DNA from: Sphingomonas sp. Leaf357
GTDB taxonomy: Bacteria; Pseudomonadota; Alphaproteobacteria; Sphingomonadales; Sphingomonadaceae
Direction: 5' to 3'
NCBI RefSeq assembly: GCF_001423845.1
Contig: NZ_LMPM01000001.1
Location: 824,657-888,656, forward strand
Length of the DNA: 64,000 nt
The stretch's first letter is position 1. Every line of letters begins with the position of its first letter. The position numbers were made by a program, and so were the translations under genes. A model generated the notes under the pieces. It was not told the DNA's origin, made no database searches, and was given only the letters and a program-made list of their open reading frames with translations. Below, one piece after another: positions 1-64,000 of this stretch.

Positions 1-792
1 GTGGAAGTGGCCGATGAAGAAATCGTTGTCGAGATTGCGGGGATTGATCTCGTACACGGCCGTCTGGACGCGAAGATTCTCGCCAAGATCGACGCGCACC
101 CGCGCGCCCCACTGGCTGATCGGCCAGTTCTGCCAGTAATCGCCGACCAGGTTGCCCGGCTGCGCGCCGCAGAAACTGAGGTTCTGGAAATGACAGGAAA
201 AGCCTTCGAAATCCTCGCCGGGATTGGTGCGGCCGAGTTTCAACTCGACCCTGTCGCCGATGCGCTGTTCGTACCACAATTGCGTGACGCGCACCGTCTG
301 GCCGCGGCCATAGACCTCCTGCACCTGTTGCAGCGCATCGATGCCGGCATCGGCGGTGAGATTGCGGCCGCGTCGCCAGGTGATCGTCGCCTGGAACGCG
401 CCGCCCTTCAGGCCGGCCAGCTTGTCGAGATCGAGCAGGGCGCCGGCATCAAACTGACCGGTTTCACGAAACAGCTGCCGATCGCCGCCGGCGGGGTTGT
501 ACGCGCTTTCCGAAGTGTAGCGCGCCGTGAGGCCGATGCCGCGCGCGCCCAGCCGGGTGCGGATCTGCTGCCAGTCGCCGATCAACCCCGGCGGCGGCGT
601 GTTCTGCGTGTCGCCGATCAGCGCGGACGGCGACTGGTCGCGAGGGCGCGATACGGGTGCGCGGGGCGGACGCTGCGTGTCGGAGGCCGGAGCGTCGGCC
701 GAAGGTGTATCGGTGACCGCCTGTGCGTGCGCGCCGCCGAGCGGCAGGGCGCAGAAGAGCGCCGCGATGGTCAGGGTGGCGGTCGATCGCAT
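1..792 (-). CDS. OprB-family carbohydrate-selective porin, 5' part (runs off window)
   Basis: The minus strand is open from an ATG at 792 to the window edge, giving 264 residues with no stop. The start follows an AGGAGA ribosome site. The first ~24 residues form a signal peptide ending in GGAHAQA. A Pro/Thr-rich spacer follows, then LIGDWQQIRTRLGARGI, the usual opening of OprB porins, and beta-strand-like text with family segments such as QLWYEQR, ELKLGRTNPGEDF and a Cys pair in FSCHFQNLSFCG. OprB proteins are outer-membrane beta-barrels admitting sugars. The C-terminal barrel lies outside the window. Plus-strand frames here are shadows. Family call is good; substrate is unknown. Confidence 0.85.
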   Translation of the reverse strand, partial: MRSTATLTIAALFCALPLGGAHAQAVTDTPSADAPASDTQRPPRAPVSRPRDQSPSALIGDTQNTPPPGLIGDWQQIRTRLGARGIGLTARYTSESAYNPAGGDRQLFRETGQFDAGALLDLDKLAGLKGGAFQATITWRRGRNLTADAGIDALQQVQEVYGRGQTVRVTQLWYEQRIGDRVELKLGRTNPGEDFEGFSCHFQNLSFCGAQPGNLVGDYWQNWPISQWGARVRVDLGENLRVQTAVYEINPRNLDNDFFIGHFH

Positions 793-1036
793 CGGAAGTC
801 TCCTTGGTCGAGCGACCCTTTAGGGTGTGATGCCTTTCGAGCAAGCATCCTTCCCCGGCGGAGGGCGGGGCCCAGCTGAAGGTCGTGGTCACGTCGCACA
901 GTACCGAAACCTGTCCGTTGTCCGACCGGCCCCGGCCTCCGCCGCAGACGTGCTGACTGTCGATCGGCGCTCAGGTCTCCCTGCTCTCCCCCTTAACACC
1001 AAGCAAGCACCTTGCCGGTTTGCCTGAACGGATATC

Positions 1037-1882
1037 TCAGCCAGCAAATGCTTCCAGCGAGGAGAAGAGCGACGGCACGTCTGCGTCCCAGCTGTGGCGC
1101 GGGCCGATCGTCATACCGCCGTCGACGGTGATGTGTGTACCGGTGACGAAGCTGGCATCCGCGCTCGCCAGATAGGCGACGGCGGCGGCGATGTCTTCCG
1201 CGCGACCGGCGCGTTGCAGCGGCTGGGCCTTGGCGGCGATGTGGTTGATCGCGCCATTGGCCTGAGCAAGCTTCTCGCCCTCGATGCCCAGAGCCGAGGT
1301 GAAGATGTTGGTGGTAATGAAGCCGGGGCACACCGCGTTGACGCGAATATCGTAGCGCGACAGGTCCGCCGCCGCCATCTTCGTCAAATGGAGCACGCCG
1401 GCCTTGGCGACGGAATAGGCGGTGGGCGCGGCACCGGTCTGCAAGGCGGCGATCGAGGCAGTGTTGACGATCGCGCCGCCGCCGCCGCCGCGTTCCCGGC
1501 GCGCGATCATCAGCGGGGCGGCATAGCGGATGCCGAGCGCGACCGAGCGCAGCAGCAGCGCCAGGGTACGATCCCAATCGTCCGGCCTGATCTTGTCAAT
1601 CGGATCGCGCGATCCGCCGGCGCCGGCATTGTTGAACACGACGTCGAGCCCGCCGGCCGAATCCACCGCGTGCATGATCGCCTGGATGTCGCCCGCCTGC
1701 ATCACATCGGTGCGCAGGAAGTGGATCTTGCCGTTCGACATATCGGCGATCTCGCGCCCGCCGGCCTCGTCGATATCGCCGATCCAGACCTGGGCCCCTT
1801 CCTCGGCGAGCCGCAGAGCGGTGGCCTTGCCGATGCCCGAGGCACCGCCGGTTACCACGGCGTTCTTGCCGGTGAAGCGCAT
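1037..1882 (-). CDS. SDR family NAD(P)-dependent oxidoreductase
   Basis: This 281-residue protein is a classical short-chain dehydrogenase with a Rossmann fold. Visible are the cofactor motif TGGASGIG (residues 11-18), the acidic GDID that would favour NAD over NADP, NNAG (84-87), and the catalytic Ser143, Tyr156 and Lys160 in YSVAK. A late PGFITTNIF segment and DGGMTIGP at the C-terminus are typical. A glycine run (RRERGGGGGAI) sits before strand beta-5. It is divergent from the acyl-CoA dehydrogenase gene downstream, and a second SDR lies 1.5 kb away, suggesting lipid or ring catabolism, but the substrate cannot be read from sequence. Confidence 0.9.
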   Translation of the reverse strand: MRFTGKNAVVTGGASGIGKATALRLAEEGAQVWIGDIDEAGGREIADMSNGKIHFLRTDVMQAGDIQAIMHAVDSAGGLDVVFNNAGAGGSRDPIDKIRPDDWDRTLALLLRSVALGIRYAAPLMIARRERGGGGGAIVNTASIAALQTGAAPTAYSVAKAGVLHLTKMAAADLSRYDIRVNAVCPGFITTNIFTSALGIEGEKLAQANGAINHIAAKAQPLQRAGRAEDIAAAVAYLASADASFVTGTHITVDGGMTIGPRHSWDADVPSLFSSLEAFAG

Positions 1883-2017
1883 GTCATTCTCCCTGGAAGA
1901 TTATCTTATATGTGGTTTTGCACAGCATAGTATGGGGTTTCACGCGGTCAACGCGCGGTTTTGGAATTTCGGGTTTGCGGCGGACGAACGATTGAGGCAT
2001 CGAGCGGATATCCATCC

Positions 2018-2123
2018 GTCATCCTGAACTCGTTTCAGGATCCAGACGCGGTCGCTTGCCACAAGGGGCGCGCATCTGGGGTCGTCGACCGCGCATGGAT
2101 GCTGAAACACGTTCAGCATGACC
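2018..2123. repeat. Palindromic intergenic repeat, family A (copy 1)
   Basis: The two arms GTCATCCTGAACTCGTTTCAG and GCTGAAACACGTTCAGCATGAC are inverted imperfect copies around a ~60-base centre. Related copies occur at 10,960-11,066 and 39,427-39,518. The right arm runs almost to the start of the acyl-CoA dehydrogenase gene, so in-frame codons upstream of 2139 are repeat sequence rather than protein. Confidence 0.8.
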
Positions 2124-2138
2124 GTGAAAGAGGATGAT

Positions 2139-3284
2139 ATGGCACTCGACCCCGAAACCTTCGATGCGCTGATCGATACGGTGCGCCGCTTCGTGGCCGA
2201 ACGGCTGCGGCCGCTGGAAGGTGCGGTCGAGGAGGCGGACGCCATTCCGGCTGAGATCGTGCAAGAGATGCGCGACATGGGCCTGTTCGGCCTGTCGATC
2301 GCCGAGGAATATGGCGGCCTGGGCCTGACGATGAGCGAGGAAGCGCGCGTCGCGATCGAACTCGGGCGGACGACGCCGGCATTCCGATCGACCTTCGGCA
2401 CCAATGTCGGGATCGGATCGCAGGGCCTCGTCATGGCTGGCAACGCCGAACAGAAAGCCGCGTGGCTGCCGAGGATCGCCAGTGGCGAGATCATCACCAG
2501 CTTCGCGCTGACCGAGCCGGACGTGGGCAGCGACTCGGGCGCGGTGAAGACGCGCGCGACGTTTGACGGGCAGGCGTACCGGCTGAGCGGCACCAAGCGC
2601 TACATCACGAATGCCGACAAGGCCGACCTGTTCACCGTGATGGCGCGGACGAGCGAGGAACCCGGCGCGCGCGGCGTGTCCGCGTTCCTCGTGCCGCGCG
2701 ATCTGACGGGCGTAGCGATCGGCGAGCCGGAAAAGAAGATGGGGCAGAAGGGCGCGAAGGTCGCCGACGTCATTTTCGACGACGTGATCGTGCCGGCGGA
2801 GAACCGACTGGGTGCCGAGGGCGAGGGGTTCAAGATTGCGATGCGCGTGCTCGATCGCGGGCGGCTGCACATCAGCGCAGTATGCGTCGGCGTGGCGGAA
2901 CGGCTGATCGCCGATTGCGTGGCCTATGCGACGGAGCGCAAGCAGTTCGGCAAGCCGATCGCCGAGCATCAACTGATCCAGGGCATGATCGCGGATTCCA
3001 AGACCGAAGCGCTGGTGGCACGCGCCATGGTGCTGGAGACGGCGACGGCGAAGGATGCAGGCAAAGACGTGGTGATGGAATCGGCCGCGGCGAAGTATTT
3101 CGCGTCCGAGATGGTCGGCAGGGTTGCGGATCGCGCGGTGCAGATTTTCGGCGGGGCGGGCTATATCGCCGATTACGGGATCGAGCGGCTGTACCGCGAT
3201 GTGCGGTTGTTCCGGATTTACGAAGGGACCAGCCAGATCCAGCAGATCATCATCGCGCGCGAGACAATCAAGCGCGGGGGTTGA
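2139..3284 (+). CDS. Acyl-CoA dehydrogenase
   Basis: A 381-residue FAD-dependent acyl-CoA dehydrogenase, which oxidises acyl-CoA to the 2,3-enoyl-CoA. The N-terminal helical domain, the beta-domain with FALTEPDVGSDSG, and the C-terminal helices with AVQIFGGAGY and RIYEGTSQIQ are all present. The catalytic base is Glu362 in YEGTSQI. I chose ATG 2139 because it follows a GAGG ribosome site, while the in-frame ATG at 2118 lies in a palindromic repeat. Length matches the family. It is followed after a repeat by an SDR gene on the same strand. Chain-length specificity is not readable. Confidence 0.93.
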   Translation: MALDPETFDALIDTVRRFVAERLRPLEGAVEEADAIPAEIVQEMRDMGLFGLSIAEEYGGLGLTMSEEARVAIELGRTTPAFRSTFGTNVGIGSQGLVMAGNAEQKAAWLPRIASGEIITSFALTEPDVGSDSGAVKTRATFDGQAYRLSGTKRYITNADKADLFTVMARTSEEPGARGVSAFLVPRDLTGVAIGEPEKKMGQKGAKVADVIFDDVIVPAENRLGAEGEGFKIAMRVLDRGRLHISAVCVGVAERLIADCVAYATERKQFGKPIAEHQLIQGMIADSKTEALVARAMVLETATAKDAGKDVVMESAAAKYFASEMVGRVADRAVQIFGGAGYIADYGIERLYRDVRLFRIYEGTSQIQQIIIARETIKRGG

Positions 3285-3298
3285 CCCGCGCAATGGCC

Positions 3299-3380
3299 GT
3301 CACCCCAGCGTAGGCGGGGGTCTCGCGGTGGCGTGCGGCGCGCCGGACCACAGGAAGACCCCAGCCTCTGCTGGGGTGAC
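3299..3380. repeat. Palindromic intergenic repeat, family B (short form)
   Basis: GTCACCCCAGCGTAGGCGGGG and CCCCAGCCTCTGCTGGGGTGAC are inverted arms flanking a ~40-base centre in the gap between the acyl-CoA dehydrogenase and SDR genes. It resembles the longer elements at 24,771-24,870 and 33,320-33,421 inside the GTA cluster. Likely a non-autonomous REP-like element. Confidence 0.7.
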
Positions 3381-3400
3381 AAATTTGGGAGTGAATGCAC

Positions 3401-4189
3401 ATGGATACGACCAACCTCTTTCGCCTCGACGGGCGCACCGCACTCGTTACCGGCGGCTCGCGCGGGATCGGGAAGATGATCGCGGCAGGCTTCATCGCGC
3501 AGGGGGCGACGGTGTATATCTCCGCGCGCAAGGCCGATGTCTGTTTCCAAACGGCGCAAGAGTTGGGCGAGAAGTGCATTGCGCTGCCGCAGGACGTGTC
3601 GACCGTGGCCGGCTGCAAGGCACTGGCCGCGCAACTGGCCGAGCATACCGACAGCCTCGATATCCTGGTCAACAATGCCGGCGCGGCCTGGGGCGAGCCG
3701 TTCGAGGACTTCCCGGAAAAAGGCTGGGACAAGGTGATGGACCTGAACGTAAAGTCGCCCTTCTTCCTGACCCAGGCGCTGCACGCAGCGCTGAAACAGG
3801 CGGCGCGGCCGGACAAGCCGTCCAAGGTCATCAACATCACCTCGATCGACGGGCAGCGGCTGAACCCGTGGGAGACGTACAGCTATCACGCGTCGAAATC
3901 GGCGCTAATCTATCTGACCAAGCGGATGGCCGCACGGCTGGTGCAGGATTCGATCAATGTCACCTCGATCGCGCCGGGTGCCTTCGCCAGCGAGATGAAC
4001 AAGGCGGCGCGCGACCACGGTTCGGAGATCGCCAAGGGCATTCCGGCGAAGCGCATCGGCGTGGACGAGGACATGGCCGGGGCGGCGATCTACCTGGCGA
4101 GCCGCGCCGGGGATTATGTGATCGGCGATACGATCACGGTCGATGGTGGACTGGTGCACGCCGCGCTGGGCACGTCGATCGACGCATGA
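3401..4189 (+). CDS. SDR family oxidoreductase
   Basis: A 262-residue short-chain dehydrogenase/reductase. It has TGGSRGIG near residues 17-24, ISARK after strand beta-2 (an NADP-type basic residue), NNAG, a catalytic Ser148 in ITSIDG, and Tyr162/Lys166 in YHASK. The C-terminal VDGGLVHAALG is family-typical. Text such as INPW/YSYHASKSAL resembles RhlG-like 3-oxoacyl reductases, but that is only suggestive. ATG 3401 is preferred over ATG 3395 because a GGGAG ribosome site sits at proper spacing. It converges on the aspartic protease gene. Confidence 0.9.
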   Translation: MDTTNLFRLDGRTALVTGGSRGIGKMIAAGFIAQGATVYISARKADVCFQTAQELGEKCIALPQDVSTVAGCKALAAQLAEHTDSLDILVNNAGAAWGEPFEDFPEKGWDKVMDLNVKSPFFLTQALHAALKQAARPDKPSKVINITSIDGQRLNPWETYSYHASKSALIYLTKRMAARLVQDSINVTSIAPGAFASEMNKAARDHGSEIAKGIPAKRIGVDEDMAGAAIYLASRAGDYVIGDTITVDGGLVHAALGTSIDA

Positions 4190-4876
4190 TCAGGCGGTGA
4201 CATCCTGCGGGTGGTGCGGCACGAGGATCAGCGTGTCGCCTTCCACCCGCCAGGATTTTAGCCGCGATAAAACGTTCATACCGAGCACGCTCATGTCGCC
4301 GAACGCTGGCGACACGACGACGGGCACGTCGCGCGCGACGACATTGCCGATGTGCAGTACGGCGATCGTCGCGGTGCGGGCGCGGATAGGACCGTTGGCA
4401 GTTTGCAGCAGGACGGGGACGGCCGGGGTTTCCGGCCGGAGAATGGCGGTGGCGGCGGCGCGTTCCGACAGAGCGGTGATCGTCGCGCCGCTGTCGATCA
4501 GCATGCGCTGCGTGGCGCCGCCGATGCGCACGTCGACCCAGAAATGCCCGTCCGCCGCGATCGGCACGCGCAGCTCGCCGCCGACCGCCTGCTGCGCGCG
4601 CGGATCGTGGCCGAAAAGGTCGCCCAGGCGGGCGAGGCGCGGATCGAAACGCGCGCGCTCCTTCACCACCGGGACCAGGATGGCGAGCGCGACCCCGGCC
4701 AGTGCGAGCGTCAGCAGATTGCCGAACAGCCGGAAGCGCCGCGCCGCGATCAGCACCATCACGCCGGCGGCGATGACGACATAGAACGGCACGTTGCCCC
4801 CGAAGAGACCGTCGACCAGGTTGGCGAGCAGATCGTTCACGATGGGGAACATAGTATCGACCGAGGCTTCGTCCAT
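4190..4876 (-). CDS. Membrane-anchored retropepsin-like aspartic protease (TIGR02281-like)
   Basis: The 228-residue protein has two hydrophobic helices near residues 28-45 and 50-70, then a soluble domain with LIDSGATIT, the single active-site loop (Asp128) of retropepsin-like proteases, and a flap-like and second hydrophobic segment ending in VLGMNVLSRL. Such clan AA proteins act as homodimers since each subunit supplies one aspartate. The topology predicts an inner-membrane protease facing the periplasm. Substrate is unknown. Its stop is one base from the convergent SDR stop. Confidence 0.85.
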   Translation of the reverse strand: MDEASVDTMFPIVNDLLANLVDGLFGGNVPFYVVIAAGVMVLIAARRFRLFGNLLTLALAGVALAILVPVVKERARFDPRLARLGDLFGHDPRAQQAVGGELRVPIAADGHFWVDVRIGGATQRMLIDSGATITALSERAAATAILRPETPAVPVLLQTANGPIRARTATIAVLHIGNVVARDVPVVVSPAFGDMSVLGMNVLSRLKSWRVEGDTLILVPHHPQDVTA

Positions 4877-4939
4877 AGCGGCGCTATGCGACCGGCCTTG
4901 CCCAGCGCGAAAATCGCGCTATGACGCGGCTCCCCATGG

Positions 4940-5015
4940 GGGCGATTAGCTCAGTTGGTAGAGCGTCTCGTTTACACCGAGAATGTCGGCGGTTCGAGCC
5001 CGTCATCGCCCACCA
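4940..5015 (+). tRNA. tRNA-Val (anticodon UAC)
   Basis: A 76-base cloverleaf: acceptor GGGCGAT pairs with ATCGCCC, D stem GCTC/GAGC, anticodon stem TCTCG/CGAGA around loop TTTACAC with anticodon TAC, T arm with TTCGAGC. The discriminator is A and CCA is encoded. Confidence 0.96.
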
Positions 5016-5062
5016 CACCTTCTCGAGCATTTCCATGACATTCAGCTTTTTGGTGGAGCTGG

Positions 5063-5102
5063 CCCTGAGCATCATTGCGATGATGCCATCCGATGCTCAG
5101 GG
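5063..5102. repeat. Nested inverted repeat between tRNA-Val and autotransporter 3' end
   Basis: CCCTGAGCATC (5063-5073) pairs perfectly with GATGCTCAGGG (5092-5102), and ATCAT/ATGAT form a smaller hairpin inside. No T-run follows on either strand, so it is not a canonical terminator. It may still stop transcripts from the convergent tRNA and autotransporter. Confidence 0.55.
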
Positions 5103-5128
5103 TCGTGGGAATTCGAGCTTGCCGCCGA

Positions 5129-8100
5129 TCAGAAGCCGATCGCAGCCGTTAGGCGGAAACGGCTGTCGTGGCCGTTGCTGCCGATCGCGCCCGAATAGCC
5201 GGCGATGATGGAAAACGTTTCGACCGGCCGCCATTCGAGATCGAGCGACACCGCCGCGCTGTCCCGCGACAGCGTTGCCCCGACAACGGTGAAGGGCAGC
5301 TGACCACCAACAAATTGCAGGGTCGACCGCGGCTGCGCGATGCCTAGAACATGTTGCCAGCCGAGTTGCGTTCGAGCGCTCAGCCCGCCGACCAACGGCG
5401 TGTCGGCGCGCACGCCAAGATTCGACATCGTGAACGTCTGATTCCTGGCCACCCCGACGAGCGCGGTTGCACCGGCAGATTCCGTGAACGCGTCGTTATG
5501 GACACGGTACGCTTCGATCCCGGCAAACGGTTGGACCGTGCCGCCAAGCAGTGGTCGCTTTACGCCCGCCTCTAGCAGTCCGTGGAGTACATTGCCGTCA
5601 TAGTCAGAGTTGTGGATCGCGCTGTATCCAGTAAAGACAATGGAGCGCCGCACCTTATTATCGACCCACGAATACCCAACACTGCCGCGCAACGAGATCG
5701 GACCCAACGCGCCGCCGGCATAGCCCAGCAGATGCTTCCCCTTGACCGTCGCACTACTGGCCCGCTCATCTACGTTCAGCCGCGTTCGGGTATAGCCGCC
5801 AGCGATACCAGCGCGGAGGTGTTCCCCAACCGCGATATCGACGCCACCGAAGGCACCCCAGCCGCGCCGACCGACACTGGCCACACTAGGGCCACGATCG
5901 TCATTGCCGTCCAATCCGGTGATCTGACCCCAGATGCCATTGCCGGCCGACCGCGACAGGATCCGCGTGCGCACTGCATCCTCGCCCGCTTGCGCACCCT
6001 TGATCATGGCAGTGCGGAGCGACGCGTGGACCTCCCCTGAAAGGGCATCGAATGCTGTACGCACGATTGTGTCGTTAGGTTCGAGCGTCAGGGCAGCATA
6101 GGCGGCATTGCCGCCACCGAGCGCGGCAAAGGCAGGCGCCACCGATCGCTGGTTCAGGGTCTGCGCCAGCTCGGGCAGCGAGGGTGCACTGCGGGCGACA
6201 TCGATGAATATGCCAGTCGCACTCTGTGCCAACCGTAATTCGGTGCCGCCCGTCGCGGTCTGGACCAGCGTGTAGGTGCCGATGACCCCGCCGGTCGCGG
6301 TCAGCAGCGTGTATCGCTGACCGATCACGTAGGTGCCGCCATCGCGGGTCACGGTCAGCAATGCGCCGTTGCCAATCGTTGCCGTGCCGCCGATCGCAAT
6401 CCGATCGGACACTCCCGCAGCCGTCGTTTCGGCGATATAGTTGGATCCTGCCGCTTGGCTGAAATTGCCGGTCACGGCGATGGTGCCTGGGCTGTTCCCT
6501 GGCGATACCGTGCCGCCCGAGGCGATTGCCAGGTTCGCAACGGTGCCATTTCCGGCCAGCGCGCCGCCGCTCGCTACCGAGACCGCCGAGGGGAGCGTGC
6601 CGGCCAGCACGAGGCGTCCGCCAGTAATGCTGGTTGCGCCGAAAAACCCGGTCTGGGTGCCGATCGTCAGCGCCGCCGTACCGGATTTGACCAGCTGCCC
6701 GGTGCCGGCCAGCGTGCCGACGAACGAGCCATCGACAGGCTGGTTGAATACCAAGGTTCCCGCGTTGGAGATCAATCCGGTCAGCGTGGAGCTATCGCCG
6801 ATCAGCGTTGCTGGGGCGGCAATGGTAATGCCGCTGATGTAACGCTGATTGCCCGAAAGTGTCCAACTGCCGCTATTTGCGGTCAAGGTCTCGAAGCCGG
6901 ATGCGCCAGCAAAACTGCCCGATCCTGCCCCATTGAGCGTAACGCGATCATTGCCGCCGCCACCATTGACGCTGCCGGTGATGACTGAGCCGGTTATCAA
7001 GGCCAGCGTGTCGTCCCCATCACCCAGGTCGATTGCGCCGGCAGTGCCGCCAATAATTGTTCCGGAATTGATGATCGTGTCGTTGAACATGCCGGCCAGC
7101 GAAATCGCATAGCCGCTTCCCGCGCGGATTGTGCCCGCATTGGTGATATTGGTCGCGCTTCCGCTGACACTAACGGGACTGGTACGATAGTTGATGGAAA
7201 TGACGTCAGCCAAACCCCGGAGCTCTGCCCCGCTGGCGACGATGACCGATGGGTAGCTGAGCGCATTCGCTGTCGTCCACAGGCCGCTGACAACTTCGAG
7301 GTTTTCGAACGAGCTGTTGAGAGGCAGCGCCACGCCGCCACTGCCGGCATTCACCAGCCGCAGCGTGTCGGTGCCGCCGCCTGCGTCGATGGTTCCGGTG
7401 ATCGAAGCGGTGTTCGTTACCGTAACTCGATCATTGGCATTGCCGAGCGCCACCGAAGGCGATGACGTGGACTGAACGAAGATGGTTCCAGCGATCGTGA
7501 GATCTACGTTCACCGTGTTGGTGCCAACCCCCGAGATGGCGGCACCGCTAATGTTTGAAGCGATCCTTCCGGTCTGACCGATGTTGATGGTGAGCGGGCC
7601 GGCCAGCAAATCGGTGTAGGTGAGCCCGTTCGAGCCTGCCCCGGTTCCGGCGATCGTGCCATTTGTGGTCACTACCGTACCGCCGCCGGATAGCAGAAGC
7701 GTCGGCGCGTTGAAGGTGTTACCGTATAGGAAGCCGTTCGCCCCCACCGTGATATCGGCGGCCAAAGCGCGCGTGCCGTCGGCGGTTTGCGCCGAGATAG
7801 CGGCGACGCTGTTGCCAGGACCGGCGTTTCCACCGCGCAGCATGCCTTTGACGACGATTTTCGTACCGGAGCCCAGTATGGTCACCGCGCCAAACCCGGC
7901 TTGGCCATTGCCGGGAATAGCGAGCTGGCCGTCGCTATCGACCGTGAGGCCGGCGCCGGCCGCCAAAGTGACGCCACTGGCATAGCTTTGGATCCCGCCC
8001 AGCGTCCAGCTGCCGCTAGCGATTGCCAGCGTTTCGATGTTCGCGGTCCCACCGAGGGTACCGGCACCGGTGCCCGAGAGATTCAGGGTGTCGATACCGG

Positions 8101-9064
8101 TGCCGCCATCGACGAGGCCGGTGACCTTGCCGCCAGTGATCAAGCCGATGCGATCATTTCCCGAACCAAGCGAAACGGCTCCATTCACCGTGCCCGCGAT
8201 TGAAACGATGGCATTCGCACCCGTCCCCGAGATCGCCGCTGCGTGCGCAGAACTTATCGTTCCGCCCGCGCCTACGGAGATCGCCACGTCGGTGCCCGGG
8301 CCTGGCCCATAGACAACAGCACTGCTATTCAGCCCGCTTGCCGACACCGATCCGGCGACGCTTAGGCTCGAGCCGCCCGCCAAGCCGATCGCCGTCGATC
8401 CAGAACCCGAGGTCGTCACGCTTCCCGTCGCGCCGACCGTTACCGCCGCCCTGAACGAAACGGGGCCGAAGAGATCAGTCGTCGTTGTGCTGATTGCCGG
8501 CGCGTTAGACCCGCTGGAACGGACGACGCCGTTGACCGTAATCGCGGCGTCGTTGCCAGATGTTGCGATCGCCGCGCTTTGATTTTGAAATGTTAAGACG
8601 CTGCCGTTACCCACGGTCTCTACCACAGCACCGCTGTTGACCACGATGGAGCTGTTCGATCCCAGCAGCACGCCGCGTGCGCCCGGACGAAGTGCCGTGA
8701 TGGCGCCGGAATGACTGATAGTGACGCCATTTCCGGTAGTTACCGCGGTGCCGCCATTCGCGACGTCGAATATCTGGCTTCCGATTTCGGTGGTCAGCCG
8801 ACCGGTGGCATTTACCGAAACAGTCGTCGTCCGCAACGACGCTCCGGCGGACGGATCGTCCAGCCTGACGACAGCGCCAGAGCGCACAACGATTTCAGTG
8901 CCGCTTGCACCGTTTGTTTCAGGATTTGGCGCTGCGGTATCGCAAACAACTGTAATCCCGGTCGTGACGCATCGTGCCTGGGCGGTCGAAGCAAAAAACA
9001 CCTCGAGCGCAGCAATTCCCGCAGAGCAGAGAAATCTTGCACGCGTTTTAGTCAATGTTATCAT
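5129..9064 (-). CDS. Autotransporter (type Va) with beta-helix passenger
   Basis: A 1311-residue outer-membrane autotransporter. The N-terminus is a signal peptide ending in STAQARC. Residues ~35-930 are a low-complexity passenger rich in Gly, Thr, Ser and Asn, with recurring GSGNDRIGLITGG / GNANDRVTVTN / GDGDDTLALITGS units followed by GTDTL-like blocks, as in right-handed beta-helix passengers. A PATR-like segment (TGGRLVLAGTLP, GNGTVANLAI, PGNSPGTIAVTG) precedes the C-terminal autotransporter beta-barrel ending in LTAAIGF with a terminal Phe. ATG 9064 is chosen because GGGGGGAA precedes it and the signal peptide starts there. Probable adhesin or surface protein; ligand unknown. Confidence 0.9.
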   Translation of the reverse strand: MITLTKTRARFLCSAGIAALEVFFASTAQARCVTTGITVVCDTAAPNPETNGASGTEIVVRSGAVVRLDDPSAGASLRTTTVSVNATGRLTTEIGSQIFDVANGGTAVTTGNGVTISHSGAITALRPGARGVLLGSNSSIVVNSGAVVETVGNGSVLTFQNQSAAIATSGNDAAITVNGVVRSSGSNAPAISTTTTDLFGPVSFRAAVTVGATGSVTTSGSGSTAIGLAGGSSLSVAGSVSASGLNSSAVVYGPGPGTDVAISVGAGGTISSAHAAAISGTGANAIVSIAGTVNGAVSLGSGNDRIGLITGGKVTGLVDGGTGIDTLNLSGTGAGTLGGTANIETLAIASGSWTLGGIQSYASGVTLAAGAGLTVDSDGQLAIPGNGQAGFGAVTILGSGTKIVVKGMLRGGNAGPGNSVAAISAQTADGTRALAADITVGANGFLYGNTFNAPTLLLSGGGTVVTTNGTIAGTGAGSNGLTYTDLLAGPLTINIGQTGRIASNISGAAISGVGTNTVNVDLTIAGTIFVQSTSSPSVALGNANDRVTVTNTASITGTIDAGGGTDTLRLVNAGSGGVALPLNSSFENLEVVSGLWTTANALSYPSVIVASGAELRGLADVISINYRTSPVSVSGSATNITNAGTIRAGSGYAISLAGMFNDTIINSGTIIGGTAGAIDLGDGDDTLALITGSVITGSVNGGGGNDRVTLNGAGSGSFAGASGFETLTANSGSWTLSGNQRYISGITIAAPATLIGDSSTLTGLISNAGTLVFNQPVDGSFVGTLAGTGQLVKSGTAALTIGTQTGFFGATSITGGRLVLAGTLPSAVSVASGGALAGNGTVANLAIASGGTVSPGNSPGTIAVTGNFSQAAGSNYIAETTAAGVSDRIAIGGTATIGNGALLTVTRDGGTYVIGQRYTLLTATGGVIGTYTLVQTATGGTELRLAQSATGIFIDVARSAPSLPELAQTLNQRSVAPAFAALGGGNAAYAALTLEPNDTIVRTAFDALSGEVHASLRTAMIKGAQAGEDAVRTRILSRSAGNGIWGQITGLDGNDDRGPSVASVGRRGWGAFGGVDIAVGEHLRAGIAGGYTRTRLNVDERASSATVKGKHLLGYAGGALGPISLRGSVGYSWVDNKVRRSIVFTGYSAIHNSDYDGNVLHGLLEAGVKRPLLGGTVQPFAGIEAYRVHNDAFTESAGATALVGVARNQTFTMSNLGVRADTPLVGGLSARTQLGWQHVLGIAQPRSTLQFVGGQLPFTVVGATLSRDSAAVSLDLEWRPVETFSIIAGYSGAIGSNGHDSRFRLTAAIGF

Positions 9065-9294
9065 CACATTCCCCCCGGTTTTGAAGGCAATGCCTATCGC
9101 GTAGACCGATGTCAATTGTCGAAATGAACGCTTTTAATGTCATTCAAATACAGCGTCGCCGCATTTTTCAGGCGCATTGATAGCGCGTATGGCGACGCCA
9201 AGTATTTTCTTCGTTTAGGCCAGCGTAATTGGACGTAGGGAGTGAAAAGGGTGGCCCTGTCAATGTGTTTTGGGGAGCATTGTCCGCGCCCGTT

Positions 9295-9858
9295 CTAAAG
9301 CGTACGTACCAGTCGAATGGCGGGGGCGATCCAGGGGGGGGCGGTGACGATCTGCTGTCGGCTGCCGGAGTCGAGCGGCAGGAGGTGGAGTTTGCCGCCG
9401 TCGCGGCCGATCAGGCGGGCGAACAGGAAGCGCCCGGCGGGGCGGGGGACGAGCACGTCGCGGTTGAGCGCATTGCCAAAGGCTTCGGGGGCGATCGTCT
9501 CGCACCAGATCTCGTCGCCGCGGCGATAGTCACCGACGCCGGCCGCCACGGTGATCGCGACCAGGCCGGGCGTGGGGACGGGTGCGGTGAGCGTGATCGG
9601 CTGCCTCGGCGAGGTGACGCCGGCGCCGTCGAGGATCGCGGCGACGGGGATGCCGCTGCGTTCGGGCAGGGTGACGAGATCGGCGGCGGTTACGCCCAGC
9701 GCGTCGGCGATGCGGTTGAGCCAGCCGACCGAGACGGTGCGGGTGCCGGTTTCGAGACGGCCGATCGTCTGCGCGGTGGTGGGCGGCACGCAGGCGCGGG
9801 CGACGTCGTCGAGCGTCATGCCCTTGGCGCGGCGGACTTCGCGGATGGCGGTGATCAT
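9295..9858 (-). CDS. XRE-family transcriptional regulator with S24-like C-terminal domain
   Basis: A 187-residue protein starting MITAIREVRRAKGMTLDDVA. Residues ~1-65 form a helix-turn-helix of the Cro/CI type with IGRLETGTRTVS as the recognition region. Residues ~90-185 resemble a LexA/CI-like C-terminal fold (GDEIWCE, LIGRDGGKLHLLPLD), but no clear Ser-Lys self-cleavage pair is visible. The start at 9858 puts the HTH at the N-terminus; the longer upstream frame overlaps the divergent gene. It shares a ~95-base intergenic region with the DUF6456 gene, so it probably regulates itself and that operon. Confidence 0.8.
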   Translation of the reverse strand: MITAIREVRRAKGMTLDDVARACVPPTTAQTIGRLETGTRTVSVGWLNRIADALGVTAADLVTLPERSGIPVAAILDGAGVTSPRQPITLTAPVPTPGLVAITVAAGVGDYRRGDEIWCETIAPEAFGNALNRDVLVPRPAGRFLFARLIGRDGGKLHLLPLDSGSRQQIVTAPPWIAPAIRLVRTL

Positions 9859-9953
9859 ATCACGGATTCCTAACCAGATCGGTTTTCTCTCTGTCCTACA
9901 AAGCTGACATTGTGGCAAGCCCCCCCCGACTCGGGCGATATGGGAGCGAGACG

Positions 9954-10388
9954 ATGCGGCAATTGGCGGAACGGGGGATGGAGGGCGCGGGGCGGCGCAG
10001 CGTGACGGTCAATCTGGCGGAATCGCCGCTCGGATGGTTGCGCGCGCGCGGACTGATCGATGCGCGGCAGTTCGAGGCGGGCGAGCGGTTGCGCTGCGAT
10101 TACGAAATGGCGGCGATGGGGCCGCGCGTAACGATGCGGTGGGAGGCGCGCGTGGATGGCGGGGCGGCGGGCCTCGACCCCAGTACCGCGCAGATCGCGG
10201 CGAAACGGCGCTTCGATGCCGCGATCGAGGCGGTCGGGCCGGGGCTGAACGACGTGCTGTGGCGCGTGGTGTGCGCGTGCGAGGGGCTGCCGGCGGCGGA
10301 AAAGGCGCTGGGCTGGCCGGTGCGCGCCGGACGGATCGTACTGACGCTGGCGCTCGACCGGCTGGCGGACCATTATGGTTTGCGATGA
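9954..10388 (+). CDS. DUF6456 domain-containing protein
   Basis: A 144-residue protein with conserved blocks NLAESPLGWL, FEAGERLRCDYE, AAMGPRVTMRWE and GPGLNDVLWRVVCACEGLPAAEKALGWP followed by RIVLTLALDRLADHY. This is the DUF6456 signature. The last block looks like a helical DNA- or RNA-polymerase-binding module (inference). ATG 9954 follows GGGAG at good spacing; the GTG at 9912 is an alternative. It is divergent from the XRE gene and overlaps the MOSC gene by ATGA, so the latter is translationally coupled. DUF6456 proteins are widespread in Alphaproteobacteria; see the findings for a possible GTA link. Confidence 0.8.
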   Translation: MRQLAERGMEGAGRRSVTVNLAESPLGWLRARGLIDARQFEAGERLRCDYEMAAMGPRVTMRWEARVDGGAAGLDPSTAQIAAKRRFDAAIEAVGPGLNDVLWRVVCACEGLPAAEKALGWPVRAGRIVLTLALDRLADHYGLR

Positions 10389-10945
10389 GCGACGACGAAC
10401 AAGAGCAGGCGCGTGTGGTCGCGGTGGCGGCGGATGAGGAACACCGCTTCGCCAAGCCGCGCCGTGACGAGATCCGACTGATCGCCGGTCTGGGCGTGGA
10501 GGGCGACGCGCATCGGGGCGTCACGGTGCAGCATCTGTCGCGCAAGGCGAAGGATCCGAGCGTGCCGAACCTGCGCCAGGTGCATCTGATCCACGGCGAA
10601 TTGTTTGACGAACTGGCGGCGCGTGGCTTCGCGGTGGCGCCGGGCGAGCTGGGCGAGAACGTGACGACGCGAGGGATCGGGTTGCTCGATCTGCCGGAGG
10701 ACACGCTGCTGAAGCTGGGCGAAGAGGCGATCGTGCGGGTGACGGGCCTGCGCAATCCCTGCGTGCAGATCGACCGCTTCCAGAAGGGGTTGTTGGCGGC
10801 GACCTTGGACCGCACGCCGGATGGATCGCTGGTGCGCAAGGCCGGGGTGATGGCGGTGGTCGTCGCCGGCGGCGTGGTACGGGCGGGGGATACGGTGCGG
10901 GTGGAATTGCCCGCTGGGCCTGCGCGATCACTGGGGGTGGTTTGA
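10385..10945 (+). CDS. MOSC domain-containing protein
   Basis: A 186-residue stand-alone MOSC protein. Motifs are GLGVEGDAHRG near residue 39, HLIHGELFDEL, PGELGENVTTRGI, and GLRNPCVQI with the conserved Cys that binds sulfur. MOSC domains transfer sulfur or handle molybdenum cofactor derivatives. The start ATG overlaps the upstream stop (ATGA at 10,385-10,388), giving coupled translation with the DUF6456 gene. Its role next to a regulator is not obvious. Confidence 0.88.
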   Translation: MSDDEQEQARVVAVAADEEHRFAKPRRDEIRLIAGLGVEGDAHRGVTVQHLSRKAKDPSVPNLRQVHLIHGELFDELAARGFAVAPGELGENVTTRGIGLLDLPEDTLLKLGEEAIVRVTGLRNPCVQIDRFQKGLLAATLDRTPDGSLVRKAGVMAVVVAGGVVRAGDTVRVELPAGPARSLGVV

Positions 10946-10959
10946 GTGTTTGGCGCACC

Positions 10960-11066
10960 GTCATGCCGAACTCGTTTCGGCGTCGAGGCGCGGTCGCGTG
11001 CCGCGCGGACCCCGTCGATCTGGCAGATGACCACGCCTGGATCCCGAAACACGTTCGGGATGACGG
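10960..11066. repeat. Palindromic intergenic repeat, family A (copy 2)
   Basis: GTCATGCCGAACTCGTTTCGG and CCCGAAACACGTTCGGGATGAC form inverted arms around a ~60-base centre. Same organisation as 2018-2123. It fills the gap between the MOSC and DUF2855 genes. Confidence 0.8.
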
Positions 11067-11129
11067 GTGGGGCGGGGCCGAATATGCTAGAATGCCGAAG
11101 CGAACCCCAATCTGTCGAAAGGCCCGTTC

Positions 11130-12206
11130 ATGCCGATCAAGCGCGAGATGATGATACGGCGCGATGCGCTGGAGCAGATAGCGATCAACGAGACGATCGC
11201 GCCCGGGCCGAAGGACGGCGAGGTGCTGCTGGAGATCGAGGCGTTCGCGCTGACCGCGAACAACGTGACCTATGCGGTGGTGGGCGAGACGGTGAAATAC
11301 TGGAACTTCTTTCCCGCGGCCGAAGGCTGGGGGATCGTGCCGGTATGGGGCCATGCGCGGGTGACGGCGTCGCGGCATCCGGAGATCGCGGTGGGCGAGC
11401 GCGTCTATGGCTATCTGCCGATGGCGACGCATCTGATCGTGCAGCCGGGCAAGGTTTCGGCCGGGCTGTTCCGCGACATGGCGGAGCATCGCCGGCCGAT
11501 GGCGACGGTGTATAACCAGTATAAGCGGCTCGCAGCCGACCCGTCGCACGATCCGGCGCGTGAGGATGTGCGCATGCTGTTTGAGCCCCTGTTCCTGACC
11601 AGCTTCCTGATCGAGGACCAGTTGCGCCGCGCCGACTGGCAGGGGGCTGGCAACGTGATCCTGACCAGTGCCTCCAGCAAGACGGCGATGGGCCTGGCGC
11701 ATGTCGCGCGCGCCGCCAGCCCCGGCATCACGCGTATCTGCCTCACCAGCGGCGGCAATGCGGCGTTCGTCGAGGAGACGGGATTGTACGACCGGGTGGT
11801 CACGTACGATGCGCTCGACGAGCTGGAAATCGGCGGCAAGGCGGTGGTGGTGGATTTCGCCGGCAACGCCCAATTGCTGGCCGATCTCGCGGCGCGGCTG
11901 GGGGAGCAACTCGCTTATGTGCTGAAGGTCGGCGTGACGCATCACGACGAGGGTGAGGCGGTGCCGACCTCGGGACCGAAGCCGGTATGGTTCTTCGCGC
12001 CGGATGCCGCGGCGGCGTTGATCGCGGAGCAGGGGCCGGAGGCGTTCCAGGCGGGCGTAGCGGGGCGCTGGTCTGGTTTCTTGGCCGATGCGGACGGCTG
12101 GGTGACGGTCGACGCGCGGCGCGGAAGCGACGCGTTGCAGCAGGTGTGGCGCGATCAGGTGGCGGGACGCGCCAAGCCGGATGTGGGGTATGTGATGCGG
12201 TGGTGA
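11130..12206 (+). CDS. DUF2855 family protein
   Basis: A 358-residue protein that resembles a degenerate medium-chain dehydrogenase/reductase. The N-terminal region (TANNVTYAVVGE, IVPVWGHARV, RVYGYLPMA) matches the GroES-like part, followed by SASSKTAMGLAH, a Rossmann-like segment where the usual GxGxxG is replaced. The family name is DUF2855 and its reaction is undefined. ATG 11,130 is the first start after the repeat. Neighbours give no pathway. Confidence 0.82.
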   Translation: MPIKREMMIRRDALEQIAINETIAPGPKDGEVLLEIEAFALTANNVTYAVVGETVKYWNFFPAAEGWGIVPVWGHARVTASRHPEIAVGERVYGYLPMATHLIVQPGKVSAGLFRDMAEHRRPMATVYNQYKRLAADPSHDPAREDVRMLFEPLFLTSFLIEDQLRRADWQGAGNVILTSASSKTAMGLAHVARAASPGITRICLTSGGNAAFVEETGLYDRVVTYDALDELEIGGKAVVVDFAGNAQLLADLAARLGEQLAYVLKVGVTHHDEGEAVPTSGPKPVWFFAPDAAAALIAEQGPEAFQAGVAGRWSGFLADADGWVTVDARRGSDALQQVWRDQVAGRAKPDVGYVMRW

Positions 12207-12264
12207 GTCGAGGAGCGTAAGAAGCATTGTTGCGGTGGGCGGGTGACGGGCTTAGGTCTCGGGC

Positions 12265-13245
12265 ATGCGGTTCGATTTCATTAAATGCCATGGCTCGGGT
12301 AACGACTTTCCGCTCATCGATGCGCGCGGGATCGTGCTCGACGATGCGATCTGGGCGGGGGTGGCGCGGGCGCTGGCGGATCGGCGCGGGCCGGTTGGCG
12401 GCGACGGACTGTTGCTGCTGACGGACGGCGACAAGACGCAGGCGTTCGGGATGCGGATGTTCAATTCGGACGGGTCCGAGGCGGAGACGTGCCTGAACGG
12501 ATTGCGCTGCGTGGCGCGCGCCGGGTTCGAGGCGCTTGGGCTGGAGCGGGCCGAGGTGCATCTGAAGACCTCGGTCGCGCATGCCGAACTGGACCGGCCG
12601 CTGGCGGCAGGCGTCCATACGGTGCGCGAGACGGCGGGGCCGGCGGATCTCGATGTGACGCATTGGCCGTTATCGGCGCCGCTGACCGGCCTCGACGCCC
12701 ACGAGATCGTCGAGCAGGTGATCCCGATGCTGCCGACGGCGCGACGCTTCACGGCCGTTGCGATGCCGAACCCGCATCTGGTGAGCTTTGACGAGGTGGT
12801 CGACGAGGACGAACTGGTGGCGGTCGGCACGGTCTGCGAGGCGGCGCCGGACTGGCTGCCCAATCGTGCCAACGTGTCGTTCGTTACAATGCGGGGGGAC
12901 GGAATATTCGTGCGGACGTTCGAGCGCGGGGTGGGGCTGACGGACAGTTGCGGCAGCGCGATGGCGGCTTCGGTGTTCGCCGCATGCCTGACCGGGCGGC
13001 GCGAATTCGGCGTGGAGATGCGCGTGTTCAATCGCGGTGGGCTCGTGCTGGGGCAGGCGGAAAGCGACGGCATGGTGCGCCTGTCGGGCAATGCGACCTG
13101 GGAGTGGGCCGGATCGGCCGAGGTGGATGCGGCGCGAGGTATCGCCGGCGACCTGATCGTCACGCGGCACTATAACGACGAGATTGCCGCCTGGGCCGCG
13201 GTGATCGAAACGGCGGCCTGGATACAGGCGGAACCAAGCGCCTGA
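12265..13245 (+). CDS. Diaminopimelate epimerase (DapF)-family protein, atypical
   Basis: A 326-residue protein with the DapF fold signature: an N-terminal KCHGSGNDFPLID, RMFNSDGSEAETC, NPHLVSF and a second-half GLTDSCGSAMAAS. Both catalytic-type cysteines appear to be present, but their contexts differ from the textbook ones: CLNGLRC instead of C-G-N-G-x-R and DSCGSA instead of ACGTG. It is also ~50 residues longer than usual DapF. It may be a paralogue acting on another amino acid or a lysine-pathway epimerase. It lies just ahead of the histidine kinase gene. Confidence 0.75.
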   Translation: MRFDFIKCHGSGNDFPLIDARGIVLDDAIWAGVARALADRRGPVGGDGLLLLTDGDKTQAFGMRMFNSDGSEAETCLNGLRCVARAGFEALGLERAEVHLKTSVAHAELDRPLAAGVHTVRETAGPADLDVTHWPLSAPLTGLDAHEIVEQVIPMLPTARRFTAVAMPNPHLVSFDEVVDEDELVAVGTVCEAAPDWLPNRANVSFVTMRGDGIFVRTFERGVGLTDSCGSAMAASVFAACLTGRREFGVEMRVFNRGGLVLGQAESDGMVRLSGNATWEWAGSAEVDAARGIAGDLIVTRHYNDEIAAWAAVIETAAWIQAEPSA

Positions 13246-13270
13246 CACGCGGTTTTTGCCTGGCAGCCGG

Positions 13271-16200
13271 ATGGAACCCCGCGCTACAGGCTTGAGGGGC
13301 AGACCACTGGACCACGCGCGACCTTCCGACACCGGCTTCCTGACCGGCGGCGGCGAAATGGCGGACCTGATCCGCGATTTCGACTGGTCGGCCACGGGCA
13401 TCGGCCCGATCGCGAGCTGGTCGCCGGTCCTGAAGACCGCCGTCGGGATGGTGGTCAATTCGCCGGTGCCGATGACGTTGTTGTGGGGCACGGACGGTCT
13501 GTTGATCTACAATCAGGCCTATGCCGAAATCGGCGGCGCACGGCATCCGGCGATGCTGGGGCGCGGCGTGGTGGAAAGTTGGCCCGAGGCGGCGGATTTC
13601 AACCGCAACGTGCTGCGCGTCGTAGGCGGCGGCGGCACGCTGCGCTATGCCGACCAGGAACTGACATTATACCGCAACGGCGCGGCCGAGCAGGTTTGGC
13701 TGGATCTCGATTACTCGCCGGTGCGCGACGAGGGCGGCCGCGTCGTCGGGGTCGTCGCGATCGTCATCGAGACGACCGGCCGCGTGCTGGCCGAGCGCCA
13801 CTTGATCGCCGAGCATGATCTGATCGCGCAGATGTTCGAGCAGGCGCCCGGCTTCATGGCGATGATCGAGGGACCCAACCATCGCCTGACGATCACCAAC
13901 CCGGCCTATGATCGGCTGATCGGGCGCGACGACGTGGCGGGGATGACCGTCGCCGAGGCGTTGCCCGAGGCAGCCGAGCAGGGTTTCGTTGCGATCCTCG
14001 ACGAAGTCTATGCCAGCGGCGTGCCCTTCGCCGGCAGCGGCGTGCTGTTCCGGGTGGACGACCGAACGACGGGGCGGATCGAGGATCGCTACGTCGATTT
14101 CGTCTACCAGCCGATCCGCGACTTGCACGGCCAGGTGACGGGCATCTTTCTGCAAGGGTCGGACGTCAGCGAGCGCGTAGCCGGCGAGCAGGCGCTGCGG
14201 CGGAGTGAGGTGGCGTTGCAGCAGGCGCTGTCGGCGGGCGAGGGCATCGGATCGTGGGACTGGGACGTGGTGCTGGACGAGGTGCGCGCCGACGCGCGCT
14301 TCGCGCAGATGTACGGCGTGGATCCCGAACGGGCACGGGCAGGCGCGCCGATCGATGACTTCTTCGGCGGCATCCATCCCGAGGACAAGGCGCGGGTACA
14401 GGCGACGATCGCGCGGGCGCTCTCCGGCGAAGGCCATTTCTCGTCAGAATATCGACTGTTGCAGACGGACGGCGGCATCCGCTGGGTCGGGGCGCAGGGA
14501 CGCGCGACCTTCGCCGAGGACGGGACGCCGCTGCGCCTGCCCGGCGTGACGTTCGACATCACGCGACGGAAGGGGGAGGAGGGGCGGCAGGCGGCGTTGA
14601 TCGAGCTGAGCGACACGTTGCGCGACATCGCCGACCCGGGCGAGATCGCGTTCGCCGCGTCGCGCATCCTGGCGCGGACGATGGGCGTGTCGCGCGCCGG
14701 CTACGGCACGATCGACGCCGCGGCCGAGACGATCGGGATCGCGCACGACTGGACCGCGCCCGGTGCCGTCAGCATCGCCGGCGTGCTGCACTTCCGCGAC
14801 TATGGCAGCTATATCGACCAGCTGAAGGCGGGCGAGACGGTGGCGATCACCGATGTCGAGACCGATCCGCGCACCGCCGGAACGGCGGACGCGCTGAAGC
14901 GCATCCAGGCCTGGTCGTTCGTCAACATGCCGCTGCTGGAGAAGGGCCGGTTCGTCGCGCTGGTGTTCGTCAATCACGAGCGCCCGCGCGAGTGGAGCGA
15001 GGACGACCTGTCGCTGATGCGCGAATTCGCCGAGCGCGTGCGCGTGGCGACCGAACGCGCGCGCGCCGAACTGGCCTTGCGCGCCGCGAACGAGACGCTG
15101 GAACAGCAGGTGGCGCTGCGCACTGCCGAGCTGGCCGAGAAGGAGGCGCGGTTGCGCGCGATCTTCGAGACGAGCTTCGGCTTCCAGGGGCTGCTGACGC
15201 CCGACGGACGGCTGGTGGATGCCAATGCGACCTCGCTGGTGGCGGCCGGCGTGACGATACGCGACGTCGCCGGGCGACCCTATTGGGAAACGCCGTGGTT
15301 TGCCGCCACACCGGGCATGGCGGACACGATCCGCGAGGGCGTGGCGCAGGCGGCGACCGGCGACGTGTTCCGGCAGGAGGTGCTGCTGAAGCTGCCGGTC
15401 GGCGGATGGCGCTGGTTCGACCTGGTGATGCGCGCGATCCGCGATTCGGCCGGCGAGGTGATCGGCATCGCGCCCGAGGCGAGCGAGACGACCGAGCGGC
15501 GCATGGCCGAGGAGGCGCTGAGGCAATCGCAGAAACTGGAGGCGATGGGCCAGCTGACCGGCGGGGTGGCGCACGATTTCAACAATCTGCTGACTCCGAT
15601 CATCGGCAGCCTCGACCTGTTGCAGCGGCGCGGGATCGGCGGCGAGCGCGAGCAGCGCCTCGTCGCGGGCGGGCTGCAATCGGCCGAACGCGCCAAGACG
15701 CTGGTGCAGCGGCTGCTGGCGTTCGCGCGGCGCCAGCCGTTGCAGCCGCAGCCGGTGGATGTCGGGCAGGTGATCGGCGCGATGCGCGACCTGGTGGCGA
15801 GCAGTTCGGGCCCGCGCGTCCGGCTGGAGATCGCGGTGGCCGACGCGCTGCCCGCCGCGACCGCCGAGGTGAACCAGCTGGAGATGGCGCTGCTCAACCT
15901 GGCGGTGAACGCGCGCGATGCGATGCCGGATGGCGGCACGCTGACGATGCGCGCCGACACGGTGCGGGTCGCAGCCGGCGACGATCGCGTGCCGCCCGGC
16001 GCCTATGTGCGGATCGCGGTGAGCGATACCGGTAGCGGCATGGACGCGGCGACGCTGGCGCGCGCGATCGAGCCGTTCTTCTCGACCAAGGGGATCGGCA
16101 AGGGCACGGGCCTGGGCCTGTCGATGGTGCACGGGCTGACCTCGCAACTGGGCGGGGGGCTGCGGATCGACAGCCGGGTCGGGCTAGGCACGACGGTGGA

Positions 16201-16618
16201 GATGCTGTTGCCGGTCGCCGAGGCGGGCGCGGCGACGTCGGTGGACAGCGCGGCCGAAGCCCCGCGAAGCCGGGCGTCGGGCCGGGTGCTGCTGGTCGAC
16301 GACGAGGAGGCGGTGCGCGCGGCGACCGCCGACATGCTGACCGAACTGGGCTATGACGTGACCGAGGCGGAGTCCGGGCCGGACGCGCTCGACTGGCTGG
16401 GGCGGCGCGGCTTCGACCTGCTGATCAGCGACCATATGATGCCGGGCATGGCCGGCACCGACGTGGCCCGCGCGGCGCTGACGCGCTTCCCGGCGCTGCG
16501 CGTGCTGATCATCTCGGGCTATGCCGAGGTGGAGAGCGTGGCGACCGACCTGCCACGACTGGCCAAGCCGTTCCGCGCGACCGACCTGGCGGACGCGATC
16601 GCGGGATTGCGGGAATAG
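13271..16618 (+). CDS. Hybrid sensor histidine kinase (PAS-PAS-PAS-GAF-PAS-HisKA-HATPase-REC)
   Basis: About 1115 residues with no membrane segment, so a cytosolic sensor. PAS-like sensor modules occupy roughly 25-180, 185-310 and 320-440, then a GAF domain (~445-605), a short coiled coil (residues ~605-630), a further PAS (~630-750), HisKA with GGVAHDFNNLLTP (phospho-acceptor His768), an HATPase_c with NLAVNARDAM, DTGSGM and GKGTGLGLS, and a C-terminal receiver with phospho-acceptor Asp1054 in ISDHMMPG. The start is uncertain: ATG 13,271 is the most upstream ATG, but GAGGGG lies just before a CTG at 13,307, and family members often begin near DHARPSDTGF. The output partner is not encoded nearby. 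Confidence 0.9.
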   Translation: MEPRATGLRGRPLDHARPSDTGFLTGGGEMADLIRDFDWSATGIGPIASWSPVLKTAVGMVVNSPVPMTLLWGTDGLLIYNQAYAEIGGARHPAMLGRGVVESWPEAADFNRNVLRVVGGGGTLRYADQELTLYRNGAAEQVWLDLDYSPVRDEGGRVVGVVAIVIETTGRVLAERHLIAEHDLIAQMFEQAPGFMAMIEGPNHRLTITNPAYDRLIGRDDVAGMTVAEALPEAAEQGFVAILDEVYASGVPFAGSGVLFRVDDRTTGRIEDRYVDFVYQPIRDLHGQVTGIFLQGSDVSERVAGEQALRRSEVALQQALSAGEGIGSWDWDVVLDEVRADARFAQMYGVDPERARAGAPIDDFFGGIHPEDKARVQATIARALSGEGHFSSEYRLLQTDGGIRWVGAQGRATFAEDGTPLRLPGVTFDITRRKGEEGRQAALIELSDTLRDIADPGEIAFAASRILARTMGVSRAGYGTIDAAAETIGIAHDWTAPGAVSIAGVLHFRDYGSYIDQLKAGETVAITDVETDPRTAGTADALKRIQAWSFVNMPLLEKGRFVALVFVNHERPREWSEDDLSLMREFAERVRVATERARAELALRAANETLEQQVALRTAELAEKEARLRAIFETSFGFQGLLTPDGRLVDANATSLVAAGVTIRDVAGRPYWETPWFAATPGMADTIREGVAQAATGDVFRQEVLLKLPVGGWRWFDLVMRAIRDSAGEVIGIAPEASETTERRMAEEALRQSQKLEAMGQLTGGVAHDFNNLLTPIIGSLDLLQRRGIGGEREQRLVAGGLQSAERAKTLVQRLLAFARRQPLQPQPVDVGQVIGAMRDLVASSSGPRVRLEIAVADALPAATAEVNQLEMALLNLAVNARDAMPDGGTLTMRADTVRVAAGDDRVPPGAYVRIAVSDTGSGMDAATLARAIEPFFSTKGIGKGTGLGLSMVHGLTSQLGGGLRIDSRVGLGTTVEMLLPVAEAGAATSVDSAAEAPRSRASGRVLLVDDEEAVRAATADMLTELGYDVTEAESGPDALDWLGRRGFDLLISDHMMPGMAGTDVARAALTRFPALRVLIISGYAEVESVATDLPRLAKPFRATDLADAIAGLRE

Positions 16619-16806
16619 AGGGCGCGGGGGTTTCCCAAGGTCGCTTCAGCCACATATTATAACGTTGCGGCAATTTCGCGGTAGATGATGCCCTGTCGCC
16701 ACGGCTTACAAATTGTTGTGCCTTTTCAGGAAAAGCGGTGGAAATAAGCCGCTGGCACGATTCATGCTCCCTCACATTCGTTACTTTGAAGTTAGGGGTC
16801 ATTATT

Positions 16807-17367
16807 ATGCGTATCGCTGTTTCCACATTGGCTCTTGCTGCTGCCCTCATTGCAGCCGCTCCTGCGTCAGCCGCCACTTTTATCTTCACCTATTCCGGCA
16901 CGAACGCGACCAACGGCGCATTCACCGCGACCGGCACCATCACGACGACGAATACCACGACGCTCGTCAATGGGCGCGCAGCCTACACGATCACCGGCAT
17001 CACCGGCACGCGTAACGGCTCCGCCATCACCGGCCTGGTTCCGGCAGGCACCGATTTCGGTGGCGTGGCGATCGACAACTATATTTATGCCGCAACCCCC
17101 TACCTGACCGATGCCGGTTTCGGGTTCAGCGTTGCCGGCACGACGAACCTGTTCAACCCATATTATTTCGGCGGTGTGTATCAGGAATATGTCCGCAACG
17201 CCGCTGGTGGCGATGTTCAAAACACCTCGGGCGTGACGTTCACCCTGACGCAGGTTACCGCAGCCATTCCCGAACCGGCAACCTGGGGCATGATGATCCT
17301 CGGCTTCGGCATGATCGGTGCCGCCTCGCGCAGCCGCAAGGTCAAGACGACCGTCAAGTTCGCCTAA
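16807..17367 (+). CDS. PEP-CTERM sorting-domain protein (sphingomonad type)
   Basis: A 186-residue secreted protein. A signal peptide ends in APASAAT; the middle is Thr/Gly/Asn-rich with no cysteine; the end is IPEPATWGMMILGFGMIGAA followed by SRSRKVK. This is the PEP motif, membrane helix and basic anchor recognised by exosortase-type systems. No exosortase gene is in the window. ATG 16,807 is chosen since the signal peptide starts there; upstream in-frame codons are not protein-like. A strong hairpin terminator follows. Confidence 0.88.
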   Translation: MRIAVSTLALAAALIAAAPASAATFIFTYSGTNATNGAFTATGTITTTNTTTLVNGRAAYTITGITGTRNGSAITGLVPAGTDFGGVAIDNYIYAATPYLTDAGFGFSVAGTTNLFNPYYFGGVYQEYVRNAAGGDVQNTSGVTFTLTQVTAAIPEPATWGMMILGFGMIGAASRSRKVKTTVKFA

Positions 17368-17379
17368 CTCGTGGACCGG

Positions 17380-17412
17380 AAGGCGCGTGATGTGGAAGCA
17401 TCGCGCGCCTTT
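17380..17412 (+). terminator. Rho-independent terminator after PEP-CTERM gene
   Basis: AAGGCGCG (17,380-17,387) plus GATG pair with CATC plus CGCGCCTT (to 17,411), followed by only a short T-run (TTTC). The stem is strong; the weak T-tract lowers confidence. Confidence 0.6.
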
Positions 17413-17483
17413 CAGACGTCACTTCCAGCCGCGCCGACGACGTCGAATCCAGTCTCTGCGCAGTGATGATCAAGAGGGTAGAC

Positions 17484-18176
17484 ATGATGCGCACGTTTCC
17501 AGGTCTTACTGCATGCGTTCTGGTGCTTGGCTCGGCGGCAGCGCCAGCCAGTGCGACGACCATAAATTTCGACGTCCTGCCGGGCGGTGCGCCGGTGGCC
17601 GACATGACGCCGATCAGCACTCAGTACGCATCGCTCGGCGTTGTGTTTTCGGCGGTCCTCGGCAACGACACTAGCGTGCTGCCCGTCGCGACGAGCTATG
17701 CCGCCGGCCCCGCTGGCCCGAACTATTCCGGCAATTTCCTCGGCAATGCACCGAACGGCGCGCCCTTCACCACCGTTCCGGTGTTTCAGGTCACGCCGCG
17801 CTACGACATTCTTCGCCTGACCTTCGCCGGCGGTGCGAACAACGTGTCGCTGAGCCTGAACAACTTCTCGCTGGTGGGGCGGACGACGTTCAACGCCTAC
17901 GACGCGAACGGCCTGCTGTTGCAGTCGTTCACGACGAACGCCGGCAATGGCTGGGAGATACGGTCCCTCAGCGTCAACAACGTGGCGCGGCTCGACCTGT
18001 TGAACAATGTGTTCAACGGTTCGCCCACGTTCTTCGGGATCGACCAACTGAACTATACCCTCAACGCATCGGCGGTCCCGGAAACCGCCACCTGGGGCAT
18101 GATGATCCTGGGCTTCGGGATGATCGGTGCCGTGGCCCGCAGTCGGAAGATCAGGACGACCGTCCGCTTCGCCTGA
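17484..18176 (+). CDS. PEP-CTERM sorting-domain protein
   Basis: A 230-residue secreted protein. A signal peptide ends AAPASATT; the body contains INFDVLPGG, ITxYxxLGVVFS-like and FNAYDANGLLL segments seen in jelly-roll secreted proteins; the C-terminus is VPETATWGMMILGFGMIGAV then ARSRKIR. PEP has become PET, a tolerated variant in this group. ATG 17,484 follows AAGAGGG. It is tandem with another PEP-CTERM gene but with its own terminator, so they are probably separate units. Confidence 0.88.
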   Translation: MMRTFPGLTACVLVLGSAAAPASATTINFDVLPGGAPVADMTPISTQYASLGVVFSAVLGNDTSVLPVATSYAAGPAGPNYSGNFLGNAPNGAPFTTVPVFQVTPRYDILRLTFAGGANNVSLSLNNFSLVGRTTFNAYDANGLLLQSFTTNAGNGWEIRSLSVNNVARLDLLNNVFNGSPTFFGIDQLNYTLNASAVPETATWGMMILGFGMIGAVARSRKIRTTVRFA

Positions 18177-18198
18177 AACGTTCTGTCGAGCATGACGA

Positions 18199-18227
18199 GC
18201 CGCCGCCCGAAAGGGCGGCGGCTTTTT
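18199..18227 (+). terminator. Rho-independent terminator
   Basis: A perfect 10-bp stem GCCGCCGCCC/GGGCGGCGGC with a GAAA tetraloop and TTTTT. It ends the PEP-CTERM unit and insulates the GTA cluster. Confidence 0.92.
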
Positions 18228-18277
18228 GCTGTGCGCCGATGTGGACGGTCCAGAAAAAACCAAATAGGTTATTGTGA

Positions 18278-18314
18278 TTGACATCGTCACGCTCATTGGG
18301 TACAAAACAGGAAC
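18278..18314 (+). promoter_or_regulatory. Candidate sigma70 promoter with LexA-like operator, upstream of GTA cluster
   Basis: TTGACA at 18,278-18,283, a 17-base spacer, and TACAAA at 18,301-18,306 make a good -35/-10 pair. GTAC-N7-GAAC at 18,300-18,314 differs by one base from the alphaproteobacterial LexA box GAAC-N7-GAAC (seen perfectly at 53,519-53,533) and overlaps the -10. It lies ~150 bases upstream of the small terminase start, with no gene between. Promoter and LexA role are inferred from sequence only. Confidence 0.5.
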
Positions 18315-18461
18315 ATTGAAGACTTGCGAGTCGGGCCGGGGCGGCTCTTGCGAAACGGTGGTTGCGCAGGAGGGCGTCGCCGGCCCTTTTCGTATGCGGC
18401 CGGATCGCGGCGTGGCTGCGGTCGACCGACGACGATGCGGCGATGCGATTGGGGGGGTGCG

Positions 18462-19073
18462 ATGGCGGCGGAGGACAAGGGCAAGGGCAAGGATTCCGGA
18501 GCGGGCATTGGTCCCGAGGCGGGGTCGGCAACGGGCGACCGGCCGGGCAAGGCGCGCGTGCACGTGCGGGTGACGCGAGGCGGCGAGGGCAAGGTCTCGC
18601 GCTGGAGCGCGACCGAGAAAGCGGTGTTCCTGGACGTGCTGTCGGCGACGGGCAACATCACCCGCTCGGCGCAGGCGGTGGGGCGGACCGGGCAGTCGGC
18701 GCACCATCAACGCCGGAGCGATGCGGCGTTCGCGGCGGATTGGGTCGCGGCGATCGAGGCGGCGTGCCTGAAGCTGCAGGCGTCGCTGGTGGCACGGGCG
18801 ATCGGCGATCGCGACGAGGATGCTCCGGGGGCCGAGGCGGCGGGGGTATGCGCCACGTGCGGGGCGGAGCGCGGGCGTCCGTTCGATCCGGACTTGGCAC
18901 TCGCCTTCCTGCGCTTCCGCGCGACAATGGACGGGAAACCACCGCGCGCCGGCGCGCCGGCGCATTATCGCCCGGTGCCGATCGCCGAGGTGGAGGCGTC
19001 GCTGACGCGGAAGATCGCCGCGATCGTGAAGGCGCGGGGCACGAAGCGGGCGGCGGGCGCGAAGAAAGGGTGA
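18462..19073 (+). CDS. GTA terminase small subunit-like protein (g1 position)
   Basis: A 203-residue protein with a basic Gly/Lys N-terminal region, then WSATEKAVFLDVLSATGNITRSAQAVGRTGQSAHHQRRS, an HTH of the kind in small terminases that recognises DNA or assembles rings, and a C-terminal helical region. A CATCG pair (VCATCG) is near the middle. ATG 18,462 follows GGGGGGG. It sits immediately before the large terminase gene, six bases apart, matching g1 in RcGTA. GTAs package host DNA nonspecifically, so pac recognition is not expected. Confidence 0.8.
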   Translation: MAAEDKGKGKDSGAGIGPEAGSATGDRPGKARVHVRVTRGGEGKVSRWSATEKAVFLDVLSATGNITRSAQAVGRTGQSAHHQRRSDAAFAADWVAAIEAACLKLQASLVARAIGDRDEDAPGAEAAGVCATCGAERGRPFDPDLALAFLRFRATMDGKPPRAGAPAHYRPVPIAEVEASLTRKIAAIVKARGTKRAAGAKKG

Positions 19074-19079
19074 GGGCGC

Positions 19080-20636
19080 ATGGACGGAACGGGGGCGGTG
19101 GAACGGGCGGTTCTGAATCAGATGGGGCTGGACCAGGTGGGGCTGGACCAGACGGGGCTGGACCAGATGGTGCTGGATCAGGTGGTGGCGGACCAGGTGG
19201 TGCTGGACCAGACTGCGGCCGAACAGGCGGCGGCCGAACGGGCGGCGATCGCGCGGGCGGTCGCCGCGCAGGCGGCGGCCGATGCCGCGGCGCGGGCGCG
19301 GATCCTGGCCGAACTGATGGGGCTGAGCGGGGTGGAATTGCAGGTGCTGTGGCGGCGCACGAGCGGGGCGATCAAGCACACGCTGGACGGCGACTGGCTG
19401 TTCTGGGCGCATGCCGGGCAGACGGCGCCGGCCGGCGACTGGCGGGTGTGGGTGATCCGGGCCGGACGCGGGTTCGGCAAGACGCGGGCGGGGGCGGAGT
19501 GGGTCAGCGGGATCGCGCGGGCCAGCCCGAAGGCGCGGATCGCGCTGGTCGGCGCGACGCGCGAGGACGTGCGCCGCGTGATGATCGAAGGCGAGGCCGG
19601 CCTGCTGGCGGTGGCGCGCAGCGACGAGCGGCTGGAATATTCCGCGACGGCGGGGGAGGTGAGGTTTCCCTCCGGTGCGTGCGGCTACGTCTTCGCGGCG
19701 AGCGCGCCGGAGAAATTGCGCGGGCCGGCGCATGACGCGGCATGGTGCGACGAACTGGCCAAGTGGCGCTACGGCGACGCGGCGTGGGACAATCTGGTGC
19801 TGGGCCTGCGCAAGGGCGACGCCCCGCGCGTGCTGGTGACGACCACGCCCAGGCCGGTCACGCTGATGCGCCGCGTGCTGAGCGGCAAGGACGTGACCGA
19901 GACGACCGGGCGGACCTATGACAATCCGCATCTGCCCGACGCGTTCGTCAGCTCGGTCGAGGATCTCTATGCCGGATCGCGGCTCGGGCGGCAGGAACTG
20001 GACGGCGAGCTGATCGACGATGTCGAGGGGGCGTTGTGGACGCGGGCGATGATCGAGGCGTGCCGCGTGCGGAGCGAGGCGGCCCCGCCGCGCGACGCTC
20101 TGGTGCGGGTGGTGGTCGCGGTGGATCCGCCGGCGGGGACGGTGTCGGGCGTCGGCGGCGATGCGTGCGGCATCGTGTGCGTCGCGCTGGGCGGCGACGG
20201 GCTGGGCTATGTGCTGGAGGATGCGACGGTGGCGGGCGGGTCGCCCGAAGGCTGGGCGCGCGCGGTGGCGGCGTGCGCCCAGCGGTGGCACGCCGACCGG
20301 GTGGTGGCGGAGCGCAACCAGGGCGGCGAGATGGTGCGCAGCGTGCTGAAGGCGGCGGATGCCGCGCTGCCGATCACGCTGGTGCATGCGAGCCGGGGCA
20401 AGGTGGCGCGGGCCGAGCCGGTGGCCGCGTTGTACGAGACCGGGCGGGTGCGGCATGTCGGCGCCGGGCTGGGCGCACTGGAGGATGAACTCTGCGGCCT
20501 GGTGGTCGGCGGCGCGTATGTCGGGGCGGGCGTCGGTGCCGGCGGGCAATCGCCGGACCGGGCGGATGCGCTGATCTGGGCGCTGACGGAACTGATGCTG
20601 GGCCGCCGGGCGAAGGCGGCGGTGCGACCGCTGTGA
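19080..20636 (+). CDS. GTA terminase large subunit (g2)
   Basis: A 518-residue ATPase-nuclease that packages DNA into proheads. The Walker A motif GRGFGKT is at residues 129-135. The Walker B/coupling region lies around AWCDELAKW, and nuclease acidic residues lie in VVVAVDPPAG and later QSPDRADALIWA. Residues ~13-48 are an unusual extension of repeated five-residue units (GLDQV, GLDQT, GLDQM, VLDQV), encoded by a ~15-base tandem repeat. The ATPase/nuclease core is family-typical. Confidence 0.93.
   Translation: MDGTGAVERAVLNQMGLDQVGLDQTGLDQMVLDQVVADQVVLDQTAAEQAAAERAAIARAVAAQAAADAAARARILAELMGLSGVELQVLWRRTSGAIKHTLDGDWLFWAHAGQTAPAGDWRVWVIRAGRGFGKTRAGAEWVSGIARASPKARIALVGATREDVRRVMIEGEAGLLAVARSDERLEYSATAGEVRFPSGACGYVFAASAPEKLRGPAHDAAWCDELAKWRYGDAAWDNLVLGLRKGDAPRVLVTTTPRPVTLMRRVLSGKDVTETTGRTYDNPHLPDAFVSSVEDLYAGSRLGRQELDGELIDDVEGALWTRAMIEACRVRSEAAPPRDALVRVVVAVDPPAGTVSGVGGDACGIVCVALGGDGLGYVLEDATVAGGSPEGWARAVAACAQRWHADRVVAERNQGGEMVRSVLKAADAALPITLVHASRGKVARAEPVAALYETGRVRHVGAGLGALEDELCGLVVGGAYVGAGVGAGGQSPDRADALIWALTELMLGRRAKAAVRPL
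19110..19225 (+). repeat. ~15-base tandem repeat inside terminase gene
   Basis: About seven imperfect copies of a unit like GGGCTGGACCAGGTG stand in a row and remain in frame, encoding the xLDQx pentapeptides of the N-terminal extension. Unit length divisible by three means copy-number change would not shift the frame. Confidence 0.75.
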
Positions 20637-20808
20637 CCGTGCCATTCCGGCACGACCCGCGAAGTGTTGCGGCGTGTTGCATATGGGATTCATATGGAAA
20701 TTCGGGCGTGGGCGCGGCGGGTTAAAGCGGGGTTCATTCTTCCGGGATCGGGGCGATCGGCGCCGCATCCGATGGGGAATGCAACGCTAGAAATCCTGGA
20801 GCATCAGC

Positions 20809-21354
20809 ATGAAGACGATGAAGAACCTGATTGCGGCGGCGGTGGCGGTCGGCGGGCTCACGGCCGCCGGCGATGCCGAGGCGGCGCTCGTGACCTATGT
20901 CGTGAACGGCACGTTCAGCGACGGATCCGTGTTGAGCGGATCGTTTTCGTACGATCCCGACGGATCGGCCTTCAGCCAGTTTTCGGACATCAACCTGTCG
21001 GTCAGCGGGGTCGGCACCTTCACCTCGGTCAGCGGCCTCTATTATACCGGCGTATCGACGGGCAGCGGGGATTACGGCCTGACGACCTGGTCGACCCTGC
21101 TGCCGGGATCGTTCCTCGGGCTGAACTTCTCGGCGACCCATACCGACCTCGTCCTGACCGCGATCACCAACAGCGTGCTGAACGGCGCGACCTATCTCTA
21201 CACCAATGCGGCGGTGGTCAGCCTGGTCAGCGGCACGATCACCGCCGCGCCCGTGCCCGAGGCGGCGACCTGGGCGATGATGGTCGCCGGGTTCGGGCTG
21301 ATCGGCGGCTCGCTGCGCGCGCGCCGGACCCCCGCCCGGGTGAGCTTCGCCTGA
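20809..21354 (+). CDS. PEP-CTERM-like secreted protein embedded in GTA cluster
   Basis: A 181-residue protein with a signal peptide (MKTMKNLIAAAVAVGG...AEAAL), a Ser/Thr/Gly-rich middle with two- to three-residue repeats (SGSFSYDPDGS), and the end VPEAATWAMMVAGFGLIGGS plus LRARRTPAR. The PEP proline is replaced (PEA). It interrupts the terminase-portal order of the GTA and has its own terminator, so it appears to be an insert with no GTA role. Confidence 0.85.
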   Translation: MKTMKNLIAAAVAVGGLTAAGDAEAALVTYVVNGTFSDGSVLSGSFSYDPDGSAFSQFSDINLSVSGVGTFTSVSGLYYTGVSTGSGDYGLTTWSTLLPGSFLGLNFSATHTDLVLTAITNSVLNGATYLYTNAAVVSLVSGTITAAPVPEAATWAMMVAGFGLIGGSLRARRTPARVSFA

Positions 21355-21382
21355 GCGGCTGCCCAGGGCCCGACACCGCCGA

Positions 21383-21412
21383 AGCCGCTGGCCGAAAGGC
21401 TGGCGGCTTTTT
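21383..21412 (+). terminator. Rho-independent terminator after the PEP-CTERM insert
   Basis: AGCCGCTGGCC and GGCTGGCGGCT pair with two wobble pairs around GAAA and run into TTTTT. It lies inside the GTA cluster, between terminase and portal, so it could split GTA transcription. Confidence 0.8.
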
Positions 21413-21458
21413 GCCGTCCGCGCGTTAAGGGGGGCGTCCACCGCGCCGGGAGAATGAC

Positions 21459-22130
21459 GTGACGCCCATGGAATTGATCGATGTCGCCGAAGTGCCGGGC
21501 GGGCCGCCGCTGCGGCTGTTCCGGCGCGGCAGGGATCACATGATCCTGCTGGAACGCAACGAACTGATGAACAGCCGGATGAGCGGTTCGGAGGAAGCGC
21601 TGGCGGTGATGACGTGCGCGCGGCTCGGCAAGCGTAGGGCCTTGCGCATGCTGATCGGCGGGTATGGCATGGGGTTCACGCTGCGCGCGGCGCTGGCCAC
21701 GCTGGAGGCGGACGCGCGGATCGAGGTGGCGGAACTGGTGCCGAAGATCCTGGACTGGGCGCGCGGGCCGATGGCCGACCTGACCGGCGACTGCCTGGAG
21801 GACGCCCGCGTCGAGATCGTGTTCGAGGACGTCGCGGTGCCGATCCTGAATGGGGCGGGGGCATATGACGCGATCCTGCTCGACGTCGACAACGGGCCGG
21901 ACGGGCTGGTGCGCGAGCGCAACGGACGGCTCTATTCGGCGCGCGGACTGGCGGCGGCGCGCGACGCGCTGCGGCCGGGCGGGGTGCTGGCGGTATGGTC
22001 GGCGGGATCGGACGAGAAATTCACCCGGCGGCTGCGCGATGCCGGCTTCGCGGTGGACGAAGTGGCGGTGAAGGCGCGGTCGAACGGCAAGGGGCCGCGG
22101 CACGTGATCTGGTTCGCGACGCGGACTTGA
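21459..22130 (+). CDS. Spermidine synthase-like methyltransferase-fold protein
   Basis: A 223-residue SpeE-like protein. It shows MLIGGYGMGFTLRAAL as the nucleotide-binding loop, IEVAELVPKILDWAR, AYDAILLDVDNGP and LRPGGVLAVWSAG. These are class I methyltransferase/aminopropyltransferase features. Start is GTG 21,459 because GGGAG lies six bases upstream; ATG 21,468 is the alternative. Substrate is unknown. It is part of the non-GTA block between terminase and portal. Confidence 0.82.
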   Translation: MTPMELIDVAEVPGGPPLRLFRRGRDHMILLERNELMNSRMSGSEEALAVMTCARLGKRRALRMLIGGYGMGFTLRAALATLEADARIEVAELVPKILDWARGPMADLTGDCLEDARVEIVFEDVAVPILNGAGAYDAILLDVDNGPDGLVRERNGRLYSARGLAAARDALRPGGVLAVWSAGSDEKFTRRLRDAGFAVDEVAVKARSNGKGPRHVIWFATRT

Positions 22131-22226
22131 AGTCGTTTCGACTTGGGTGATATTATCGACGGGCGATGACCGGCAATTCGTTCGGTACGGCAAGTGCCCG
22201 TTAACGGTGTCGAGATAGGAAAAGCC

Positions 22227-22541
22227 ATGGATCGCCAGCCGCCATCCCTGTTGTGTTTCGCGCACGGAAATCCGTTGGGGTGGGAAGCACTGTGCATCGA
22301 CCTGGACATATCCGTTCAGGGCGACACGTTCGACGACGTGAGGGCGCTGCTCAGCAAAGCGGTCGGCAGTTACATCGATGCGGCGCAGGATGAAGCACCC
22401 GATGTGCGGGCGAAACTGCTCAGTCGCCGGGCACCTTGGTGGGTTAGCGCTGGGATGACGATGCGACTGATCGCCTTCAACGTTTTCCGTGGACGGACGA
22501 GAGAGGCACAGGCTAGCTTTCCTGTGGCATGCCCCGCTTAG
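22227..22541 (+). CDS. hicB: HicB-like antitoxin domain protein (DUF1902-like)
   Basis: A 104-residue protein with CFAHGNPLGWEALCIDLDI, the HicB-type partial RNase H fold, then VRALLSKAVGSYIDAA and a C-terminal hydrophobic helix. No DNA-binding domain is obvious. ATG 22,227 follows AGGA. Its end overlaps the start of a HicA-like frame by 13 bases, a normal antitoxin-toxin overlap but in reverse order (antitoxin first). Because the toxin is broken, this antitoxin is probably an orphan. Confidence 0.7.
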   Translation: MDRQPPSLLCFAHGNPLGWEALCIDLDISVQGDTFDDVRALLSKAVGSYIDAAQDEAPDVRAKLLSRRAPWWVSAGMTMRLIAFNVFRGRTREAQASFPVACPA

Positions 22542-22760
22542 TCTGCACCTTCGAACGATTCATCGCGATCCTCGAAGCCAACGGATTTCAACTCCATCGT
22601 CATGACGGCACGAGCCATCGCCAATATCGTGGGCGTGGTGGGTGGCGACGTGAAGTTCGTGACCGTGGCTGCGCATCGCATGTCCGATGACATCAAGCGC
22701 GGCACGCTCAGTTCGATGATCCGTCAGAGCGGGTTACCGAAAGGTCTTTTCAGAAACTGA
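22529..22760 (+). pseudogene. hicA: Frameshifted HicA-type toxin
   Basis: From ATG 22,529 the frame gives MPRLVCTFERFIAILEANGF...DGTSHRQYRG, a HicA-like start with the conserved G-T/S-S-H region, but stops at 22,690. Shifting by one base near 22,630 (a GGG run) restores VVGGDVKFVTVAAHRMSDD and GTLSSMIRQSGLPKGLFRN up to TGA at 22,758-22,760, the usual HicA ending. A one-base insertion thus inactivates an otherwise full-length toxin, unless it is a sequencing error. Too short for routine ORF lists. Confidence 0.7.
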
Positions 22761-22799
22761 TCCCGAGTTTCGGTGAGCGAAGGGCATGTTTTGCACATG

Positions 22800-22829
22800 T
22801 GCTTCGACAAGCTCAGCACGAACGGGTGG
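22800..22829. repeat. Family C repeat half-site
   Basis: GCTTCGACAAGCTCAGCACGAACGG resembles the arms of the element at 28,587-28,668. It stands in the gap between hicA and portal. Confidence 0.55.
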
Positions 22830-22840
22830 GTGTGCGAGTC

Positions 22841-22876
22841 CTCCCTCCGACCCCTCCCGCAGGCGGGAGGGGAGAA
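22841..22876. repeat. Family D hairpin upstream of portal gene
   Basis: CCCCTCCCGC and GCGGGAGGGG form a perfect hairpin 21 bases before the portal start. Similar C/T-rich hairpins precede five further GTA genes. Confidence 0.65.
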
Positions 22877-22896
22877 GATTATTTAGGAGCATCGAC

Positions 22897-24045
22897 ATGA
22901 AATTGTTCGGCTGGAAATCGGCCGGCCGCGGAGAGTCGCGTCCGGTGTTGTCGCGGGTGTGGGGGACGCGGTCGGTGGGGGAATGGCCCGCGTCGTACGA
23001 GGCGCAGGTGCGGGCGGCGTATCTGGGCAATGCCATCGCGCAGCGGTCCGTGCGGCTGATCGCCGACGGGTTGGGGGAGGCGCCGTTGCGCGTGTCCTCG
23101 CCGGAGATCGAGCGGCTGTTGCGGACGCGATCGGGCGGGCAGGGATTGCTGGCGACGCTGGCGGCGCACCTTCTGCTGCACGGAAACGGATATGTCCAAG
23201 TGTCGAGCGACGGCGCGGGCGAGGCGGTCGACCTGTTCGCGTTGCGGCCCGAACGCGTGTCGGTGGTGGCGGACGCGGGCGGGTGGCCGGTCGCGTACGA
23301 TTACAAGGTCGGCGACCGGACGGTGCGGCTGGCGGCGGAGGATCCGGACGGGCGGGTCGAGATCGTCCATATCAAGGCGTTCCATCCGCTCGACGATCAT
23401 GCCGGGCTGGGGTGCCTGGGCGCGGCGGCGGGGGCGATCGCGGTGCACAATGCGGCGGCAAAGTGGAACGCGGCATTGCTGGGCAATGCGGCGCGGCCGT
23501 CGGGCGCCCTGGTGTACGATGCCGGCGACGGCGCGGGCCTGTCGGCGGAGCAGTTCGCGCGGCTGAAGGCGGAGATGGAGGCGGGCTTTTCCGGCGCGGC
23601 CAATGCCGGGCGACCGATGCTGCTGGAAGGCGGGCTGAGATGGCAAGCGCTGTCGCTGACGCCGGCGGACATGGATTTCGCCGGCATGCGCGCGACGGCG
23701 GCGCGGGAGATCGCGATGGCGTTCGGCGTGCCGCCGATGCTGCTCGGCCTGCCGGGCGATGCGACCTATGCCAATTACCGCGAGGCGAACCGGGCCTTGT
23801 GGCGGCTGGCGATCCTGCCGCTGGCGGGATCGATCCTGGCCGGCGTGACCCAGGGCCTGAAGGGGTGGTTCCCGCAAGCCGAGGCGAGCGTGGATCTCGA
23901 TCGCCTGACGGCGCTGGCCGAGGATCGCGAGCGGCTGTGGGCGCAGGTGAACGCGGCGGATTTCCTGAGCCGGGAGGAGAAGCGGGCGATGGTCGGCATC
24001 GGCGCCGGCCTGGTGGGGGGCGGGGCGGAGGAGCCTGGGACATGA
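22897..24045 (+). CDS. GTA portal protein (g3, HK97 family)
   Basis: A 382-residue HK97-type portal protein, forming the dodecameric ring through which DNA enters the capsid. Typical segments: SVRLIADGLGEAPLRV, HLLLHGNGYVQV, ALRPERVSV, IVHIKAFHP, WNAALLGNAARPSGALV and AFGVPPMLLGLPGDATYANYREANRALWR. ATG 22,897 follows AGGAG; upstream codons in frame are repeat sequence. Its stop overlaps the next start (ATGA). Confidence 0.93.
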   Translation: MKLFGWKSAGRGESRPVLSRVWGTRSVGEWPASYEAQVRAAYLGNAIAQRSVRLIADGLGEAPLRVSSPEIERLLRTRSGGQGLLATLAAHLLLHGNGYVQVSSDGAGEAVDLFALRPERVSVVADAGGWPVAYDYKVGDRTVRLAAEDPDGRVEIVHIKAFHPLDDHAGLGCLGAAAGAIAVHNAAAKWNAALLGNAARPSGALVYDAGDGAGLSAEQFARLKAEMEAGFSGAANAGRPMLLEGGLRWQALSLTPADMDFAGMRATAAREIAMAFGVPPMLLGLPGDATYANYREANRALWRLAILPLAGSILAGVTQGLKGWFPQAEASVDLDRLTALAEDRERLWAQVNAADFLSREEKRAMVGIGAGLVGGGAEEPGT

Positions 24046-24347
24046 GCGGGGCGGTATTGGCGCAACTGATGGCGCAGGCGGCGGAAGGCGGCGCGGATCT
24101 GGTGGCGCTGCGCGCGATCGCCGAGGAAGCGGGCGAACTGGGCGCGAGCCGGGCGCTGTCCCGGCTCGGGCTGGAGGATGCGCAGGCGGCGAAGGACATG
24201 GCCGACCTGCGCGACCTGCTGACGGCGTGGCGCGAGGCGAAGAAGTCGCTGTGGCAGGCGCTGTTCGGCTGGGCGGTGCAGATGCTGCTGGTGCTGGCAC
24301 TGGCCGGGCTGGCGGTGAAGCTGGGCCTGTCCGGGGTGTCGCGGTGA
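24042..24347 (+). CDS. GTA-associated DUF6127 protein (g3.5 position)
   Basis: A 101-residue protein with a long charged helix (residues ~1-72, possible coiled coil) and one C-terminal transmembrane helix (FGWAVQMLLVLALAGLAVKLGL). It is tied to its neighbours by ATGA at 24,042 and GTGA at 24,344. The position between portal and protease matches g3.5 of RcGTA. Function is unknown; a membrane-bound helper is inferred from the helix. Confidence 0.75.
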   Translation: MSGAVLAQLMAQAAEGGADLVALRAIAEEAGELGASRALSRLGLEDAQAAKDMADLRDLLTAWREAKKSLWQALFGWAVQMLLVLALAGLAVKLGLSGVSR

Positions 24348-24736
24348 GCGTGCGCTTCGCCGGCTATGCGGCGGTGTTCGATCGCGTCGACCGGGGCGGC
24401 GACGTGGTGCGGCCGGGGGCGTTCTCGGGCGGTGGCGCGGTGCGCCCGGTGCCGTTGCTGTGGCAGCATCGCGGCAGCCCGGTGGGGGTGGTCGAGACGC
24501 TGGCCGAGGACGAGCGCGGGCTGCGCGTGATCGGGCGGATCGAGGATCTCGGGCTGGCGGGGCTGGTGGCGTCGGGCGCGGTGCGGGGGCTGTCGTTCGG
24601 CTACCGCGTGGTGGCGGCGCGGGAGGGGCGACAGGGCGCGTGGGTGCGGGAACTGACGGGCGTGGATCTGGTGGAGATCAGCCTGGTCGCGCAACCGATG
24701 CAGGCGCTGGCGCGGGTGCATGCGGTGGAGGGGTAG
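24344..24736 (+). CDS. GTA prohead protease (g4, HK97 family)
   Basis: A 130-residue U35-type serine protease that cleaves capsid and scaffold during head maturation. It has RFAGYAAVFDRVDRGGD, VVRPGAF, PLLWQHRGSPVG with the catalytic His, GLSFGYRV with the catalytic Ser, and LVEISLVAQPM. The GTG at 24,344 overlaps the previous stop. RcGTA g4 is of similar size. Confidence 0.92.
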   Translation: MSVRFAGYAAVFDRVDRGGDVVRPGAFSGGGAVRPVPLLWQHRGSPVGVVETLAEDERGLRVIGRIEDLGLAGLVASGAVRGLSFGYRVVAAREGRQGAWVRELTGVDLVEISLVAQPMQALARVHAVEG

Positions 24737-24770
24737 CTCCCACACCGCTCCGCGGCGCTGATATGGCGCG

Positions 24771-24870
24771 GCCTTGGCGAAGGCCGGGGTCCAGTCGCGC
24801 AGGTCGAAGGTACTTCGTGCCGCGCTCGATCACTTCCGTTTCCCGACTGGGTCCCGGCCTTCGCCGGGGA
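24771..24870. repeat. Family B long palindromic repeat inside GTA cluster (copy 1)
   Basis: GCCTTGGCGAAGGCCGGGG and CCCGGCCTTCGCCGGGG arms flank CCAGTCGCGCAGGTCG and related sequence. The element at 33,320-33,421 is similar along its entire length. It fills the protease-capsid gap. Confidence 0.8.
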
Positions 24871-24916
24871 GGCGGTGTTCGGGCACCACCCGCATGCCGG
24901 AACAACTTTCAGCAAG

Positions 24917-24942
24917 GCGCGCCCGCAACGGCGCGCTTTTTT
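24917..24942 (+). terminator. Intrinsic-terminator-like hairpin between protease and capsid
   Basis: GCGCGCC (24,917-24,923) pairs perfectly with GGCGCGC (24,930-24,936) and runs into TTTTTT. It lies 24 bases upstream of the capsid start. It could attenuate read-through from g4, implying a separate capsid promoter or antitermination. Confidence 0.75.
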
Positions 24943-24965
24943 CGTTTTTGCGCAAGGAGAAGACC

Positions 24966-26006
24966 ATGACCGAGAGTTTGGAAGCGAGTTTCAAGGGCGT
25001 GAACCTGGGCGGCGCAGGCGCGCGGCCGTTGCTGGAGGGGGCTCGGGCACCGGGCGGGGCGGCATTCGGCGGGTTCCTGCGCAACGGTGCCAGCGTCGAG
25101 ATGAAGTCGTTCACCGGCCTGACCGGCGATGCGGGCGGCTTTGCCGTGCCGCGCGAGATCGATGCGGAAATCCAGGCGACGTTGAAGTCGATCTCGCCGA
25201 TCCGCTCGGTCGCCAATGTCGTGCAGGTCGGCAGTGCCGGCTATCGCAAGCTGGTGACGACCGGGGGTACGCCGTCGGGCTGGGCGGCGGAGACCGGGCC
25301 GCGGGCGGAGACCGCGACGCCGGTGTTCACCGAGATCGTGCCGCCGATGGGCGAATTGTTCGCCAATCCGTCGGCGAGCCAGGCGATGCTCGACGATGCG
25401 GCGTTCGACGTCGAGGCGTGGCTGGCGAGCGAGATCGCGATGGAGTTCGCCAAGGCGGAGGGCTCGGCCTTCGTGAACGGCAGCGGGACCAACCAGCCCA
25501 AGGGGTTCCTGCAGGCGGCGACGTCGGCGGCGACGGATGCGACGCGGACCTTCGGGACGCTGCAATATCTGCCGTCGGGCGCGGCGGGTGATTTCGGCAG
25601 CAATCCGCAGGACCGGCTGATCGATCTCGTCCAGGCGCTGCGCGCGCCGTACCGGCAGGGGGCGGTGTTCGTGATGAACGCGGCGACCGTGTCGCGCATC
25701 CGCAAGTTCAAGACGGCGGACGGGCAGTTCCTGTGGACGCCGTCGCTCAGCGCGGGGCAGGCGGCGACGTTGCTCGGCTATCCGGTGATCGAGGCGGAGG
25801 ACATGCCGGACGTGGCGGCGAACGCGCTGTCGATCGCGTTCGGCAATTTCAAGGCGGGCTATCTGATCGCGGAGCGCAGCGAGACGGTGATCCTGCGCGA
25901 TCCGTATTCGAACAAGCCGTTCGTCAATTTCTACGCGACGAAGCGGATCGGCGGGTGCGTTTCGAACAGCGAGGCGATCAAGGTGATGAAGTTCGCGGCT
26001 TCGTAG
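24966..26006 (+). CDS. GTA major capsid protein (g5, HK97 fold)
   Basis: A 346-residue HK97-fold capsid protein. The N-terminal ~40 residues (MTESLEASFKG...) would be the removable arm, followed by MKSFTGLTGDAGGFAVPREID, the E-loop region, SVANVVQVGSAGYRKLV, WAAETGPRAET, EIVPPMGELFANPSASQAML, VNGSGTNQPKGFL and a P-domain near FVMNAATVSRIRKFK. ATG 24,966 follows AAGGAG. Upstream in-frame codons are repeat and terminator sequence. Confidence 0.95.
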   Translation: MTESLEASFKGVNLGGAGARPLLEGARAPGGAAFGGFLRNGASVEMKSFTGLTGDAGGFAVPREIDAEIQATLKSISPIRSVANVVQVGSAGYRKLVTTGGTPSGWAAETGPRAETATPVFTEIVPPMGELFANPSASQAMLDDAAFDVEAWLASEIAMEFAKAEGSAFVNGSGTNQPKGFLQAATSAATDATRTFGTLQYLPSGAAGDFGSNPQDRLIDLVQALRAPYRQGAVFVMNAATVSRIRKFKTADGQFLWTPSLSAGQAATLLGYPVIEAEDMPDVAANALSIAFGNFKAGYLIAERSETVILRDPYSNKPFVNFYATKRIGGCVSNSEAIKVMKFAAS

Positions 26007-26014
26007 TGTTTCTT

Positions 26015-26150
26015 CCTTCTCCCGCCGGGAGAAGGTGGCGCGCAGCGCCGGATGAGGGTGAAAGCGGCGCTGGTGCCTCGATCACCCTCACCCTTCCCAC
26101 TCGGCTTCGCCTCGCGGGCCCCTTCCCGCTCCCGATGGGAGAGGGAGCAA
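26015..26150. repeat. Family D hairpin repeats upstream of spike base gene
   Basis: TTCTCCCGCCGGGAGAA stands next to the capsid stop, and a second unit CTCCCGATGGGAGAG with a GCTTCGCC-centred palindrome runs up to the ribosome site of the next gene. Confidence 0.7.
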
Positions 26151-26160
26151 GGAGATGGAA

Positions 26161-26427
26161 ATGGCGGATCAGTTTTCGAATAGCGCCGATCAGGTGTCGG
26201 CGCCGGCGACGCGGGCGGTGGCGGTGGTGCCGCATGACACGAACGGGCTGAGCGATGTGCCCAAGGCTTTGTATGTCGGGACGGGCGGCAACATTACGCT
26301 GCGCGGCGTGGGCGGCGGGGCGGATGTGGTGTTTCGCAACGTGGCGGGCGGGAGCGTGCTGCCGGTTCGCGCGGCGTTCGTGCGGGCGACGGGGACGAGC
26401 GCGGCGGATCTGATCGCGCTGTATTAG
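26161..26427 (+). CDS. GTA head spike base protein (RCAP_rcc01079 family)
   Basis: An 88-residue all-beta protein: MADQFSNSADQVSAPATRA, VVPHDTNGLSDVPKALYVG, VVFRNVAGGSVLPVRAAFV and ATGTSAADLIALY. This pattern is that of the small spike base proteins of GTAs (rcc01079 type). ATG 26,161 has AAGGAG six bases upstream; the ATG at 26,155 touches the ribosome site and is rejected. In Rhodobacter this gene lies away from the main cluster; here it sits between capsid and connector. Inference: it caps capsid vertices and holds receptor-binding spikes. Confidence 0.8.
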   Translation: MADQFSNSADQVSAPATRAVAVVPHDTNGLSDVPKALYVGTGGNITLRGVGGGADVVFRNVAGGSVLPVRAAFVRATGTSAADLIALY

Positions 26428-26495
26428 ACTTAGGGAAACTCGCAACCTCCGCTCGAAACGAACGGACTGGGATCTTCCAGAAATAGGAAATCGAT

Positions 26496-27044
26496 ATGGC
26501 TCCTGGCTTTCCGGCGCAGGTGATCGTCGACGCGCGTGCGGCGGCGAAGGCGTATGCGCGGCTTTCGGTATCGGACGAGGATGCGGTGATCGATGCGCTG
26601 GCCGCGGCGGCGCTGGCGATGGCGGAGGCGTTCCTGCGCACCGCGCTGATCGCGCGTCCGCACGTCGCCTTGCTGCCGGTATCGGCGGCCTGGGCGTTGC
26701 TGCCGGCGGCGCCGGTGTCGGCGATCGGCGCGGTGCGGGGGGTGCCGGCGGAAGGATCGGCGTTCGACCTGCCGGTGGACGGCTATGCGGTGGACGTGGA
26801 TGCGTCCGGCGATGGCTGGGTGCGAGTGATGCAGCCGGGCGCGGCGGGGCGGGTCTCGGTGGCGTTCACGGCGGGACTCGCGGCGGACTGGGCGGGGATC
26901 CCCGCGCCGGTCGCGCAGGGCATCGTGCGGCTGATCGGGCATCTGCAGACGGAGCGGGATGGGTCCGCGACGCCGGTTCCGGCGGCGGTGACGGCGCTGT
27001 GGCGGCCGTTCCGCAGGCTCGCGCTGATGGAGCGGGTGCGATGA
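26496..27044 (+). CDS. GTA head-tail connector (g6, gp6-like)
   Basis: A 182-residue protein. Helical N-terminus with DEDAVIDALAAAALAMAEAFLRTALI, then a beta-rich insert (FDLPVDGYAVDVDASGDGWVRV) and C-terminal helix GIVRLIGHLQTERDG. This is the gp6-like adaptor fold that seats under the portal. ATG 26,496 follows AGGAA. Stop overlaps the next start by ATGA. Confidence 0.85.
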   Translation: MAPGFPAQVIVDARAAAKAYARLSVSDEDAVIDALAAAALAMAEAFLRTALIARPHVALLPVSAAWALLPAAPVSAIGAVRGVPAEGSAFDLPVDGYAVDVDASGDGWVRVMQPGAAGRVSVAFTAGLAADWAGIPAPVAQGIVRLIGHLQTERDGSATPVPAAVTALWRPFRRLALMERVR

Positions 27045-27247
27045 CGTCGGACCGTTTCGGCGATCGGCTCCTGGCGCGGGGGCGGGCGATCGGCGCGGCG
27101 CGGGCGGATGCGGTGCGCGCGCGGGTGGTCGAGGTGATCGGGCAGGAGGTGCCGGGGGCGCGGTTCGAGATCGAGGGGTTCGAGGTGACGGTGTGGGCGC
27201 GCGGGCTGCGCCTCGTGCTGCGCTGGATCGGGAGTTTGCTTAGATGA
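27041..27247 (+). CDS. Small GTA protein in g7 position
   Basis: A 68-residue protein with an Arg/Ala helix (LLARGRAIGAARADAVRARVVEV) followed by GARFEIEGFEVTVWARGLRLVLRW. It is coupled to both neighbours by ATGA overlaps. I recognise no family. Its place between connector and DUF3168 protein corresponds to the head-closure (stopper) gene of RcGTA, but it is shorter, so the assignment is positional. Confidence 0.65.
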   Translation: MTSDRFGDRLLARGRAIGAARADAVRARVVEVIGQEVPGARFEIEGFEVTVWARGLRLVLRWIGSLLR

Positions 27248-27639
27248 GCGCGGAAGGGGTGTTGCAGGCGGCGGTGCTGGCCGCCTTGCGCGGCGATGCG
27301 GTGCTGGCGGCCGGGCTGAACGGCGTGTTCGAGGGGCCGGCGGTGAAGGCGAGCACGCCCTATGCCGAACTCGGCGACCTGCTGAGCGTCGACTGGGGCA
27401 CGAAGACCCATGCCGGGCGGGAGGTGCGCGTCGGGGTGACGCTGCGCGACGCCGCCGCGACGGCGGTGCGCGTGCGCTGGCTGGCCGAGGTGGCGGGCGC
27501 GGCGATCGAGCGGTGCCCTCGCGATCTCGACGGGTGGCGCGTGGCGAGCGTGGCGCTGGTGCGGATGCGGGTGCTGCGCGGGCCGCCGGGGCAGTGGAGC
27601 GCGGTGGTGGAATATCGGGTGCGGATGATGGCGGCGTAA
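27244..27639 (+). CDS. DUF3168 protein (g8, tail terminator)
   Basis: A 131-residue protein with MSAEGVLQAAVLAALRGD, a GVFEGPAVKASTPYAELGD segment, DWGTKTHAGREVRVGVTLRD and RVLRGPPGQWSAVVEYRVRM. These are DUF3168 features, found in tail-terminator/neck proteins that close the tail tube. Its ATG overlaps the previous stop. Confidence 0.88.
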   Translation: MSAEGVLQAAVLAALRGDAVLAAGLNGVFEGPAVKASTPYAELGDLLSVDWGTKTHAGREVRVGVTLRDAAATAVRVRWLAEVAGAAIERCPRDLDGWRVASVALVRMRVLRGPPGQWSAVVEYRVRMMAA

Positions 27640-27745
27640 TTTCTCTCCCGGCGGGAGAGGGAGGGAGCGCTTTCGATGACTGGCGTCACCCTCACCTTCC
27701 CGTTGCCTTCGGCACCGGGCCCCTTCCTCTCCCGATGGGAGAGGA
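27640..27745. repeat. Family D hairpin repeats upstream of tail tube gene
   Basis: TTCTCTCCCGGCGGGAGAGG follows the g8 stop, and CCTTCCTCTCCCGATGGGAGAGG ends 21 bases before the tail tube start. The centre has a TTGCCTTCGGCA palindrome. Confidence 0.7.
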
Positions 27746-27766
27746 GTTTCAGAAAGGAGATATTTC

Positions 27767-28174
27767 ATGAGTGCGGAGCGGGGCAGTGCCTTTTTGTTGA
27801 AGGTGGGTAACGGGGCGAACCCGGTGGTGTATGCGACGGTCGCGGGGCTGAGGACGACGCAGCTCAGCGTCAATGGCGAGATGGTGGCGATCACGTCGAA
27901 GGATTCGCTCGGCTGGCGCGAATTGCTGTCGGGGGCGGGGGTGCGATCGGTGTCGGTGAGCGGCGCGGGGGTGTTCACCGGGTCTGCCGCGGAGTTGCGG
28001 ATCAAGGGCAATGCGCTGTCGGGCGCGATCGACGATTATCGGCTGAGCTTCGAGAGCGGCGAGACGATGACGGGCAAGTTCCTGGTCACGCGGCTGGACT
28101 ATGCCGGGGATTACAATGGCGAGCGATCGTACACGGTGAGCCTGGAGAGTTCCGGGCCGGTGGTGTCGGCGTGA
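27767..28174 (+). CDS. GTA major tail protein, TP901-1 family (g9)
   Basis: A 135-residue tail tube subunit: FLLKVGNGANPVVYATVAGLR, TTQLSVNGEMVAITSKDS, WRELLSGAGVRSVSVSGAG and GETMTGKFLVTRLDYAGDYNGERSYTVSLESSG. This is the beta-barrel tube fold shared with siphophages. ATG follows AAGGAGA. Small size fits a short GTA tail tube. Confidence 0.92.
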   Translation: MSAERGSAFLLKVGNGANPVVYATVAGLRTTQLSVNGEMVAITSKDSLGWRELLSGAGVRSVSVSGAGVFTGSAAELRIKGNALSGAIDDYRLSFESGETMTGKFLVTRLDYAGDYNGERSYTVSLESSGPVVSA

Positions 28175-28201
28175 CGGCGGGTATCGAGCTCGGTGAGACT
28201 T

Positions 28202-28246
28202 CGGCCCCTCTCCCCGGCCCTCTCCCCGCAAGCGGGGCGAGGGAGC
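28202..28246. repeat. Family D hairpin upstream of g10
   Basis: CCTCTCCCCGCAAGCGGGGCGAGGG forms a hairpin ending directly before the g10 start. An in-frame GTG at 28,171 would read through it but is unlikely as the start. Confidence 0.65.
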
Positions 28247-28248
28247 AG

Positions 28249-28554
28249 ATGGCCAATCCCGTGCGGGGCGAGGCGGCGATCCGGATCCATGGCGAGATGC
28301 TGGTGTTGCGTCCCAGCTTCGCGGCGCTGGTGGCGGCGGAGCAGGAGGTCGGGCCGCTGTTCGCTCTGGTCGAGCGGGCGGCGGCCGGGCGGCTGGGGCT
28401 GGGCGAGATGGTCGCGTTGTTCTGGCATTGTCTGCGCGACGTGCCGGAGGGGTTGACGCGCGACGGATTCGGCGAGGGCGTCGCGGCCGGCGGGCTGGCC
28501 GGGGCTACGCCTGTGCTGCGCGTTCTGCTCGGTCAGATCCTGGCGGGGCGGTGA
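28249..28554 (+). CDS. GTA tail assembly chaperone-like protein (g10, Phage_TAC_11)
   Basis: A 101-residue protein from ATG 28,249: MANPVRGEAAIRIHGEM, LVLRPSFAALVAAEQEVGPL and GLGEMVALFWHCLRDVPEGL are the hallmarks of the 'gene transfer agent family protein' of GTA g10. The longer frame from GTG 28,171 includes a hairpin repeat and is rejected. The stop overlaps the next start (TGATG). It likely acts with the following gene as a chaperone for the tape measure. Confidence 0.85.
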   Translation: MANPVRGEAAIRIHGEMLVLRPSFAALVAAEQEVGPLFALVERAAAGRLGLGEMVALFWHCLRDVPEGLTRDGFGEGVAAGGLAGATPVLRVLLGQILAGR

Positions 28555-28862
28555 TGGGCCTGCGGGGGCGGGGTTTCGCGAAGACCGTCCGTGCTGAGCC
28601 TGTCGAAGCACTGCCTTTCTCTTCAGGGGTGGAGCAGAAGGGCAGTCCTTCGACAGGCTCAGGACAGGCGGGGTTTGGGGCCAGTGCGGCGCGCCTCGCC
28701 GGGTTTGCGGGGGCGTTTCTCGGGTGGTCGCCGGAGGCTTTCTGGCAGGCGACGCCGGCGGAATTGGGGGCGGTGGTCGTGGCGTTGCGGGGCGAGGGCG
28801 AACCACCGCCGCCGGATGCGGCGACGATCGCGTGGATGCGGGAGGCATATCCGGATGGATGA
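28554..28862 (+). CDS. GTA tail assembly chaperone (g10.1) carrying an inserted repeat
   Basis: A 102-residue protein. Residues ~46-102 (LAGFAGAFLGWSPEAFWQAT...) match phage tail assembly chaperones with an FGWSPEEFW-like core. Residues ~12-39 (VRAEPVEALPFSS, KGSPSTGSGQA) are a translated palindromic repeat, so the native protein was ~75 residues. The start ATG overlaps the upstream stop and the stop overlaps the tape measure start by eight bases, so the start before the repeat seems real and the repeat is carried in frame. Confidence 0.8.
   Translation: MGLRGRGFAKTVRAEPVEALPFSSGVEQKGSPSTGSGQAGFGASAARLAGFAGAFLGWSPEAFWQATPAELGAVVVALRGEGEPPPPDAATIAWMREAYPDG
28587..28668. repeat. Family C palindromic repeat inside coding sequence
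   Basis: The arms GCTGAGCCTGTCGAAG and CTTCGACAGGCTCAG are inverted. Related half-sites occur at 22,800-22,829, ~39,566-39,590 and 40,437-40,470. Here the element is in frame and lacks stops in the coding frame. Confidence 0.8.
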
Positions 28863-29427
28863 GGAAATCGAGCGGCTGGTGGTGAGCGTGCGCGCCGATA
28901 CGGCGGCGTTCGCGCGCGACGTGGGCGAGATGCGCAGCAGCCTGGAGGGGCCGCTGGAGATGGGCGTGGACCGCGCCGGACGGGCGATCGAGGCGGTGCT
29001 GCAACGGGCGGTGCGGACGGGCAAGATCGGGTTCGAGGACCTGCGGACGGTGATCCTGTCGGTGATGGCCGATATCGCCGCGGCGGCGGTGCATAACGGG
29101 CTCGACGCGATTTTCGGGCGGGGATCGGGCGGGTCGGGCGGGAGCAGCGACGGCTTGCTGTCGCTGGTGACGGGGCTGATCTCCGGCGCGCCGGGGCGGG
29201 CGACGGGCGGGCCGGTGTCGCCGGGACGGGCCTATATGGTCGGCGAGCGGGGGCCGGAACTGTTCGTGCCGACCGGGGCGGGGCGGGTCGAGGCTTCGGG
29301 TGGTGGCGCCGCGCGGGACGTTCGGGTGTCGATCTCGGTGAATGCGCGCGGGGGCGAGGCGCCGGAGGCGCTGGCGCGGTCCGGTCGGCAGGTGGCGCGG
29401 GCGGTCCGGGCGGCGTTGGCGGAGTGA
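28855..29427 (+). CDS. GTA tape measure protein (g11)
   Basis: A 190-residue protein. The N-terminal MDEEIERLVVSVRADTAAFARDV...MRSSLEGPLE is helical. A hydrophobic region (LRTVILSVMADIAAAAV) is followed by Gly/Ser linkers and ATGGPVSPGRAYMVGERGPELFVPTGAGRV, the usual C-terminal tape measure motif. In siphophages this protein sets tail length; 190 residues implies a very short tail, as in RcGTA. ATG 28,855 overlaps the previous gene. Confidence 0.88.
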   Translation: MDEEIERLVVSVRADTAAFARDVGEMRSSLEGPLEMGVDRAGRAIEAVLQRAVRTGKIGFEDLRTVILSVMADIAAAAVHNGLDAIFGRGSGGSGGSSDGLLSLVTGLISGAPGRATGGPVSPGRAYMVGERGPELFVPTGAGRVEASGGGAARDVRVSISVNARGGEAPEALARSGRQVARAVRAALAE

Positions 29428-29472
29428 ATAGGCTGGGACGCGGAGGTTGGGAGGGTTGCGCGAGGGGTGGAT

Positions 29473-29516
29473 CACACTGCCCCTCTCCCCACCCTCTCCC
29501 CCGAGGGGAAAGGGCT
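29473..29516. repeat. Family D repeat upstream of g12
   Basis: CCCCTCTCCCCACCCTCTCCC and GAGGGGAAAGGG pair imperfectly. The element supplies the AAGGG ribosome site of the next gene. Confidence 0.55.
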
Positions 29517-29523
29517 TTTAGAT

Positions 29524-31818
29524 ATGGCATTCTGGCTGGCTCGGGAGCGGACGGTGCAGGCGGAGGGCTTCGTCTCGCGGTTCGATGCGCGGTTCTGGAC
29601 GGTGAATTTTCCGCGGCCGATGATGGCGGCCGTCACGACCACCGCGGCGGATGCGCTGCGCGTGGATGCGGTGTTCTACAAACAGGACGATCTGGCCGGG
29701 CTGATCTGGGAGGCGGAGGACCGGCACGATCATCCGCTGCTGCGCTACGAGACGGCGCGGGACTTTCGCGGGTGCCGCCTGAGTTTCCGCTGGCGGTCTT
29801 CGGGGGTGCTGGCGCTGGATGCGATCAACGGGCCGGTGCTGACGATCGAGGGGCGCGACGAAGCGGGCGTGGCTCGGGCCTGGTACGTGCGGTTGTGGAA
29901 CTACGCGGTGGGCACGCCCACCGACGCGACGGTGCGGATCGATTTCGCGCGGCTCGATGGCGGGTTCCTGCTGCCGGGCGAGGCCGACCCTGTATGGGCG
30001 GGGGATGTCGACCGGATGTTCGTGTCGCTGGTGCCCGAGGGGTTCAGCGGGAGCGATGCGGCGCTGGCCGCGCCGGTCGAGGCGCAAGTGGACCTGTCCG
30101 ACATCCTCTGCACCGGGCCGGGGGCGGTGCTGGCGGTGGGCGATGTGGTGGTGCCGGAACACGGGCTGTGCATCGCCAGCGGCTATGACGACAGCTATCA
30201 CCTGACGCCGGCGCGACTGCTGCGCAACGCGCTGCACCTGGGGTATCGCGGGAGCATCGTGCATTACCTGGGGATGAGCCATTATTTCCGGCTCGAGGCG
30301 GCGTCCGGCGGGTTCTTCGTGAGCCTGGCAGGCGGCGCGCTGAACGTCGCGGCGGCGGCGTGGCAGCGCGACTTCGCGGCGCGGGCGCAGGCGCTGGGCT
30401 ACGAGATCATCTGGTCGCTGTCGTACGAACTGTTCGACGCGCATTGCTGGGGCGACTGGAAGCAGCGGGCGGCGGATGGTTCGCCGGGGCTGACCGGATG
30501 GGTGCCGCCGTCCGCCCTGCTGTCGCCGGCACACGCCGGGGCGATGGCGTATCTGCGCGCGGTGGCCGTGGCGGTGATGGGGATCGCGGTGGCGGCGGGG
30601 CTGGCCCCCAAATTCCAGATCGGCGAGCCGTGGTGGTGGGTGATGCCGGACGGGCGGCCGTGCCTGTACGACGATGCGGCGAAGGCGGCGCTGGGGGGCG
30701 ATCCGGTGGCGATCCCGAACGTGCGGGAGGCTTTGTCCGTGGCGCAGATCGCGGTGCTGGATGCGGCGGGGGCTCTGCTGTCGGATTCGACGGCGGCGCT
30801 GGCGGCGGCGGCCAAGGCGGCGGCTCCGGGGTGCGAGACGCATCTGCTCGCCTATCTGCCGACCGTGCTGGATGCGGCGGCGCCGGAGCTGAAGCGCGCC
30901 AATCTGCCGGTCGGCTGGGCGAAGCCCGCCTTCGATGTGCTGCAGCTGGAGGATTACGACTGGGTGGTGGCGGGCGACAGCGCGTCGACCGCGAAGGGGG
31001 TCAGGCTGGCCGAGGCGAAGCTGGGCTATCCGGCGAACGAGCAGCATTATTTCTCGGGCTTCGTGTTGCGGCCGGACCAGTCCGCGCAGTGGCGCGAGAT
31101 CGCGGCGGCGGCGGAGGCGGCGCGGGCGCGCGGCGTGAAGCGGAGTTTCGTCTGGGCGCTGCCGCAGGTGGTGCGCGACGGCTTCGTGCATTTCGAACTT
31201 GGAGGGGAGGATGCGGTGGAGGCGTTCGACGATGTGCTGTTTCCGCTGGCGCTGGGGCGCGAGGCGGAGGTGATGCCGGAATTCTCGACCGCGATCCTGA
31301 CCAGCGCGGGCGGGCACGAGGTGCGCAATGCGGGCTGGGCGGCGGCGCGGACGCGCTACGATGTCGGGCCGGGGATCAGATCCGAGGCGGATATCGCGGC
31401 GTTGCTGGACTTCTTTCGCGCGCGGATGGGGCCGGCGCGCGGGTTCCGCCTGCGCGATCCGTTCGATGCGTCCTCGGGCGCGGGGAGTGCGCTGGATCAG
31501 CGTCTTGGCGTGGGGGACGGAACGACCGTGCGCTTCGCCCTGGTCAAGCATTACGGGGACAGCACGCGGCGGATCACACGGCCGGTCGCGGGGAGCGTGA
31601 AGGTGGCGGTGGGGGGTGTGGCGGTTGCCGGCTTTACCGTTTTGGCGGGCGGGTTCGTCGCGCTGGATGTCGCGCCGGAGGCGGGCGTGGTCGTGACGGC
31701 GGGCTTCGCGTTCGATGTGCCGGTGCGGTTCGCGGAGGACGGGCTGGCGGTGAACCGGGCGACGTTCCTGGCGGGGGCGGCGGCCAGCGTGCCTTTGGTC
31801 GAGGTTCGGGAAGAATAG
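29524..31818 (+). CDS. DUF2460 protein with large N-terminal extension (g12 position)
   Basis: A 764-residue protein. The C-terminal ~210 residues (FPLALGREAEVMPEFSTAI..., NAGWAAARTRYDVG, FFRARMGPARGFRLRDPFD and the GDGTTVRFALVKHYGDS ending) are DUF2460, the distal-tail protein of RcGTA (there ~210 residues alone). The first ~550 residues are extra and contain HLGYRGSIVHYLGMSHYF, ALGYEIIWSLSYELFD, PKFQIGEPWWWVMPDGRPCLYDD and FDVLQLEDYDWVV, suggesting a TIM-barrel, glycoside-hydrolase-like fold (inference). ATG 29,524 follows AAGGG. It could bind or trim surface glycans at the tail tip. Confidence 0.85.
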   Translation: MAFWLARERTVQAEGFVSRFDARFWTVNFPRPMMAAVTTTAADALRVDAVFYKQDDLAGLIWEAEDRHDHPLLRYETARDFRGCRLSFRWRSSGVLALDAINGPVLTIEGRDEAGVARAWYVRLWNYAVGTPTDATVRIDFARLDGGFLLPGEADPVWAGDVDRMFVSLVPEGFSGSDAALAAPVEAQVDLSDILCTGPGAVLAVGDVVVPEHGLCIASGYDDSYHLTPARLLRNALHLGYRGSIVHYLGMSHYFRLEAASGGFFVSLAGGALNVAAAAWQRDFAARAQALGYEIIWSLSYELFDAHCWGDWKQRAADGSPGLTGWVPPSALLSPAHAGAMAYLRAVAVAVMGIAVAAGLAPKFQIGEPWWWVMPDGRPCLYDDAAKAALGGDPVAIPNVREALSVAQIAVLDAAGALLSDSTAALAAAAKAAAPGCETHLLAYLPTVLDAAAPELKRANLPVGWAKPAFDVLQLEDYDWVVAGDSASTAKGVRLAEAKLGYPANEQHYFSGFVLRPDQSAQWREIAAAAEAARARGVKRSFVWALPQVVRDGFVHFELGGEDAVEAFDDVLFPLALGREAEVMPEFSTAILTSAGGHEVRNAGWAAARTRYDVGPGIRSEADIAALLDFFRARMGPARGFRLRDPFDASSGAGSALDQRLGVGDGTTVRFALVKHYGDSTRRITRPVAGSVKVAVGGVAVAGFTVLAGGFVALDVAPEAGVVVTAGFAFDVPVRFAEDGLAVNRATFLAGAAASVPLVEVREE

Positions 31819-31822
31819 GGTT

Positions 31823-31964
31823 TTCACGCGAAGGCGCGAAGGAAGGCGCGGAGGCGCGAAGGTGTTGCGGCTTTGGGTGCGGCAGCTTTTCATCTCGCGG
31901 TTTTTGCTGCGCTGACGCGCAGGCTTTGTGCGACCTCTTCGCGCCTTCGCGCCTTCGCGTGAAC
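31823..31964. repeat. Family E inverted repeat (copy 1)
   Basis: TTCACGCGAAGGCGCGAAGG begins the element and CTTCGCGCCTTCGCGTGAA ends it. A related copy lies at 37,636-37,818. It separates g12 from g13. Confidence 0.8.
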
Positions 31965-31988
31965 TACCTTTCTTGAAGTAGAAGAAGG

Positions 31989-32030
31989 CCCTCTCCCAAC
32001 CCTCTCCCGTGAAGAACGGGAGAGGGCTTC
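31989..32030. repeat. Family D hairpin upstream of g13
   Basis: CCCTCTCCCGTGAAGAACGGGAGAGGG, a perfect 10-bp hairpin arm pair, ends 17 bases before the hub gene start. Confidence 0.7.
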
Positions 32031-32043
32031 AGGAATAATTGTC

Positions 32044-32853
32044 ATGACCTTTCTGGACGGTGCGCTGACGACGATCGCCTTGTGCTGGCGGATCGAGCGG
32101 CGGGATGGGGTGGTGATCGGGCTGACCGATCATGACCGCGATCTCGCGATCGGTGGGCTGGTGCACCGCGCCGCGCCGGGGATGACGCCGTCGGCGATCG
32201 AGCGCAGCGACGGGCTCGAGGCGGACACGATGGACGTTTCGGGAGCGCTGACCTCGGCGGCGATTACGGAGGCGGATCTGCTCGCCGGGCGCTGGGACGG
32301 GGCGCGGGTGCGGATCTTCGCGGTGGACTGGACCGGTCGCGAGGGTCGTGTCGATCTTGGCGAGGGGGTAATCGGGGCGGTCGAGACCAAAAACGGGGGC
32401 TTCTCCGCCGAACTGCGCGGGGTGAGTGCGGCGCTGGACCGGCCGGTAGGGGAGGAGACGTCGGCCGAATGTCGCGCCGAGCTGGGCGACCGGCGCTGTC
32501 GGGTGGCGATGGCGGGGCGACGGCGGTTCGCGCGGGTGCTGTCGGTGACCGAGCGGGTGGTGACGCTGGATGCGGACGAGCCGGAGGCGGGCGCGTATGC
32601 CGGGGGGCTGGCGCGGTGGTTCTCGGGAGCGAATTCGGGCCTGAGCGCGGCGATCTCGGCATCCGCCGGCGCGACGGTGACGGTGCGGGCGGAACCGGCG
32701 CTGAGCGTCGCGGCGGGCGATCTGGTCGAGCTGTCGCACGGCTGCGACAAGAGCCTGGCGACGTGTGCGGCGCGGTTCGGCAACGTCGCCAACTTTCGCG
32801 GCGAACCGTATCTGCCGGGGATCGACCTGCTGACGCGGTATCCGGGGGCATGA
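32044..32853 (+). CDS. GTA hub protein, DUF2163 (g13)
   Basis: A 269-residue DUF2163 protein. It has LTDHDRDLAIGG, GLEADTMDVSGAL, WTGREGRVDLGEGVIG and SHGCDKSLATCAARFGNVANFRGEPYLPG. Cys143, Cys152, Cys234 and Cys241 are spaced as in hub proteins reported to hold an iron-sulfur cluster in RcGTA (from memory of the cryo-EM work). It sits at the tail tip with the g14 and g15 proteins. Its stop overlaps the next start by ATGA. Confidence 0.9.
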   Translation: MTFLDGALTTIALCWRIERRDGVVIGLTDHDRDLAIGGLVHRAAPGMTPSAIERSDGLEADTMDVSGALTSAAITEADLLAGRWDGARVRIFAVDWTGREGRVDLGEGVIGAVETKNGGFSAELRGVSAALDRPVGEETSAECRAELGDRRCRVAMAGRRRFARVLSVTERVVTLDADEPEAGAYAGGLARWFSGANSGLSAAISASAGATVTVRAEPALSVAAGDLVELSHGCDKSLATCAARFGNVANFRGEPYLPGIDLLTRYPGA

Positions 32854-33251
32854 GCGGGCGCGAGAAATCCGTGGCCGCGGCGCAGGGCGCGGTGGGGGCG
32901 AAGTTCCGTCTGCACGGGCGCGATCCGGCGTTCGGGCTGGATTGTGTCGGGCTGGCGGGCCTCGCGATGCGGGCGGCGGGGTGCGCGGGCGAGATACCCG
33001 GCGGCTATGCCTTGCGCGGTGGATCGGCGGTGGATGTCGTCACGCTGATCGATGCGCGCGCGCTGGTGCGCGTGGATGTGCCGCTGCCGGGCGACCTGAT
33101 GCTGTTCGCGGCGGGGCCGGCGCAATTCCATCTCGCGATCAAGAGCGCGGGCGGGTTCGTGCATGCCGATGCGATGCTGAGACGCGTGGTCGAGCGGCCC
33201 GATCCGGCGCCGTGGCCGTTGGTGGCGGCGTGGGGGGTGGCCGAGGAATGA
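32850..33251 (+). CDS. NlpC/P60-type hub peptidase (g14)
   Basis: A 133-residue small peptidase with GLDCVGLAGLAMRA (catalytic Cys32), GDLMLFAAGPAQFHLAI (catalytic His94) and a third polar position near His105. It corresponds to RcGTA g14, thought to cut the recipient's peptidoglycan during DNA entry. Start ATG 32,850 overlaps the upstream stop. Confidence 0.9.
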   Translation: MSGREKSVAAAQGAVGAKFRLHGRDPAFGLDCVGLAGLAMRAAGCAGEIPGGYALRGGSAVDVVTLIDARALVRVDVPLPGDLMLFAAGPAQFHLAIKSAGGFVHADAMLRRVVERPDPAPWPLVAAWGVAEE

Positions 33252-33319
33252 TACTGCGACCGGGATGGCTCGCCCGTTGGCCGAACCAGCTGTCCTCTAT
33301 CCCAATGTAACGATCGTGC

Positions 33320-33421
33320 TTCCCCGGCATAGGCCGGGGCCCAGTCGCGGAGGTCGATGTTACGTCGCGCAGCGCCCGGTCACTCCTGTGTTCCAACTGG
33401 GCCCCGGCCTTCGCCGGGGAT
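33320..33421. repeat. Family B long palindromic repeat (copy 2)
   Basis: TCCCCGGCATAGGCCGGGG and CCCCGGCCTTCGCCGGGGA arms. The interior matches that of 24,771-24,870 base for base over long stretches. It fills the gap before g15. Confidence 0.8.
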
Positions 33422-33501
33422 GCGCTGGGTGGACGTGTCGCGGGAGATAATTGCCGGACGGTCGGACCGAAAATAATCAGGCAATATAGAGGGGGAGCAG
33501 C

Positions 33502-35661
33502 ATGGCGACGTTGGTGCTGACGGCGGTCGGCGGGGTGATCGGCGGGCCGGTGGGGGCGGCGATCGGCAGCCTGATCGGGCAGAAGATCGACCGCGACGTG
33601 CTGTTCAAGCCCGGCGATCGCGAGGGGCCGCGATTGCAGGAACTGGCGGTGCAGACGTCGTCCTACGGCACGCCGATCGGCCACGTGTTCGGCACGATGC
33701 GGATCGGCGGCTGCGTGATCTGGGCGACCGATCTGCGCGAGAGCAGGTCGACGACCAGCGCCGGCAAGGGGCAGCCGGATGTCGCGAGCTACAGCTATTC
33801 GGCGTCGTTCGCGGTGGCGCTGTCGGGGCGGCCGATCCGGGATGTCGGGCGGATCTGGGCGGACGGCAACCTGCTGCGCGGCGCGGCGGGGGACTTCAAG
33901 AGCGCGACCGGGTTCCGGTTGCACACCGGCGGCGAGGATCAGGCGGTCGATCCGTTGATCGCGGCGGCGGAAGGCGGGCTGGCACCGGCGCATCGCGGCA
34001 TCGCCTATGCGGTGTTCGAGGATCTGCAGCTGGCGGATTACGGCAATCGCATCCCGTCGCTGACGTTCGAGGTGATCGGCGACGACGGCGCGGTGAGGAT
34101 CGGGGCGATCGTGCGCGAGGTATCGGACGGTCTGGTGGTGGCGGACGACGGCGCGGACCTGCTGGCGGGCTTCGCGGCGTATGGCGATACGCGGTCGGTG
34201 CTGGAGATGCTGGCGGCGGCGGGCGGGGCGTGGTTCGCGCCGGAGGGGGCGACCCTGCGGATGCGCAGCGCCCCGACGCCGGTGGCCGAATTGCGCGACG
34301 ACGGGTTCGGATCGGGCGCGAAGGGGCAGATCGGCGACCGGTCGGTGGCGGCGATCGAGACCGTGCCGGTCGGCGTGACGGTGGCGCATTACGATCCGGC
34401 GCGCGATTACCAGACCGGCGTGCAGCGCGCGCGGCGGCCGGGGCCGGGGCGGCGCGAGGAGCGGATCGAGCTGCCGGCGGCGGTATCGGCCGATCTGGCC
34501 AAGACGCTGGCCGAGGCGCTGATCGCGCGCGGCGAGGCGGGGCGCGAGCGGCGCACGCTGGCGCTGGGCTGGGGCGATCTGGCGGTGCCGCCGGGGGCGT
34601 GCGTGACGATCCGTGGCACGCCCGGCGTGTACCGCGTGACGAGCTGGGCATTCGAGAACAAAGTGGTGAAGCTCGGCTGCGTGCGGCTGGCGGCGGCGAG
34701 CGCGCCGGCCAGCGCCAGCCCGGGACGGGTGCTGTCGTCACCCGATATGCTGGCCGGCACGACGATCCTCCACGCGTTCGAGATCCCGCCGCTCGACGAT
34801 GCGGTGCTGAGCGCGCCTCGGCTGACGATTGCGGCGGCGGGGACGGCGAGCGGCTGGCGGCGGGCGGCGCTGCTCTACAGTCTCGATGACGGCGCGGTGT
34901 GGCAGGCGGCGGGGGCGAGCAGGGGCGTGGCGACGCTGGGCACGCTGGCGAGCGTGCCGGGGGCGGGGCCGTCGAGCATCGTCGATCGGGTCGCCAGTTT
35001 CGAGATCGAGCTTGCACATGCCGAGATGGCGCTGGTCGGCGCGGATGCGCGCGCGCTGGAGGCCGGCGCGAACGTCGCTCTGGCGGGCGACGAACTGCTG
35101 CAGTTCGGCGTGGCGACGCAGATCGGGGCGCGGCGCTGGCGGCTTTCGGAACTGTGGCGCGGGCGGCGCGGGACGGAGGCCGCGATCGGCACGCAGGCGA
35201 CCGGCGACCGCTTCGTGCTGCTCGCGGCCGATACGGTCGCGACGATCGATCTGCCGTTGTCGGCGATCGGCGGAACGGTGCGCGTGCTGGCGAGCGGAAT
35301 CGGCGACGTTTCCGGGCCGGTCGAGACCGATGCCGCGCTGCGGGGTATTTCGGTGCTGCCGCCCTCGCCCGTGCATCTGCGCGCCGAGGTGTTGCCCGGA
35401 GGTGACGCCGTGCTGCGCTGGGTTCGGCGCAGCCGATCGGGGTGGCGCTGGATCGACGGCGTGGATGCGCCGCTGGCCGAGGAACGCGAGGCGTATCGCG
35501 TGACGATAACGGCGCCGGGTGGCGCGCGGACGACCGAGACGGCGGTGGCGGAGATCGTCGTTGCGGCGGCCGATCTCGGCGGCGGCGCCACCGCGACCGT
35601 GCGGCAGGTGGGCGCGTACGGCGAATCGCCGCCGGTAGAAATACTTCTGCCGGCTGTTTGA
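33502..35661 (+). CDS. GTA tail-tip host-interaction protein (g15), shortened
   Basis: A 719-residue protein starting with ATLVLTAVGGVIGGPVGAA, a membrane-like Gly helix, then QELAVQTSSYGTPIGHVFGTMRIGG, SYSYSASFAVALSGRPI, RIWADGNLLRG and AYAVFEDLQLADYGNRIPSLTFEV, all typical of the g15 'megatron' and lambda gpJ-like baseplate hub. The C-terminal ~300 residues are variable beta-domains probably facing the receptor. RcGTA g15 is ~1300 residues, so this version lacks a large part. ATG 33,502 follows GGGGGAG. Confidence 0.9.
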   Translation: MATLVLTAVGGVIGGPVGAAIGSLIGQKIDRDVLFKPGDREGPRLQELAVQTSSYGTPIGHVFGTMRIGGCVIWATDLRESRSTTSAGKGQPDVASYSYSASFAVALSGRPIRDVGRIWADGNLLRGAAGDFKSATGFRLHTGGEDQAVDPLIAAAEGGLAPAHRGIAYAVFEDLQLADYGNRIPSLTFEVIGDDGAVRIGAIVREVSDGLVVADDGADLLAGFAAYGDTRSVLEMLAAAGGAWFAPEGATLRMRSAPTPVAELRDDGFGSGAKGQIGDRSVAAIETVPVGVTVAHYDPARDYQTGVQRARRPGPGRREERIELPAAVSADLAKTLAEALIARGEAGRERRTLALGWGDLAVPPGACVTIRGTPGVYRVTSWAFENKVVKLGCVRLAAASAPASASPGRVLSSPDMLAGTTILHAFEIPPLDDAVLSAPRLTIAAAGTASGWRRAALLYSLDDGAVWQAAGASRGVATLGTLASVPGAGPSSIVDRVASFEIELAHAEMALVGADARALEAGANVALAGDELLQFGVATQIGARRWRLSELWRGRRGTEAAIGTQATGDRFVLLAADTVATIDLPLSAIGGTVRVLASGIGDVSGPVETDAALRGISVLPPSPVHLRAEVLPGGDAVLRWVRRSRSGWRWIDGVDAPLAEEREAYRVTITAPGGARTTETAVAEIVVAAADLGGGATATVRQVGAYGESPPVEILLPAV

Positions 35662-35673
35662 GAGGAGGACGCG

Positions 35674-36177
35674 ATGAACGACGATGCGACCGCCAGGCTG
35701 GGCCTGCCGACGATTCGCCCGGGCCAGGCGCAAAAAGAATCGTCCCATAACGAAGCCCTGACGCTGATCGACCTGGTGGCGCAGGCCGGCGCGGTGGCGT
35801 TCGGGACGAACGCGCCGCCGGCCGCGCCGGTGACCGGCCAGGCGTGGGTGATCGGCCCGGCGGCGGCCGGTGCGTGGGCGGGCCGGGCCGGGCAACTGGC
35901 GGGATGGACCGACGGCGGCTGGCGGTTCGTCGTGCCGTTCGAGGGGCTGGCGGTGTGGATCGAGGAAGCGGCTGAGATCGCGCGATATTCGGGCGGGGGC
36001 TGGGTACTCGGCGAGCTGCGCGGCGCGCGCGTGACGATCGGTGGGGTTCAGGTGCTCGGCGGGCGGCGGGCGGCGATCGCCGGACCGGCGGGCGGCGGCA
36101 CGATCGACGCCGAAGCGCGTGCCGCGATCGCCGCGATCCTGGCGGCATTGCGGGGCCATGGCCTGATCGAAACCTGA
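35674..36177 (+). CDS. DUF2793 protein, last gene of the GTA cluster
   Basis: A 167-residue protein: LGLPTIRPGQAQKESSHNEALTLIDLVAQAGAV, GQAWVIGPAAAGAWAGRAGQLAGWTDGGWRFV and a variable C-terminus. DUF2793 occurs in alphaproteobacterial phages and GTAs next to tail genes and may be a tail fibre or spike part. It starts 12 bases after g15. The 120-base gap before the OmpA gene marks the end of the cluster. Confidence 0.85.
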   Translation: MNDDATARLGLPTIRPGQAQKESSHNEALTLIDLVAQAGAVAFGTNAPPAAPVTGQAWVIGPAAAGAWAGRAGQLAGWTDGGWRFVVPFEGLAVWIEEAAEIARYSGGGWVLGELRGARVTIGGVQVLGGRRAAIAGPAGGGTIDAEARAAIAAILAALRGHGLIET

Positions 36178-36300
36178 CGAAATCCCGTTCTTTATGTTGC
36201 GGATCGGCAACAGCGTTCAAAATTTGCGCGCTTGCGTGGAAACCAACCTTTGAGTAGGGAGTTTGCGCTGTCCGAGTGACAACGACGAAAGGGGATTTTT

Positions 36301-37440
36301 ATGCGGAAGCTTGCCATCACCATGGCGCTTGCCTCCACTGCTCTCGCCACACCAGCCCTCGCCCGCGATAAAACGTGGTACGTGGGCGTCGAAGGTGGCG
36401 CGATGATCGTAGAGGACATCAAGTTCGACCTTCATGGCATTGCTGCCTCCAGCAATGGCACTGCATCGGTTGACCACAATTACGGGTATGACGTCGACGG
36501 CGTCATCGGGTACGATTTCGGCCCGGTCCGCATCGAGACCGAAGTCGGCTATCGCACCGCGACGGTCGATGGTTACTCCTCGACGGCAACGACGCCGTCG
36601 TATGCAGCGAACCGCACCACGCTGGTGAACACGCCTGCTGGCAGCTACAACTATGCCGGCGGTCGCACTTCGGCCCTCAGCTTCATGCTGAACGGCCTGC
36701 TGGACTTCGGCGACGACAACAGCGTTCAGGGCTTTGTCGGCGGCGGTGTCGGCGTTGCGCGTGTCAAGGCGAGCAAGTATGCCCTGAACACCAACGGTTC
36801 GTTCCTCGACGATTCCGATACGGTCTTCGCCTATCAGGGTCTTGCCGGTGTCCGCGCGCCGCTCAGCGACCATGTCGATGTCTCGCTGAAGTATCGCTAC
36901 TTCCGTACGATGACGGCGAATCTGGTCGACGTCTCGGGTCGTCTGGTCAATGGTCGTATGATCACGCACAGCATCCTGGGTGGTCTGACCTACAACTTCG
37001 GCGAACCGGCTGCTCCGCCGCCGCCTCCGCCTCCGCCCCCTCCGCCTCCTCCGCCCCCGCCTCCGCCGCCTCCGCCGCCGGAAGTGGTGTGCGCTCCTGG
37101 ACCGTACATCGTGTTCTTCGAGTGGGACAAGTCGGACATCACCCCGCAGGCAGCCTCGCTGCTCGACGGTGCGATTTCGCAGTACCAGAATTGCGGCAAC
37201 ACGCAGGTCATGCTGGCCGGCCACGCCGACAAATCGGGCGCTCCTGCCTACAACGTCGCGCTGTCGCAGCGTCGCGCGGACTCGGTGAAGGCATATCTCA
37301 CCGCCCATGCGATCCCGGACGGCGTGATTACCACCCAGGCGTTCGGCGAGAGCCGTCCCCGCGTCGAGACCGCCGATGGCGTTCGCGAGCTGGAAAACCG
37401 TCGTGTGGAAATCCAGTACGGGCCTGGCTCGGGCCAGTAA
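36301..37440 (+). CDS. OmpA-family outer-membrane protein with polyproline linker
   Basis: A 379-residue protein. Signal peptide to TPALA (residue ~21); an eight-strand beta-barrel (about 25-237) with WYVGVEGGAMI and GGLTYNFG ends; 22 consecutive prolines encoded by mixed CCG/CCT/CCC codons (nt 37,015-37,080); then an OmpA-like peptidoglycan-binding domain with FFEWDKSDITPQA, GHADKSGAPAYNVALSQRRA and ESRPRVETADGVRELENRR. The domain binds diaminopimelate in the cell wall. A strong terminator follows. Confidence 0.94.
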   Translation: MRKLAITMALASTALATPALARDKTWYVGVEGGAMIVEDIKFDLHGIAASSNGTASVDHNYGYDVDGVIGYDFGPVRIETEVGYRTATVDGYSSTATTPSYAANRTTLVNTPAGSYNYAGGRTSALSFMLNGLLDFGDDNSVQGFVGGGVGVARVKASKYALNTNGSFLDDSDTVFAYQGLAGVRAPLSDHVDVSLKYRYFRTMTANLVDVSGRLVNGRMITHSILGGLTYNFGEPAAPPPPPPPPPPPPPPPPPPPPPPEVVCAPGPYIVFFEWDKSDITPQAASLLDGAISQYQNCGNTQVMLAGHADKSGAPAYNVALSQRRADSVKAYLTAHAIPDGVITTQAFGESRPRVETADGVRELENRRVEIQYGPGSGQ

Positions 37441-37467
37441 GCTCGACGCCGCAAGGCACGAACATGA

Positions 37468-37498
37468 GGGAGGTCGGCGCAAGCCGGCCTCCCTTTTT
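37468..37498 (+). terminator. Rho-independent terminator after OmpA-family gene
   Basis: GGGAGGTCGGC (37,468-37,478) and GCCGGCCTCCC (37,483-37,493) pair around GCAA and run into TTTTT. Confidence 0.93.
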
Positions 37499-37635
37499 GT
37501 TTGTCCGGCGGTGGTGGGCGAGGCGCTGACGGCAGGTCGTCGGCCTGCATCCGTGATGCGTATGCGATACTCTCGAGGCTGATCCCGGACACAAGCTGTC
37601 AGGCCGGATCACCATTCAGCAATCGGCGGGTTGGG

Positions 37636-37818
37636 TTCACGCGAAGGCGCGAAGAAGGAAGATGAGAGGTCGCGCGGGGGCGCAGGGCGCGAAGATTTCC
37701 GACAGTGGCCCGTCGTCATCGAGCGCCGAATATGTAGCGCGCTGCGCGCGCGGAGCAGCTCCGTATATCCTGCGTCTACGCGCTACCTATAGCCGCCTTC
37801 TTCGCGCCTTTGCGTGAG
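37636..37818. repeat. Family E inverted repeat (copy 2) in a 0.65-kb non-coding stretch
   Basis: TTCACGCGAAGGCGCGAAG at the left and CTTCGCGCCTTTGCGTGA at the right. I see no convincing gene in 37,499-38,111; frames there are Arg-rich shadows. Half of the stretch is this repeat; the remaining ~290 bases probably hold the ugd promoter. Confidence 0.75.
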
Positions 37819-38111
37819 CCTGGATAGCGATAAGCGCCAACCGATTGATCGGTGGCCTCGGTTGGTGCCGCGGCCCGAGGCGCCTCGATACCGCTCGATC
37901 TCGTCGGACACCGAACGGAGATAGCGACGATCGACCGGGGCGTCCGATCGCCGGGCGCACGTGCGCGCCATATCATATCCGTCGTGCGTCGAGCCGTCGT
38001 CGCCGCGCCTGCGAACGAGACCCGTTTCGGTCCGTGGGCTGGCATTTGCCGCATCTTGAGCTAGAGCGACGCAACCGGGCAGCGCCGCCCATGACAAGAG
38101 AGCTTTTGACG

Positions 38112-39425
38112 ATGCGCATTACGATGATCGGTTCTGGTTATGTCGGCCTGGTATCGGGCGCCTGCTTTTCGGATTTCGGGCATGACGTGATCTGCGTCGA
38201 CAAGGATGCGAGCAAGATCGCGGCGCTGGAGGCGGGCAAGATGCCGATCTTCGAGCCGGGTCTGGAGCAACTGGTCGCGGCGAACGTCTCGGCCGGACGG
38301 CTTACCTTCACGACCGACCTGAAGTCCGCCGTCGCCGGCGCGGATGCGGTGTTCATCGCGGTCGGCACCCCGTCGCGCCGTGGCGATGGGCATGCCGACC
38401 TCAGCTACGTGTTCGCCGCGAGCCGCGAGATCGCCGAGGCGGTGACCGGGCCGATCGTGATCGTGACCAAGTCGACCGTCCCGGTGGGGACGGGCGACAA
38501 GGTGGAAGAGATCATGACCGAATTGGTCAAGGATCATCCGGTCGCGGTCGTCTCCAACCCGGAATTCCTGCGCGAGGGTGCGGCGATCGGCGATTTCAAG
38601 CGGCCCGACCGGATCGTGATCGGCACCGAGGACGAGCGCGCCAAGGGTGTGATGCGCGAAGTCTATCGCCCGCTCTACCTCAACGAAAGCCCGATCATGT
38701 TCACCGGACGGCGCACGTCCGAGCTGATCAAATACGCGGCCAATGCGTTTCTCGCGACCAAGATCACCTTCATCAACGAGATCGCCGACCTGTGCGAGGC
38801 GGTGGGCGCCAACGTGCAGGATGTGAGCCGTGGCATCGGGCTGGACAACCGGATCGGCAGGAAGTTCCTGCACGCCGGGCCCGGCTATGGCGGGTCGTGC
38901 TTCCCCAAGGATACGCTGGCGCTGCTCAAGACCGCGGAGGATTACGAGACGCCGGTGCGGATCGTCGAGGCGGTGGTGTCGGTGAACGACAACCGCAAAC
39001 GCGCGATGGGCCGCAAGGTGCTGAAGGCGCTGGGTGGCGACGGGCCGACTCCGGCCAAGGGCAAGACCGTCGCGGTGCTCGGCCTGACCTTCAAACCCAA
39101 TACCGACGACATGCGCGACGCACCGAGCCTGTCGATCGTGCAGAGCCTGATCGACGCCGGCGTTTCCGTGCGCGGGCATGACCCGGAAGGCATGGACGCG
39201 GCAAAGGCGATGATGCCCGAGATCGCGTACTGCCGCGACGCCTATGAGGCGGTGCAAGGTGCCGATGCGGTGGTGATCGTGACCGAATGGGACGTATATC
39301 GGGCGCTCGACCTGCGCCGGGTGGCGGCGGCGATGAACGCGCCGGTGATGATCGACCTGCGCAACATCTATCCGCCGGCGGATGCGGAGAAGGCCGGGTT
39401 TGCTTACAGTTCGATCGGGCGCTGA
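38112..39425 (+). CDS. ugd: UDP-glucose 6-dehydrogenase family protein
   Basis: A 437-residue NAD-dependent sugar-nucleotide dehydrogenase. The N-terminal Rossmann motif is MIGSGYVGL, followed by VGTPSRRGDGHADLSY, KSTVPVGTG, SNPEFLREGAAIGDF, and the catalytic Cys263 in GPGYGGSCFPKDT. GLTFKPNTDDMRDAPS and DLRNIYPP mark the C-terminal domain. It makes UDP-glucuronate for capsule, lipopolysaccharide or other glycans. ATG 38,112 is chosen at MRITMIG; the ATG seven codons upstream is possible. Confidence 0.93.
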   Translation: MRITMIGSGYVGLVSGACFSDFGHDVICVDKDASKIAALEAGKMPIFEPGLEQLVAANVSAGRLTFTTDLKSAVAGADAVFIAVGTPSRRGDGHADLSYVFAASREIAEAVTGPIVIVTKSTVPVGTGDKVEEIMTELVKDHPVAVVSNPEFLREGAAIGDFKRPDRIVIGTEDERAKGVMREVYRPLYLNESPIMFTGRRTSELIKYAANAFLATKITFINEIADLCEAVGANVQDVSRGIGLDNRIGRKFLHAGPGYGGSCFPKDTLALLKTAEDYETPVRIVEAVVSVNDNRKRAMGRKVLKALGGDGPTPAKGKTVAVLGLTFKPNTDDMRDAPSLSIVQSLIDAGVSVRGHDPEGMDAAKAMMPEIAYCRDAYEAVQGADAVVIVTEWDVYRALDLRRVAAAMNAPVMIDLRNIYPPADAEKAGFAYSSIGR

Positions 39426-39426
39426 G

Positions 39427-39518
39427 GATCACTCAGAACTTGTTTCAGGTTCCATCTCGCCTGCTGTGATGGCTTTGCCCGTGGCCCGATGGATGCTGAA
39501 ACAAGTTCAGCATGACGG
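39427..39518. repeat. Palindromic intergenic repeat, family A (copy 3)
   Basis: CTCAGAACTTGTTTCAG and GCTGAAACAAGTTCAGCATGAC are inverted arms. It lies between ugd and the convergent YgfZ gene, followed by a family C half-site (TTGGACAGGCTCAGCGCGAA). Confidence 0.78.
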
Positions 39519-39610
39519 CAGTGTGGTTGGTCGGATCCGAGTTCGTTATGGGCATGTGTTGGGCCACGTGCTTGGACAGGCTCAGCGCGAAAGATGCAGT
39601 TTGGGTGTCG

Positions 39611-40324
39611 CTACAGCGCCGGCGTCATCCAGTCCGGAATGATCGCATCGCCCAGCGCATCGACGCGGCGGTGATCGACCATCAGGCCGAGATCGGGATA
39701 GGTGATGCGGGTGCGGTCGCTCGGTTCGGTGAGGGGAGCGACGACGAGGCGGCGGTTGACGGTGCTGCGATAGTTCATCCGAGCGGTATTTTCCTGGCCG
39801 ACATAGCAGCCCTTGGTGAAGCTGACGCCGTGCAGTTCGCGCGCGTTGCATTCGAGCCAGAGCGTCTTGTCGCTGCCGAGTTCCGCCGTGCCTTCGGTGA
39901 CGCCGAGCGCCAGGCGATAGGCCGGCCAGCCGGTTGCCGGGCCTGAGGCCGGGGCGATCCAGCGGCTACCGAGCTCGGGCAAGCGGGGGTCGGGCGTGCC
40001 TTGGCCAGCATCTTTCGACCAATGGACCGCGAGGCTCTCATCGCGCGTGATCATGATCGGGCGGCGAAGTTTGTAGATCGAGAGGCGGCGGGCAAGCGCC
40101 TCGGCCTGGTCCGCTTCGCAATCGACCAGGATGTCGTCGCCATCTGACCAGAGCAGGAAATCGAACAGTACCTTGCCCTGCGGAGACAGTAAGGCGGACC
40201 AAGCGGGGAGCGGTCCGTTCGTATCCGCGGTGACGAGGCCCTGCAGGAAGCCGCGCACGTCCTCGCCGGAGATGCGTAACAGCGCGCGGTCGGCCAAGGT
40301 CGTTGCTGGGGTGGTTTCGGGCAT
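39611..40324 (-). CDS. ygfZ: Folate-binding protein YgfZ (IscA/IbaA-type Fe-S cofactor)
   Basis: A 237-residue protein of the T-protein-like YgfZ/CAF17 family. It has RGFLQGLVTADT, LLSPQGKVLFDFLLW, DCEADQAEALARRLSIYKLRR and the diagnostic KGCYVGQENTAR near residue 170. YgfZ uses tetrahydrofolate and helps assemble or repair Fe-S clusters. ATG 40,324 is at MPETTPATTL. It is divergent from the dihydroorotase gene, sharing ~150 bases. Confidence 0.92.
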   Translation of the reverse strand: MPETTPATTLADRALLRISGEDVRGFLQGLVTADTNGPLPAWSALLSPQGKVLFDFLLWSDGDDILVDCEADQAEALARRLSIYKLRRPIMITRDESLAVHWSKDAGQGTPDPRLPELGSRWIAPASGPATGWPAYRLALGVTEGTAELGSDKTLWLECNARELHGVSFTKGCYVGQENTARMNYRSTVNRRLVVAPLTEPSDRTRITYPDLGLMVDHRRVDALGDAIIPDWMTPAL

Positions 40325-40436
40325 GATCAACAGGTAGGAACGGCACGAACCTTTGTCACCCGTTCGCCCCAAGCGTGTCGCCGCCTGTTCGTGCGTCGCA
40401 CTGGGGTCGTTCTTCTCCCGCGGCGGGCGCGGAAGA

Positions 40437-40470
40437 CGGACGGGGCTCCGACGAACTCAGCCCGAACGGA
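40437..40470. repeat. Family C repeat half-site next to the dihydroorotase start
   Basis: GGGGCTCCGACGAACTCAGCCCGAACGGAG resembles family C arms and contributes the GGAG ribosome site of the next gene. In-frame codons upstream of 40,478 are repeat, not protein. Confidence 0.5.
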
Positions 40471-40477
40471 GTGTGTA

Positions 40478-41803
40478 GTGGCGACCTTCGATCTGATCCT
40501 GACGGGCGGGACCGTCCATCTGCCGAGCGGCCCGGCGCAAACGACCGTCGGCATACGCGGCGGGAAGATCGCCGAGATCGGCGCAAGCGGCGATGCGGGC
40601 GAGACGATCGATTGCACCGGCCTCGATATCCTGCCCGGCGTGATCGACACGCAGGTGCATTTTCGCGAGCCCGGCCTCGTTCACAAGGAGGATCTGGAGA
40701 GCGGCGCGCGGGCCGCGGTGCTGGGCGGCGTGACGGCGGTGTTCGAAATGCCGAACACCAAGCCCAACACCGATTCGGCCGATGCGATCCAGGACAAATT
40801 GCTGCGCGCGCATCATCGGATGTGGTGCGACCATGCCTTCTATGTCGGCGCGACCAATCACAATGCCGCCGACCTGGCCGAGCTGGAACGCCTGCCCGGG
40901 ACGGCGGGCGTGAAGATCTTCATGGGCGCTTCGACCGGCGACCTGCTGGTGTCGGAGGATTCGTCGCTCGCCGAGGTGCTGGCGTCGGGCTCGCGCCGCG
41001 TGGCGATCCATGCCGAGGACGAGGCGCGGATGAATGCGCGCGCCGGCGAACGCGTGACGGGCGATGCCAGTTCGCACCCGGTGTGGCGCGACGACGAGAG
41101 CGCGTTGCTGGCGACGCGGCGCATCCTGGCGCTGGCGTGGGCGGCGCGGCGGCGGATCCACGTGTTGCACGTGACGACGCCCGCGGAGCTGGAACTGCTC
41201 GGCGCGAACAAGGATATCGCGACGTGCGAGGTGACTCCGCAGCATCTGACACTGGCGGGCGAGGAAGCCTATCCGAGGCTCGGCACGCTGGCGCAGATGA
41301 ACCCGCCGATCCGTTCCGGCGCGCATCGCGACGGGCTGTGGTATTGGCTGCGCCAGGGCGTGCCGGATATCCTGGGATCCGATCACGCGCCGCACACGCT
41401 GGAGGAAAAGGGCAAGACCTATCCCGATTCGCCAAGCGGGATGCCCGGCGTGCAGACGATGCTGCCGCTGATGCTGAACCATGTGGCGGCGGGGCGCACG
41501 ACGCTGGCGCGGGTGATCGACCTGACGAGCGCGGGGCCGCAGCGCGTGTTCAACATCGCCGGCAAGGGGCGGATCGCGGTCGGCTATGATGCCGATTTCT
41601 CGATCGTCGACCTGAAGGCGCGCTGGACGATCGAGGACGATTGGCTGGCGTCGCGTAGCGGCTGGTCGCCGTTCACGGGCATGGAGATCACCGGCCGCCC
41701 GATCGGGACGATCGTGCGCGGGCACCGTGTGATGTGGGACGGAACCTTGGCCGACGCGGCGATCGGCGAACCGATCCGCTTCGAGGGCGTGGAGTTCGGC
41801 TGA
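40478..41803 (+). CDS. Dihydroorotase (amidohydrolase superfamily)
   Basis: A 441-residue metal-dependent hydrolase of pyrimidine synthesis (carbamoyl-aspartate to dihydroorotate). It has GVIDTQVHFREPG, EMPNTKPNTDS, VKIFMGASTGDLL with a likely carboxylated lysine, AIHAEDEAR, HVLHVTTPAE, CEVTPQHL and ILGSDHAPHTLEEK. The first metal loop is Q-V-H where many relatives have H-x-H. GTG 40,478 has GGAG six bases upstream. C-terminal GYDADFSIVDLKARW is typical. A catalytic test would be needed because of the Gln. Confidence 0.9.
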   Translation: MATFDLILTGGTVHLPSGPAQTTVGIRGGKIAEIGASGDAGETIDCTGLDILPGVIDTQVHFREPGLVHKEDLESGARAAVLGGVTAVFEMPNTKPNTDSADAIQDKLLRAHHRMWCDHAFYVGATNHNAADLAELERLPGTAGVKIFMGASTGDLLVSEDSSLAEVLASGSRRVAIHAEDEARMNARAGERVTGDASSHPVWRDDESALLATRRILALAWAARRRIHVLHVTTPAELELLGANKDIATCEVTPQHLTLAGEEAYPRLGTLAQMNPPIRSGAHRDGLWYWLRQGVPDILGSDHAPHTLEEKGKTYPDSPSGMPGVQTMLPLMLNHVAAGRTTLARVIDLTSAGPQRVFNIAGKGRIAVGYDADFSIVDLKARWTIEDDWLASRSGWSPFTGMEITGRPIGTIVRGHRVMWDGTLADAAIGEPIRFEGVEFG

Positions 41804-41825
41804 TCGGACGGTTGGCCGCGACGTG

Positions 41826-42926
41826 ATGGAGGGTCTTCGCGCGCCGCTGCTGCGCGCCGCCAACCGGATGCGCGACGCACTGGTGACGTTTGTCACGCCG
41901 GGCCCGCGCATGATCGACGAGATCGAGTGCGTCGCCTCCGTCCTGCTCGCCATCGCGCTCGCCCATCTGATCGGCGCGAAGAGCGTCGCCTGGGCGGCCT
42001 TCACCGGCTTCGTGCTGATGCGCGGCCATGTGTCGCAGACGATGCTGCGCGGGCTGATGCGGATCGCCGGCACGGCGGCGGGGGCGGGGCTGGCGCTGCT
42101 CGTCATGCCCTATGTGCTCCGATCCCTGCCGCTGCTTTCGCTCGCCGTGGCGATCGTGGGGGCGATCGGACTGTACGGGATGCTGACGGCGCGGCGGGCC
42201 TATGCCTGGCTGTTGTTCGGGCTGACCTTCGTCATGATCCTGCTCGACAAGCTGGAGCATCCCGCGCTCGACACGATCGCCTTCGCTGAGACGCGCTTGC
42301 TCGAGGTCTGCGCGGGGACGGTGGCCTGCGTGGCGGTCAGCCTGTTGTCGACCCTGACCGCGCGGCGGCGCTGGCCGGGATCGAGCGCCGCCGTGGCGCA
42401 ACGGATCGGCTGGCATCCGCATGCCGCCCGCCACGTCGCGCAGGCCGGGGGGGCGCTGGCGCTGCTGCCGGCGCTGCATGCGCTGGTGGGGATCCCAGAA
42501 CTGGAGCAGGCCGGCGTGACGATCCTGGCGGTGATGATCGTGCCGGTCGCCGGCTTGGGCCGAAGCGGGCTGGTGCCGGTCGGCCGCCGGCTGCTGCATC
42601 GCACGATCGGGTGCCTGGGCGGCGGTGCGCTGGCGGCGGCGATCCTGTTCGTCGCGCATGGCAGCGCGCCGGTGCTGATCGCGGGCACCTGCCTCGGCGT
42701 GCTGATCGGGCGGCATCTGGAGAACGGGCGGATGTCGCCGCCCTATGTCGGGCTGCAATTCACGCTGGCGATCCTGGTCACCTTGGTGCCGGACGATTAT
42801 GCGAACGCCGCGCTCCGGCCGGCGCTGGACCGGCTGACCAGCATTCTGATCGGGATGGCGCTGCTCGTGCCGGTGCTGCTGCTTTGGCACTTACCACTGC
42901 CGGACCGCTTCCGCCGGGGTTCGTGA
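41826..42926 (+). CDS. FUSC-family membrane protein
   Basis: A 366-residue protein with about ten transmembrane helices in two halves split by a short cytoplasmic loop (LTARRRWPGSS). Motifs include AWAAFTGFVLMRGHVSQTMLRG and the repeated hydrophobic unit GTAAGAGLALLV / GGALAAAILFV. This is the fusaric acid resistance (FUSC) or aromatic acid exporter family, without the usual long soluble domain. It starts 22 bases after the dihydroorotase stop. Substrate is unknown. Confidence 0.82.
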   Translation: MEGLRAPLLRAANRMRDALVTFVTPGPRMIDEIECVASVLLAIALAHLIGAKSVAWAAFTGFVLMRGHVSQTMLRGLMRIAGTAAGAGLALLVMPYVLRSLPLLSLAVAIVGAIGLYGMLTARRAYAWLLFGLTFVMILLDKLEHPALDTIAFAETRLLEVCAGTVACVAVSLLSTLTARRRWPGSSAAVAQRIGWHPHAARHVAQAGGALALLPALHALVGIPELEQAGVTILAVMIVPVAGLGRSGLVPVGRRLLHRTIGCLGGGALAAAILFVAHGSAPVLIAGTCLGVLIGRHLENGRMSPPYVGLQFTLAILVTLVPDDYANAALRPALDRLTSILIGMALLVPVLLLWHLPLPDRFRRGS

Positions 42927-42933
42927 AGGTTTC

Positions 42934-43350
42934 TCAAGCGCGTCTGCCGAACGGCCAGTCGGTCACGCGACCGGCGAACAGCGCCCACCACACGACCACC
43001 GGCTGAAACAGCAGGCGCGGCACGTGATACCACAGGCTGTGCAATTCGCGCGCGACCAGCACCTGATCGATCGCATGCTTCACATTGGCCGGGTAGACGC
43101 ACACCGCATAGGCGGCGAGCAGCACGCCCGCCCACCAGCGCAGCCGAGTCGTCAACAGCGCGATCGCACCGGCGACCTCGCAGATGCCGGTAAGGGCGAT
43201 GACGGTTTTGGGGAACGGCACCCAGGCGGGGGTGATGCGCAGGAACGGGTGCGGGATCGACAGGTGCGCGATGCCGGCGATCAGGTAGATCGCGGCGAGC
43301 AGCCAGCGGAGCGTGGTGCGGAGGCGTTCTTTGCGGGGGGTGAGGGTCAT
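42934..43350 (-). CDS. DoxX-like four-helix membrane protein
   Basis: A 138-residue protein with four hydrophobic helices: LLAAIYLIAGIAHLSIP, TVIALTGICEVAGAIALL, WWAGVLLAAYAVCVYPANVKHAI and FQPVVVWWALFAG. The helix pattern and the GICEVAGAIALL motif are those of DoxX/DoxD-related proteins. Function unknown. It is convergent to the FUSC gene. Confidence 0.78.
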   Translation of the reverse strand: MTLTPRKERLRTTLRWLLAAIYLIAGIAHLSIPHPFLRITPAWVPFPKTVIALTGICEVAGAIALLTTRLRWWAGVLLAAYAVCVYPANVKHAIDQVLVARELHSLWYHVPRLLFQPVVVWWALFAGRVTDWPFGRRA

Positions 43351-43464
43351 CGGGCGCGAGCGTAGGCGCTTATCCGGACGTGGGCAAAGCCCACGTCGTC
43401 GGCCGGGCCTTGCCCGCCGGCCGAGCTTGCGCTTTTCGCGCGGGCGTAGCCGCGCAGCGCTGCG

Positions 43465-44247
43465 CTATAGCGGAAACCAGTTCGATTTGTGGCTGAACTT
43501 CATATAGCCGAGATTGACGCCCTGCCGCCAGCCGACGCCGAGCCGGATCGGGATGACGACCTTGTCGCCCTTGCGCAGATAGGTCGCGGCGAACCCGCCG
43601 ATGAAGAACAAGCGGCCCTCGCCTGCGGCGAAGCGGCCCTTGTAGAGCTCTTCGGTATCGTAGAGGTTGTAGACCAGCACGAACACCTTGCTGGCATCGC
43701 CGCCGACGTCGAAGCCGACCGACGGACCGGTCCAATAGACCGGCTGTTCGCCCTCGATCTTGTGGAACATCTGCCCGCTGCCGTAGCGCAGGCCGACGAC
43801 GAACGCCCCGCCCGCCTCGCGCCCCGCGACATAGGCGTTGGGCTGGCCCTGATCCTTCAGGATCTTTTCCAGCATCCCGGCGAGACCGGCGGTGCCCTTG
43901 CCGAACACGCCCTCGGCGGCGGCGAGCAGTTCCGGGCGATCGAACGTCTGGCTGCTCGCGGCGACGGCGTTGGCACCGTCGCGCGCGGCGTCCTGCTGTT
44001 GCGCGGGCACCTGGGCGGGCGTGGTGGACTGGCTATAGGCCGGATAGGCGGGCGGCGGGTTCGGGATCGGCAACTGGGTCTGGGCCGGGGCCGGATATGT
44101 CGGGGCGGGCGTGCGACCCTGCGGCCGACCCAGATCCCCGTCGATCGCCTGGTTGGGATCGATCGTGCGGACGCTATCCTGCGCGATGGCCGGCCCAGTG
44201 CCGAGCATGAGCGCAGCCAGCAGCAGCGTCGAAACAACCTTGCGCAT
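43465..44247 (-). CDS. DUF1134 (YSC84-like) secreted protein
   Basis: A 260-residue protein. Signal peptide ends in GPAIA^Q; residues ~25-90 are a Pro/Gln-rich linker (PAPTYPAPAQTQLPIPNPPPAYPAY); ~100-260 form DUF1134 with EGVFGKGTAGLAGMLEKILKDQG, YVAGREAGGAFVVGLRYGSG, YWTGPSVGFDVGGDASKVFVLVYNL and TYLRKGDKVVIPIRLGVGWRQGV. Related YSC84 domains bind lipids. ATG 44,247 is at proper spacing from GGGGGG; ATG 44,253 touches it. Confidence 0.88.
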   Translation of the reverse strand: MRKVVSTLLLAALMLGTGPAIAQDSVRTIDPNQAIDGDLGRPQGRTPAPTYPAPAQTQLPIPNPPPAYPAYSQSTTPAQVPAQQQDAARDGANAVAASSQTFDRPELLAAAEGVFGKGTAGLAGMLEKILKDQGQPNAYVAGREAGGAFVVGLRYGSGQMFHKIEGEQPVYWTGPSVGFDVGGDASKVFVLVYNLYDTEELYKGRFAAGEGRLFFIGGFAATYLRKGDKVVIPIRLGVGWRQGVNLGYMKFSHKSNWFPL

Positions 44248-44388
44248 CTTCATTCCCCCCAAGAGCATGCCCTCGCTCCGCCAACGTAGCGCCCGCTTAG
44301 CTTGCCCGGCAATGAACCGCGCGGCAGGGCGAGTCGCTTTTGCGCCGGATGACATCGGAGGTGGCGTGCGCAGCCGATGCGTGATGGC

Positions 44389-44460
44389 GCGTAGAGCCCT
44401 TGCGCGGGGGGGGGCGCGTAAATCCCCTGCGCGGCGGCGCGCAAATCCCCTGCCAAACCC
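44389..44460. repeat. Three degenerate ~23-26-base direct repeats before tRNA-Ser
   Basis: Units starting at 44,389, 44,415 and 44,438 share CGCGTA(G/A)A(G/T)CCC(T/C)TGCGCGG-like sequence. They are in the spacer between the DUF1134 gene and tRNA-Ser. No function is evident. Confidence 0.45.
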
Positions 44461-44511
44461 CGTTGATCCTTCGCCACGGCACCGCTATAGACGCCGCTTG
44501 CCGCCAGGTCC

Positions 44512-44603
44512 GGAGACGTGGGTGAGTGGCTGAAACCAACGCTTTGCTAAAGCGTCGTACCTCTTAAAGGGTACCGAGAGTTCGAATCTCTCCGTCTCCG
44601 CCA
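44512..44603 (+). tRNA. tRNA-Ser (anticodon GCU)
   Basis: A 92-base class II tRNA: acceptor GGAGACG pairs with CGTCTCC, discriminator G, encoded CCA; anticodon loop TTGCTAA with anticodon GCT; long variable arm CGTACCTCTTAAAGGGTACC; T loop TTCGAAT. Its 3' end is a common site of island integration and a change to AT-rich, phage-like DNA starts right after it. Confidence 0.96.
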
Positions 44604-44849
44604 GCAAGTCCTAACATATTGAACTGCAAAGATTTTCTCGCGAAAAGGCGACGAGAATGGCGCGAATTCGCGCGTTTCGATTTTGGCTTGGTACTGCGGA
44701 GAGTCAGAAAAAAACCAAAAGTACTCAATTCTCCAAATTTTTCTCCGCAGCGAAGGCGTTCGGTACCGAATGCACTGGCGCGAATTAACCGCCCCCTTGC
44801 CGCCGTGAACAAGCCAATAATTCCGAGGGTGAGCTGACGTTCAGACCTA

Positions 44850-44879
44850 AAAAAATGGCGTGATTCCCGCGCCATTTTT
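44850..44879. terminator. Bidirectional terminator-like hairpin
   Basis: AAAATGGCG (44,852-44,860) and CGCCATTTT (44,870-44,878) pair, with T-runs on both strands. It probably ends the tRNA-Ser transcript. Confidence 0.65.
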
Positions 44880-45277
44880 CATTTGAAGGATCTCGAACCG
44901 AGCTGAAAGAGGTCAAGATTCTAGTCCCCCAAGTGAGCTCAAGCTCTGTTTCGCCGTCGACCAAGCACAGCAGAACGGCCTGTTTTTTACAGGGCCAGAA
45001 TCCCTGATAACGCCGCTTTTACAGCGAAATCGAATGAAATGCGCCATCGGACGAGGTCTTTGTTCGAATTAAAAGCCGATTTTCCAAGAGCTTGGAACGC
45101 CAATTCCCTAAACGAGATAACAGGGAATTTTCAACCGACATCAGGGCGATTTCAACGCGGTTCAGTGAACATCCGCGCTAAAGCAAACACGAACAATAGG
45201 TTGAGCTCGAAAGTCCGATTGACATAAAATCTCGTACTTGTTGTTTGCGCAAAACTTATGGGTTATTATTTTTACTG

Positions 45278-45306
45278 TTGACGCAAAGTTCTCGTGTTCG
45301 TAAAAA
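45278..45306 (+). promoter_or_regulatory. Candidate sigma70 promoter for methyltransferase-terminase operon
   Basis: TTGACG, a 17-base spacer and TAAAAA form a reasonable -35/-10. It is ~195 bases upstream of the methyltransferase start, with the 8-bp inverted repeat at 45,380-45,408 between them. Inferred from sequence only. Confidence 0.4.
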
Positions 45307-45500
45307 GCATTTGTGTGAGGGAAACTTTGCACCCTGAAGCAGCAGAAGCTCTTTTAGCTAGCGCAGCATCTGGATCACAACGACCGCAATTTTGTTCCAC
45401 GCGGTCGTGTTAGCCTGAATATCCACTGGATAGGCGGGCGTGTGACCACGCGCGTATGCTGTTCACCCGCTTGTCCTTTCCGAAGACGAAAGACAATGCG

Positions 45501-46910
45501 ATGAAACGTTCACCTACAAAAGTACTTCCACCCGCAAGCCCAGCGAAGATTCTACATAACGCGCAGGCTATGATGGACCAACGCCTTGGCCCGATCGAGT
45601 ACCGGCCTACTGACGCCCTGAAAGCGTACGATAACAACCCACGAAAACATTCCGAGAAACAGATCACCCAGTTGATGGCGTCGATCGGGCATTTTGGTTT
45701 CGCCCTGCCGGTGCTCGTCGATCCCGACGGCGTGCTGATTACCGGTCATGCTCGGATCGATGCGGCCCGGCGGCTGGGGATCACATCGATTCCCGTTATC
45801 GTCGCCGACAATTGGAGCCGGGCGCAGGTAAAAGCCTATCGCCTGGCCGACAATCGCTTGGCCGAGGCGGCGACCTGGGATGCGGATCTGCTCCGCATCG
45901 AGCTGAACGCCATCATCGAGATAGGCGAGGTGCCGATCGAGCTGCTCGGATGGAGTACCGGCGAGATCGATGTCGTGCTTGAGGGTAATCCGACAGTTGC
46001 GGACGAAGATAGCGACGATTTGCTTACACCCCCGGCGACACCGGCCGCGCGTCTGGGAGATACGTGGTTGCTCGGAAAGCACCGGCTGTTCTGCGGTTCA
46101 TCGCTCGAGCCGCTGAACTGGGTGCCGCTGATGAACGGGCGATCGGGCGCGATGGGGCTGACGGATTCGCCGTTCAACGTGAAAATAAACGGCCACGTCT
46201 CTGGCAGCTCGCGTCACGACGAGTTTGCCATGGCTTCGGGGGAGATGTCCTCATCCGAGTTCGTCGCGTTCAACACCCAATACCTCACCAACATGAAGCT
46301 GCATTTAACGAATGGCGCGATTGTCATGGCGTTCATGGATCACGCGCACCTTGCGGAGCTCATGGCCGCCGGCAAGGAGGCCGGCCTCAAGCACATGAAC
46401 CTGTGCGTTTGGGTTAAGTCCAATGGCGGGATGGGTAGCCTTTGGCGCAGTCAACACGAGCTGGTTCTAGTATTGAAGCATGGGAACGCGCCGCACACCA
46501 ACAACGTGGAACTCGGAAAACACGGCAGGTACCGGACTAATGTCTGGAATGCACCAGGCGCTAATAGCTTCGGATCTTCGCGAGATCAAGACCTTGCCGA
46601 TCATCCGACCGTAAAGCCGACGACTTTACTGGCGGAAGCCATTCGGGATGTCAGCAAGCCCGGAGAAATCGTCCTGGATGCCTTCGCCGGCTCCGGGTCG
46701 ACAATCTTGGCCTGCGAGCGCACGAAACGCGTCTGCCACGCGATAGAGATCGAGCCGAAATATATTGATGTCGCGCTCCGACGTTGGGAGGCGATGACCG
46801 GGCTCGAAGCCGTGCTGGAGGCCACCGGTGAGACGTTCGCTCAAGTCGCGGAGCGCCGAGCCGAGGCGGAGACCGCCGAGCATTCGCGCGACCACGAAAG
46901 CGTCGACTGA
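45501..46910 (+). CDS. Site-specific DNA-methyltransferase with N-terminal ParB domain
   Basis: A 469-residue protein. Residues ~25-130 are a ParB-like nuclease/CTPase domain (ALKAYDNNPRKHSEKQITQL, VLVDPDGVLITGHARIDAARRLG, RLADNRLAEAATWD). Residues ~185-440 are an N6/N4 methyltransferase: motif IV is DSPF at 222-225 (a DPPY variant), HPTVKP precedes motif I DAFAGSGST at 393-401. Such fusions occur in alphaproteobacterial phages and islands. ATG 45,501 is preferred; ATG 45,456 is possible. Terminator-like hairpin follows. Target site is unknown. Confidence 0.88.
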   Translation: MKRSPTKVLPPASPAKILHNAQAMMDQRLGPIEYRPTDALKAYDNNPRKHSEKQITQLMASIGHFGFALPVLVDPDGVLITGHARIDAARRLGITSIPVIVADNWSRAQVKAYRLADNRLAEAATWDADLLRIELNAIIEIGEVPIELLGWSTGEIDVVLEGNPTVADEDSDDLLTPPATPAARLGDTWLLGKHRLFCGSSLEPLNWVPLMNGRSGAMGLTDSPFNVKINGHVSGSSRHDEFAMASGEMSSSEFVAFNTQYLTNMKLHLTNGAIVMAFMDHAHLAELMAAGKEAGLKHMNLCVWVKSNGGMGSLWRSQHELVLVLKHGNAPHTNNVELGKHGRYRTNVWNAPGANSFGSSRDQDLADHPTVKPTTLLAEAIRDVSKPGEIVLDAFAGSGSTILACERTKRVCHAIEIEPKYIDVALRRWEAMTGLEAVLEATGETFAQVAERRAEAETAEHSRDHESVD

Positions 46911-46917
46911 TCCCTCA

Positions 46918-46945
46918 TGCTGGCGGGTGATGTCGCCCGCCAGCA
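46918..46945 (+). terminator. Perfect hairpin between methyltransferase and DUF5681 gene
   Basis: TGCTGGCGGG and CCCGCCAGCA form a perfect 10-bp stem with an 8-base loop, followed by CACATTTTG. The T-run is weak; it may attenuate rather than terminate. Confidence 0.5.
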
Positions 46946-46967
46946 CACATTTTGCTGGAGAATTCTC

Positions 46968-47543
46968 ATGACCATCGTTCCAAAAAAGCTGCCCACCCGC
47001 TCGAGCCCCGAGCCGGATATCGATCCATATGCGCATCTGGTGGTGCGCGCTCGCACCCGGCGTCCGATCCCAACGCCTGCTCCTGAAAATGACGACGACG
47101 ATCCGTTCGCTAAAACCCCACTCGCTCGTGATGATCAATCCGAAATGCCGTCAAAGGGTGATCGCGTCGGCTATGGCAAACCACCCAAGGCGCACCGCTT
47201 TAAAAAGGGGCAATCCGGAAATCCCAAGGGACGACCGAAGGGCGCCAAGGGCCTGAAGGCCCTCGCGCGCAAGCTGCTAACGGAAAAGGTCGCGGTGCGC
47301 ACTGGCGGCGGTCTTAAGCGCATGAACAAGGTGGAAGCGATGCTTCACAAGCTCGCTGAACAGGCATTCGCGGGTAATCTCCGGGCTATCACGCTGCTTT
47401 TCCATCTCTATCAGGAGAGTGTGCCCGACCTCGCGATCGTCAAGGGTGGCGTACCATTGTCACCGATGGACATGGACGAGCATGACCGCGCGATCCTCGC
47501 CCAACTTCGCAAGAGCTTGATCGAAGGAGCGGGCGATGAATGA
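46968..47543 (+). CDS. DUF5681 protein (small-terminase-like)
   Basis: A 191-residue protein. The N-terminal half is disordered and Pro/Asp/Arg-rich; at ~85-105 is VGYGKPPKAHRFKKGQSGNPKGRPKG, the DUF5681 signature with a basic GRPKG DNA-binding motif; the rest is helical. These proteins precede large terminases in many alphaproteobacterial prophages and likely act as small subunits. ATG 46,968 follows GGAG. It overlaps the next start by eight bases. Confidence 0.85.
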   Translation: MTIVPKKLPTRSSPEPDIDPYAHLVVRARTRRPIPTPAPENDDDDPFAKTPLARDDQSEMPSKGDRVGYGKPPKAHRFKKGQSGNPKGRPKGAKGLKALARKLLTEKVAVRTGGGLKRMNKVEAMLHKLAEQAFAGNLRAITLLFHLYQESVPDLAIVKGGVPLSPMDMDEHDRAILAQLRKSLIEGAGDE

Positions 47544-48981
47544 GGCCCTCGCCGCTGGCATGCGCCAGAATTTCGAGCTGTTCCTAATGCGCGTTTACGG
47601 TGATCTGCACGCGACCGCGAAACCGTTGGAGATGGCCTGGTATCTCAAGGCCATTTCTCACGCGCTGATCGAGGCAAGCGATACATCGGGCTCGCGCCTG
47701 ATCATCACCGTGCCGCCCAGGCACCTGAAGTCGATCGCGGCCTCGGTCGCGTTGCCGGCCTTTTTGCTGGGGCGCGATCCGACCCTGCGGATCATGGTGG
47801 CCACGTACAGTCAGGATCTCGCCCGCCTCCATGCCAGCCAGTGTCGCGCGATCATGCAGACGGACTGGTACAAGCGCCTGTTTCCAAACACACGCATCGC
47901 GGACGACGGCAACCGCGTACTCGAACTTGTCACCACCAAGGGGGGCGGCCGAAAGGCCGTCTCCGTCGGTGGGACGGTGACGGGCTACGGCGCCGACATC
48001 ATCCTGGTCGACGATTGCCTCAAGGCGGACGATGCGCGCAGCGAGGCGAAGCGGGAGGAGGCCAAGGCCTGGTTCGATGGCACGCTCGCCACTCGCCTGA
48101 ACTCTCCTGGTGGAGGCGCGATCATTTCCATCTCGCAGCGATTGCACGAAGATGATCTGCCGGCGCATCTGATGAACAAGGGCTACCGGGAGTTGTGTCT
48201 TCCCGCGATCGCCGAGCGTGACGAAGATATACCGATAGGTCGTGGCATAATGCATCGTCGCCGGGTTGGCGATCTGCTCGATCGGCCCGGACAAACGCGC
48301 GAGAAGCTCGAGATCGAACGCCGGAATCTCGGACCCCAAGTGTTCTCATCGCAATTCCAACAAAACCCGGTCGCGCCCGAGGGCAACCTCATTCGATTGG
48401 AGTGGTTCGGCACATATGACGAGCCGATCGAGCGAGACCGCTTTTACAAGGTCGTGCAGAGCTGGGACACGGGCCTCAGCGATGAGCCGACGGCCGATTT
48501 TTCGGTCTGCACGACCTGGGGATTCCTGGAGGGCAAATGGTATCTGGCCCATGTCCTGCGCGAGCGTTTGGCTTTTCCCGATCTGAAACGCGCGGTGGTT
48601 CGCCAGCGTCGCGAATGGAAACCCGACAGAGTCATCATTGAGGACGCGGGTACCGGCAAGGCACTGTGGCAGGAGTTTCGGTCGAGCGGTGATTTTCGTC
48701 CGCTGATGTGGAAAGTCACCGAGGATAAGGAAACGCGCTTGATCGGCGTCACGGGCCAGCTCGAAGCTGGTCTGTGCGTTCTCCCGCGCGAGGCGCCGTG
48801 GCTGCACGAGTTTCAACGCGAGCTGCGGGCATTCCCGTTCGGGCGTCAAGACGATCAGGTCGATACGCTGACACAGTTCCTGGAATATTATCTCAAAAAT
48901 GCCCGGCTAATCCTGGCGGAGCGTGATGAAACGGGTCGGATGCTTTACGTGCCGAGACCGTCACGGCGGCCGCGCTTCTGA
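47536..48981 (+). CDS. terL: Phage terminase large subunit (second, non-GTA)
   Basis: A 481-residue terminase of the TIGR01630 type. The deviant Walker A is VPPRHLKS (59-66), Walker B is IILVDD (ending at 160), coupling motif lies near ISISQRLHEDD, and the nuclease domain begins at VVQSWDTGLSDEPTADFSV with a second acidic site VIIEDAGTGKALWQE and late GRQDDQVDTLTQFLEY. It differs from the GTA large terminase. No portal or capsid follows, so this is a remnant or a satellite element. Confidence 0.92.
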   Translation: MNEALAAGMRQNFELFLMRVYGDLHATAKPLEMAWYLKAISHALIEASDTSGSRLIITVPPRHLKSIAASVALPAFLLGRDPTLRIMVATYSQDLARLHASQCRAIMQTDWYKRLFPNTRIADDGNRVLELVTTKGGGRKAVSVGGTVTGYGADIILVDDCLKADDARSEAKREEAKAWFDGTLATRLNSPGGGAIISISQRLHEDDLPAHLMNKGYRELCLPAIAERDEDIPIGRGIMHRRRVGDLLDRPGQTREKLEIERRNLGPQVFSSQFQQNPVAPEGNLIRLEWFGTYDEPIERDRFYKVVQSWDTGLSDEPTADFSVCTTWGFLEGKWYLAHVLRERLAFPDLKRAVVRQRREWKPDRVIIEDAGTGKALWQEFRSSGDFRPLMWKVTEDKETRLIGVTGQLEAGLCVLPREAPWLHEFQRELRAFPFGRQDDQVDTLTQFLEYYLKNARLILAERDETGRMLYVPRPSRRPRF

Positions 48982-48984
48982 AAA

Positions 48985-49386
48985 TCAATTTGGTGGTAGG
49001 CCGTTCGGATATGTCAGTCCGAACGGCCGCCGCAGGGACGCCTGGTCCATCGTCAGGAGTTCGAACCAGCGTCCGCCAGTGCCGTATCGCGCGACCAGCT
49101 CACGCCATGGCTGGGGATGATCGAAGCGATCGTGCAGCGTCCGGTGGCACGACCGGCAGACGTGATAGGCGGCGAGCGGGTCGGCATAATTCTCGTCGTG
49201 CAGCCAGACGGTGTTGGTGGTGCCGAGATGATCGGCGGGGGCAAAGCCGCAGATCGAACAGCGCGTTGGTTTCGCGATCCGTCCGTCCCGAATAGCCTGG
49301 CGCTGGTCAGGGAGCGTCGCGCATCGGTCCTCAGGACTCCAGCCGTTATACCAATCCATCCGCCAGCGCGTCTTGGGTCGGCTCAT
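48985..49386 (-). CDS. Small zinc-binding HNH-like protein
   Basis: A 133-residue protein with C43-SIC46 and C77-RSC80-H81, plus His53, His63 and His85, making a treble-clef-like zinc centre similar to HNH endonucleases (the order of H and N is imperfect). ATG 49,386 overlaps the upstream PDZ gene stop (ATGA), so it is the last gene of a four-gene minus-strand operon. The HNH role is an inference; it might be an inactive DNA-binding form. It converges on terL four bases away. Confidence 0.65.
   Translation of the reverse strand: MSRPKTRWRMDWYNGWSPEDRCATLPDQRQAIRDGRIAKPTRCSICGFAPADHLGTTNTVWLHDENYADPLAAYHVCRSCHRTLHDRFDHPQPWRELVARYGTGGRWFELLTMDQASLRRPFGLTYPNGLPPN
48999..49028 (-). terminator. 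Hairpin at the 3' end of the minus-strand operon
   Basis: GGCCGTTCGGA and TCCGAACGGCC form a perfect 11-bp stem with an 8-base loop within the last codons of the HNH-like gene. The T-run is scattered (AAATTGATTTT). Possible terminator. Confidence 0.4.
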
Positions 49387-50063
49387 GGCGCGGCGATGAC
49401 CTCGACGCGTCCGCCCGTCGCCGTCTCGAGCGTGAGCGCGGTGGCCCCGCTGCTCAGGATCTTGATCATCGCGTCCGCAAGCCCGGCGAGCGCGATACCA
49501 TTCGCTCGGGTTATTACCGTGCCGGGCACCAAGCCAGCGCGGTTCGACGCCGACCCGGCGGCGGTGGCGACGACATAGGCACCCTCGGGCATTGGCCGGA
49601 TCGTCAGGCCGATCCGCGCGACCGACAGATCGAGAACTGGCGGTCTCAGGCGCGCGGGCGGCAACTTGCCCTGTTGCGCGAAGTCGGCGCATGCGACGTT
49701 GACGAGACTGTTGCTGTCCTTCTGGCTGATGTCGATCATTCGCACTCGGTCATAGTCGATTACCGCGACGAACTTGACCGGGGAGCGTTGACCCGGAGCG
49801 GGGACCTTGGCGGTCATGATCCCGCAGGTCAGCCAACCCGGTGTCTTGCCCTTGTGCCACCACCGGGCCTGCATGTAGCCGTAGGGCCAGCTCACCGACC
49901 AATTGTCGGAATCGGGCAATTGCGCGCGAAGTGCTGCCTCGCCCAAACTGTTATAGTGTGCCCAGTCAGGCTCGGGACCGTAGACATATTCTTCCTTCGC
50001 GATCGACGGCGCGGCGATGACGGTCAAGGCTGCGGCTACCACGAGGCGGGTGAGGGCGTTCAT
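49383..50063 (-). CDS. Secreted PDZ-like protein, paralogue 2
   Basis: A 226-residue protein with a signal peptide (MNALTRLVVAAALTVIAAPSIA), a novel N-terminal domain (YGPEPDWAHYNSLGEAALRAQLPD, VIDYDRVRMIDIS) and a C-terminal PDZ-like part (GLTIRPMPEGAYVVATAAGSASNRAGLVPGTVI, then TALTLETATGGR). It is clearly homologous to its neighbour at 50,060-50,797. Cys pairs (one near LTCG, one near VACADF) may form a disulfide. No protease residues are seen. Function unknown. Confidence 0.75.
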   Translation of the reverse strand: MNALTRLVVAAALTVIAAPSIAKEEYVYGPEPDWAHYNSLGEAALRAQLPDSDNWSVSWPYGYMQARWWHKGKTPGWLTCGIMTAKVPAPGQRSPVKFVAVIDYDRVRMIDISQKDSNSLVNVACADFAQQGKLPPARLRPPVLDLSVARIGLTIRPMPEGAYVVATAAGSASNRAGLVPGTVITRANGIALAGLADAMIKILSSGATALTLETATGGRVEVIAAP

Positions 50064-50797
50064 TTTAAACCTCCAAGCTTTAGCGTTTTGCCGCCGACGA
50101 TCGAGAGGGTCGCGGTGCCGCCCGCCGCGTCGACCACTTTCAGCATGGCGTCGCCCATGCCCCCGAGCGGGATGGCGTTGACCGAGCCGATGACCATGCC
50201 GGGCGTGAGACCGGCGATCGCGGCGGGCGAGCCCGCCGCCACGCCGCTGACATAGGCGCCGTCCGGCATCGCGCGGAGCGTGAGACCCGAGGTGGTGCTG
50301 GTGAGTCGCGCCGACGCGGCGGCAGGCGCCCCGCTACCTGCGGTGGCTTCGGATGCCGGGTCGCGCTCGGCGTCCGTAAGCGGCGGAAGCTTCTGTTGCA
50401 GCGCGTATTGTTCGCAGGCCGCGCCCGCGAAGCCTCTACCCGTGCGCTCGATATCGAGCAGCAGAACGCGATCATAATCGATCACGACGATAAAGGACGA
50501 TGCGCCGGTATAGCCACCCATCCTGTTCTTGGCGTTGACCGAGCCACAGGCGACATATCCAGAATAACGTGGTGACAAGGGCGGCTTGTGATCGCCCTTG
50601 AAATACCCGCCCATCCAGGTGATCCGCGCGGACTCCGGATCGATCATCCGGTCCCGGATGCCAGCTTCGGCGATGGCGCGGTATCTCTCCCAGCTCGGGG
50701 CGGGTCCGTAGGCATGATATCGCGGCGCCTGCTCGGCGGCCGCTGGCGCCGCGCCGTTCCCAGTGAGGCCGGCGGCCAGCACGATTCGCAGAACCAT
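50060..50797 (-). CDS. Secreted PDZ-like protein, paralogue 1
   Basis: A 245-residue protein: signal peptide from ATG 50,797 (MVLRIVLAAGLTGNGAAPAAA), then YGPAPSWERYRAIAEAGIRDR, VVIDYDRVLLLDIERTGRG, AACEQYALQQKLPP and a PDZ-like region (GLTLRAMPDGAYVSGVAAGSPAAIAGLTPGMVIG). The longer frame from 50,887 has no signal peptide and overlaps the upstream gene. It overlaps paralogue 2 by ATGA, so the pair arose by tandem duplication and is co-translated. Confidence 0.75.
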   Translation of the reverse strand: MVLRIVLAAGLTGNGAAPAAAEQAPRYHAYGPAPSWERYRAIAEAGIRDRMIDPESARITWMGGYFKGDHKPPLSPRYSGYVACGSVNAKNRMGGYTGASSFIVVIDYDRVLLLDIERTGRGFAGAACEQYALQQKLPPLTDAERDPASEATAGSGAPAAASARLTSTTSGLTLRAMPDGAYVSGVAAGSPAAIAGLTPGMVIGSVNAIPLGGMGDAMLKVVDAAGGTATLSIVGGKTLKLGGLK

Positions 50798-50805
50798 CGG
50801 CGCCC

Positions 50806-52017
50806 TCACGCCGCGAGGTCCTGACCGAGCCGCTGCAGGCGGGGGCGGAGCGAGTTGACGAACTGGTTGGCGGCCCGTCCCATCCACTGGCGTTGCGCGA
50901 CCTCGCTAGCCTCGTCTCCTGGTGGCCCGTAGGGCGCGGTAACCCTGAGCGCTGGCACGTCGCCCGCGATCCATTCGAGCCCCCCGATATTCTGGGCGCT
51001 GAACTCCGCGTCGATCGCCCGCCGCTCTTCCCCGAGGGCGCTGAAGGCAACCGCGCCTTCGGTCCCCGGGAACCGTACCTCGGCACCGATGCGGTTTTGC
51101 CCGCTGCTTCGGTACACGTTGACGTAGAAGCCATCAGGCAGCGGCACGCGCATCCAGCCCGTACCGCCGCTCCGCGCGGGCGGCTGGCCGGGATCATCGA
51201 ACGTCGTCTCGGCAAGGAAGCGGTCGACAAAGGCGCGCCAGCGAATTCCGGCGTCGGTCGGCTGTGATGTCGCGCTGGTGGCAGTGCTTGGCGCGTTCGG
51301 CAACGTCACGACTGGGTCAATCGCGATCCCCGGTACTTCACTGCGAATGACGTGGCGCTCGATCACCGCCGTTTGCGCCAGCACGCGTGGCTGCATGATG
51401 ATCTGGTGCGCGCCGTTCGTGCCGGGCAAGCGATACTCGGCCATCTCAATCAACCCGAAGTTGAAGGCGAGGCCGGGCTGATCGCGGAGATACTCCCCGA
51501 TGCGGCGGGTCCCCTCGGCGATCCCGTCACCGACCACCAGCAGCAGAAAGCGTCCGGCGGTCAGGTCGCGGGTCACACGATCGACGAAGTCCGCTTCGCT
51601 CAGCGTGCCGCCCGCTTCCCGCGCCAGCGTATGCAGCACGTTGCCCGGCCGCCTGGTCGCGATCGACACCTGCCGCTGGAGATCCTCATAGCCGAACCGG
51701 CTGATCTCGCGCGCATAGTCGAGGATCTGGCCGACCACCTCGCGGCGTGCCTGCGGGTTACGCCAGAGCTTGCACTCGACCACCACCAGGCGGCCGTGTT
51801 CGTCCATCAACAGGATGTCGACAAACCCGACCCCCGGGATCGACAGCTCCTTCGTCACGGTGATGAGCCTGCCATAGCTCGGGTCGAGGTCGTGCACCGG
51901 CAGCATCGATGGATGATCCGCGATCATGTCGCGCAGCGTGGCCTCCCTCCGCGCTTCGCCTTGCGGCACGCGGCGCACCACCTGTGTATTGTCGTTATCG
52001 AGCAGAACCAGCGTCAT
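50806..52017 (-). CDS. PD-(D/E)XK nuclease-like protein, first gene of four-gene operon
   Basis: A 403-residue protein. Residues ~1-200 resemble DUF91/NucS-type restriction-fold proteins: PGVGFVDILLMDEHGRLVVVECKLWRNPQARREVVGQILDY contains Asp67, Glu81 and Lys83 of the PD-(D/E)XK centre. A middle region (QIIMQPRVLAQTAVIE) is followed by a DUF4268-like C-terminus (WRAFVDRFLAET, VRFPGTEGAVAFSALGEERRAID, EWIAG). It has no signal peptide, unlike the next two genes. The start has a perfect AGGAGGTG inside a hairpin. Confidence 0.75.
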   Translation of the reverse strand: MTLVLLDNDNTQVVRRVPQGEARREATLRDMIADHPSMLPVHDLDPSYGRLITVTKELSIPGVGFVDILLMDEHGRLVVVECKLWRNPQARREVVGQILDYAREISRFGYEDLQRQVSIATRRPGNVLHTLAREAGGTLSEADFVDRVTRDLTAGRFLLLVVGDGIAEGTRRIGEYLRDQPGLAFNFGLIEMAEYRLPGTNGAHQIIMQPRVLAQTAVIERHVIRSEVPGIAIDPVVTLPNAPSTATSATSQPTDAGIRWRAFVDRFLAETTFDDPGQPPARSGGTGWMRVPLPDGFYVNVYRSSGQNRIGAEVRFPGTEGAVAFSALGEERRAIDAEFSAQNIGGLEWIAGDVPALRVTAPYGPPGDEASEVAQRQWMGRAANQFVNSLRPRLQRLGQDLAA

Positions 52018-52020
52018 GGT

Positions 52021-52041
52021 CGCACCTCCTGTTCAGGTGCG
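52021..52041 (-). promoter_or_regulatory. Hairpin sequestering the ribosome site of the nuclease operon
   Basis: On the minus-strand mRNA, CGCACCT and AGGTGCG form a perfect 7-bp stem around GAACAGG, three bases before the ATG. The Shine-Dalgarno AGGAGGTG lies in the 3' arm and loop. Translation would require opening by temperature, ligand, protein or an approaching ribosome. The structure is seen in sequence; regulation is inferred. Confidence 0.65.
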
Positions 52042-52449
52042 CCTAGGATCTGCCGCTTGGCCTCTTCGTCGCACCTATGTCCTCTCGGGGCGACGGCCGA
52101 AGCCGGATGTTCGAAACCTGGTCAGTGATCAGGCGCATGCGCCTTTACCGTTGCCGGCTGGACATACGCGCATGCCACCCGGCCTTCGCTTTCGCGGTGA
52201 CCGAGTTCACTGTCTGAGGTTTCGAAGCCCCGCTTCCCGGCTTTCACGGGAAGCGGGTTCAGATTGCTCGCTTCGCGCGCGCAGGCAAGTCGAATGTCGC
52301 GGCCCCCGCAATATTTGTGCGCGGCGTGCCGTTGGGCTCGCCAACCGTTGGGTGGGGGCGCGTCTGTTGGGCAAGCGTTCGCATCGAGGTTCAACGACCG
52401 TCTCGCAGCGACGAAACCGGACCAAGGGTGTCGGCGCAGCGCTGCCAGC
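52042..52449. other. Spacer with no recognisable gene
   Basis: About 410 bases between the nuclease operon start and the frameshifted PEP-CTERM gene. Reading frames here are Arg/Ser-rich shadows without family motifs. It should hold the promoter of the minus-strand operon, but I find no strong -35/-10 pair. Confidence 0.5.
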
Positions 52450-52481
52450 AAAACAAAGAAAAGCCGGCCTTTCGGCCGACT
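52450..52481 (-). terminator. Rho-independent terminator of frameshifted PEP-CTERM gene
   Basis: On the minus strand AGTCGGCC and GGCCGGCT pair around GAAA and run into TTTTCTTTG. Confidence 0.85.
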
Positions 52482-52507
52482 GTTGAGTGTTAAACGAGTG
52501 AGTTTAT

Positions 52508-53163
52508 TTAGGCGTACGCGACCTTCACGTTTCGCCGCCGGTAGCGCGTCAAGCCTCCGATCAGTCCAAAGCCGGTGATCATCATGCTCCACGTCGCGGG
52601 TTCGGGGACGGCGTCCGAAAGAACGAGATTGCTCAGGCGAGAGCCGTTGCCGAAGAAGGGTGGATAGACGCGCCCATCGTTCGCCGTGCTCCGGTCCAAA
52701 CGACGCGGCCGATGCCAAGTTCGGACGCGAACCGGATGCTCGTGAATGTATCGGTCGTCGTATAACTGCCCAGCAGATTGCCCAGGGCGTCATAGGCCGT
52801 AGCCGAGATCTTGTTCGCGTCGATGCAGGTTTGCGGCACGAAGATGTTGCAGAACGTGCTCGTGTGGATGCGGGTCAGATCGAACGTGACCGACTTGGCG
52901 GCGAACGGCAGGTCCTCCAGCGTAAACGTGCCGGTGCCTTCATCGTAAATCGCGCTGTCGTAGACGAACACGCTTCCGCCGCCGATCGAGACTGGCCCCG
53001 CGCCGCTGAAAGTGATGCCCTGCGTCTTCAAAAACCATTCATTACCTGATTTGTACGTGGTCTCCGTGGGGTTGGTGAGATTAACGACCAATGTCGTCGC
53101 TTCACTATCGGTTGCCACGAATGTAATCGCGATCGCGGCGAGACATGCGAACTTTTGCATCAT
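52508..53163 (-). pseudogene. PEP-CTERM protein gene with frameshift
   Basis: The N-terminal frame from ATG 53,163 encodes a signal peptide (MMQKFACLAAIAITFVATDSEA), then a beta-rich domain (LVVNLTNPTETTYKSGNEWF, FVYDSAIYDEGTGTFTLEDL, FDLTRIHTSTFCNIFV, ATAYDALGNLLG). After GIGRVV the frame ends in unrelated text, while a shift near 52,695-52,700 recovers LDRSTANDGRVYPPFF and VPEPATWSMMITGFGLIGGL plus TRYRRRNVK. A one-base deletion near GTCGTTTGG explains it. The promoter and terminator are intact, so the break is recent or a sequencing error. Confidence 0.8.
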
Positions 53164-53212
53164 GAGTGTTTTTCCCCTGGTTGTCGTCCAAGCGTGAAAA
53201 CTCTTTCCGGAC

Positions 53213-53221
53213 ATTATATCA
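53213..53221 (-). promoter_or_regulatory. Extended -10 promoter of PEP-CTERM gene
   Basis: TGATATAAT on the minus strand is a perfect extended -10 element, 50 bases upstream of the ATG. No clear -35 is seen, as expected for extended -10 promoters. Confidence 0.6.
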
Positions 53222-53518
53222 AGACAATCTTGCGTCCGGTTTTTACAAATCTCGACTTCAGTGAAGTTAGATGCGCTAATCGCTGATCGGCGGCCACATG
53301 ACGTCCCGGATCGATCGCAGCAGCGGGTGTCTCGAGCGTTGGACTATATCACCGGGGCGGACGTCCACTGTCGAAGGGGCCATGGACCGAGCTAAGCATG
53401 GCGTATCGCAAGACCGGGCCAACGGCTGATCGTCGGACGGTCGGTCAGGCCCCAGGTCGCAGAACAGTGATTCTACGGGACGAGACCAACCCCGCTTGAC
53501 CAATACCGGAGATTGGCG
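53222..53518. other. Spacer upstream of imuA with no recognisable gene
   Basis: Just under 300 bases of ordinary GC content with no frame showing family motifs. It separates the divergent PEP-CTERM promoter from the LexA box of imuA. Confidence 0.5.
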
Positions 53519-53533
53519 GAACATAAAGGGAAC
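53519..53533 (+). promoter_or_regulatory. LexA box upstream of imuA
   Basis: GAAC-ATAAAGG-GAAC is a perfect match to the direct-repeat LexA operator of Alphaproteobacteria. It lies 18 bases before the imuA ATG, after TTGACC at 53,498-53,503. The imuA-imuB-dnaE2 operon is SOS-controlled in this class. Confidence 0.9.
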
Positions 53534-53551
53534 GATCCGAGTCTCACCGTC

Positions 53552-54307
53552 ATGCCCGCCGTTACCGATTCTCTGCCGAGCCTAGCCCACTTACGAGCTG
53601 TCGCGACACCGAATGTCGACCACCGGATCATGCCGTTTGGCGTTCAAGAGCTGGATTGCCGCCTGGCCGGCGGCCTGCGGGCCGGCGCTTTACATGAAGC
53701 GGCGGCCGCGTCGTCATCGTTGGTCGACGACGCGGCGGCGACCCTCTTTCTTGCCGGCATCGCCGCGCGAGAAGCGCACTCTACCGGTGGCCTCGTGCTC
53801 TGGGTGAGCTGCCGCTGCGACCTCTATGCGCCGGGACTCGAACAAGCCGGCCTGCGTTCCGCCGATCTGATCCATGCCCAGCCTCGTGACGACGACGCGC
53901 TGCTGGCGGTCGTTGAAGACGCCATCCGCGACGGCACGCCGTCCGCGATCGTGGCCGAGGCGAGCCGCGTATCGATGGTAGCCACCCGCCGTTTGCAACT
54001 CGTCGCCGCCGATGCGGAGATCCCGGTCCTGCTGCTGCGCAGACGGCGTGCTCGTGAGCAGGATCCGCTGGCCGAGCCGTCGGCGGCCTGCACCCGTTGG
54101 CGCATCGCCAGCGCGCCGTCGGCGCGTCTGGGCGTGGCGGGCGTCGGCCGGCCACGCTGGCTGGTCGAGCTCGCGCGTCAGCGCGGCGGGGAGGCGTTCT
54201 CGATACTGCTGGAGGGCTGCGATGAGACGGGTCGTCTCGCTGTTCCTGCCGCACTTGGCCATCGAACGGCTGAGACGGCTGGAACGGCGCGCCATGCCGC
54301 TGCCTGA
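53552..54307 (+). CDS. imuA: ImuA, SOS mutasome RecA-like protein
   Basis: A 251-residue RecA-related protein without a working Walker A. Text such as RIMPFGVQELDCRLAGGLRAGALHEAAA, LVLWVSCRCDLYAPGLEQAGL, HAQPRDDDALLAVVEDAIRDG and RWLVELARQRGGEAFSILLEG is typical of ImuA. It helps ImuB and DnaE2 in translesion synthesis and induced mutagenesis. ATG 53,552 is chosen because upstream in-frame TTG lies in the LexA box. It overlaps imuB by 86 bases. Confidence 0.9.
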   Translation: MPAVTDSLPSLAHLRAVATPNVDHRIMPFGVQELDCRLAGGLRAGALHEAAAASSSLVDDAAATLFLAGIAAREAHSTGGLVLWVSCRCDLYAPGLEQAGLRSADLIHAQPRDDDALLAVVEDAIRDGTPSAIVAEASRVSMVATRRLQLVAADAEIPVLLLRRRRAREQDPLAEPSAACTRWRIASAPSARLGVAGVGRPRWLVELARQRGGEAFSILLEGCDETGRLAVPAALGHRTAETAGTARHAAA

Positions 54308-56009
54308 GCGCGGCGCACTTCAGCTTGCCCACGACGATGATCCGGGTGCCTGCTCGGTCCCGCGTGGCGGAGGCTGGCGGCCCGGCGCGCGTTGGGCACG
54401 GGCACAGGCACCGTCCAAGGCAAGCGTCGACCAGCAGATCGCGACGCTGCCCCCGCATGCCCGGCCACCCATGCGCGAGCTTGGCCGGAGGTCCGAGGCG
54501 GCGAGCCATCCGTTCAGGACCGAGCTCGGGACGGCAGGCATAACCGGCGGGTTCAGCGCGTACGATTTCCACCGGGCGCCACTGGCACTGGTCGGCAAGG
54601 TCGGTCGCCGCGAGGAGATCGTATCGGCGTGTCCGTCGGCCGCCATGCTCGGCATCCAGGTCGGGATGGCGGCCACGCATGCGCGAGCGCTCGTCTCGGA
54701 TCTCGACTTTCGTCCCGCCGACCCGGACGCGGACGCCGCGTTGCTCGACCGGCTCGCGTTGTTCGCGGTGCGGCGCTGGTCGCCGATCGCGGCCGCGACC
54801 CCGCCCGACGGCCTCTGGCTGGATCTGGCGGGCTGCGATCACCTTCATGGTGGTGAGACAAGATTTTGCCAGCGGCTGCTCGCCTTCTGCAAGCGCGCCG
54901 GGTTCACCGCGCGGGCGGCGGTGGCGGATACCGCCGGCGCGGCGCATGCACTGGCCCGGTTCGCGCCGAGCGACCTGACCATCGTGCCGGCGCGCGAGAC
55001 GGTACGCGCGGTCTCCCCGCTACCGGTCGCGGCGTTGCGATTGAGCGGTACCGCTCTTGGGGCGGCACGACGCTTCGGGTTCGAGACCATCGGCGACCTG
55101 CTGCCCGTCGCGCGCGGACCGCTGGCGCGCCGGTTGGGGCTCGCCGCGATCACCCGGCTGGATCAGGCGATGGGCGGCGTCGCCGAGCCGATCACGCCGC
55201 GTATGGACGTTACCACCCCGGTCGTTGAACGACGGCTGATGGAGCCGATCGGCACCGCCGAAGCGATCGCGCGGGTGATGGAAGATCTGCTCGGCGATCT
55301 CGCAACCGTGCTGCAGGCGCGCGGACTGGGTGTCCGCTCGCTGCGCTTCGTCGGCTCACGGGTCGATGGGACCGAGCAGATCGTCGGCGTCGGTACATCG
55401 CGCCCGACCCGCGAGACCGCGCATCTGCTACGGCTGCTCAAGCTTAGGATCGAAAAGATCGATCCGGGCATGGGGATGGAACAGTTTTGGCTTGCCGCCC
55501 CGCATACCGAACCACTGGACGCCGTCGATCTCGGCGCCGTGCTCGCGGGCGACGTCGTGGTGCGGGATCCCGCGCGGCTCGTCGACGTCGTGGCTGGACG
55601 CATCGGACCTGCCGCGGTGTTCCGGGTGGCACCGATGCCCAGCCATGTGCCGGAACGCGCGGTCACGCGTGCGGACCCCATCGTGGCGCCGGGCACCTGG
55701 CCGAACTGGCAACGCCCGGTGCGGCTGTTCGCGCGACCAGAACCGCTCTGGGGCGTGATCGCGCTGCTGCCCGATCAGCCGCCTCGGCGGTTCGAGTGGC
55801 GCGGCACGCGTTACAAGGTTGTGGCCGGCGATGGCCCCGAGCGGATCCACGGCGAGTGGTGGCGCCGCGACGCCGAGGTCTGGGCAGTGCGCGACTATTA
55901 CCGGGTCGAGGATGAGACCGGCGGGCGCTTCTGGGTGTTTCGGCGCGGCGACGGGATGATGGATGACACTGGCGATCTGAGCTGGTGGATCCACGGCGTT
56001 TTCGCATGA
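54222..56009 (+). CDS. imuB: ImuB, inactive Y-family polymerase homologue
   Basis: A 595-residue protein. The N-terminus [19 protein letters not shown] lacks the catalytic aspartate of active Y-family polymerases, as known for ImuB. A fingers/palm-like core ([61 protein letters not shown]) is followed by the little-finger and C-terminal region that binds the beta clamp, ImuA and DnaE2. ATG 54,222 follows GGAGGG. Stop overlaps dnaE2 by ATGA. Confidence 0.92.
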
Positions 56010-59000
56010 CCGACTATGTCGAGCTGCAGGTGCTCACGCATTTCTCGTTGCTACGCGGTGCGTCCAGCCCAGAGGAGCTGTTCGCCGCCGCCGCTTTGCT
56101 CGGGTACCCGGCGCTTGCCGTTGGCGACATCGGCACCGTCGCCGGTGTCGTGCGTGCCTGGGAAGCGCAGAAGGCGACCGGCGTCCGCTCGATCGCCGGC
56201 ACGCGCGTCGACCTGTCGTGCGGCCGCCGCCTGATCCTGTTCCCGACGGATCGCCCGGCCTGGTCGCGGATCACGCGGCTTCTGACCCTGGGCAAGAAGC
56301 GCGCCGGCAAAGGCGGCTGCCTGCTCCACTGGCACGATCTGCAACACTGGTCCGAAGGCATCATCGCCATCCTGTTGCCGCATGAGGCGGACGACGAGAA
56401 CCTTGAGGCACTTGCTGATCTGAGGGCGGTATACGGCAAGCGCGGCTTTATGGCGCTGTTTCAGCGGCGCAGGCCGGGGGACGCGGTGCGGATCGATGCG
56501 CTAGCGCGTCAGGCCGAGGGTGCGGGCGTCCGAGCCGTCGTCACGGGGGACGTGCTTTACCATGCGCCTGAAGCCCGGCTGTTGCAGGACGTGGTGACCG
56601 CGGTGCGCGAGAAGTGCACCGTCGATGAGCTTGGCTACCGGCGCGAGGTCAATGCGGACCGAGCGCTCAAGTCTCCAACCGAGATGGTACGGCGCTTCGC
56701 CGCCTATCCCGATGCGCTGCGTGCCAGCGTCGATATCGCGCGTGCCTGCACGTTCGATCTGGGAGAGCTGGCCTATCAATATCCGCACGAACGGCTGATC
56801 GATGGATTGAGCGCGCAGGAAGCGCTGCAGCAATTGGCGGCCGATGCGGTCGACCGGATGTTCGATGGCAATGTACCGGCCGCATATACCGACCAGATCG
56901 CGCACGAGCTGCGGCTGATTGGCGAGCTTGGCTACGCGCCGTATTTCCTGACCGTCTACGCGATCGTGCGCGAAGCGCGCCGGCGCGGCATATTATGCCA
57001 GGGGCGGGGGTCCGCCGCCAACTCGTGCGTCTGCTTCGTGCTCGGCGTGACGTCGATCGATCCGATCAAGCACGAGCTGTTGTTCGAGCGGTTCGTGTCG
57101 GGTGAGCGCCGCGAACCACCCGATATCGATGTCGACTTCGAGCATGAGCGGCGCGAAGAGATCATTCAGTGGATCTATGAGACCTACGGCCGGGACCGCT
57201 CCGCTCTGACCGCCGTCGTGCAGCGCTACCGCGCGCGCGGCGCCGTGCGCGATGTCGGCAAGGCGATGGGGCTCCCTGAGGATCTGACATCCTCGCTCGC
57301 TGGGCTGATCTGGGGCTGGTCGGCCGAAGGCGTGGGGGAGAAGCAGGTAAATGAACTCAACCTCGACATTGCCGATCGCCGGCTGCGGCTGACGCTTGAT
57401 CTGGCGCGCAAGCTTATCGGCGTGCCGCGCCATATGAGCCAGCATCCCGGCGGGTTCGTCCTCACCCATGACCGGCTCGACGATCTCGTGCCGATCGAAC
57501 CGGCGGCGATGGACGATCGCCAGATCATCGAATGGGACAAGGACGATATCGATGCCCTGAGGTTCATGAAGGTCGACGTGCTGGGGCTGGGCATGCTCGG
57601 CTGCATGAACCGGGCGTTCAACATGCTCGAGGCCGACAAGGGATTGAAGGTCGAGCTTGCCGATCTGCAGGACGATGATCCGGACGTCTACGCGATGATC
57701 CAGAAAGCCGACACGCTCGGCACGTTCCAGATCGAAAGCCGCGCGCAGATGTCGATGCTGCCGCGCATGAAGCCCAGACGCTTCTATGATCTCGTCATCC
57801 AGGTCGCGATCGTGCGGCCCGGGCCCATCCAGGGCGACATGGTGCATCCCTATCTGCGCCGGCGCGAGGGATTGGAGAAGCCGGAATATCCCCGGCCGGA
57901 ACTTCGCGCCGTGCTCGAGAAAACGCTGGGCGTCCCGCTGTTCCAGGAACAGGCGATGAAGGTGGCGATCGTTGGCGCGGGGTTCACGGCGGCAGAGGCG
58001 GACCAGCTCAGGCGCGCGATGGCGACGTTCAAGTTCACCGGCGGCGTGTCGCATTTCGCGGAGAAGCTTGTCGAGGGCATGGTATCGCGTGGGTATCCGC
58101 GCGAGTTCGCCGAACGCACGTTCCGTCAGCTTGAAGGTTTTGGTTCATACGGCTTTCCCGAAAGCCATGCGGCCAGCTTCGCCAAGATCTCCTACGCCTC
58201 GAGCTGGATGAAGCATCATCATCCCGATGCCTTCTGTGCGGCACTGATGAACGCGCAGCCGATGGGGTTTTACGCTCCGGCCCAGATCGTCCGCGACGCG
58301 CGCGATCACGGCGTCGAGGTCCGGCCGCCCTGTATCAACGCCAGTCGCTGGGACTGCACGCTTGAGCCAACGGGCGGCCGCTATCTCGCCGTGCGACTGG
58401 GTCTGCGCATCGTGCGGGGTCTGTCGAACGCGGATGGCGCCGCGATCGTTGGCGCGCGCGCCACGACAAGCTTCGAGTCCGTCGAGGACGTGTGGAAGCG
58501 CTCGGGCGTGCAGCGCGCCGCGATCGAGAAGCTCGCCGATGGTGACGTGTTTCATAGCTTCGGCGCGGATCGTCGTCAGGGGTTGTGGAAGGTGCGCGGT
58601 CTGGGCGAAGCGCCGTTGCCATTGTTCGCGGCCGCCGACCGCGCGGCGGAGGCGTTCAGCGCGGAAGGCGTGGAGCCCGATGTTACGCTCCGCCCGCTGA
58701 CGGACGGACGTGAGGTGATCGAGGATTACCGCGCGCTGCAGCTCTCGCTTCGAGCTCACCCCCTGACCTTCGTGCGCGACGAGCTGGCCCGGCGCGGCGT
58801 CACGAGATGCGCTGACCTCGCGACCATTCGTGACGGCCGGTATGTCGAGGTCGCCGGGATCATCCTCGTCCGGCAGAAGCCCGGCTCCGCCAAGGGCGTG
58901 TTGTTTCTCACGATCGAAGACGAGACCGGCATCGCCAACGGCATCCTGTGGCCGGACCGGTTCGAGCGCCAGCGCCGCACCGTCATGTCGGCCTCGATGA

Positions 59001-59269
59001 TCGGCATGAAGGGCCGCGTGCAGCGCGAGGGCGAGGTGATCCATATCATTTGCGACCGCATCATCGATCATGGCGATCTGCTTCACCGGGTCGGCGAGAT
59101 GTCGTTCCCACACCGCACCGGGCGCGGCGATGGCGCTCGCCATGCAGGCTCACCCGATCGCGGCGACGCTGGCTGGGATCCGCGTCCTCGCAACTCATAC
59201 TGGCCTCCGCATGCCGAGGGCATGGATCCGGAGGAGGTCGTGCGGTTCAAATCTCACGACTTCCGGTGA
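56006..59269 (+). CDS. dnaE2: Error-prone DNA polymerase DnaE2 (ImuC)
   Basis: A 1087-residue C-family polymerase. An N-terminal PHP domain begins [22 protein letters not shown]; the palm has [21 protein letters not shown] and the catalytic PDIDVDF (Asp373 and Asp375); fingers and helix-hairpin-helix follow ([23 protein letters not shown]), and the OB fold is near [25 protein letters not shown]. With ImuA and ImuB it copies past DNA damage, causing mutations under SOS. Start overlaps imuB by ATGA. Confidence 0.96.
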
Positions 59270-59281
59270 ACCTTGGCGAAG

Positions 59282-59560
59282 ATGCCACGACATCAGCGCG
59301 TTGTCATCGCGCTCTCGGTTCACATCTTGCGCTCGGGCGTGTCGCGCTCTGCTGATGGCCGGGTGGACGGTGTCGAGGTGCGTCTGGCGCTGCGCTGTCT
59401 GCTACAGCATTGTCCGGAACGATGGCCGCTCGAGCTGTATTGGGATGCCGCCAGACAAGAAAATGAGATCGGCCGAGCGCAGGGCGTGACCGCGGCGTTC
59501 AACGGCATCGTGCGCCAGCTTCGCCGGGCTGGCCGATATGATGACAGTGTCGTTCCATAA
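59282..59560 (+). CDS. Conserved hypothetical protein downstream of dnaE2
   Basis: A 92-residue protein: MPRHQRVVIALSVHILRSGVS, DGVEVRLALRCLLQHCPERWPLELYWD and TAAFNGIVRQLRRAGRYDDS. Predicted mixed alpha/beta without a known motif. ATG 59,282 lies 12 bases after the dnaE2 stop, so it is likely co-transcribed with the mutasome. Its coupling to the SOS operon hints at a repair role, not shown by sequence. Confidence 0.65.
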   Translation: MPRHQRVVIALSVHILRSGVSRSADGRVDGVEVRLALRCLLQHCPERWPLELYWDAARQENEIGRAQGVTAAFNGIVRQLRRAGRYDDSVVP

Positions 59561-59636
59561 GTTGAACCTGGGCGGGCGGGCACCAGCATCCAAATAGAGT
59601 CACGATCGTTCGGGGTACTTCTGATGGAGAACGAAC

Positions 59637-59816
59637 ATGGCTGACGACAAGACACTGCGCGGGCCACAAGACGCCTCGCGGATCTCGCTCGGTGAAGACT
59701 ATGAAGTCCAATATTGGACCGACAAGTTCGGCATCAGCGCCGATGAGTTACACGCAGCGGTAGCGGCGGTTGGCAACAGTGCTGACGCGGTCGAGCGCCA
59801 TCTCAAAAAGGCCTGA
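59637..59816 (+). CDS. DUF3606 small protein
   Basis: A 59-residue protein: MADDKTLRGPQDASRISLGE, DYEVQYWTDKFGISADELHA and AVAAVGNSADAVERHLKK. This matches DUF3606, a widespread short alphaproteobacterial protein of unknown function. ATG 59,637 follows GGAGAACG. It is below common ORF length cut-offs. Confidence 0.8.
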   Translation: MADDKTLRGPQDASRISLGEDYEVQYWTDKFGISADELHAAVAAVGNSADAVERHLKKA

Positions 59817-60141
59817 TCACACGCCGCCACTGACCACGCCAGATGGGCGGTACATCGTCGTGCGGGGGCGGCTCTGGCGTGCGTCAAATCCGTCACTGTC
59901 GGCAACCGAGCGAGAGGAACTGGTGGCGCGGTTGATGAACGCCAGGCGCGCTGTCGCCGCCGCGCGCCGCACAAACGATCCGGCGGCGGAAGACCGCGCG
60001 CATGCCGAGGTAAACTCAGCTAAAGTGGAGCTTGGCGAACGCGGGCCCGTGTGGTGGACGGATGGAACGCCGGATCTCAACCGGCACATGGCCCGCACCA
60101 CCCCCTATGCGGCGTGGTTCGCTGACGCCAACGTTGGCTGA
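59770..60141 (+). CDS. Conserved hypothetical protein, start uncertain
   Basis: An open frame of up to 123 residues. The conserved-looking part is TTPDGRYIVVRGRLWRASNPSLSATEREELVARLMNARRAV and VWWTDGTPDLNRHMARTTPYAAWF. No ATG precedes it; the most upstream start is TTG 59,770, which overlaps the DUF3606 gene, while the homologous region begins at a CTG at 59,830. The 3' end overlaps the convergent exonuclease III gene by 37 bases. Function unknown. Confidence 0.6.
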   Translation: MATVLTRSSAISKRPDHTPPLTTPDGRYIVVRGRLWRASNPSLSATEREELVARLMNARRAVAAARRTNDPAAEDRAHAEVNSAKVELGERGPVWWTDGTPDLNRHMARTTPYAAWFADANVG

Positions 60142-60932
60142 TCAGCGGCGGCGGACCGCGGTGATTTGAGCTCGATCCAGACTGGGGCGTGGTCACTCGT
60201 CTTCTCCCAGCCGCGAACATGCGCGTCGACCTGCGCGTCTTTCAGCCGCGGCGCGAGAGTTGGACTGAGCAGGAGGTGGTCGATCCGGAGCCCTGCATTG
60301 CGGCCGTAAGCATTCCGGAAATAGTCCCAGAAGGTGTAGATCGTTTCGTCTAAATGGATTGTCCGCAGCGCATCGGTCCAGCCTTGCGCCACGAGCCGGG
60401 CAAATGCCGCCCGAACCTCGGGCGTGAACAGCGCGTCGTCGTGCCAGCGCTCGGGCTTATAGACATCGAGTTCGGTCGGCATGACGTTGAAGTCGCCGGC
60501 AAGGACGACTGGCATAGCCGTCGCGAGCAGCTCGGCCGCGTGCAGGATGAGCTGCTCGAACCACCGCAGCTTGTACTCGAACTTAGGGCCCGGGCGCGGA
60601 TTGCCGTTGGGCAGATAGAGCCCGCCGATCAGCACGCCATTGACCGCCGCCTCGATGTAGCGGCTCTGGGCTTCATCGGGATCGCCCGGCAGCCCGCGGC
60701 GCGTCTCGACCGGCGTGCCGACCCGGCTCAGGATCGCGACGCCGTTCCAGCTCTTTTGGCCGAGCCAGATCGCTTCATACCCGGCCGCCTCGATCGCGCT
60801 TTCCGGAAACTTCTCCTGCGGCGCCTTGAGTTCTTGGAGGCAGACGACATCCGGCCGCCGCTCTTCAAGCCAACGAAGAAGGACCGGCAAACGGCCGTTG
60901 ATGCCGTTGACGTTATAGGTTGCGATCTTCAT
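60105..60932 (-). CDS. xth: Exodeoxyribonuclease III (AP endonuclease)
   Basis: A 275-residue Mg-dependent AP endonuclease/3'-exonuclease of base excision repair. Visible are MKIATYNVNGINGR with Asn7, LQELKAP with Glu34, GLYLPNGNPRPGPKFEYKL, LAGDFNVMPTELDVY, GLRIDHLLLSP and SDHAPVW with Asp247/His248. ATG 60,932 is at the conserved N-terminus. It is four bases from the neighbouring hypothetical gene, so the two are probably co-transcribed. Confidence 0.95.
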   Translation of the reverse strand: MKIATYNVNGINGRLPVLLRWLEERRPDVVCLQELKAPQEKFPESAIEAAGYEAIWLGQKSWNGVAILSRVGTPVETRRGLPGDPDEAQSRYIEAAVNGVLIGGLYLPNGNPRPGPKFEYKLRWFEQLILHAAELLATAMPVVLAGDFNVMPTELDVYKPERWHDDALFTPEVRAAFARLVAQGWTDALRTIHLDETIYTFWDYFRNAYGRNAGLRIDHLLLSPTLAPRLKDAQVDAHVRGWEKTSDHAPVWIELKSPRSAAADQPTLASANHAA

Positions 60933-60936
60933 GCGT

Positions 60937-61488
60937 TCAGCCTCGCCATGCGCGCATGCGCCGCTGATATTCGGCATCGGCCTTGTCGTGCGCGCGGCTG
61001 AGCTTGTCGAGTTCAGTCTTTTCGCGTTTTTCCAGCGCCGGCTCGCGCGCGAGTTCATCGGCGCGGGGCTTCATATCGGCTCGTTTTGCCTCGTATCTGG
61101 GTTTTGCCTTGTCGAGCGCCTGTCGGGCGCGATCTTGTAGTTCGCGATTTGATCTTGGCTTCGGCTTGGGCAGATTTCTCTTCGGCTTAGCTGGATCGAC
61201 CGGGGCCGGGCTGGAGGTGTGTTTCGCGGTCGGCGGCGGTGGGCCATCGGGAAGCGCGGCCAACCGTTCGGCTACGGTGCTGCGCAACAGCTTGATGGCC
61301 TTGCCGTGATGCGCCTGCGGTTCGCACATCAGAGCTTCGTCGGCCACCTGCTCGGCGACACCGCGCGCGAAAAGATCATGGCCCGATCCCCAGGCTTCAA
61401 GCGCCGCCTCGCGGCTCGGCGCGGCGACACAGGCATCGTGGAACCTTGTTGGGGTTCGGAAGATCTTGAGGTTCTGCTGGCATGCCAT
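60937..61488 (-). CDS. Hypothetical charged protein upstream of xth
   Basis: A 183-residue protein. Residues ~1-80 (FRTPTRFHDACVAAPSREAALEAWGSGHDLF..., LMCEPQAHHGKAIKLLRSTVAERL) look folded; ~85-183 is Pro/Lys/Arg/Glu-rich with a long charged helix (ARQALDKAKPRYEAKRADM, EKTELDKLSRAHDKADAEYQ). It may bind DNA. No family is recognised, but position ties it to xth. Confidence 0.65.
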   Translation of the reverse strand: MACQQNLKIFRTPTRFHDACVAAPSREAALEAWGSGHDLFARGVAEQVADEALMCEPQAHHGKAIKLLRSTVAERLAALPDGPPPPTAKHTSSPAPVDPAKPKRNLPKPKPRSNRELQDRARQALDKAKPRYEAKRADMKPRADELAREPALEKREKTELDKLSRAHDKADAEYQRRMRAWRG

Positions 61489-61558
61489 GATCGACCACTA
61501 ACGCGCAAATGCCATTGCCGGGAGCATTGGGGTGCTGCGCTTTCAGCCGCCGACAACG

Positions 61559-61819
61559 TTACCGCAGCTGGCTGTCCTTGCTGCCACGTCGGTTGAACAG
61601 ACCTGCCGCGGGCCGGTCGCGTCCGCTCTGGCAGGTCACGCAGGTTTTGACGCCCGGGATCGCCTCCCGGCGACCCTCAGGGATGTCGTCGCCGCACACC
61701 ACGCACCACGGTTCGCTGTCGCCACTCGGCATCGTCGCGCGAGCGGCGAGGACCGCGTCCATCACCGTGTCGTCGATCTGATCCTGCACCGCGCCATCGC
61801 GCGTCCAACCGCCTGCCAT
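61559..61819 (-). CDS. DksA/TraR-family zinc finger protein
   Basis: An 86-residue short TraR-type protein with MAGGWTRDGAVQDQIDDTVMD and a C4 zinc finger of Cys39, Cys42, Cys60 and Cys63 (WCVVCGDDIPEGR...KTCVTC). Such proteins bind the RNA polymerase secondary channel. ATG 61,819 is chosen because the upstream part of the frame does not match the family. Located between AlkB and the hypothetical gene on the same strand. Confidence 0.88.
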   Translation of the reverse strand: MAGGWTRDGAVQDQIDDTVMDAVLAARATMPSGDSEPWCVVCGDDIPEGRREAIPGVKTCVTCQSGRDRPAAGLFNRRGSKDSQLR

Positions 61820-61893
61820 CTTTGGTCTCTTCGTTTTGCTCAAGTGCCTGATGGATATGGGTATTCTATTGTGGAGTTCCACCTCCCGGGGCA

Positions 61894-62469
61894 TTAATCG
61901 AGTAGCGCCCGACCCTTGTCGGACAGGCTGCGAAAGGTGATCGACCAGCGCGGCGCGTTCATCTCGGCAATGCTATGTTCCCAGTCGTGACGCGCTTCGC
62001 CGCTGAGGTGATATGCGCCGCACGGGGTGAGCGGAACATTTGCCCGTTCGAAGCGCGTGCCGATCCGCCGGCGGAACCGCATGATGGCGGTGCTCCCAAG
62101 CGATATCCCAACGACATGCTCGAAATGCGGGCGATCGCGGTGCCAGCCAATACCGGCACCGACGTCGTAGCGGATCACCAGCGCCTGGACGAGCGATCCG
62201 CGCGTCAGCCCGGCAACGTCCTCCGCGCGGATACGTAGGGGCTCAAGCCAGTCCGGGATCGGCTCGACCGCCGCGAAGCTCCCGTTATCGAAATCATAGT
62301 GCCAGCCGAAGCTGTGGGTCAGCCGCTTGCCAAGCCAGCCCTGAAAACGGAACGGCGACAGCGGGGCGGCGTCGATCGCGGCGGTCAGCGCCGGCACCTC
62401 CTTCTCGGACACAAACGCGTCCATCAAGCGAAGACCCGGCAAGATCGGTGTGTCGAACAGGTCGAGCAT
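61894..62469 (-). CDS. alkB: AlkB-type 2-oxoglutarate/Fe(II) dioxygenase
   Basis: A 191-residue dioxygenase. Iron ligands are His110 and Asp112 (HRD) and His165 (HDWEHS); 2-oxoglutarate binding uses Arg174 and Arg180 in RWSITFRSL. RFQGWLGKRLTHSFGW and RYDVGAGIGWHRD are family segments. AlkB-like enzymes repair alkylated bases; this short form could also act on RNA or protein. It belongs to a repair-gene neighbourhood. Confidence 0.92.
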   Translation of the reverse strand: MLDLFDTPILPGLRLMDAFVSEKEVPALTAAIDAAPLSPFRFQGWLGKRLTHSFGWHYDFDNGSFAAVEPIPDWLEPLRIRAEDVAGLTRGSLVQALVIRYDVGAGIGWHRDRPHFEHVVGISLGSTAIMRFRRRIGTRFERANVPLTPCGAYHLSGEARHDWEHSIAEMNAPRWSITFRSLSDKGRALLD

Positions 62470-62482
62470 CGTGCGTCGCTGT

Positions 62483-62920
62483 TTAGGGGCCTATCGTCCT
62501 CGAAGCCAGCAGCTCTAGCGTCCTCTGATCGCGTTCGCCTGCGAACCAGCGGTTGAGCGCAGCTGAAAACACCGGATCGTTTCCGGCGGCCTCGAACAGC
62601 GTGAGGGACGAACGCAGCTTGGCGGCATCCACCTCTCCGAAAACCCGCTCCGCAGTAGTGCCGACCAGATCCTGAAGCGCGATGACGCATTCGCGCAGCC
62701 TTGGCCCCATTAGGCTATGGTCGAGATAGGCTCGCGCCTCGTCGAGCGAGGCGATCGCGTAGCGGCGCGACATCTCGCTGTGACCTAGCCCCGCGATCTG
62801 CGGGAAGATGAACCACATCGAGTGCGAGCGCTTGGCGCCTCGGCGAATCTCGCTCAGGGCCGTGGGATAGATGTCCGCCTGGGCCGCGACAAGTCGGTGG
62901 AGATCGTATGGGTCGGCCAT
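62483..62920 (-). CDS. DUF1810 protein
   Basis: A 145-residue protein starting MADPYDLHRLVAAQADIY, with ALSEIRRGAKRSHSMWFIFPQIAGLGHSEMSRRYAI and DPVFSAALNRWFAGERDQRTLELL. These are the DUF1810 hallmarks. Function is not known; the family often occurs near DNA repair genes. It is 13 bases upstream of alkB on the same strand. Confidence 0.9.
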   Translation of the reverse strand: MADPYDLHRLVAAQADIYPTALSEIRRGAKRSHSMWFIFPQIAGLGHSEMSRRYAIASLDEARAYLDHSLMGPRLRECVIALQDLVGTTAERVFGEVDAAKLRSSLTLFEAAGNDPVFSAALNRWFAGERDQRTLELLASRTIGP

Positions 62921-62954
62921 CGTTGCTCCGGGCGGGCGAGTTGCGCCGTTAATA

Positions 62955-63122
62955 CTAGAGGCGGGCTACACTCTTCGGCTCTTCGCCGCGAGCCCGCCGT
63001 TCGTACTCCTCAGCCATTTGGCGGTGAATCCGGCTGATCGCAGCGTCAGTGGCGGCGGCCTCTTTCTCACGGCATTCGTGCGCCCGCCGAGCAAAATACG
63101 CGCGATCCTGATCGTCGAACAT
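62955..63122 (-). CDS. Short conserved charged protein
   Basis: A 55-residue helical protein: MFDDQDRAYFARRAHECREK, EAAATDAAISRIHRQMAEEYERRARGE. Similar short proteins are frequent in sphingomonads. It is on the same strand as the DUF1810 gene, 34 bases upstream. No function is known; too short for routine ORF lists. Confidence 0.7.
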   Translation of the reverse strand: MFDDQDRAYFARRAHECREKEAAATDAAISRIHRQMAEEYERRARGEEPKSVARL

Positions 63123-63337
63123 TCTAGTCCCCACATATTGTTACGGTGCCGGTTCAACTACTAAGTCCGGTTTGTGGCTCGTCAAGCTGCCGCACCCAAA
63201 TCACGCACGTTCACGCCAAGGAGCGGCTCACTCGAGGCAGCGATCCAATCTGGAGTCCGCAGGGTCGGAAAAGTATTTCACGTCGGCCTTTGGTGAAAGC
63301 AGTCGGTCCGCTTTGAAGCTCGAGACGGCAAAGGCCG
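63123..63337. other. Short spacer
   Basis: About 215 bases between the small charged protein and the frameshifted secreted gene. I see no gene and no clear promoter. Confidence 0.4.
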
Positions 63338-63732
63338 TCAGTTCACAACCGGCCTTTTCACATTCCAGCCAATCTCCCCAAAGCGGCGCTGGATACACAG
63401 ACCGCTGGCGATGACTTGTCTTCGGACCCATCCCACGCGGGCCTGCCGGGTACCCGGCTCGAACGCTACGAAGAGGCGGCCCGCGCTGTGAGGCAAAGCC
63501 GCCCATTGCGCGAGATAGGTCTTGAGAACCCCCTGATCGACCAGAGCGCCGTTCCAAAAAAAGTCACCGCTAACCGGCGAACGAAGGGAGTAACCGTTTA
63601 GAAAGCCGGTCGCACCGTCGAACGGAAGCCCGGCGGGACCGCTCTTTCGGTCGCCGCCTCCGACGTGCTAACGCTGCTCGGCAATGCGAAAACGCAAAAC
63701 ATCATCGCCGCAGCTATGATCCTGTATCTCAT
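63338..63732 (-). pseudogene. Secreted protein gene with frameshift
   Basis: ATG 63,732 starts a signal peptide (MRYRIIAAAMMFCVFALPSS) and ATERAVPPG, but that frame stops at 63,598. A neighbouring frame starts in the same place and carries LPFDGATGFLNGYSLRSPV, SGDFFWNGALVDQGVLKTYL, LFVAFEPGTRQARVGWVRRQ and VIASGLCIQRRFGEIGWN, ending at TGA 63,338-63,340. The span is 395 bases, one short of a multiple of three, so one base was lost near 63,620. Function unknown; it resembles small periplasmic proteins (ExbD-like C-terminal text). Confidence 0.6.
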
Positions 63733-63822
63733 CGGATTGCGCCGTAATGCACTAGCCGAACCTCCGCTATCGGGAACGCCGAAGCAGACCCGCTATGACC
63801 GGTTTTGGTGATCAGCAGACGG

Positions 63823-64000
63823 TCACTGGACTGGGTCGACCACCGTGTCGGCCTTAGGCTGAGCGGTCGCAAGTGCCTTTTCAAAGCGAGTTAGCAGAAG
63901 CGCGTTTACTGCGTTCGTGATTTCCGCACCGGCATCAGGTGCCTCGGCCCGATCGTGACCGACCCCGCCCCCGCACCCCGTGCCAGACGCAGTCCCGTGC
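63823..64000 (-). CDS. C-terminal end of an unidentified protein (partial)
   Basis: The minus-strand frame ending with TGA at 63,823 reads ...GTGCGGGVGHDRAEAPDAG then AEITNAVNALLLTRFEKALA and TAQPKADTVVDPVQ. A Gly-rich linker followed by an amphipathic helix looks like a true protein end. The rest is beyond the window. No family recognised. Confidence 0.4.
   Translation of the reverse strand, partial: HGTASGTGCGGGVGHDRAEAPDAGAEITNAVNALLLTRFEKALATAQPKADTVVDPVQ

What the first reader, a model, noticed from the sequence alone, without database searches (positions are those of the whole stretch)
18462..36177. Near-complete gene transfer agent cluster
All main structural genes g1-g15 in RcGTA order are on one strand with many ATGA overlaps; the tape measure is only 190 residues; no integrase, replication or lysis gene is present. 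This suggests a domesticated particle that packs host DNA, not a prophage. The frames are intact apart from inserts, so it may be functional.
Basis: partly seen in the sequence, partly recalled or inferred. Interest (0 to 1): 0.75.

Follow-up and report, generated by a model that had tools for sequence, protein, structure and literature searches.

The report
Sphingomonas gene-transfer particle with hybrid tail
This is an intact set of genes for a virus-like particle that probably carries bits of the bacterium's own DNA between cells, of a kind already known in this group, but its tail protein appears to borrow a collar from an unrelated phage type, and its likely on/off switch lies nearby.

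Summary
Confirmed: window 18462-36177 is a complete, single-strand gene transfer agent (GTA) head-tail cluster of the RcGTA kind in a Sphingomonas-type genome. All 19 frames are open; the tape measure is 190 aa; no integrase match lies in the window. GTA clusters in Sphingomonadales are in print, so the finding as given is a new member of a known kind. Three things go beyond it. (1) g12 is a fusion: its first ~560 residues match tail proteins of phage N4 (sheath N-domain, TIM barrel), only the last ~200 the RcGTA distal tail protein, while g15 lacks the 'peripheral' part of RcGTA's megatron. The two barrel families did not co-occur in 144 class genomes; another lineage has the N4 module fused to the hub instead. 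(2) 8 kb upstream sits a GafZ-like gene (DUF6456) divergent from a LexA/cI-fold repressor resembling RogA; the pair is kept in 36 of 40 sampled genomes and DUF6456 lies upstream of the capsid gene in 20 of 83 same-genus genomes. (3) Decay is common but not general: the nearest relative's cluster is broken, 18 of 80 named loci have an interrupted or missing gene. Particle production, DNA content and transfer are inferred, not shown.

The parts
9295..9858 (-). RogA-like repressor: 187 aa, HTH plus LexA/lambda-cI-type C-terminal fold, divergent from the GafZ-like gene
   Evidence: Pfam HTH_31/HTH_3, no S24 match; predicted structure pLDDT 89 matches lambda/186 repressor and LexA, E 9e-7 to 8e-4; divergent pair in 36 of 40 sampled genomes
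9912..10388 (+). GafZ / GafA-C-terminus-like activator or anti-terminator (DUF6456)
   Evidence: PF20057 E 2.8e-42; only match in the genome; upstream of the capsid gene on the same strand within 25 kb in 20 of 83 same-genus genomes
18462..19073 (+). g1, small terminase
   Evidence: phrog_4044 terminase small subunit E 8.7e-9
19080..20636 (+). g2, large terminase, with a 15-nt tandem repeat at its 5' end (about 19094-19243)
   Evidence: PF03237 and PF17289; repeat family D1
20637..22896 (+). Insert between g2 and g3: PEP-CTERM protein 20809-21354, spermidine-synthase/methyltransferase-like 21468-22130, HicB-like ORF 22227-22541 (by eye, no family match)
   Evidence: methyltransferase in 13 of 80 relatives, in 12 between g2 and g3, in L046 before g3 without a g2 match
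22897..24045 (+). g3, portal
   Evidence: PF04860 E 7e-70; TIGR01537 above cut-off
24042..24347 (+). DUF6127 protein at the g3.5 place
   Evidence: PF19622 E 8e-27
24344..24736 (+). g4, prohead protease
   Evidence: PF04586, TIGR01543
24914..24949 (+). terminator-like hairpin with T-run; stem ends 26 nt before the capsid start
   Evidence: a hairpin plus T-run at this place in 21 of 78 relatives, 0 in shuffles
24966..26006 (+). g5, major capsid protein (346 aa; searches used a start 3 codons upstream)
   Evidence: Rcc01687 E 5.5e-88; TIGR01554
26155..26427 (+). head spike base, Rcc01079 family, inside the head cluster
   Evidence: NF048002 E 2.3e-31; 6tb9 chain E 4.7e-10; after g5 in 13 of 80 relatives (12 before a g6 match, one contig ends)
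26496..27044 (+). g6, head-tail connector/adaptor
   Evidence: TIGR02215 above cut-off
27041..27247 (+). 68-aa ORF at the g7 (stopper) place; no family match
   Evidence: dN/dS 0.95 and 1.02 in two relatives
27244..27639 (+). g8, tail terminator/completion
   Evidence: PF11367 E 3.7e-10
27767..28174 (+). g9, tail tube
   Evidence: PF06199 E 3e-40
28249..28554 (+). g10, GTA-gp10
   Evidence: PF11836 E 1.5e-21
28554..28862 (+). g10.1, rcc01693-like; a palindromic repeat lies in frame in its 5' half (28585-28671)
   Evidence: TIGR02216 E 8e-6, below cut-off; inverted repeat I1
28855..29427 (+). g11, tape measure, 190 aa
   Evidence: phrog_8892 tape measure E 4.8e-9; length
29524..31818 (+). g12, fusion: N4-type tail-sheath N-domain (about 17-206) + TIM barrel (about 211-554) + distal tail protein (about 567-764); searches used a start one codon upstream
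   Evidence: PF23844 E 5e-97, PF23845 E 1e-167, PF09343 E 2e-67; N4 chains and Rcc01695; predicted fold
32044..32853 (+). g13, baseplate hub
   Evidence: TIGR02218 E 1.7e-65
32850..33251 (+). g14, NlpC/P60-like cell wall peptidase
   Evidence: TIGR02219 E 8.5e-4, below cut-off
33502..35661 (+). g15, short megatron (719 aa) without the peripheral domain
   Evidence: Rcc01698 residues 21-204 and 993-1288 matched; 229-672 to 818-1265 of other megatrons, hhalign E 2e-94
35674..36177 (+). DUF2793 tail-fibre-like protein
   Evidence: PF10983 E 8e-25; tail-fibre PHROGs

Best explanation
An intact RcGTA-type gene transfer agent of the Sphingomonadales form. Shown by sequence: a full set for a DNA-filled, short-tailed particle and no integrase match in the window. 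Inferred mechanism: a RogA-like repressor holds the GafZ-like gene off; when released, GafZ lets RNA polymerase read the cluster through internal terminator-like hairpins; TerS/TerL pack pieces of host DNA headful-wise into an HK97-type head; a short tail (190-aa tape measure) ends in a six-fold ring of g12, whose N4-type sheath and TIM barrel form a collar that binds or trims recipient surface sugars; hub and short megatron form the gated baseplate; the NlpC-like peptidase opens peptidoglycan; lysis genes elsewhere in the genome, not identified here, release particles.
For: Family matches to the main RcGTA genes in order; capsid, Dit, spike base and megatron ends matched to solved RcGTA chains; all 19 frames open; dN/dS below 1 in 124 of 126 comparisons with 8 relatives; low carbon content v host and own prophage; no order violation in any of 80 named loci, and 40 of 48 that hold both ends have all 15 scored genes found and uninterrupted; no integrase match in window; GafZ-like gene and LexA-fold repressor conserved as divergent pair and linked to the cluster; precedent in Caulobacter for RogA, GafYZ and anti-termination (PMC9632790, PMC11150451, passages).
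Against: No expression, particle or packaged-DNA data. The nearest relative's copy is broken and 18 of 80 named loci have an interrupted or missing gene, among them L028 without g6-g15 and L045 without g10 onward. GTA genes are less constrained than the ompA control. g14 and g10.1 score below their family cut-offs; the g7-place ORF has no family match. GafY was not searched for; the lysis search was uninformative. DUF6456 also occurs in genomes without a GTA-type capsid, so the regulatory link is not exclusive. (Odds lowered from 0.85 to 0.83 after the recount.)
Confidence: 0.83

Rival explanations
1. A recently silenced GTA: frames still open because little time has passed, but the cluster is no longer expressed or no longer makes particles; inserts and palindromes are the first signs of decay.
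For: Nearest relative (capsid 89%) has breaks in 7 GTA genes with normal genome-wide ORF density; interrupted or missing genes in 18 of 80 named loci; a 2.26-kb insert between g2 and g3, palindromes before eight genes and one inside g10.1; 37 of 121 same-genus genomes lack a capsid match at E 1e-100 (hand count).
Against: 19 of 19 frames open; the methyltransferase of the insert is shared by 13 of 80 relatives, 11 of them without interrupted or missing genes, so it is tolerated; dN/dS below 1 in most comparisons.
Confidence: 0.14
2. A prophage or satellite that still moves as a virus and only looks like a GTA.
For: Phage-type genes; such clusters are filed as viruses (80 best IMG/VR hits; MT840053).
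Against: No integrase match in the window, no replication gene seen in the cluster, same place before ompA in 43 of 53 relatives, composition unlike the genome's own prophage.
Confidence: 0.02
3. For g12 only: the N-terminal part is a structural collar without enzyme or receptor role, a leftover of phage recombination.
For: The N4 homologues are tail-structure proteins by name (9lc0 chains); no acid is evident at the end of barrel strand 7, where clan GH-A enzymes have the nucleophile (strands; GH-A rule recalled).
Confidence: 0.4

Closest known systems
RcGTA of Rhodobacter capsulatus
   Same: Gene order, capsid, Dit, hub, megatron ends, spike base, short tape measure
   Different: g12 carries ~560 extra N-terminal residues of N4 sheath type; g15 lacks the ~515-residue peripheral domain; spike base inside the cluster (unlinked in RcGTA, recalled from gene numbers); g7 place divergent; DUF6127 at the g3.5 place; DUF2793 gene at the end
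Sphingomonadales RcGTA-like clusters (PMC6821227, PMC7360931, PMC9765227; Sphingomonas sp. AAP5, PMC8067484)
   Same: This is one of them; low carbon cost, replaced g7; [quoted passage not shown]
   Different: In the passages seen no identity is given for the extra g12 part or the missing g15 part
CcGTA of Caulobacter crescentus with RogA, GafY, GafZ
   Same: GafZ-type DUF6456 protein; LexA-like HTH repressor without conserved Ser/Lys; terminator-like sites inside the cluster
   Different: Here repressor and gafZ-like gene are divergent neighbours near the cluster; no gafY seen beside gafZ; PMC9632790 (passage) names RogA enrichment in four orders, Sphingomonadales not among them
Phage N4 tail (gp64, gp65; PDB 9lc0, 9yf5)
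   Same: Sheath N-domain and TIM barrel, including the acid motifs YE, GEPWWW and EDYDW
   Different: N4 is a podovirus with separate, larger proteins; here the module is fused to a siphovirus-type distal tail protein

Membership tests
RcGTA-type gene transfer agent | Head-tail cluster homologous to RcGTA, same order | tested here: met
RcGTA-type gene transfer agent | No integrase or replication genes with it | tested here: met
   PF00589: 7 in genome, none in window; of the flanking genes only a chosen part was scanned, the rest read by eye; phage remnant at 45.5-49.0 kb lies 9 kb off
RcGTA-type gene transfer agent | Conserved place and vertical maintenance | tested here: inconclusive
   ompA neighbour in 43 of 53 loci; no gene-versus-species tree was made
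RcGTA-type gene transfer agent | Low side-chain carbon content (PMC7360931) | tested here: met
RcGTA-type gene transfer agent | Particles package mostly random host DNA | not testable with these tools
   needs culture
Baseplate megatron equivalog NF048004 | Score over curated cut-off (800 bits) | tested here: not met
   386.9 bits; two stretches matched
Distal tail protein, Rcc01695 family TIGR02217 | Score over cut-off | tested here: met
   178.7 v 136.65 bits, residues 568-763
N4-type non-contractile tail sheath (PF23844, PF23845) | Both domains over cut-off | tested here: met
   323 and 557.5 bits v 27
N4-type non-contractile tail sheath | Assembles round the tail and binds a receptor | not testable with these tools
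   needs particle structure and binding tests
RogA repressor of GTA activators | HTH plus LexA/cI-like domain lacking catalytic residues | tested here: met
   fold match weak in TM-score (0.3-0.6); no Ser or Lys among invariant columns of the C-terminal half of A1
RogA repressor of GTA activators | Orthologous to CCNA_00080 and binds the gaf promoter | not tested
   Caulobacter sequence not fetched
GafZ / GafA | DUF6456 domain | tested here: met
GafZ / GafA | Adjacent or fused GafY (DnaA-like) part | tested here: inconclusive
   none seen beside the gene by eye; genome not searched for it

The most novel reading that the evidence does not exclude
Sphingomonadales GTAs are built as a hybrid: a siphovirus-type GTA whose six-fold distal tail ring carries an N4-podovirus sheath and a glycosidase-like TIM barrel that took over from the megatron's peripheral domain, so recipient recognition or surface-sugar cleavage is done by the tail ring; and they are switched by a divergent RogA-like/GafZ pair that needs anti-termination to read through hairpins inside the cluster.
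Probability: 0.45. Interest if true: 0.7.

Novelty: new variant of a known kind. Interest (0 to 1): 0.5.

Why it matters
Sphingomonadales are reported to show the strongest selection for translational efficiency of GTA genes (PMC9765227, passages), but the passages seen here describe no particle of this order. The regulator pair names the genes to knock out and report on, and the g12/g15 change predicts a different tail end and a testable enzyme or receptor protein. It also suggests that tail modules of podoviruses can enter GTAs by fusion at the Dit/hub junction.

Tried and rejected
Common origin of the g12 barrel and the megatron barrel (PF13547): hhalign of 58 g12 sequences (51 kept by its filter) against 15 megatrons gave probability under 1% (a first try, used wrong frames and is void). 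No sequence evidence; a shared remote ancestor is not excluded, and RcGTA's megatron is not among the fold matches listed (top 50 rows), which shows nothing.

Palindromes as a GTA-specific device: GGGAGAGG occurs 11 times in the window, all at 26.1-32.0 kb, but a related hairpin motif is scattered over the genome (42 forward matches, some overlapping), so it is a dispersed repeat that also lies in these spacers. A tighter 22-base pattern gave only 2 matches in the window, and 3 of 100 shuffles had as many.

Terminators: the region as a whole has no more terminator-like sites than shuffles (6 v 8.7); the place before g5 stands out across relatives (21 of 78), with fewer before g3 (9 of 74), g6 (6 of 76), g12 (5 of 60), g9 (3 of 71), g10 (2 of 70), g15 (2 of 60) and 0 before the other 8 genes tried; single-letter shuffles gave 0 to 2 per gene (a looser finder gave 24 of 79 before g5).

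Second spike base as a GTA accessory locus: it lies in a low-GC prophage-like region on C3 with a GH19-like endolysin. Its recombinase-like ORF was named by eye and did not match PF00589.

Lysis: the GH108 search of the genome was empty, and so were its controls, so it says nothing. A tailocin reading was dropped because capsid, portal and terminases are present.

Four of the 10 lack only DUF6127 or g8, which may be divergence beyond the search (L016, L061, L065, L068).
Full report
WHAT IS THERE. Nineteen open frames on the + strand, 18462-36177, make a complete RcGTA-type head-tail cluster. The capsid matches solved RcGTA capsid Rcc01687 (E 5.5e-88), the end of g12 the distal tail protein Rcc01695, g15 the two ends of megatron Rcc01698, and a 90-aa gene between g5 and g6 the head spike base Rcc01079. 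The small-terminase call for g1 rests on one PHROG. g14 and g10.1 match their families only below cut-off. The 68-aa ORF at the g7 place matches nothing; PMC9765227 (passages) reports that only 7 of 55 Sphingomonadales genomes had a detectable g7. Starts of g5 (24966) and g12 (29524) were set from the sequence after the searches had used starts 3 and 1 codons upstream.

HOST. The best relatives among named loci are Sphingomonas and Hephaestia (capsid up to 83%); the same-genus genomes G131 and G097 have contigs of the same length as records named Sphingomonas hylomeconis and Sphingomonas sp. 28-66-16, so the window is from Sphingomonas in the GTDB sense (inference).

INTACT OR DYING. All 19 frames are open. 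The 80 named loci are the best 80 of 227, and many are cut by contig ends. Fifteen genes were scored; 69 loci no interrupted gene, 8 one, 2 two, 1 three. One search added missing genes where more than 3 kb of sequence lay beyond, or inside the cluster: 10 loci, for example L028 (g6 to g15 gone), L045 (g10 onward gone), L046, L054, L058, L083 (no g2). Together 18 of 80 have damage or loss; of 48 loci that hold both g2 and DUF2793, 40 have all 15 genes found and uninterrupted. No locus breaks the gene order. NG86 dN/dS against G131 (L102): 0.19 (g9) to 0.54 (g6) in 16 GTA genes, g7 1.02, ompA 0.29, inserted methyltransferase 0.33. Over 8 relatives, 2 of 126 comparisons reach 1 (g7 with L102, g8 with L108); medians per relative are 0.36-0.57, against 0.24 for ompA, so constraint is real but looser than in that one host gene; NG86 tends to run high in GC-rich codons (recalled). 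The nearest relative G161 (L101, capsid 89%) has its cluster broken in g2, g3, g4, g6, g10, g13, with a stop in g15. A 200-kb sample of G161 has as many long coding-like ORFs as 160 kb of the window's genome (38 v 40 per 100 kb of 300 aa or more), so this is decay rather than a poor assembly. In the genus sample 92 of 121 genomes match the capsid at E 0.001, 84 of 121 at E 1e-100 with own included (83 hand-copied).

GTA, NOT PROPHAGE. Seven PF00589 integrases lie in the genome, none in the window. Mean side-chain carbon is 2.58 for 19 GTA proteins, 2.81 for 20 host proteins of the window (p 1.7e-5) and 2.81 for 8 proteins of a low-GC prophage region on C3 (p 7e-4), the bias reported by PMC7360931 (passages). 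A region at C1:314 kb with a weak capsid match (27%, E 9e-4) has an ORF of 1373 aa at the tape-measure place (by position and length only), against 190 aa here.

EITHER/OR. In a draw of 144 class genomes, PF13547 is in 16 and PF23845 in 3, with no handle in both. The third PF23845 genome, G329 of another family, has a separate distal tail gene (L171 12844-13491), then an 899-aa protein with NCTSP_N, the TIM barrel and the hub domains in one chain (13805-16504), then a short megatron of 772 aa. Whether G329's element is a GTA or a prophage was not settled; its capsid did not match g5. So the module sits at the Dit/hub junction in two lineages, fused to different neighbours, each time with a short megatron. 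That fits a functional replacement; sequence profiles show no common origin of the two barrels.

SWITCH. The only DUF6456 match of the genome lies at 9912-10388. Divergent from it (starts about 54-96 nt apart) is a 187-aa HTH protein whose predicted fold matches lambda/186 repressor and LexA; Pfam saw only the HTH; the C-terminal half has no invariant Ser or Lys. RogA of Caulobacter is described as an HTH plus LexA/cI-like protein lacking catalytic residues that represses gafYZ (PMC9632790, passages). The divergent pair was found in 36 of 40 DUF6456 neighbourhoods that I chose, linked and unlinked to the cluster; 4 lack the repressor match. Of 83 same-genus genomes with a GTA-type capsid (own excluded), 74 have DUF6456, 40 on the same contig, 24 within 25 kb, 20 of these upstream on the same strand, 4 otherwise; in the nearest relative it is far away. 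In Caulobacter GafZ is an anti-terminator that reads through terminators in the cluster (PMC11150451, passages); here a terminator-like stem ends 26 nt before the capsid gene, and such hairpins occur before that gene in 21 of 78 relatives. DUF6456 also exists in genomes without the capsid, so it may have other targets.

IN PRINT. Sphingomonadales GTAs: PMC6821227, PMC7360931, PMC9765227, PMC8067484 (passages). [quoted passage not shown] I found no text that names the extra g12 part as N4 sheath or reports a RogA-like/GafZ pair in this order; searches: in an open-licence library only, hits seen as listings or passages.

SHOWN v INFERRED. Shown: genes, order, frames, domain make-up, distribution, linkage counts. 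Inferred: particle, DNA packing, regulation, collar role, enzyme activity.

Noticed in passing
window 44512-48981: Next to tRNA-Ser: ParB-N/N6-N4 DNA methylase (45456-46910), a small ORF, and a lone phage terminase (47536-48981) in lower GC; a phage-like remnant unrelated to the GTA.
   Followed up: partly
window 22800-33430: Palindromic repeats of several kinds lie before g3, g5, spike base, g9, g10, g12, g13, g15, and one in frame inside g10.1.
   Followed up: partly
window 19094-19243: 15-nt tandem repeat adds an LDQ-rich stretch to the N-terminus of the large terminase.
   Followed up: no
window 17463-18236 and 20809-21421: Two PEP-CTERM genes, one inside the GTA cluster, each followed by a similar hairpin (39 nt, 85% identical).
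   Followed up: no
L101 (G161): GTA cluster of the nearest relative is decaying in 7 genes while its regulator pair is present and divergent but far away.
   Followed up: yes
L028; L045: Two clusters with large losses: Hephaestia mangrovi has g5 followed directly by DUF2793 and ompA (g6-g15 gone); Sphingomonas sanguinis lacks g10 onward with 8.7 kb to spare.
   Followed up: no
L171 (G329) 13805-16504: N4-type sheath module fused to the baseplate hub protein in another alphaproteobacterial family.
   Followed up: partly
L180-L259; MT840053: GTA clusters seem to be filed as viruses: the 80 best of at least 591 IMG/VR contigs with a g12 relative are 4.6-19.1 kb long except one of 52.7 kb, and a 5.4-kb 'Bacteriophage sp.' record carries g12 and g15 pieces.
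   Followed up: no
L004, L008, L009, L010, L050, L053, L057, L062, L071: In 9 of 13 relatives with the in-cluster spike base, a variable 263-522 aa ORF follows it before g6, perhaps the spike fibre; absent in the window.
   Followed up: partly
L174, L177, L178 (G000 C3:236-265 kb): Prophage-like region with a second spike base, GH19-like endolysin and terminase-like ORF.
   Followed up: partly
window 24914-24949: Terminator-like hairpin before the capsid gene, at the same place with other sequence in many relatives.
   Followed up: partly
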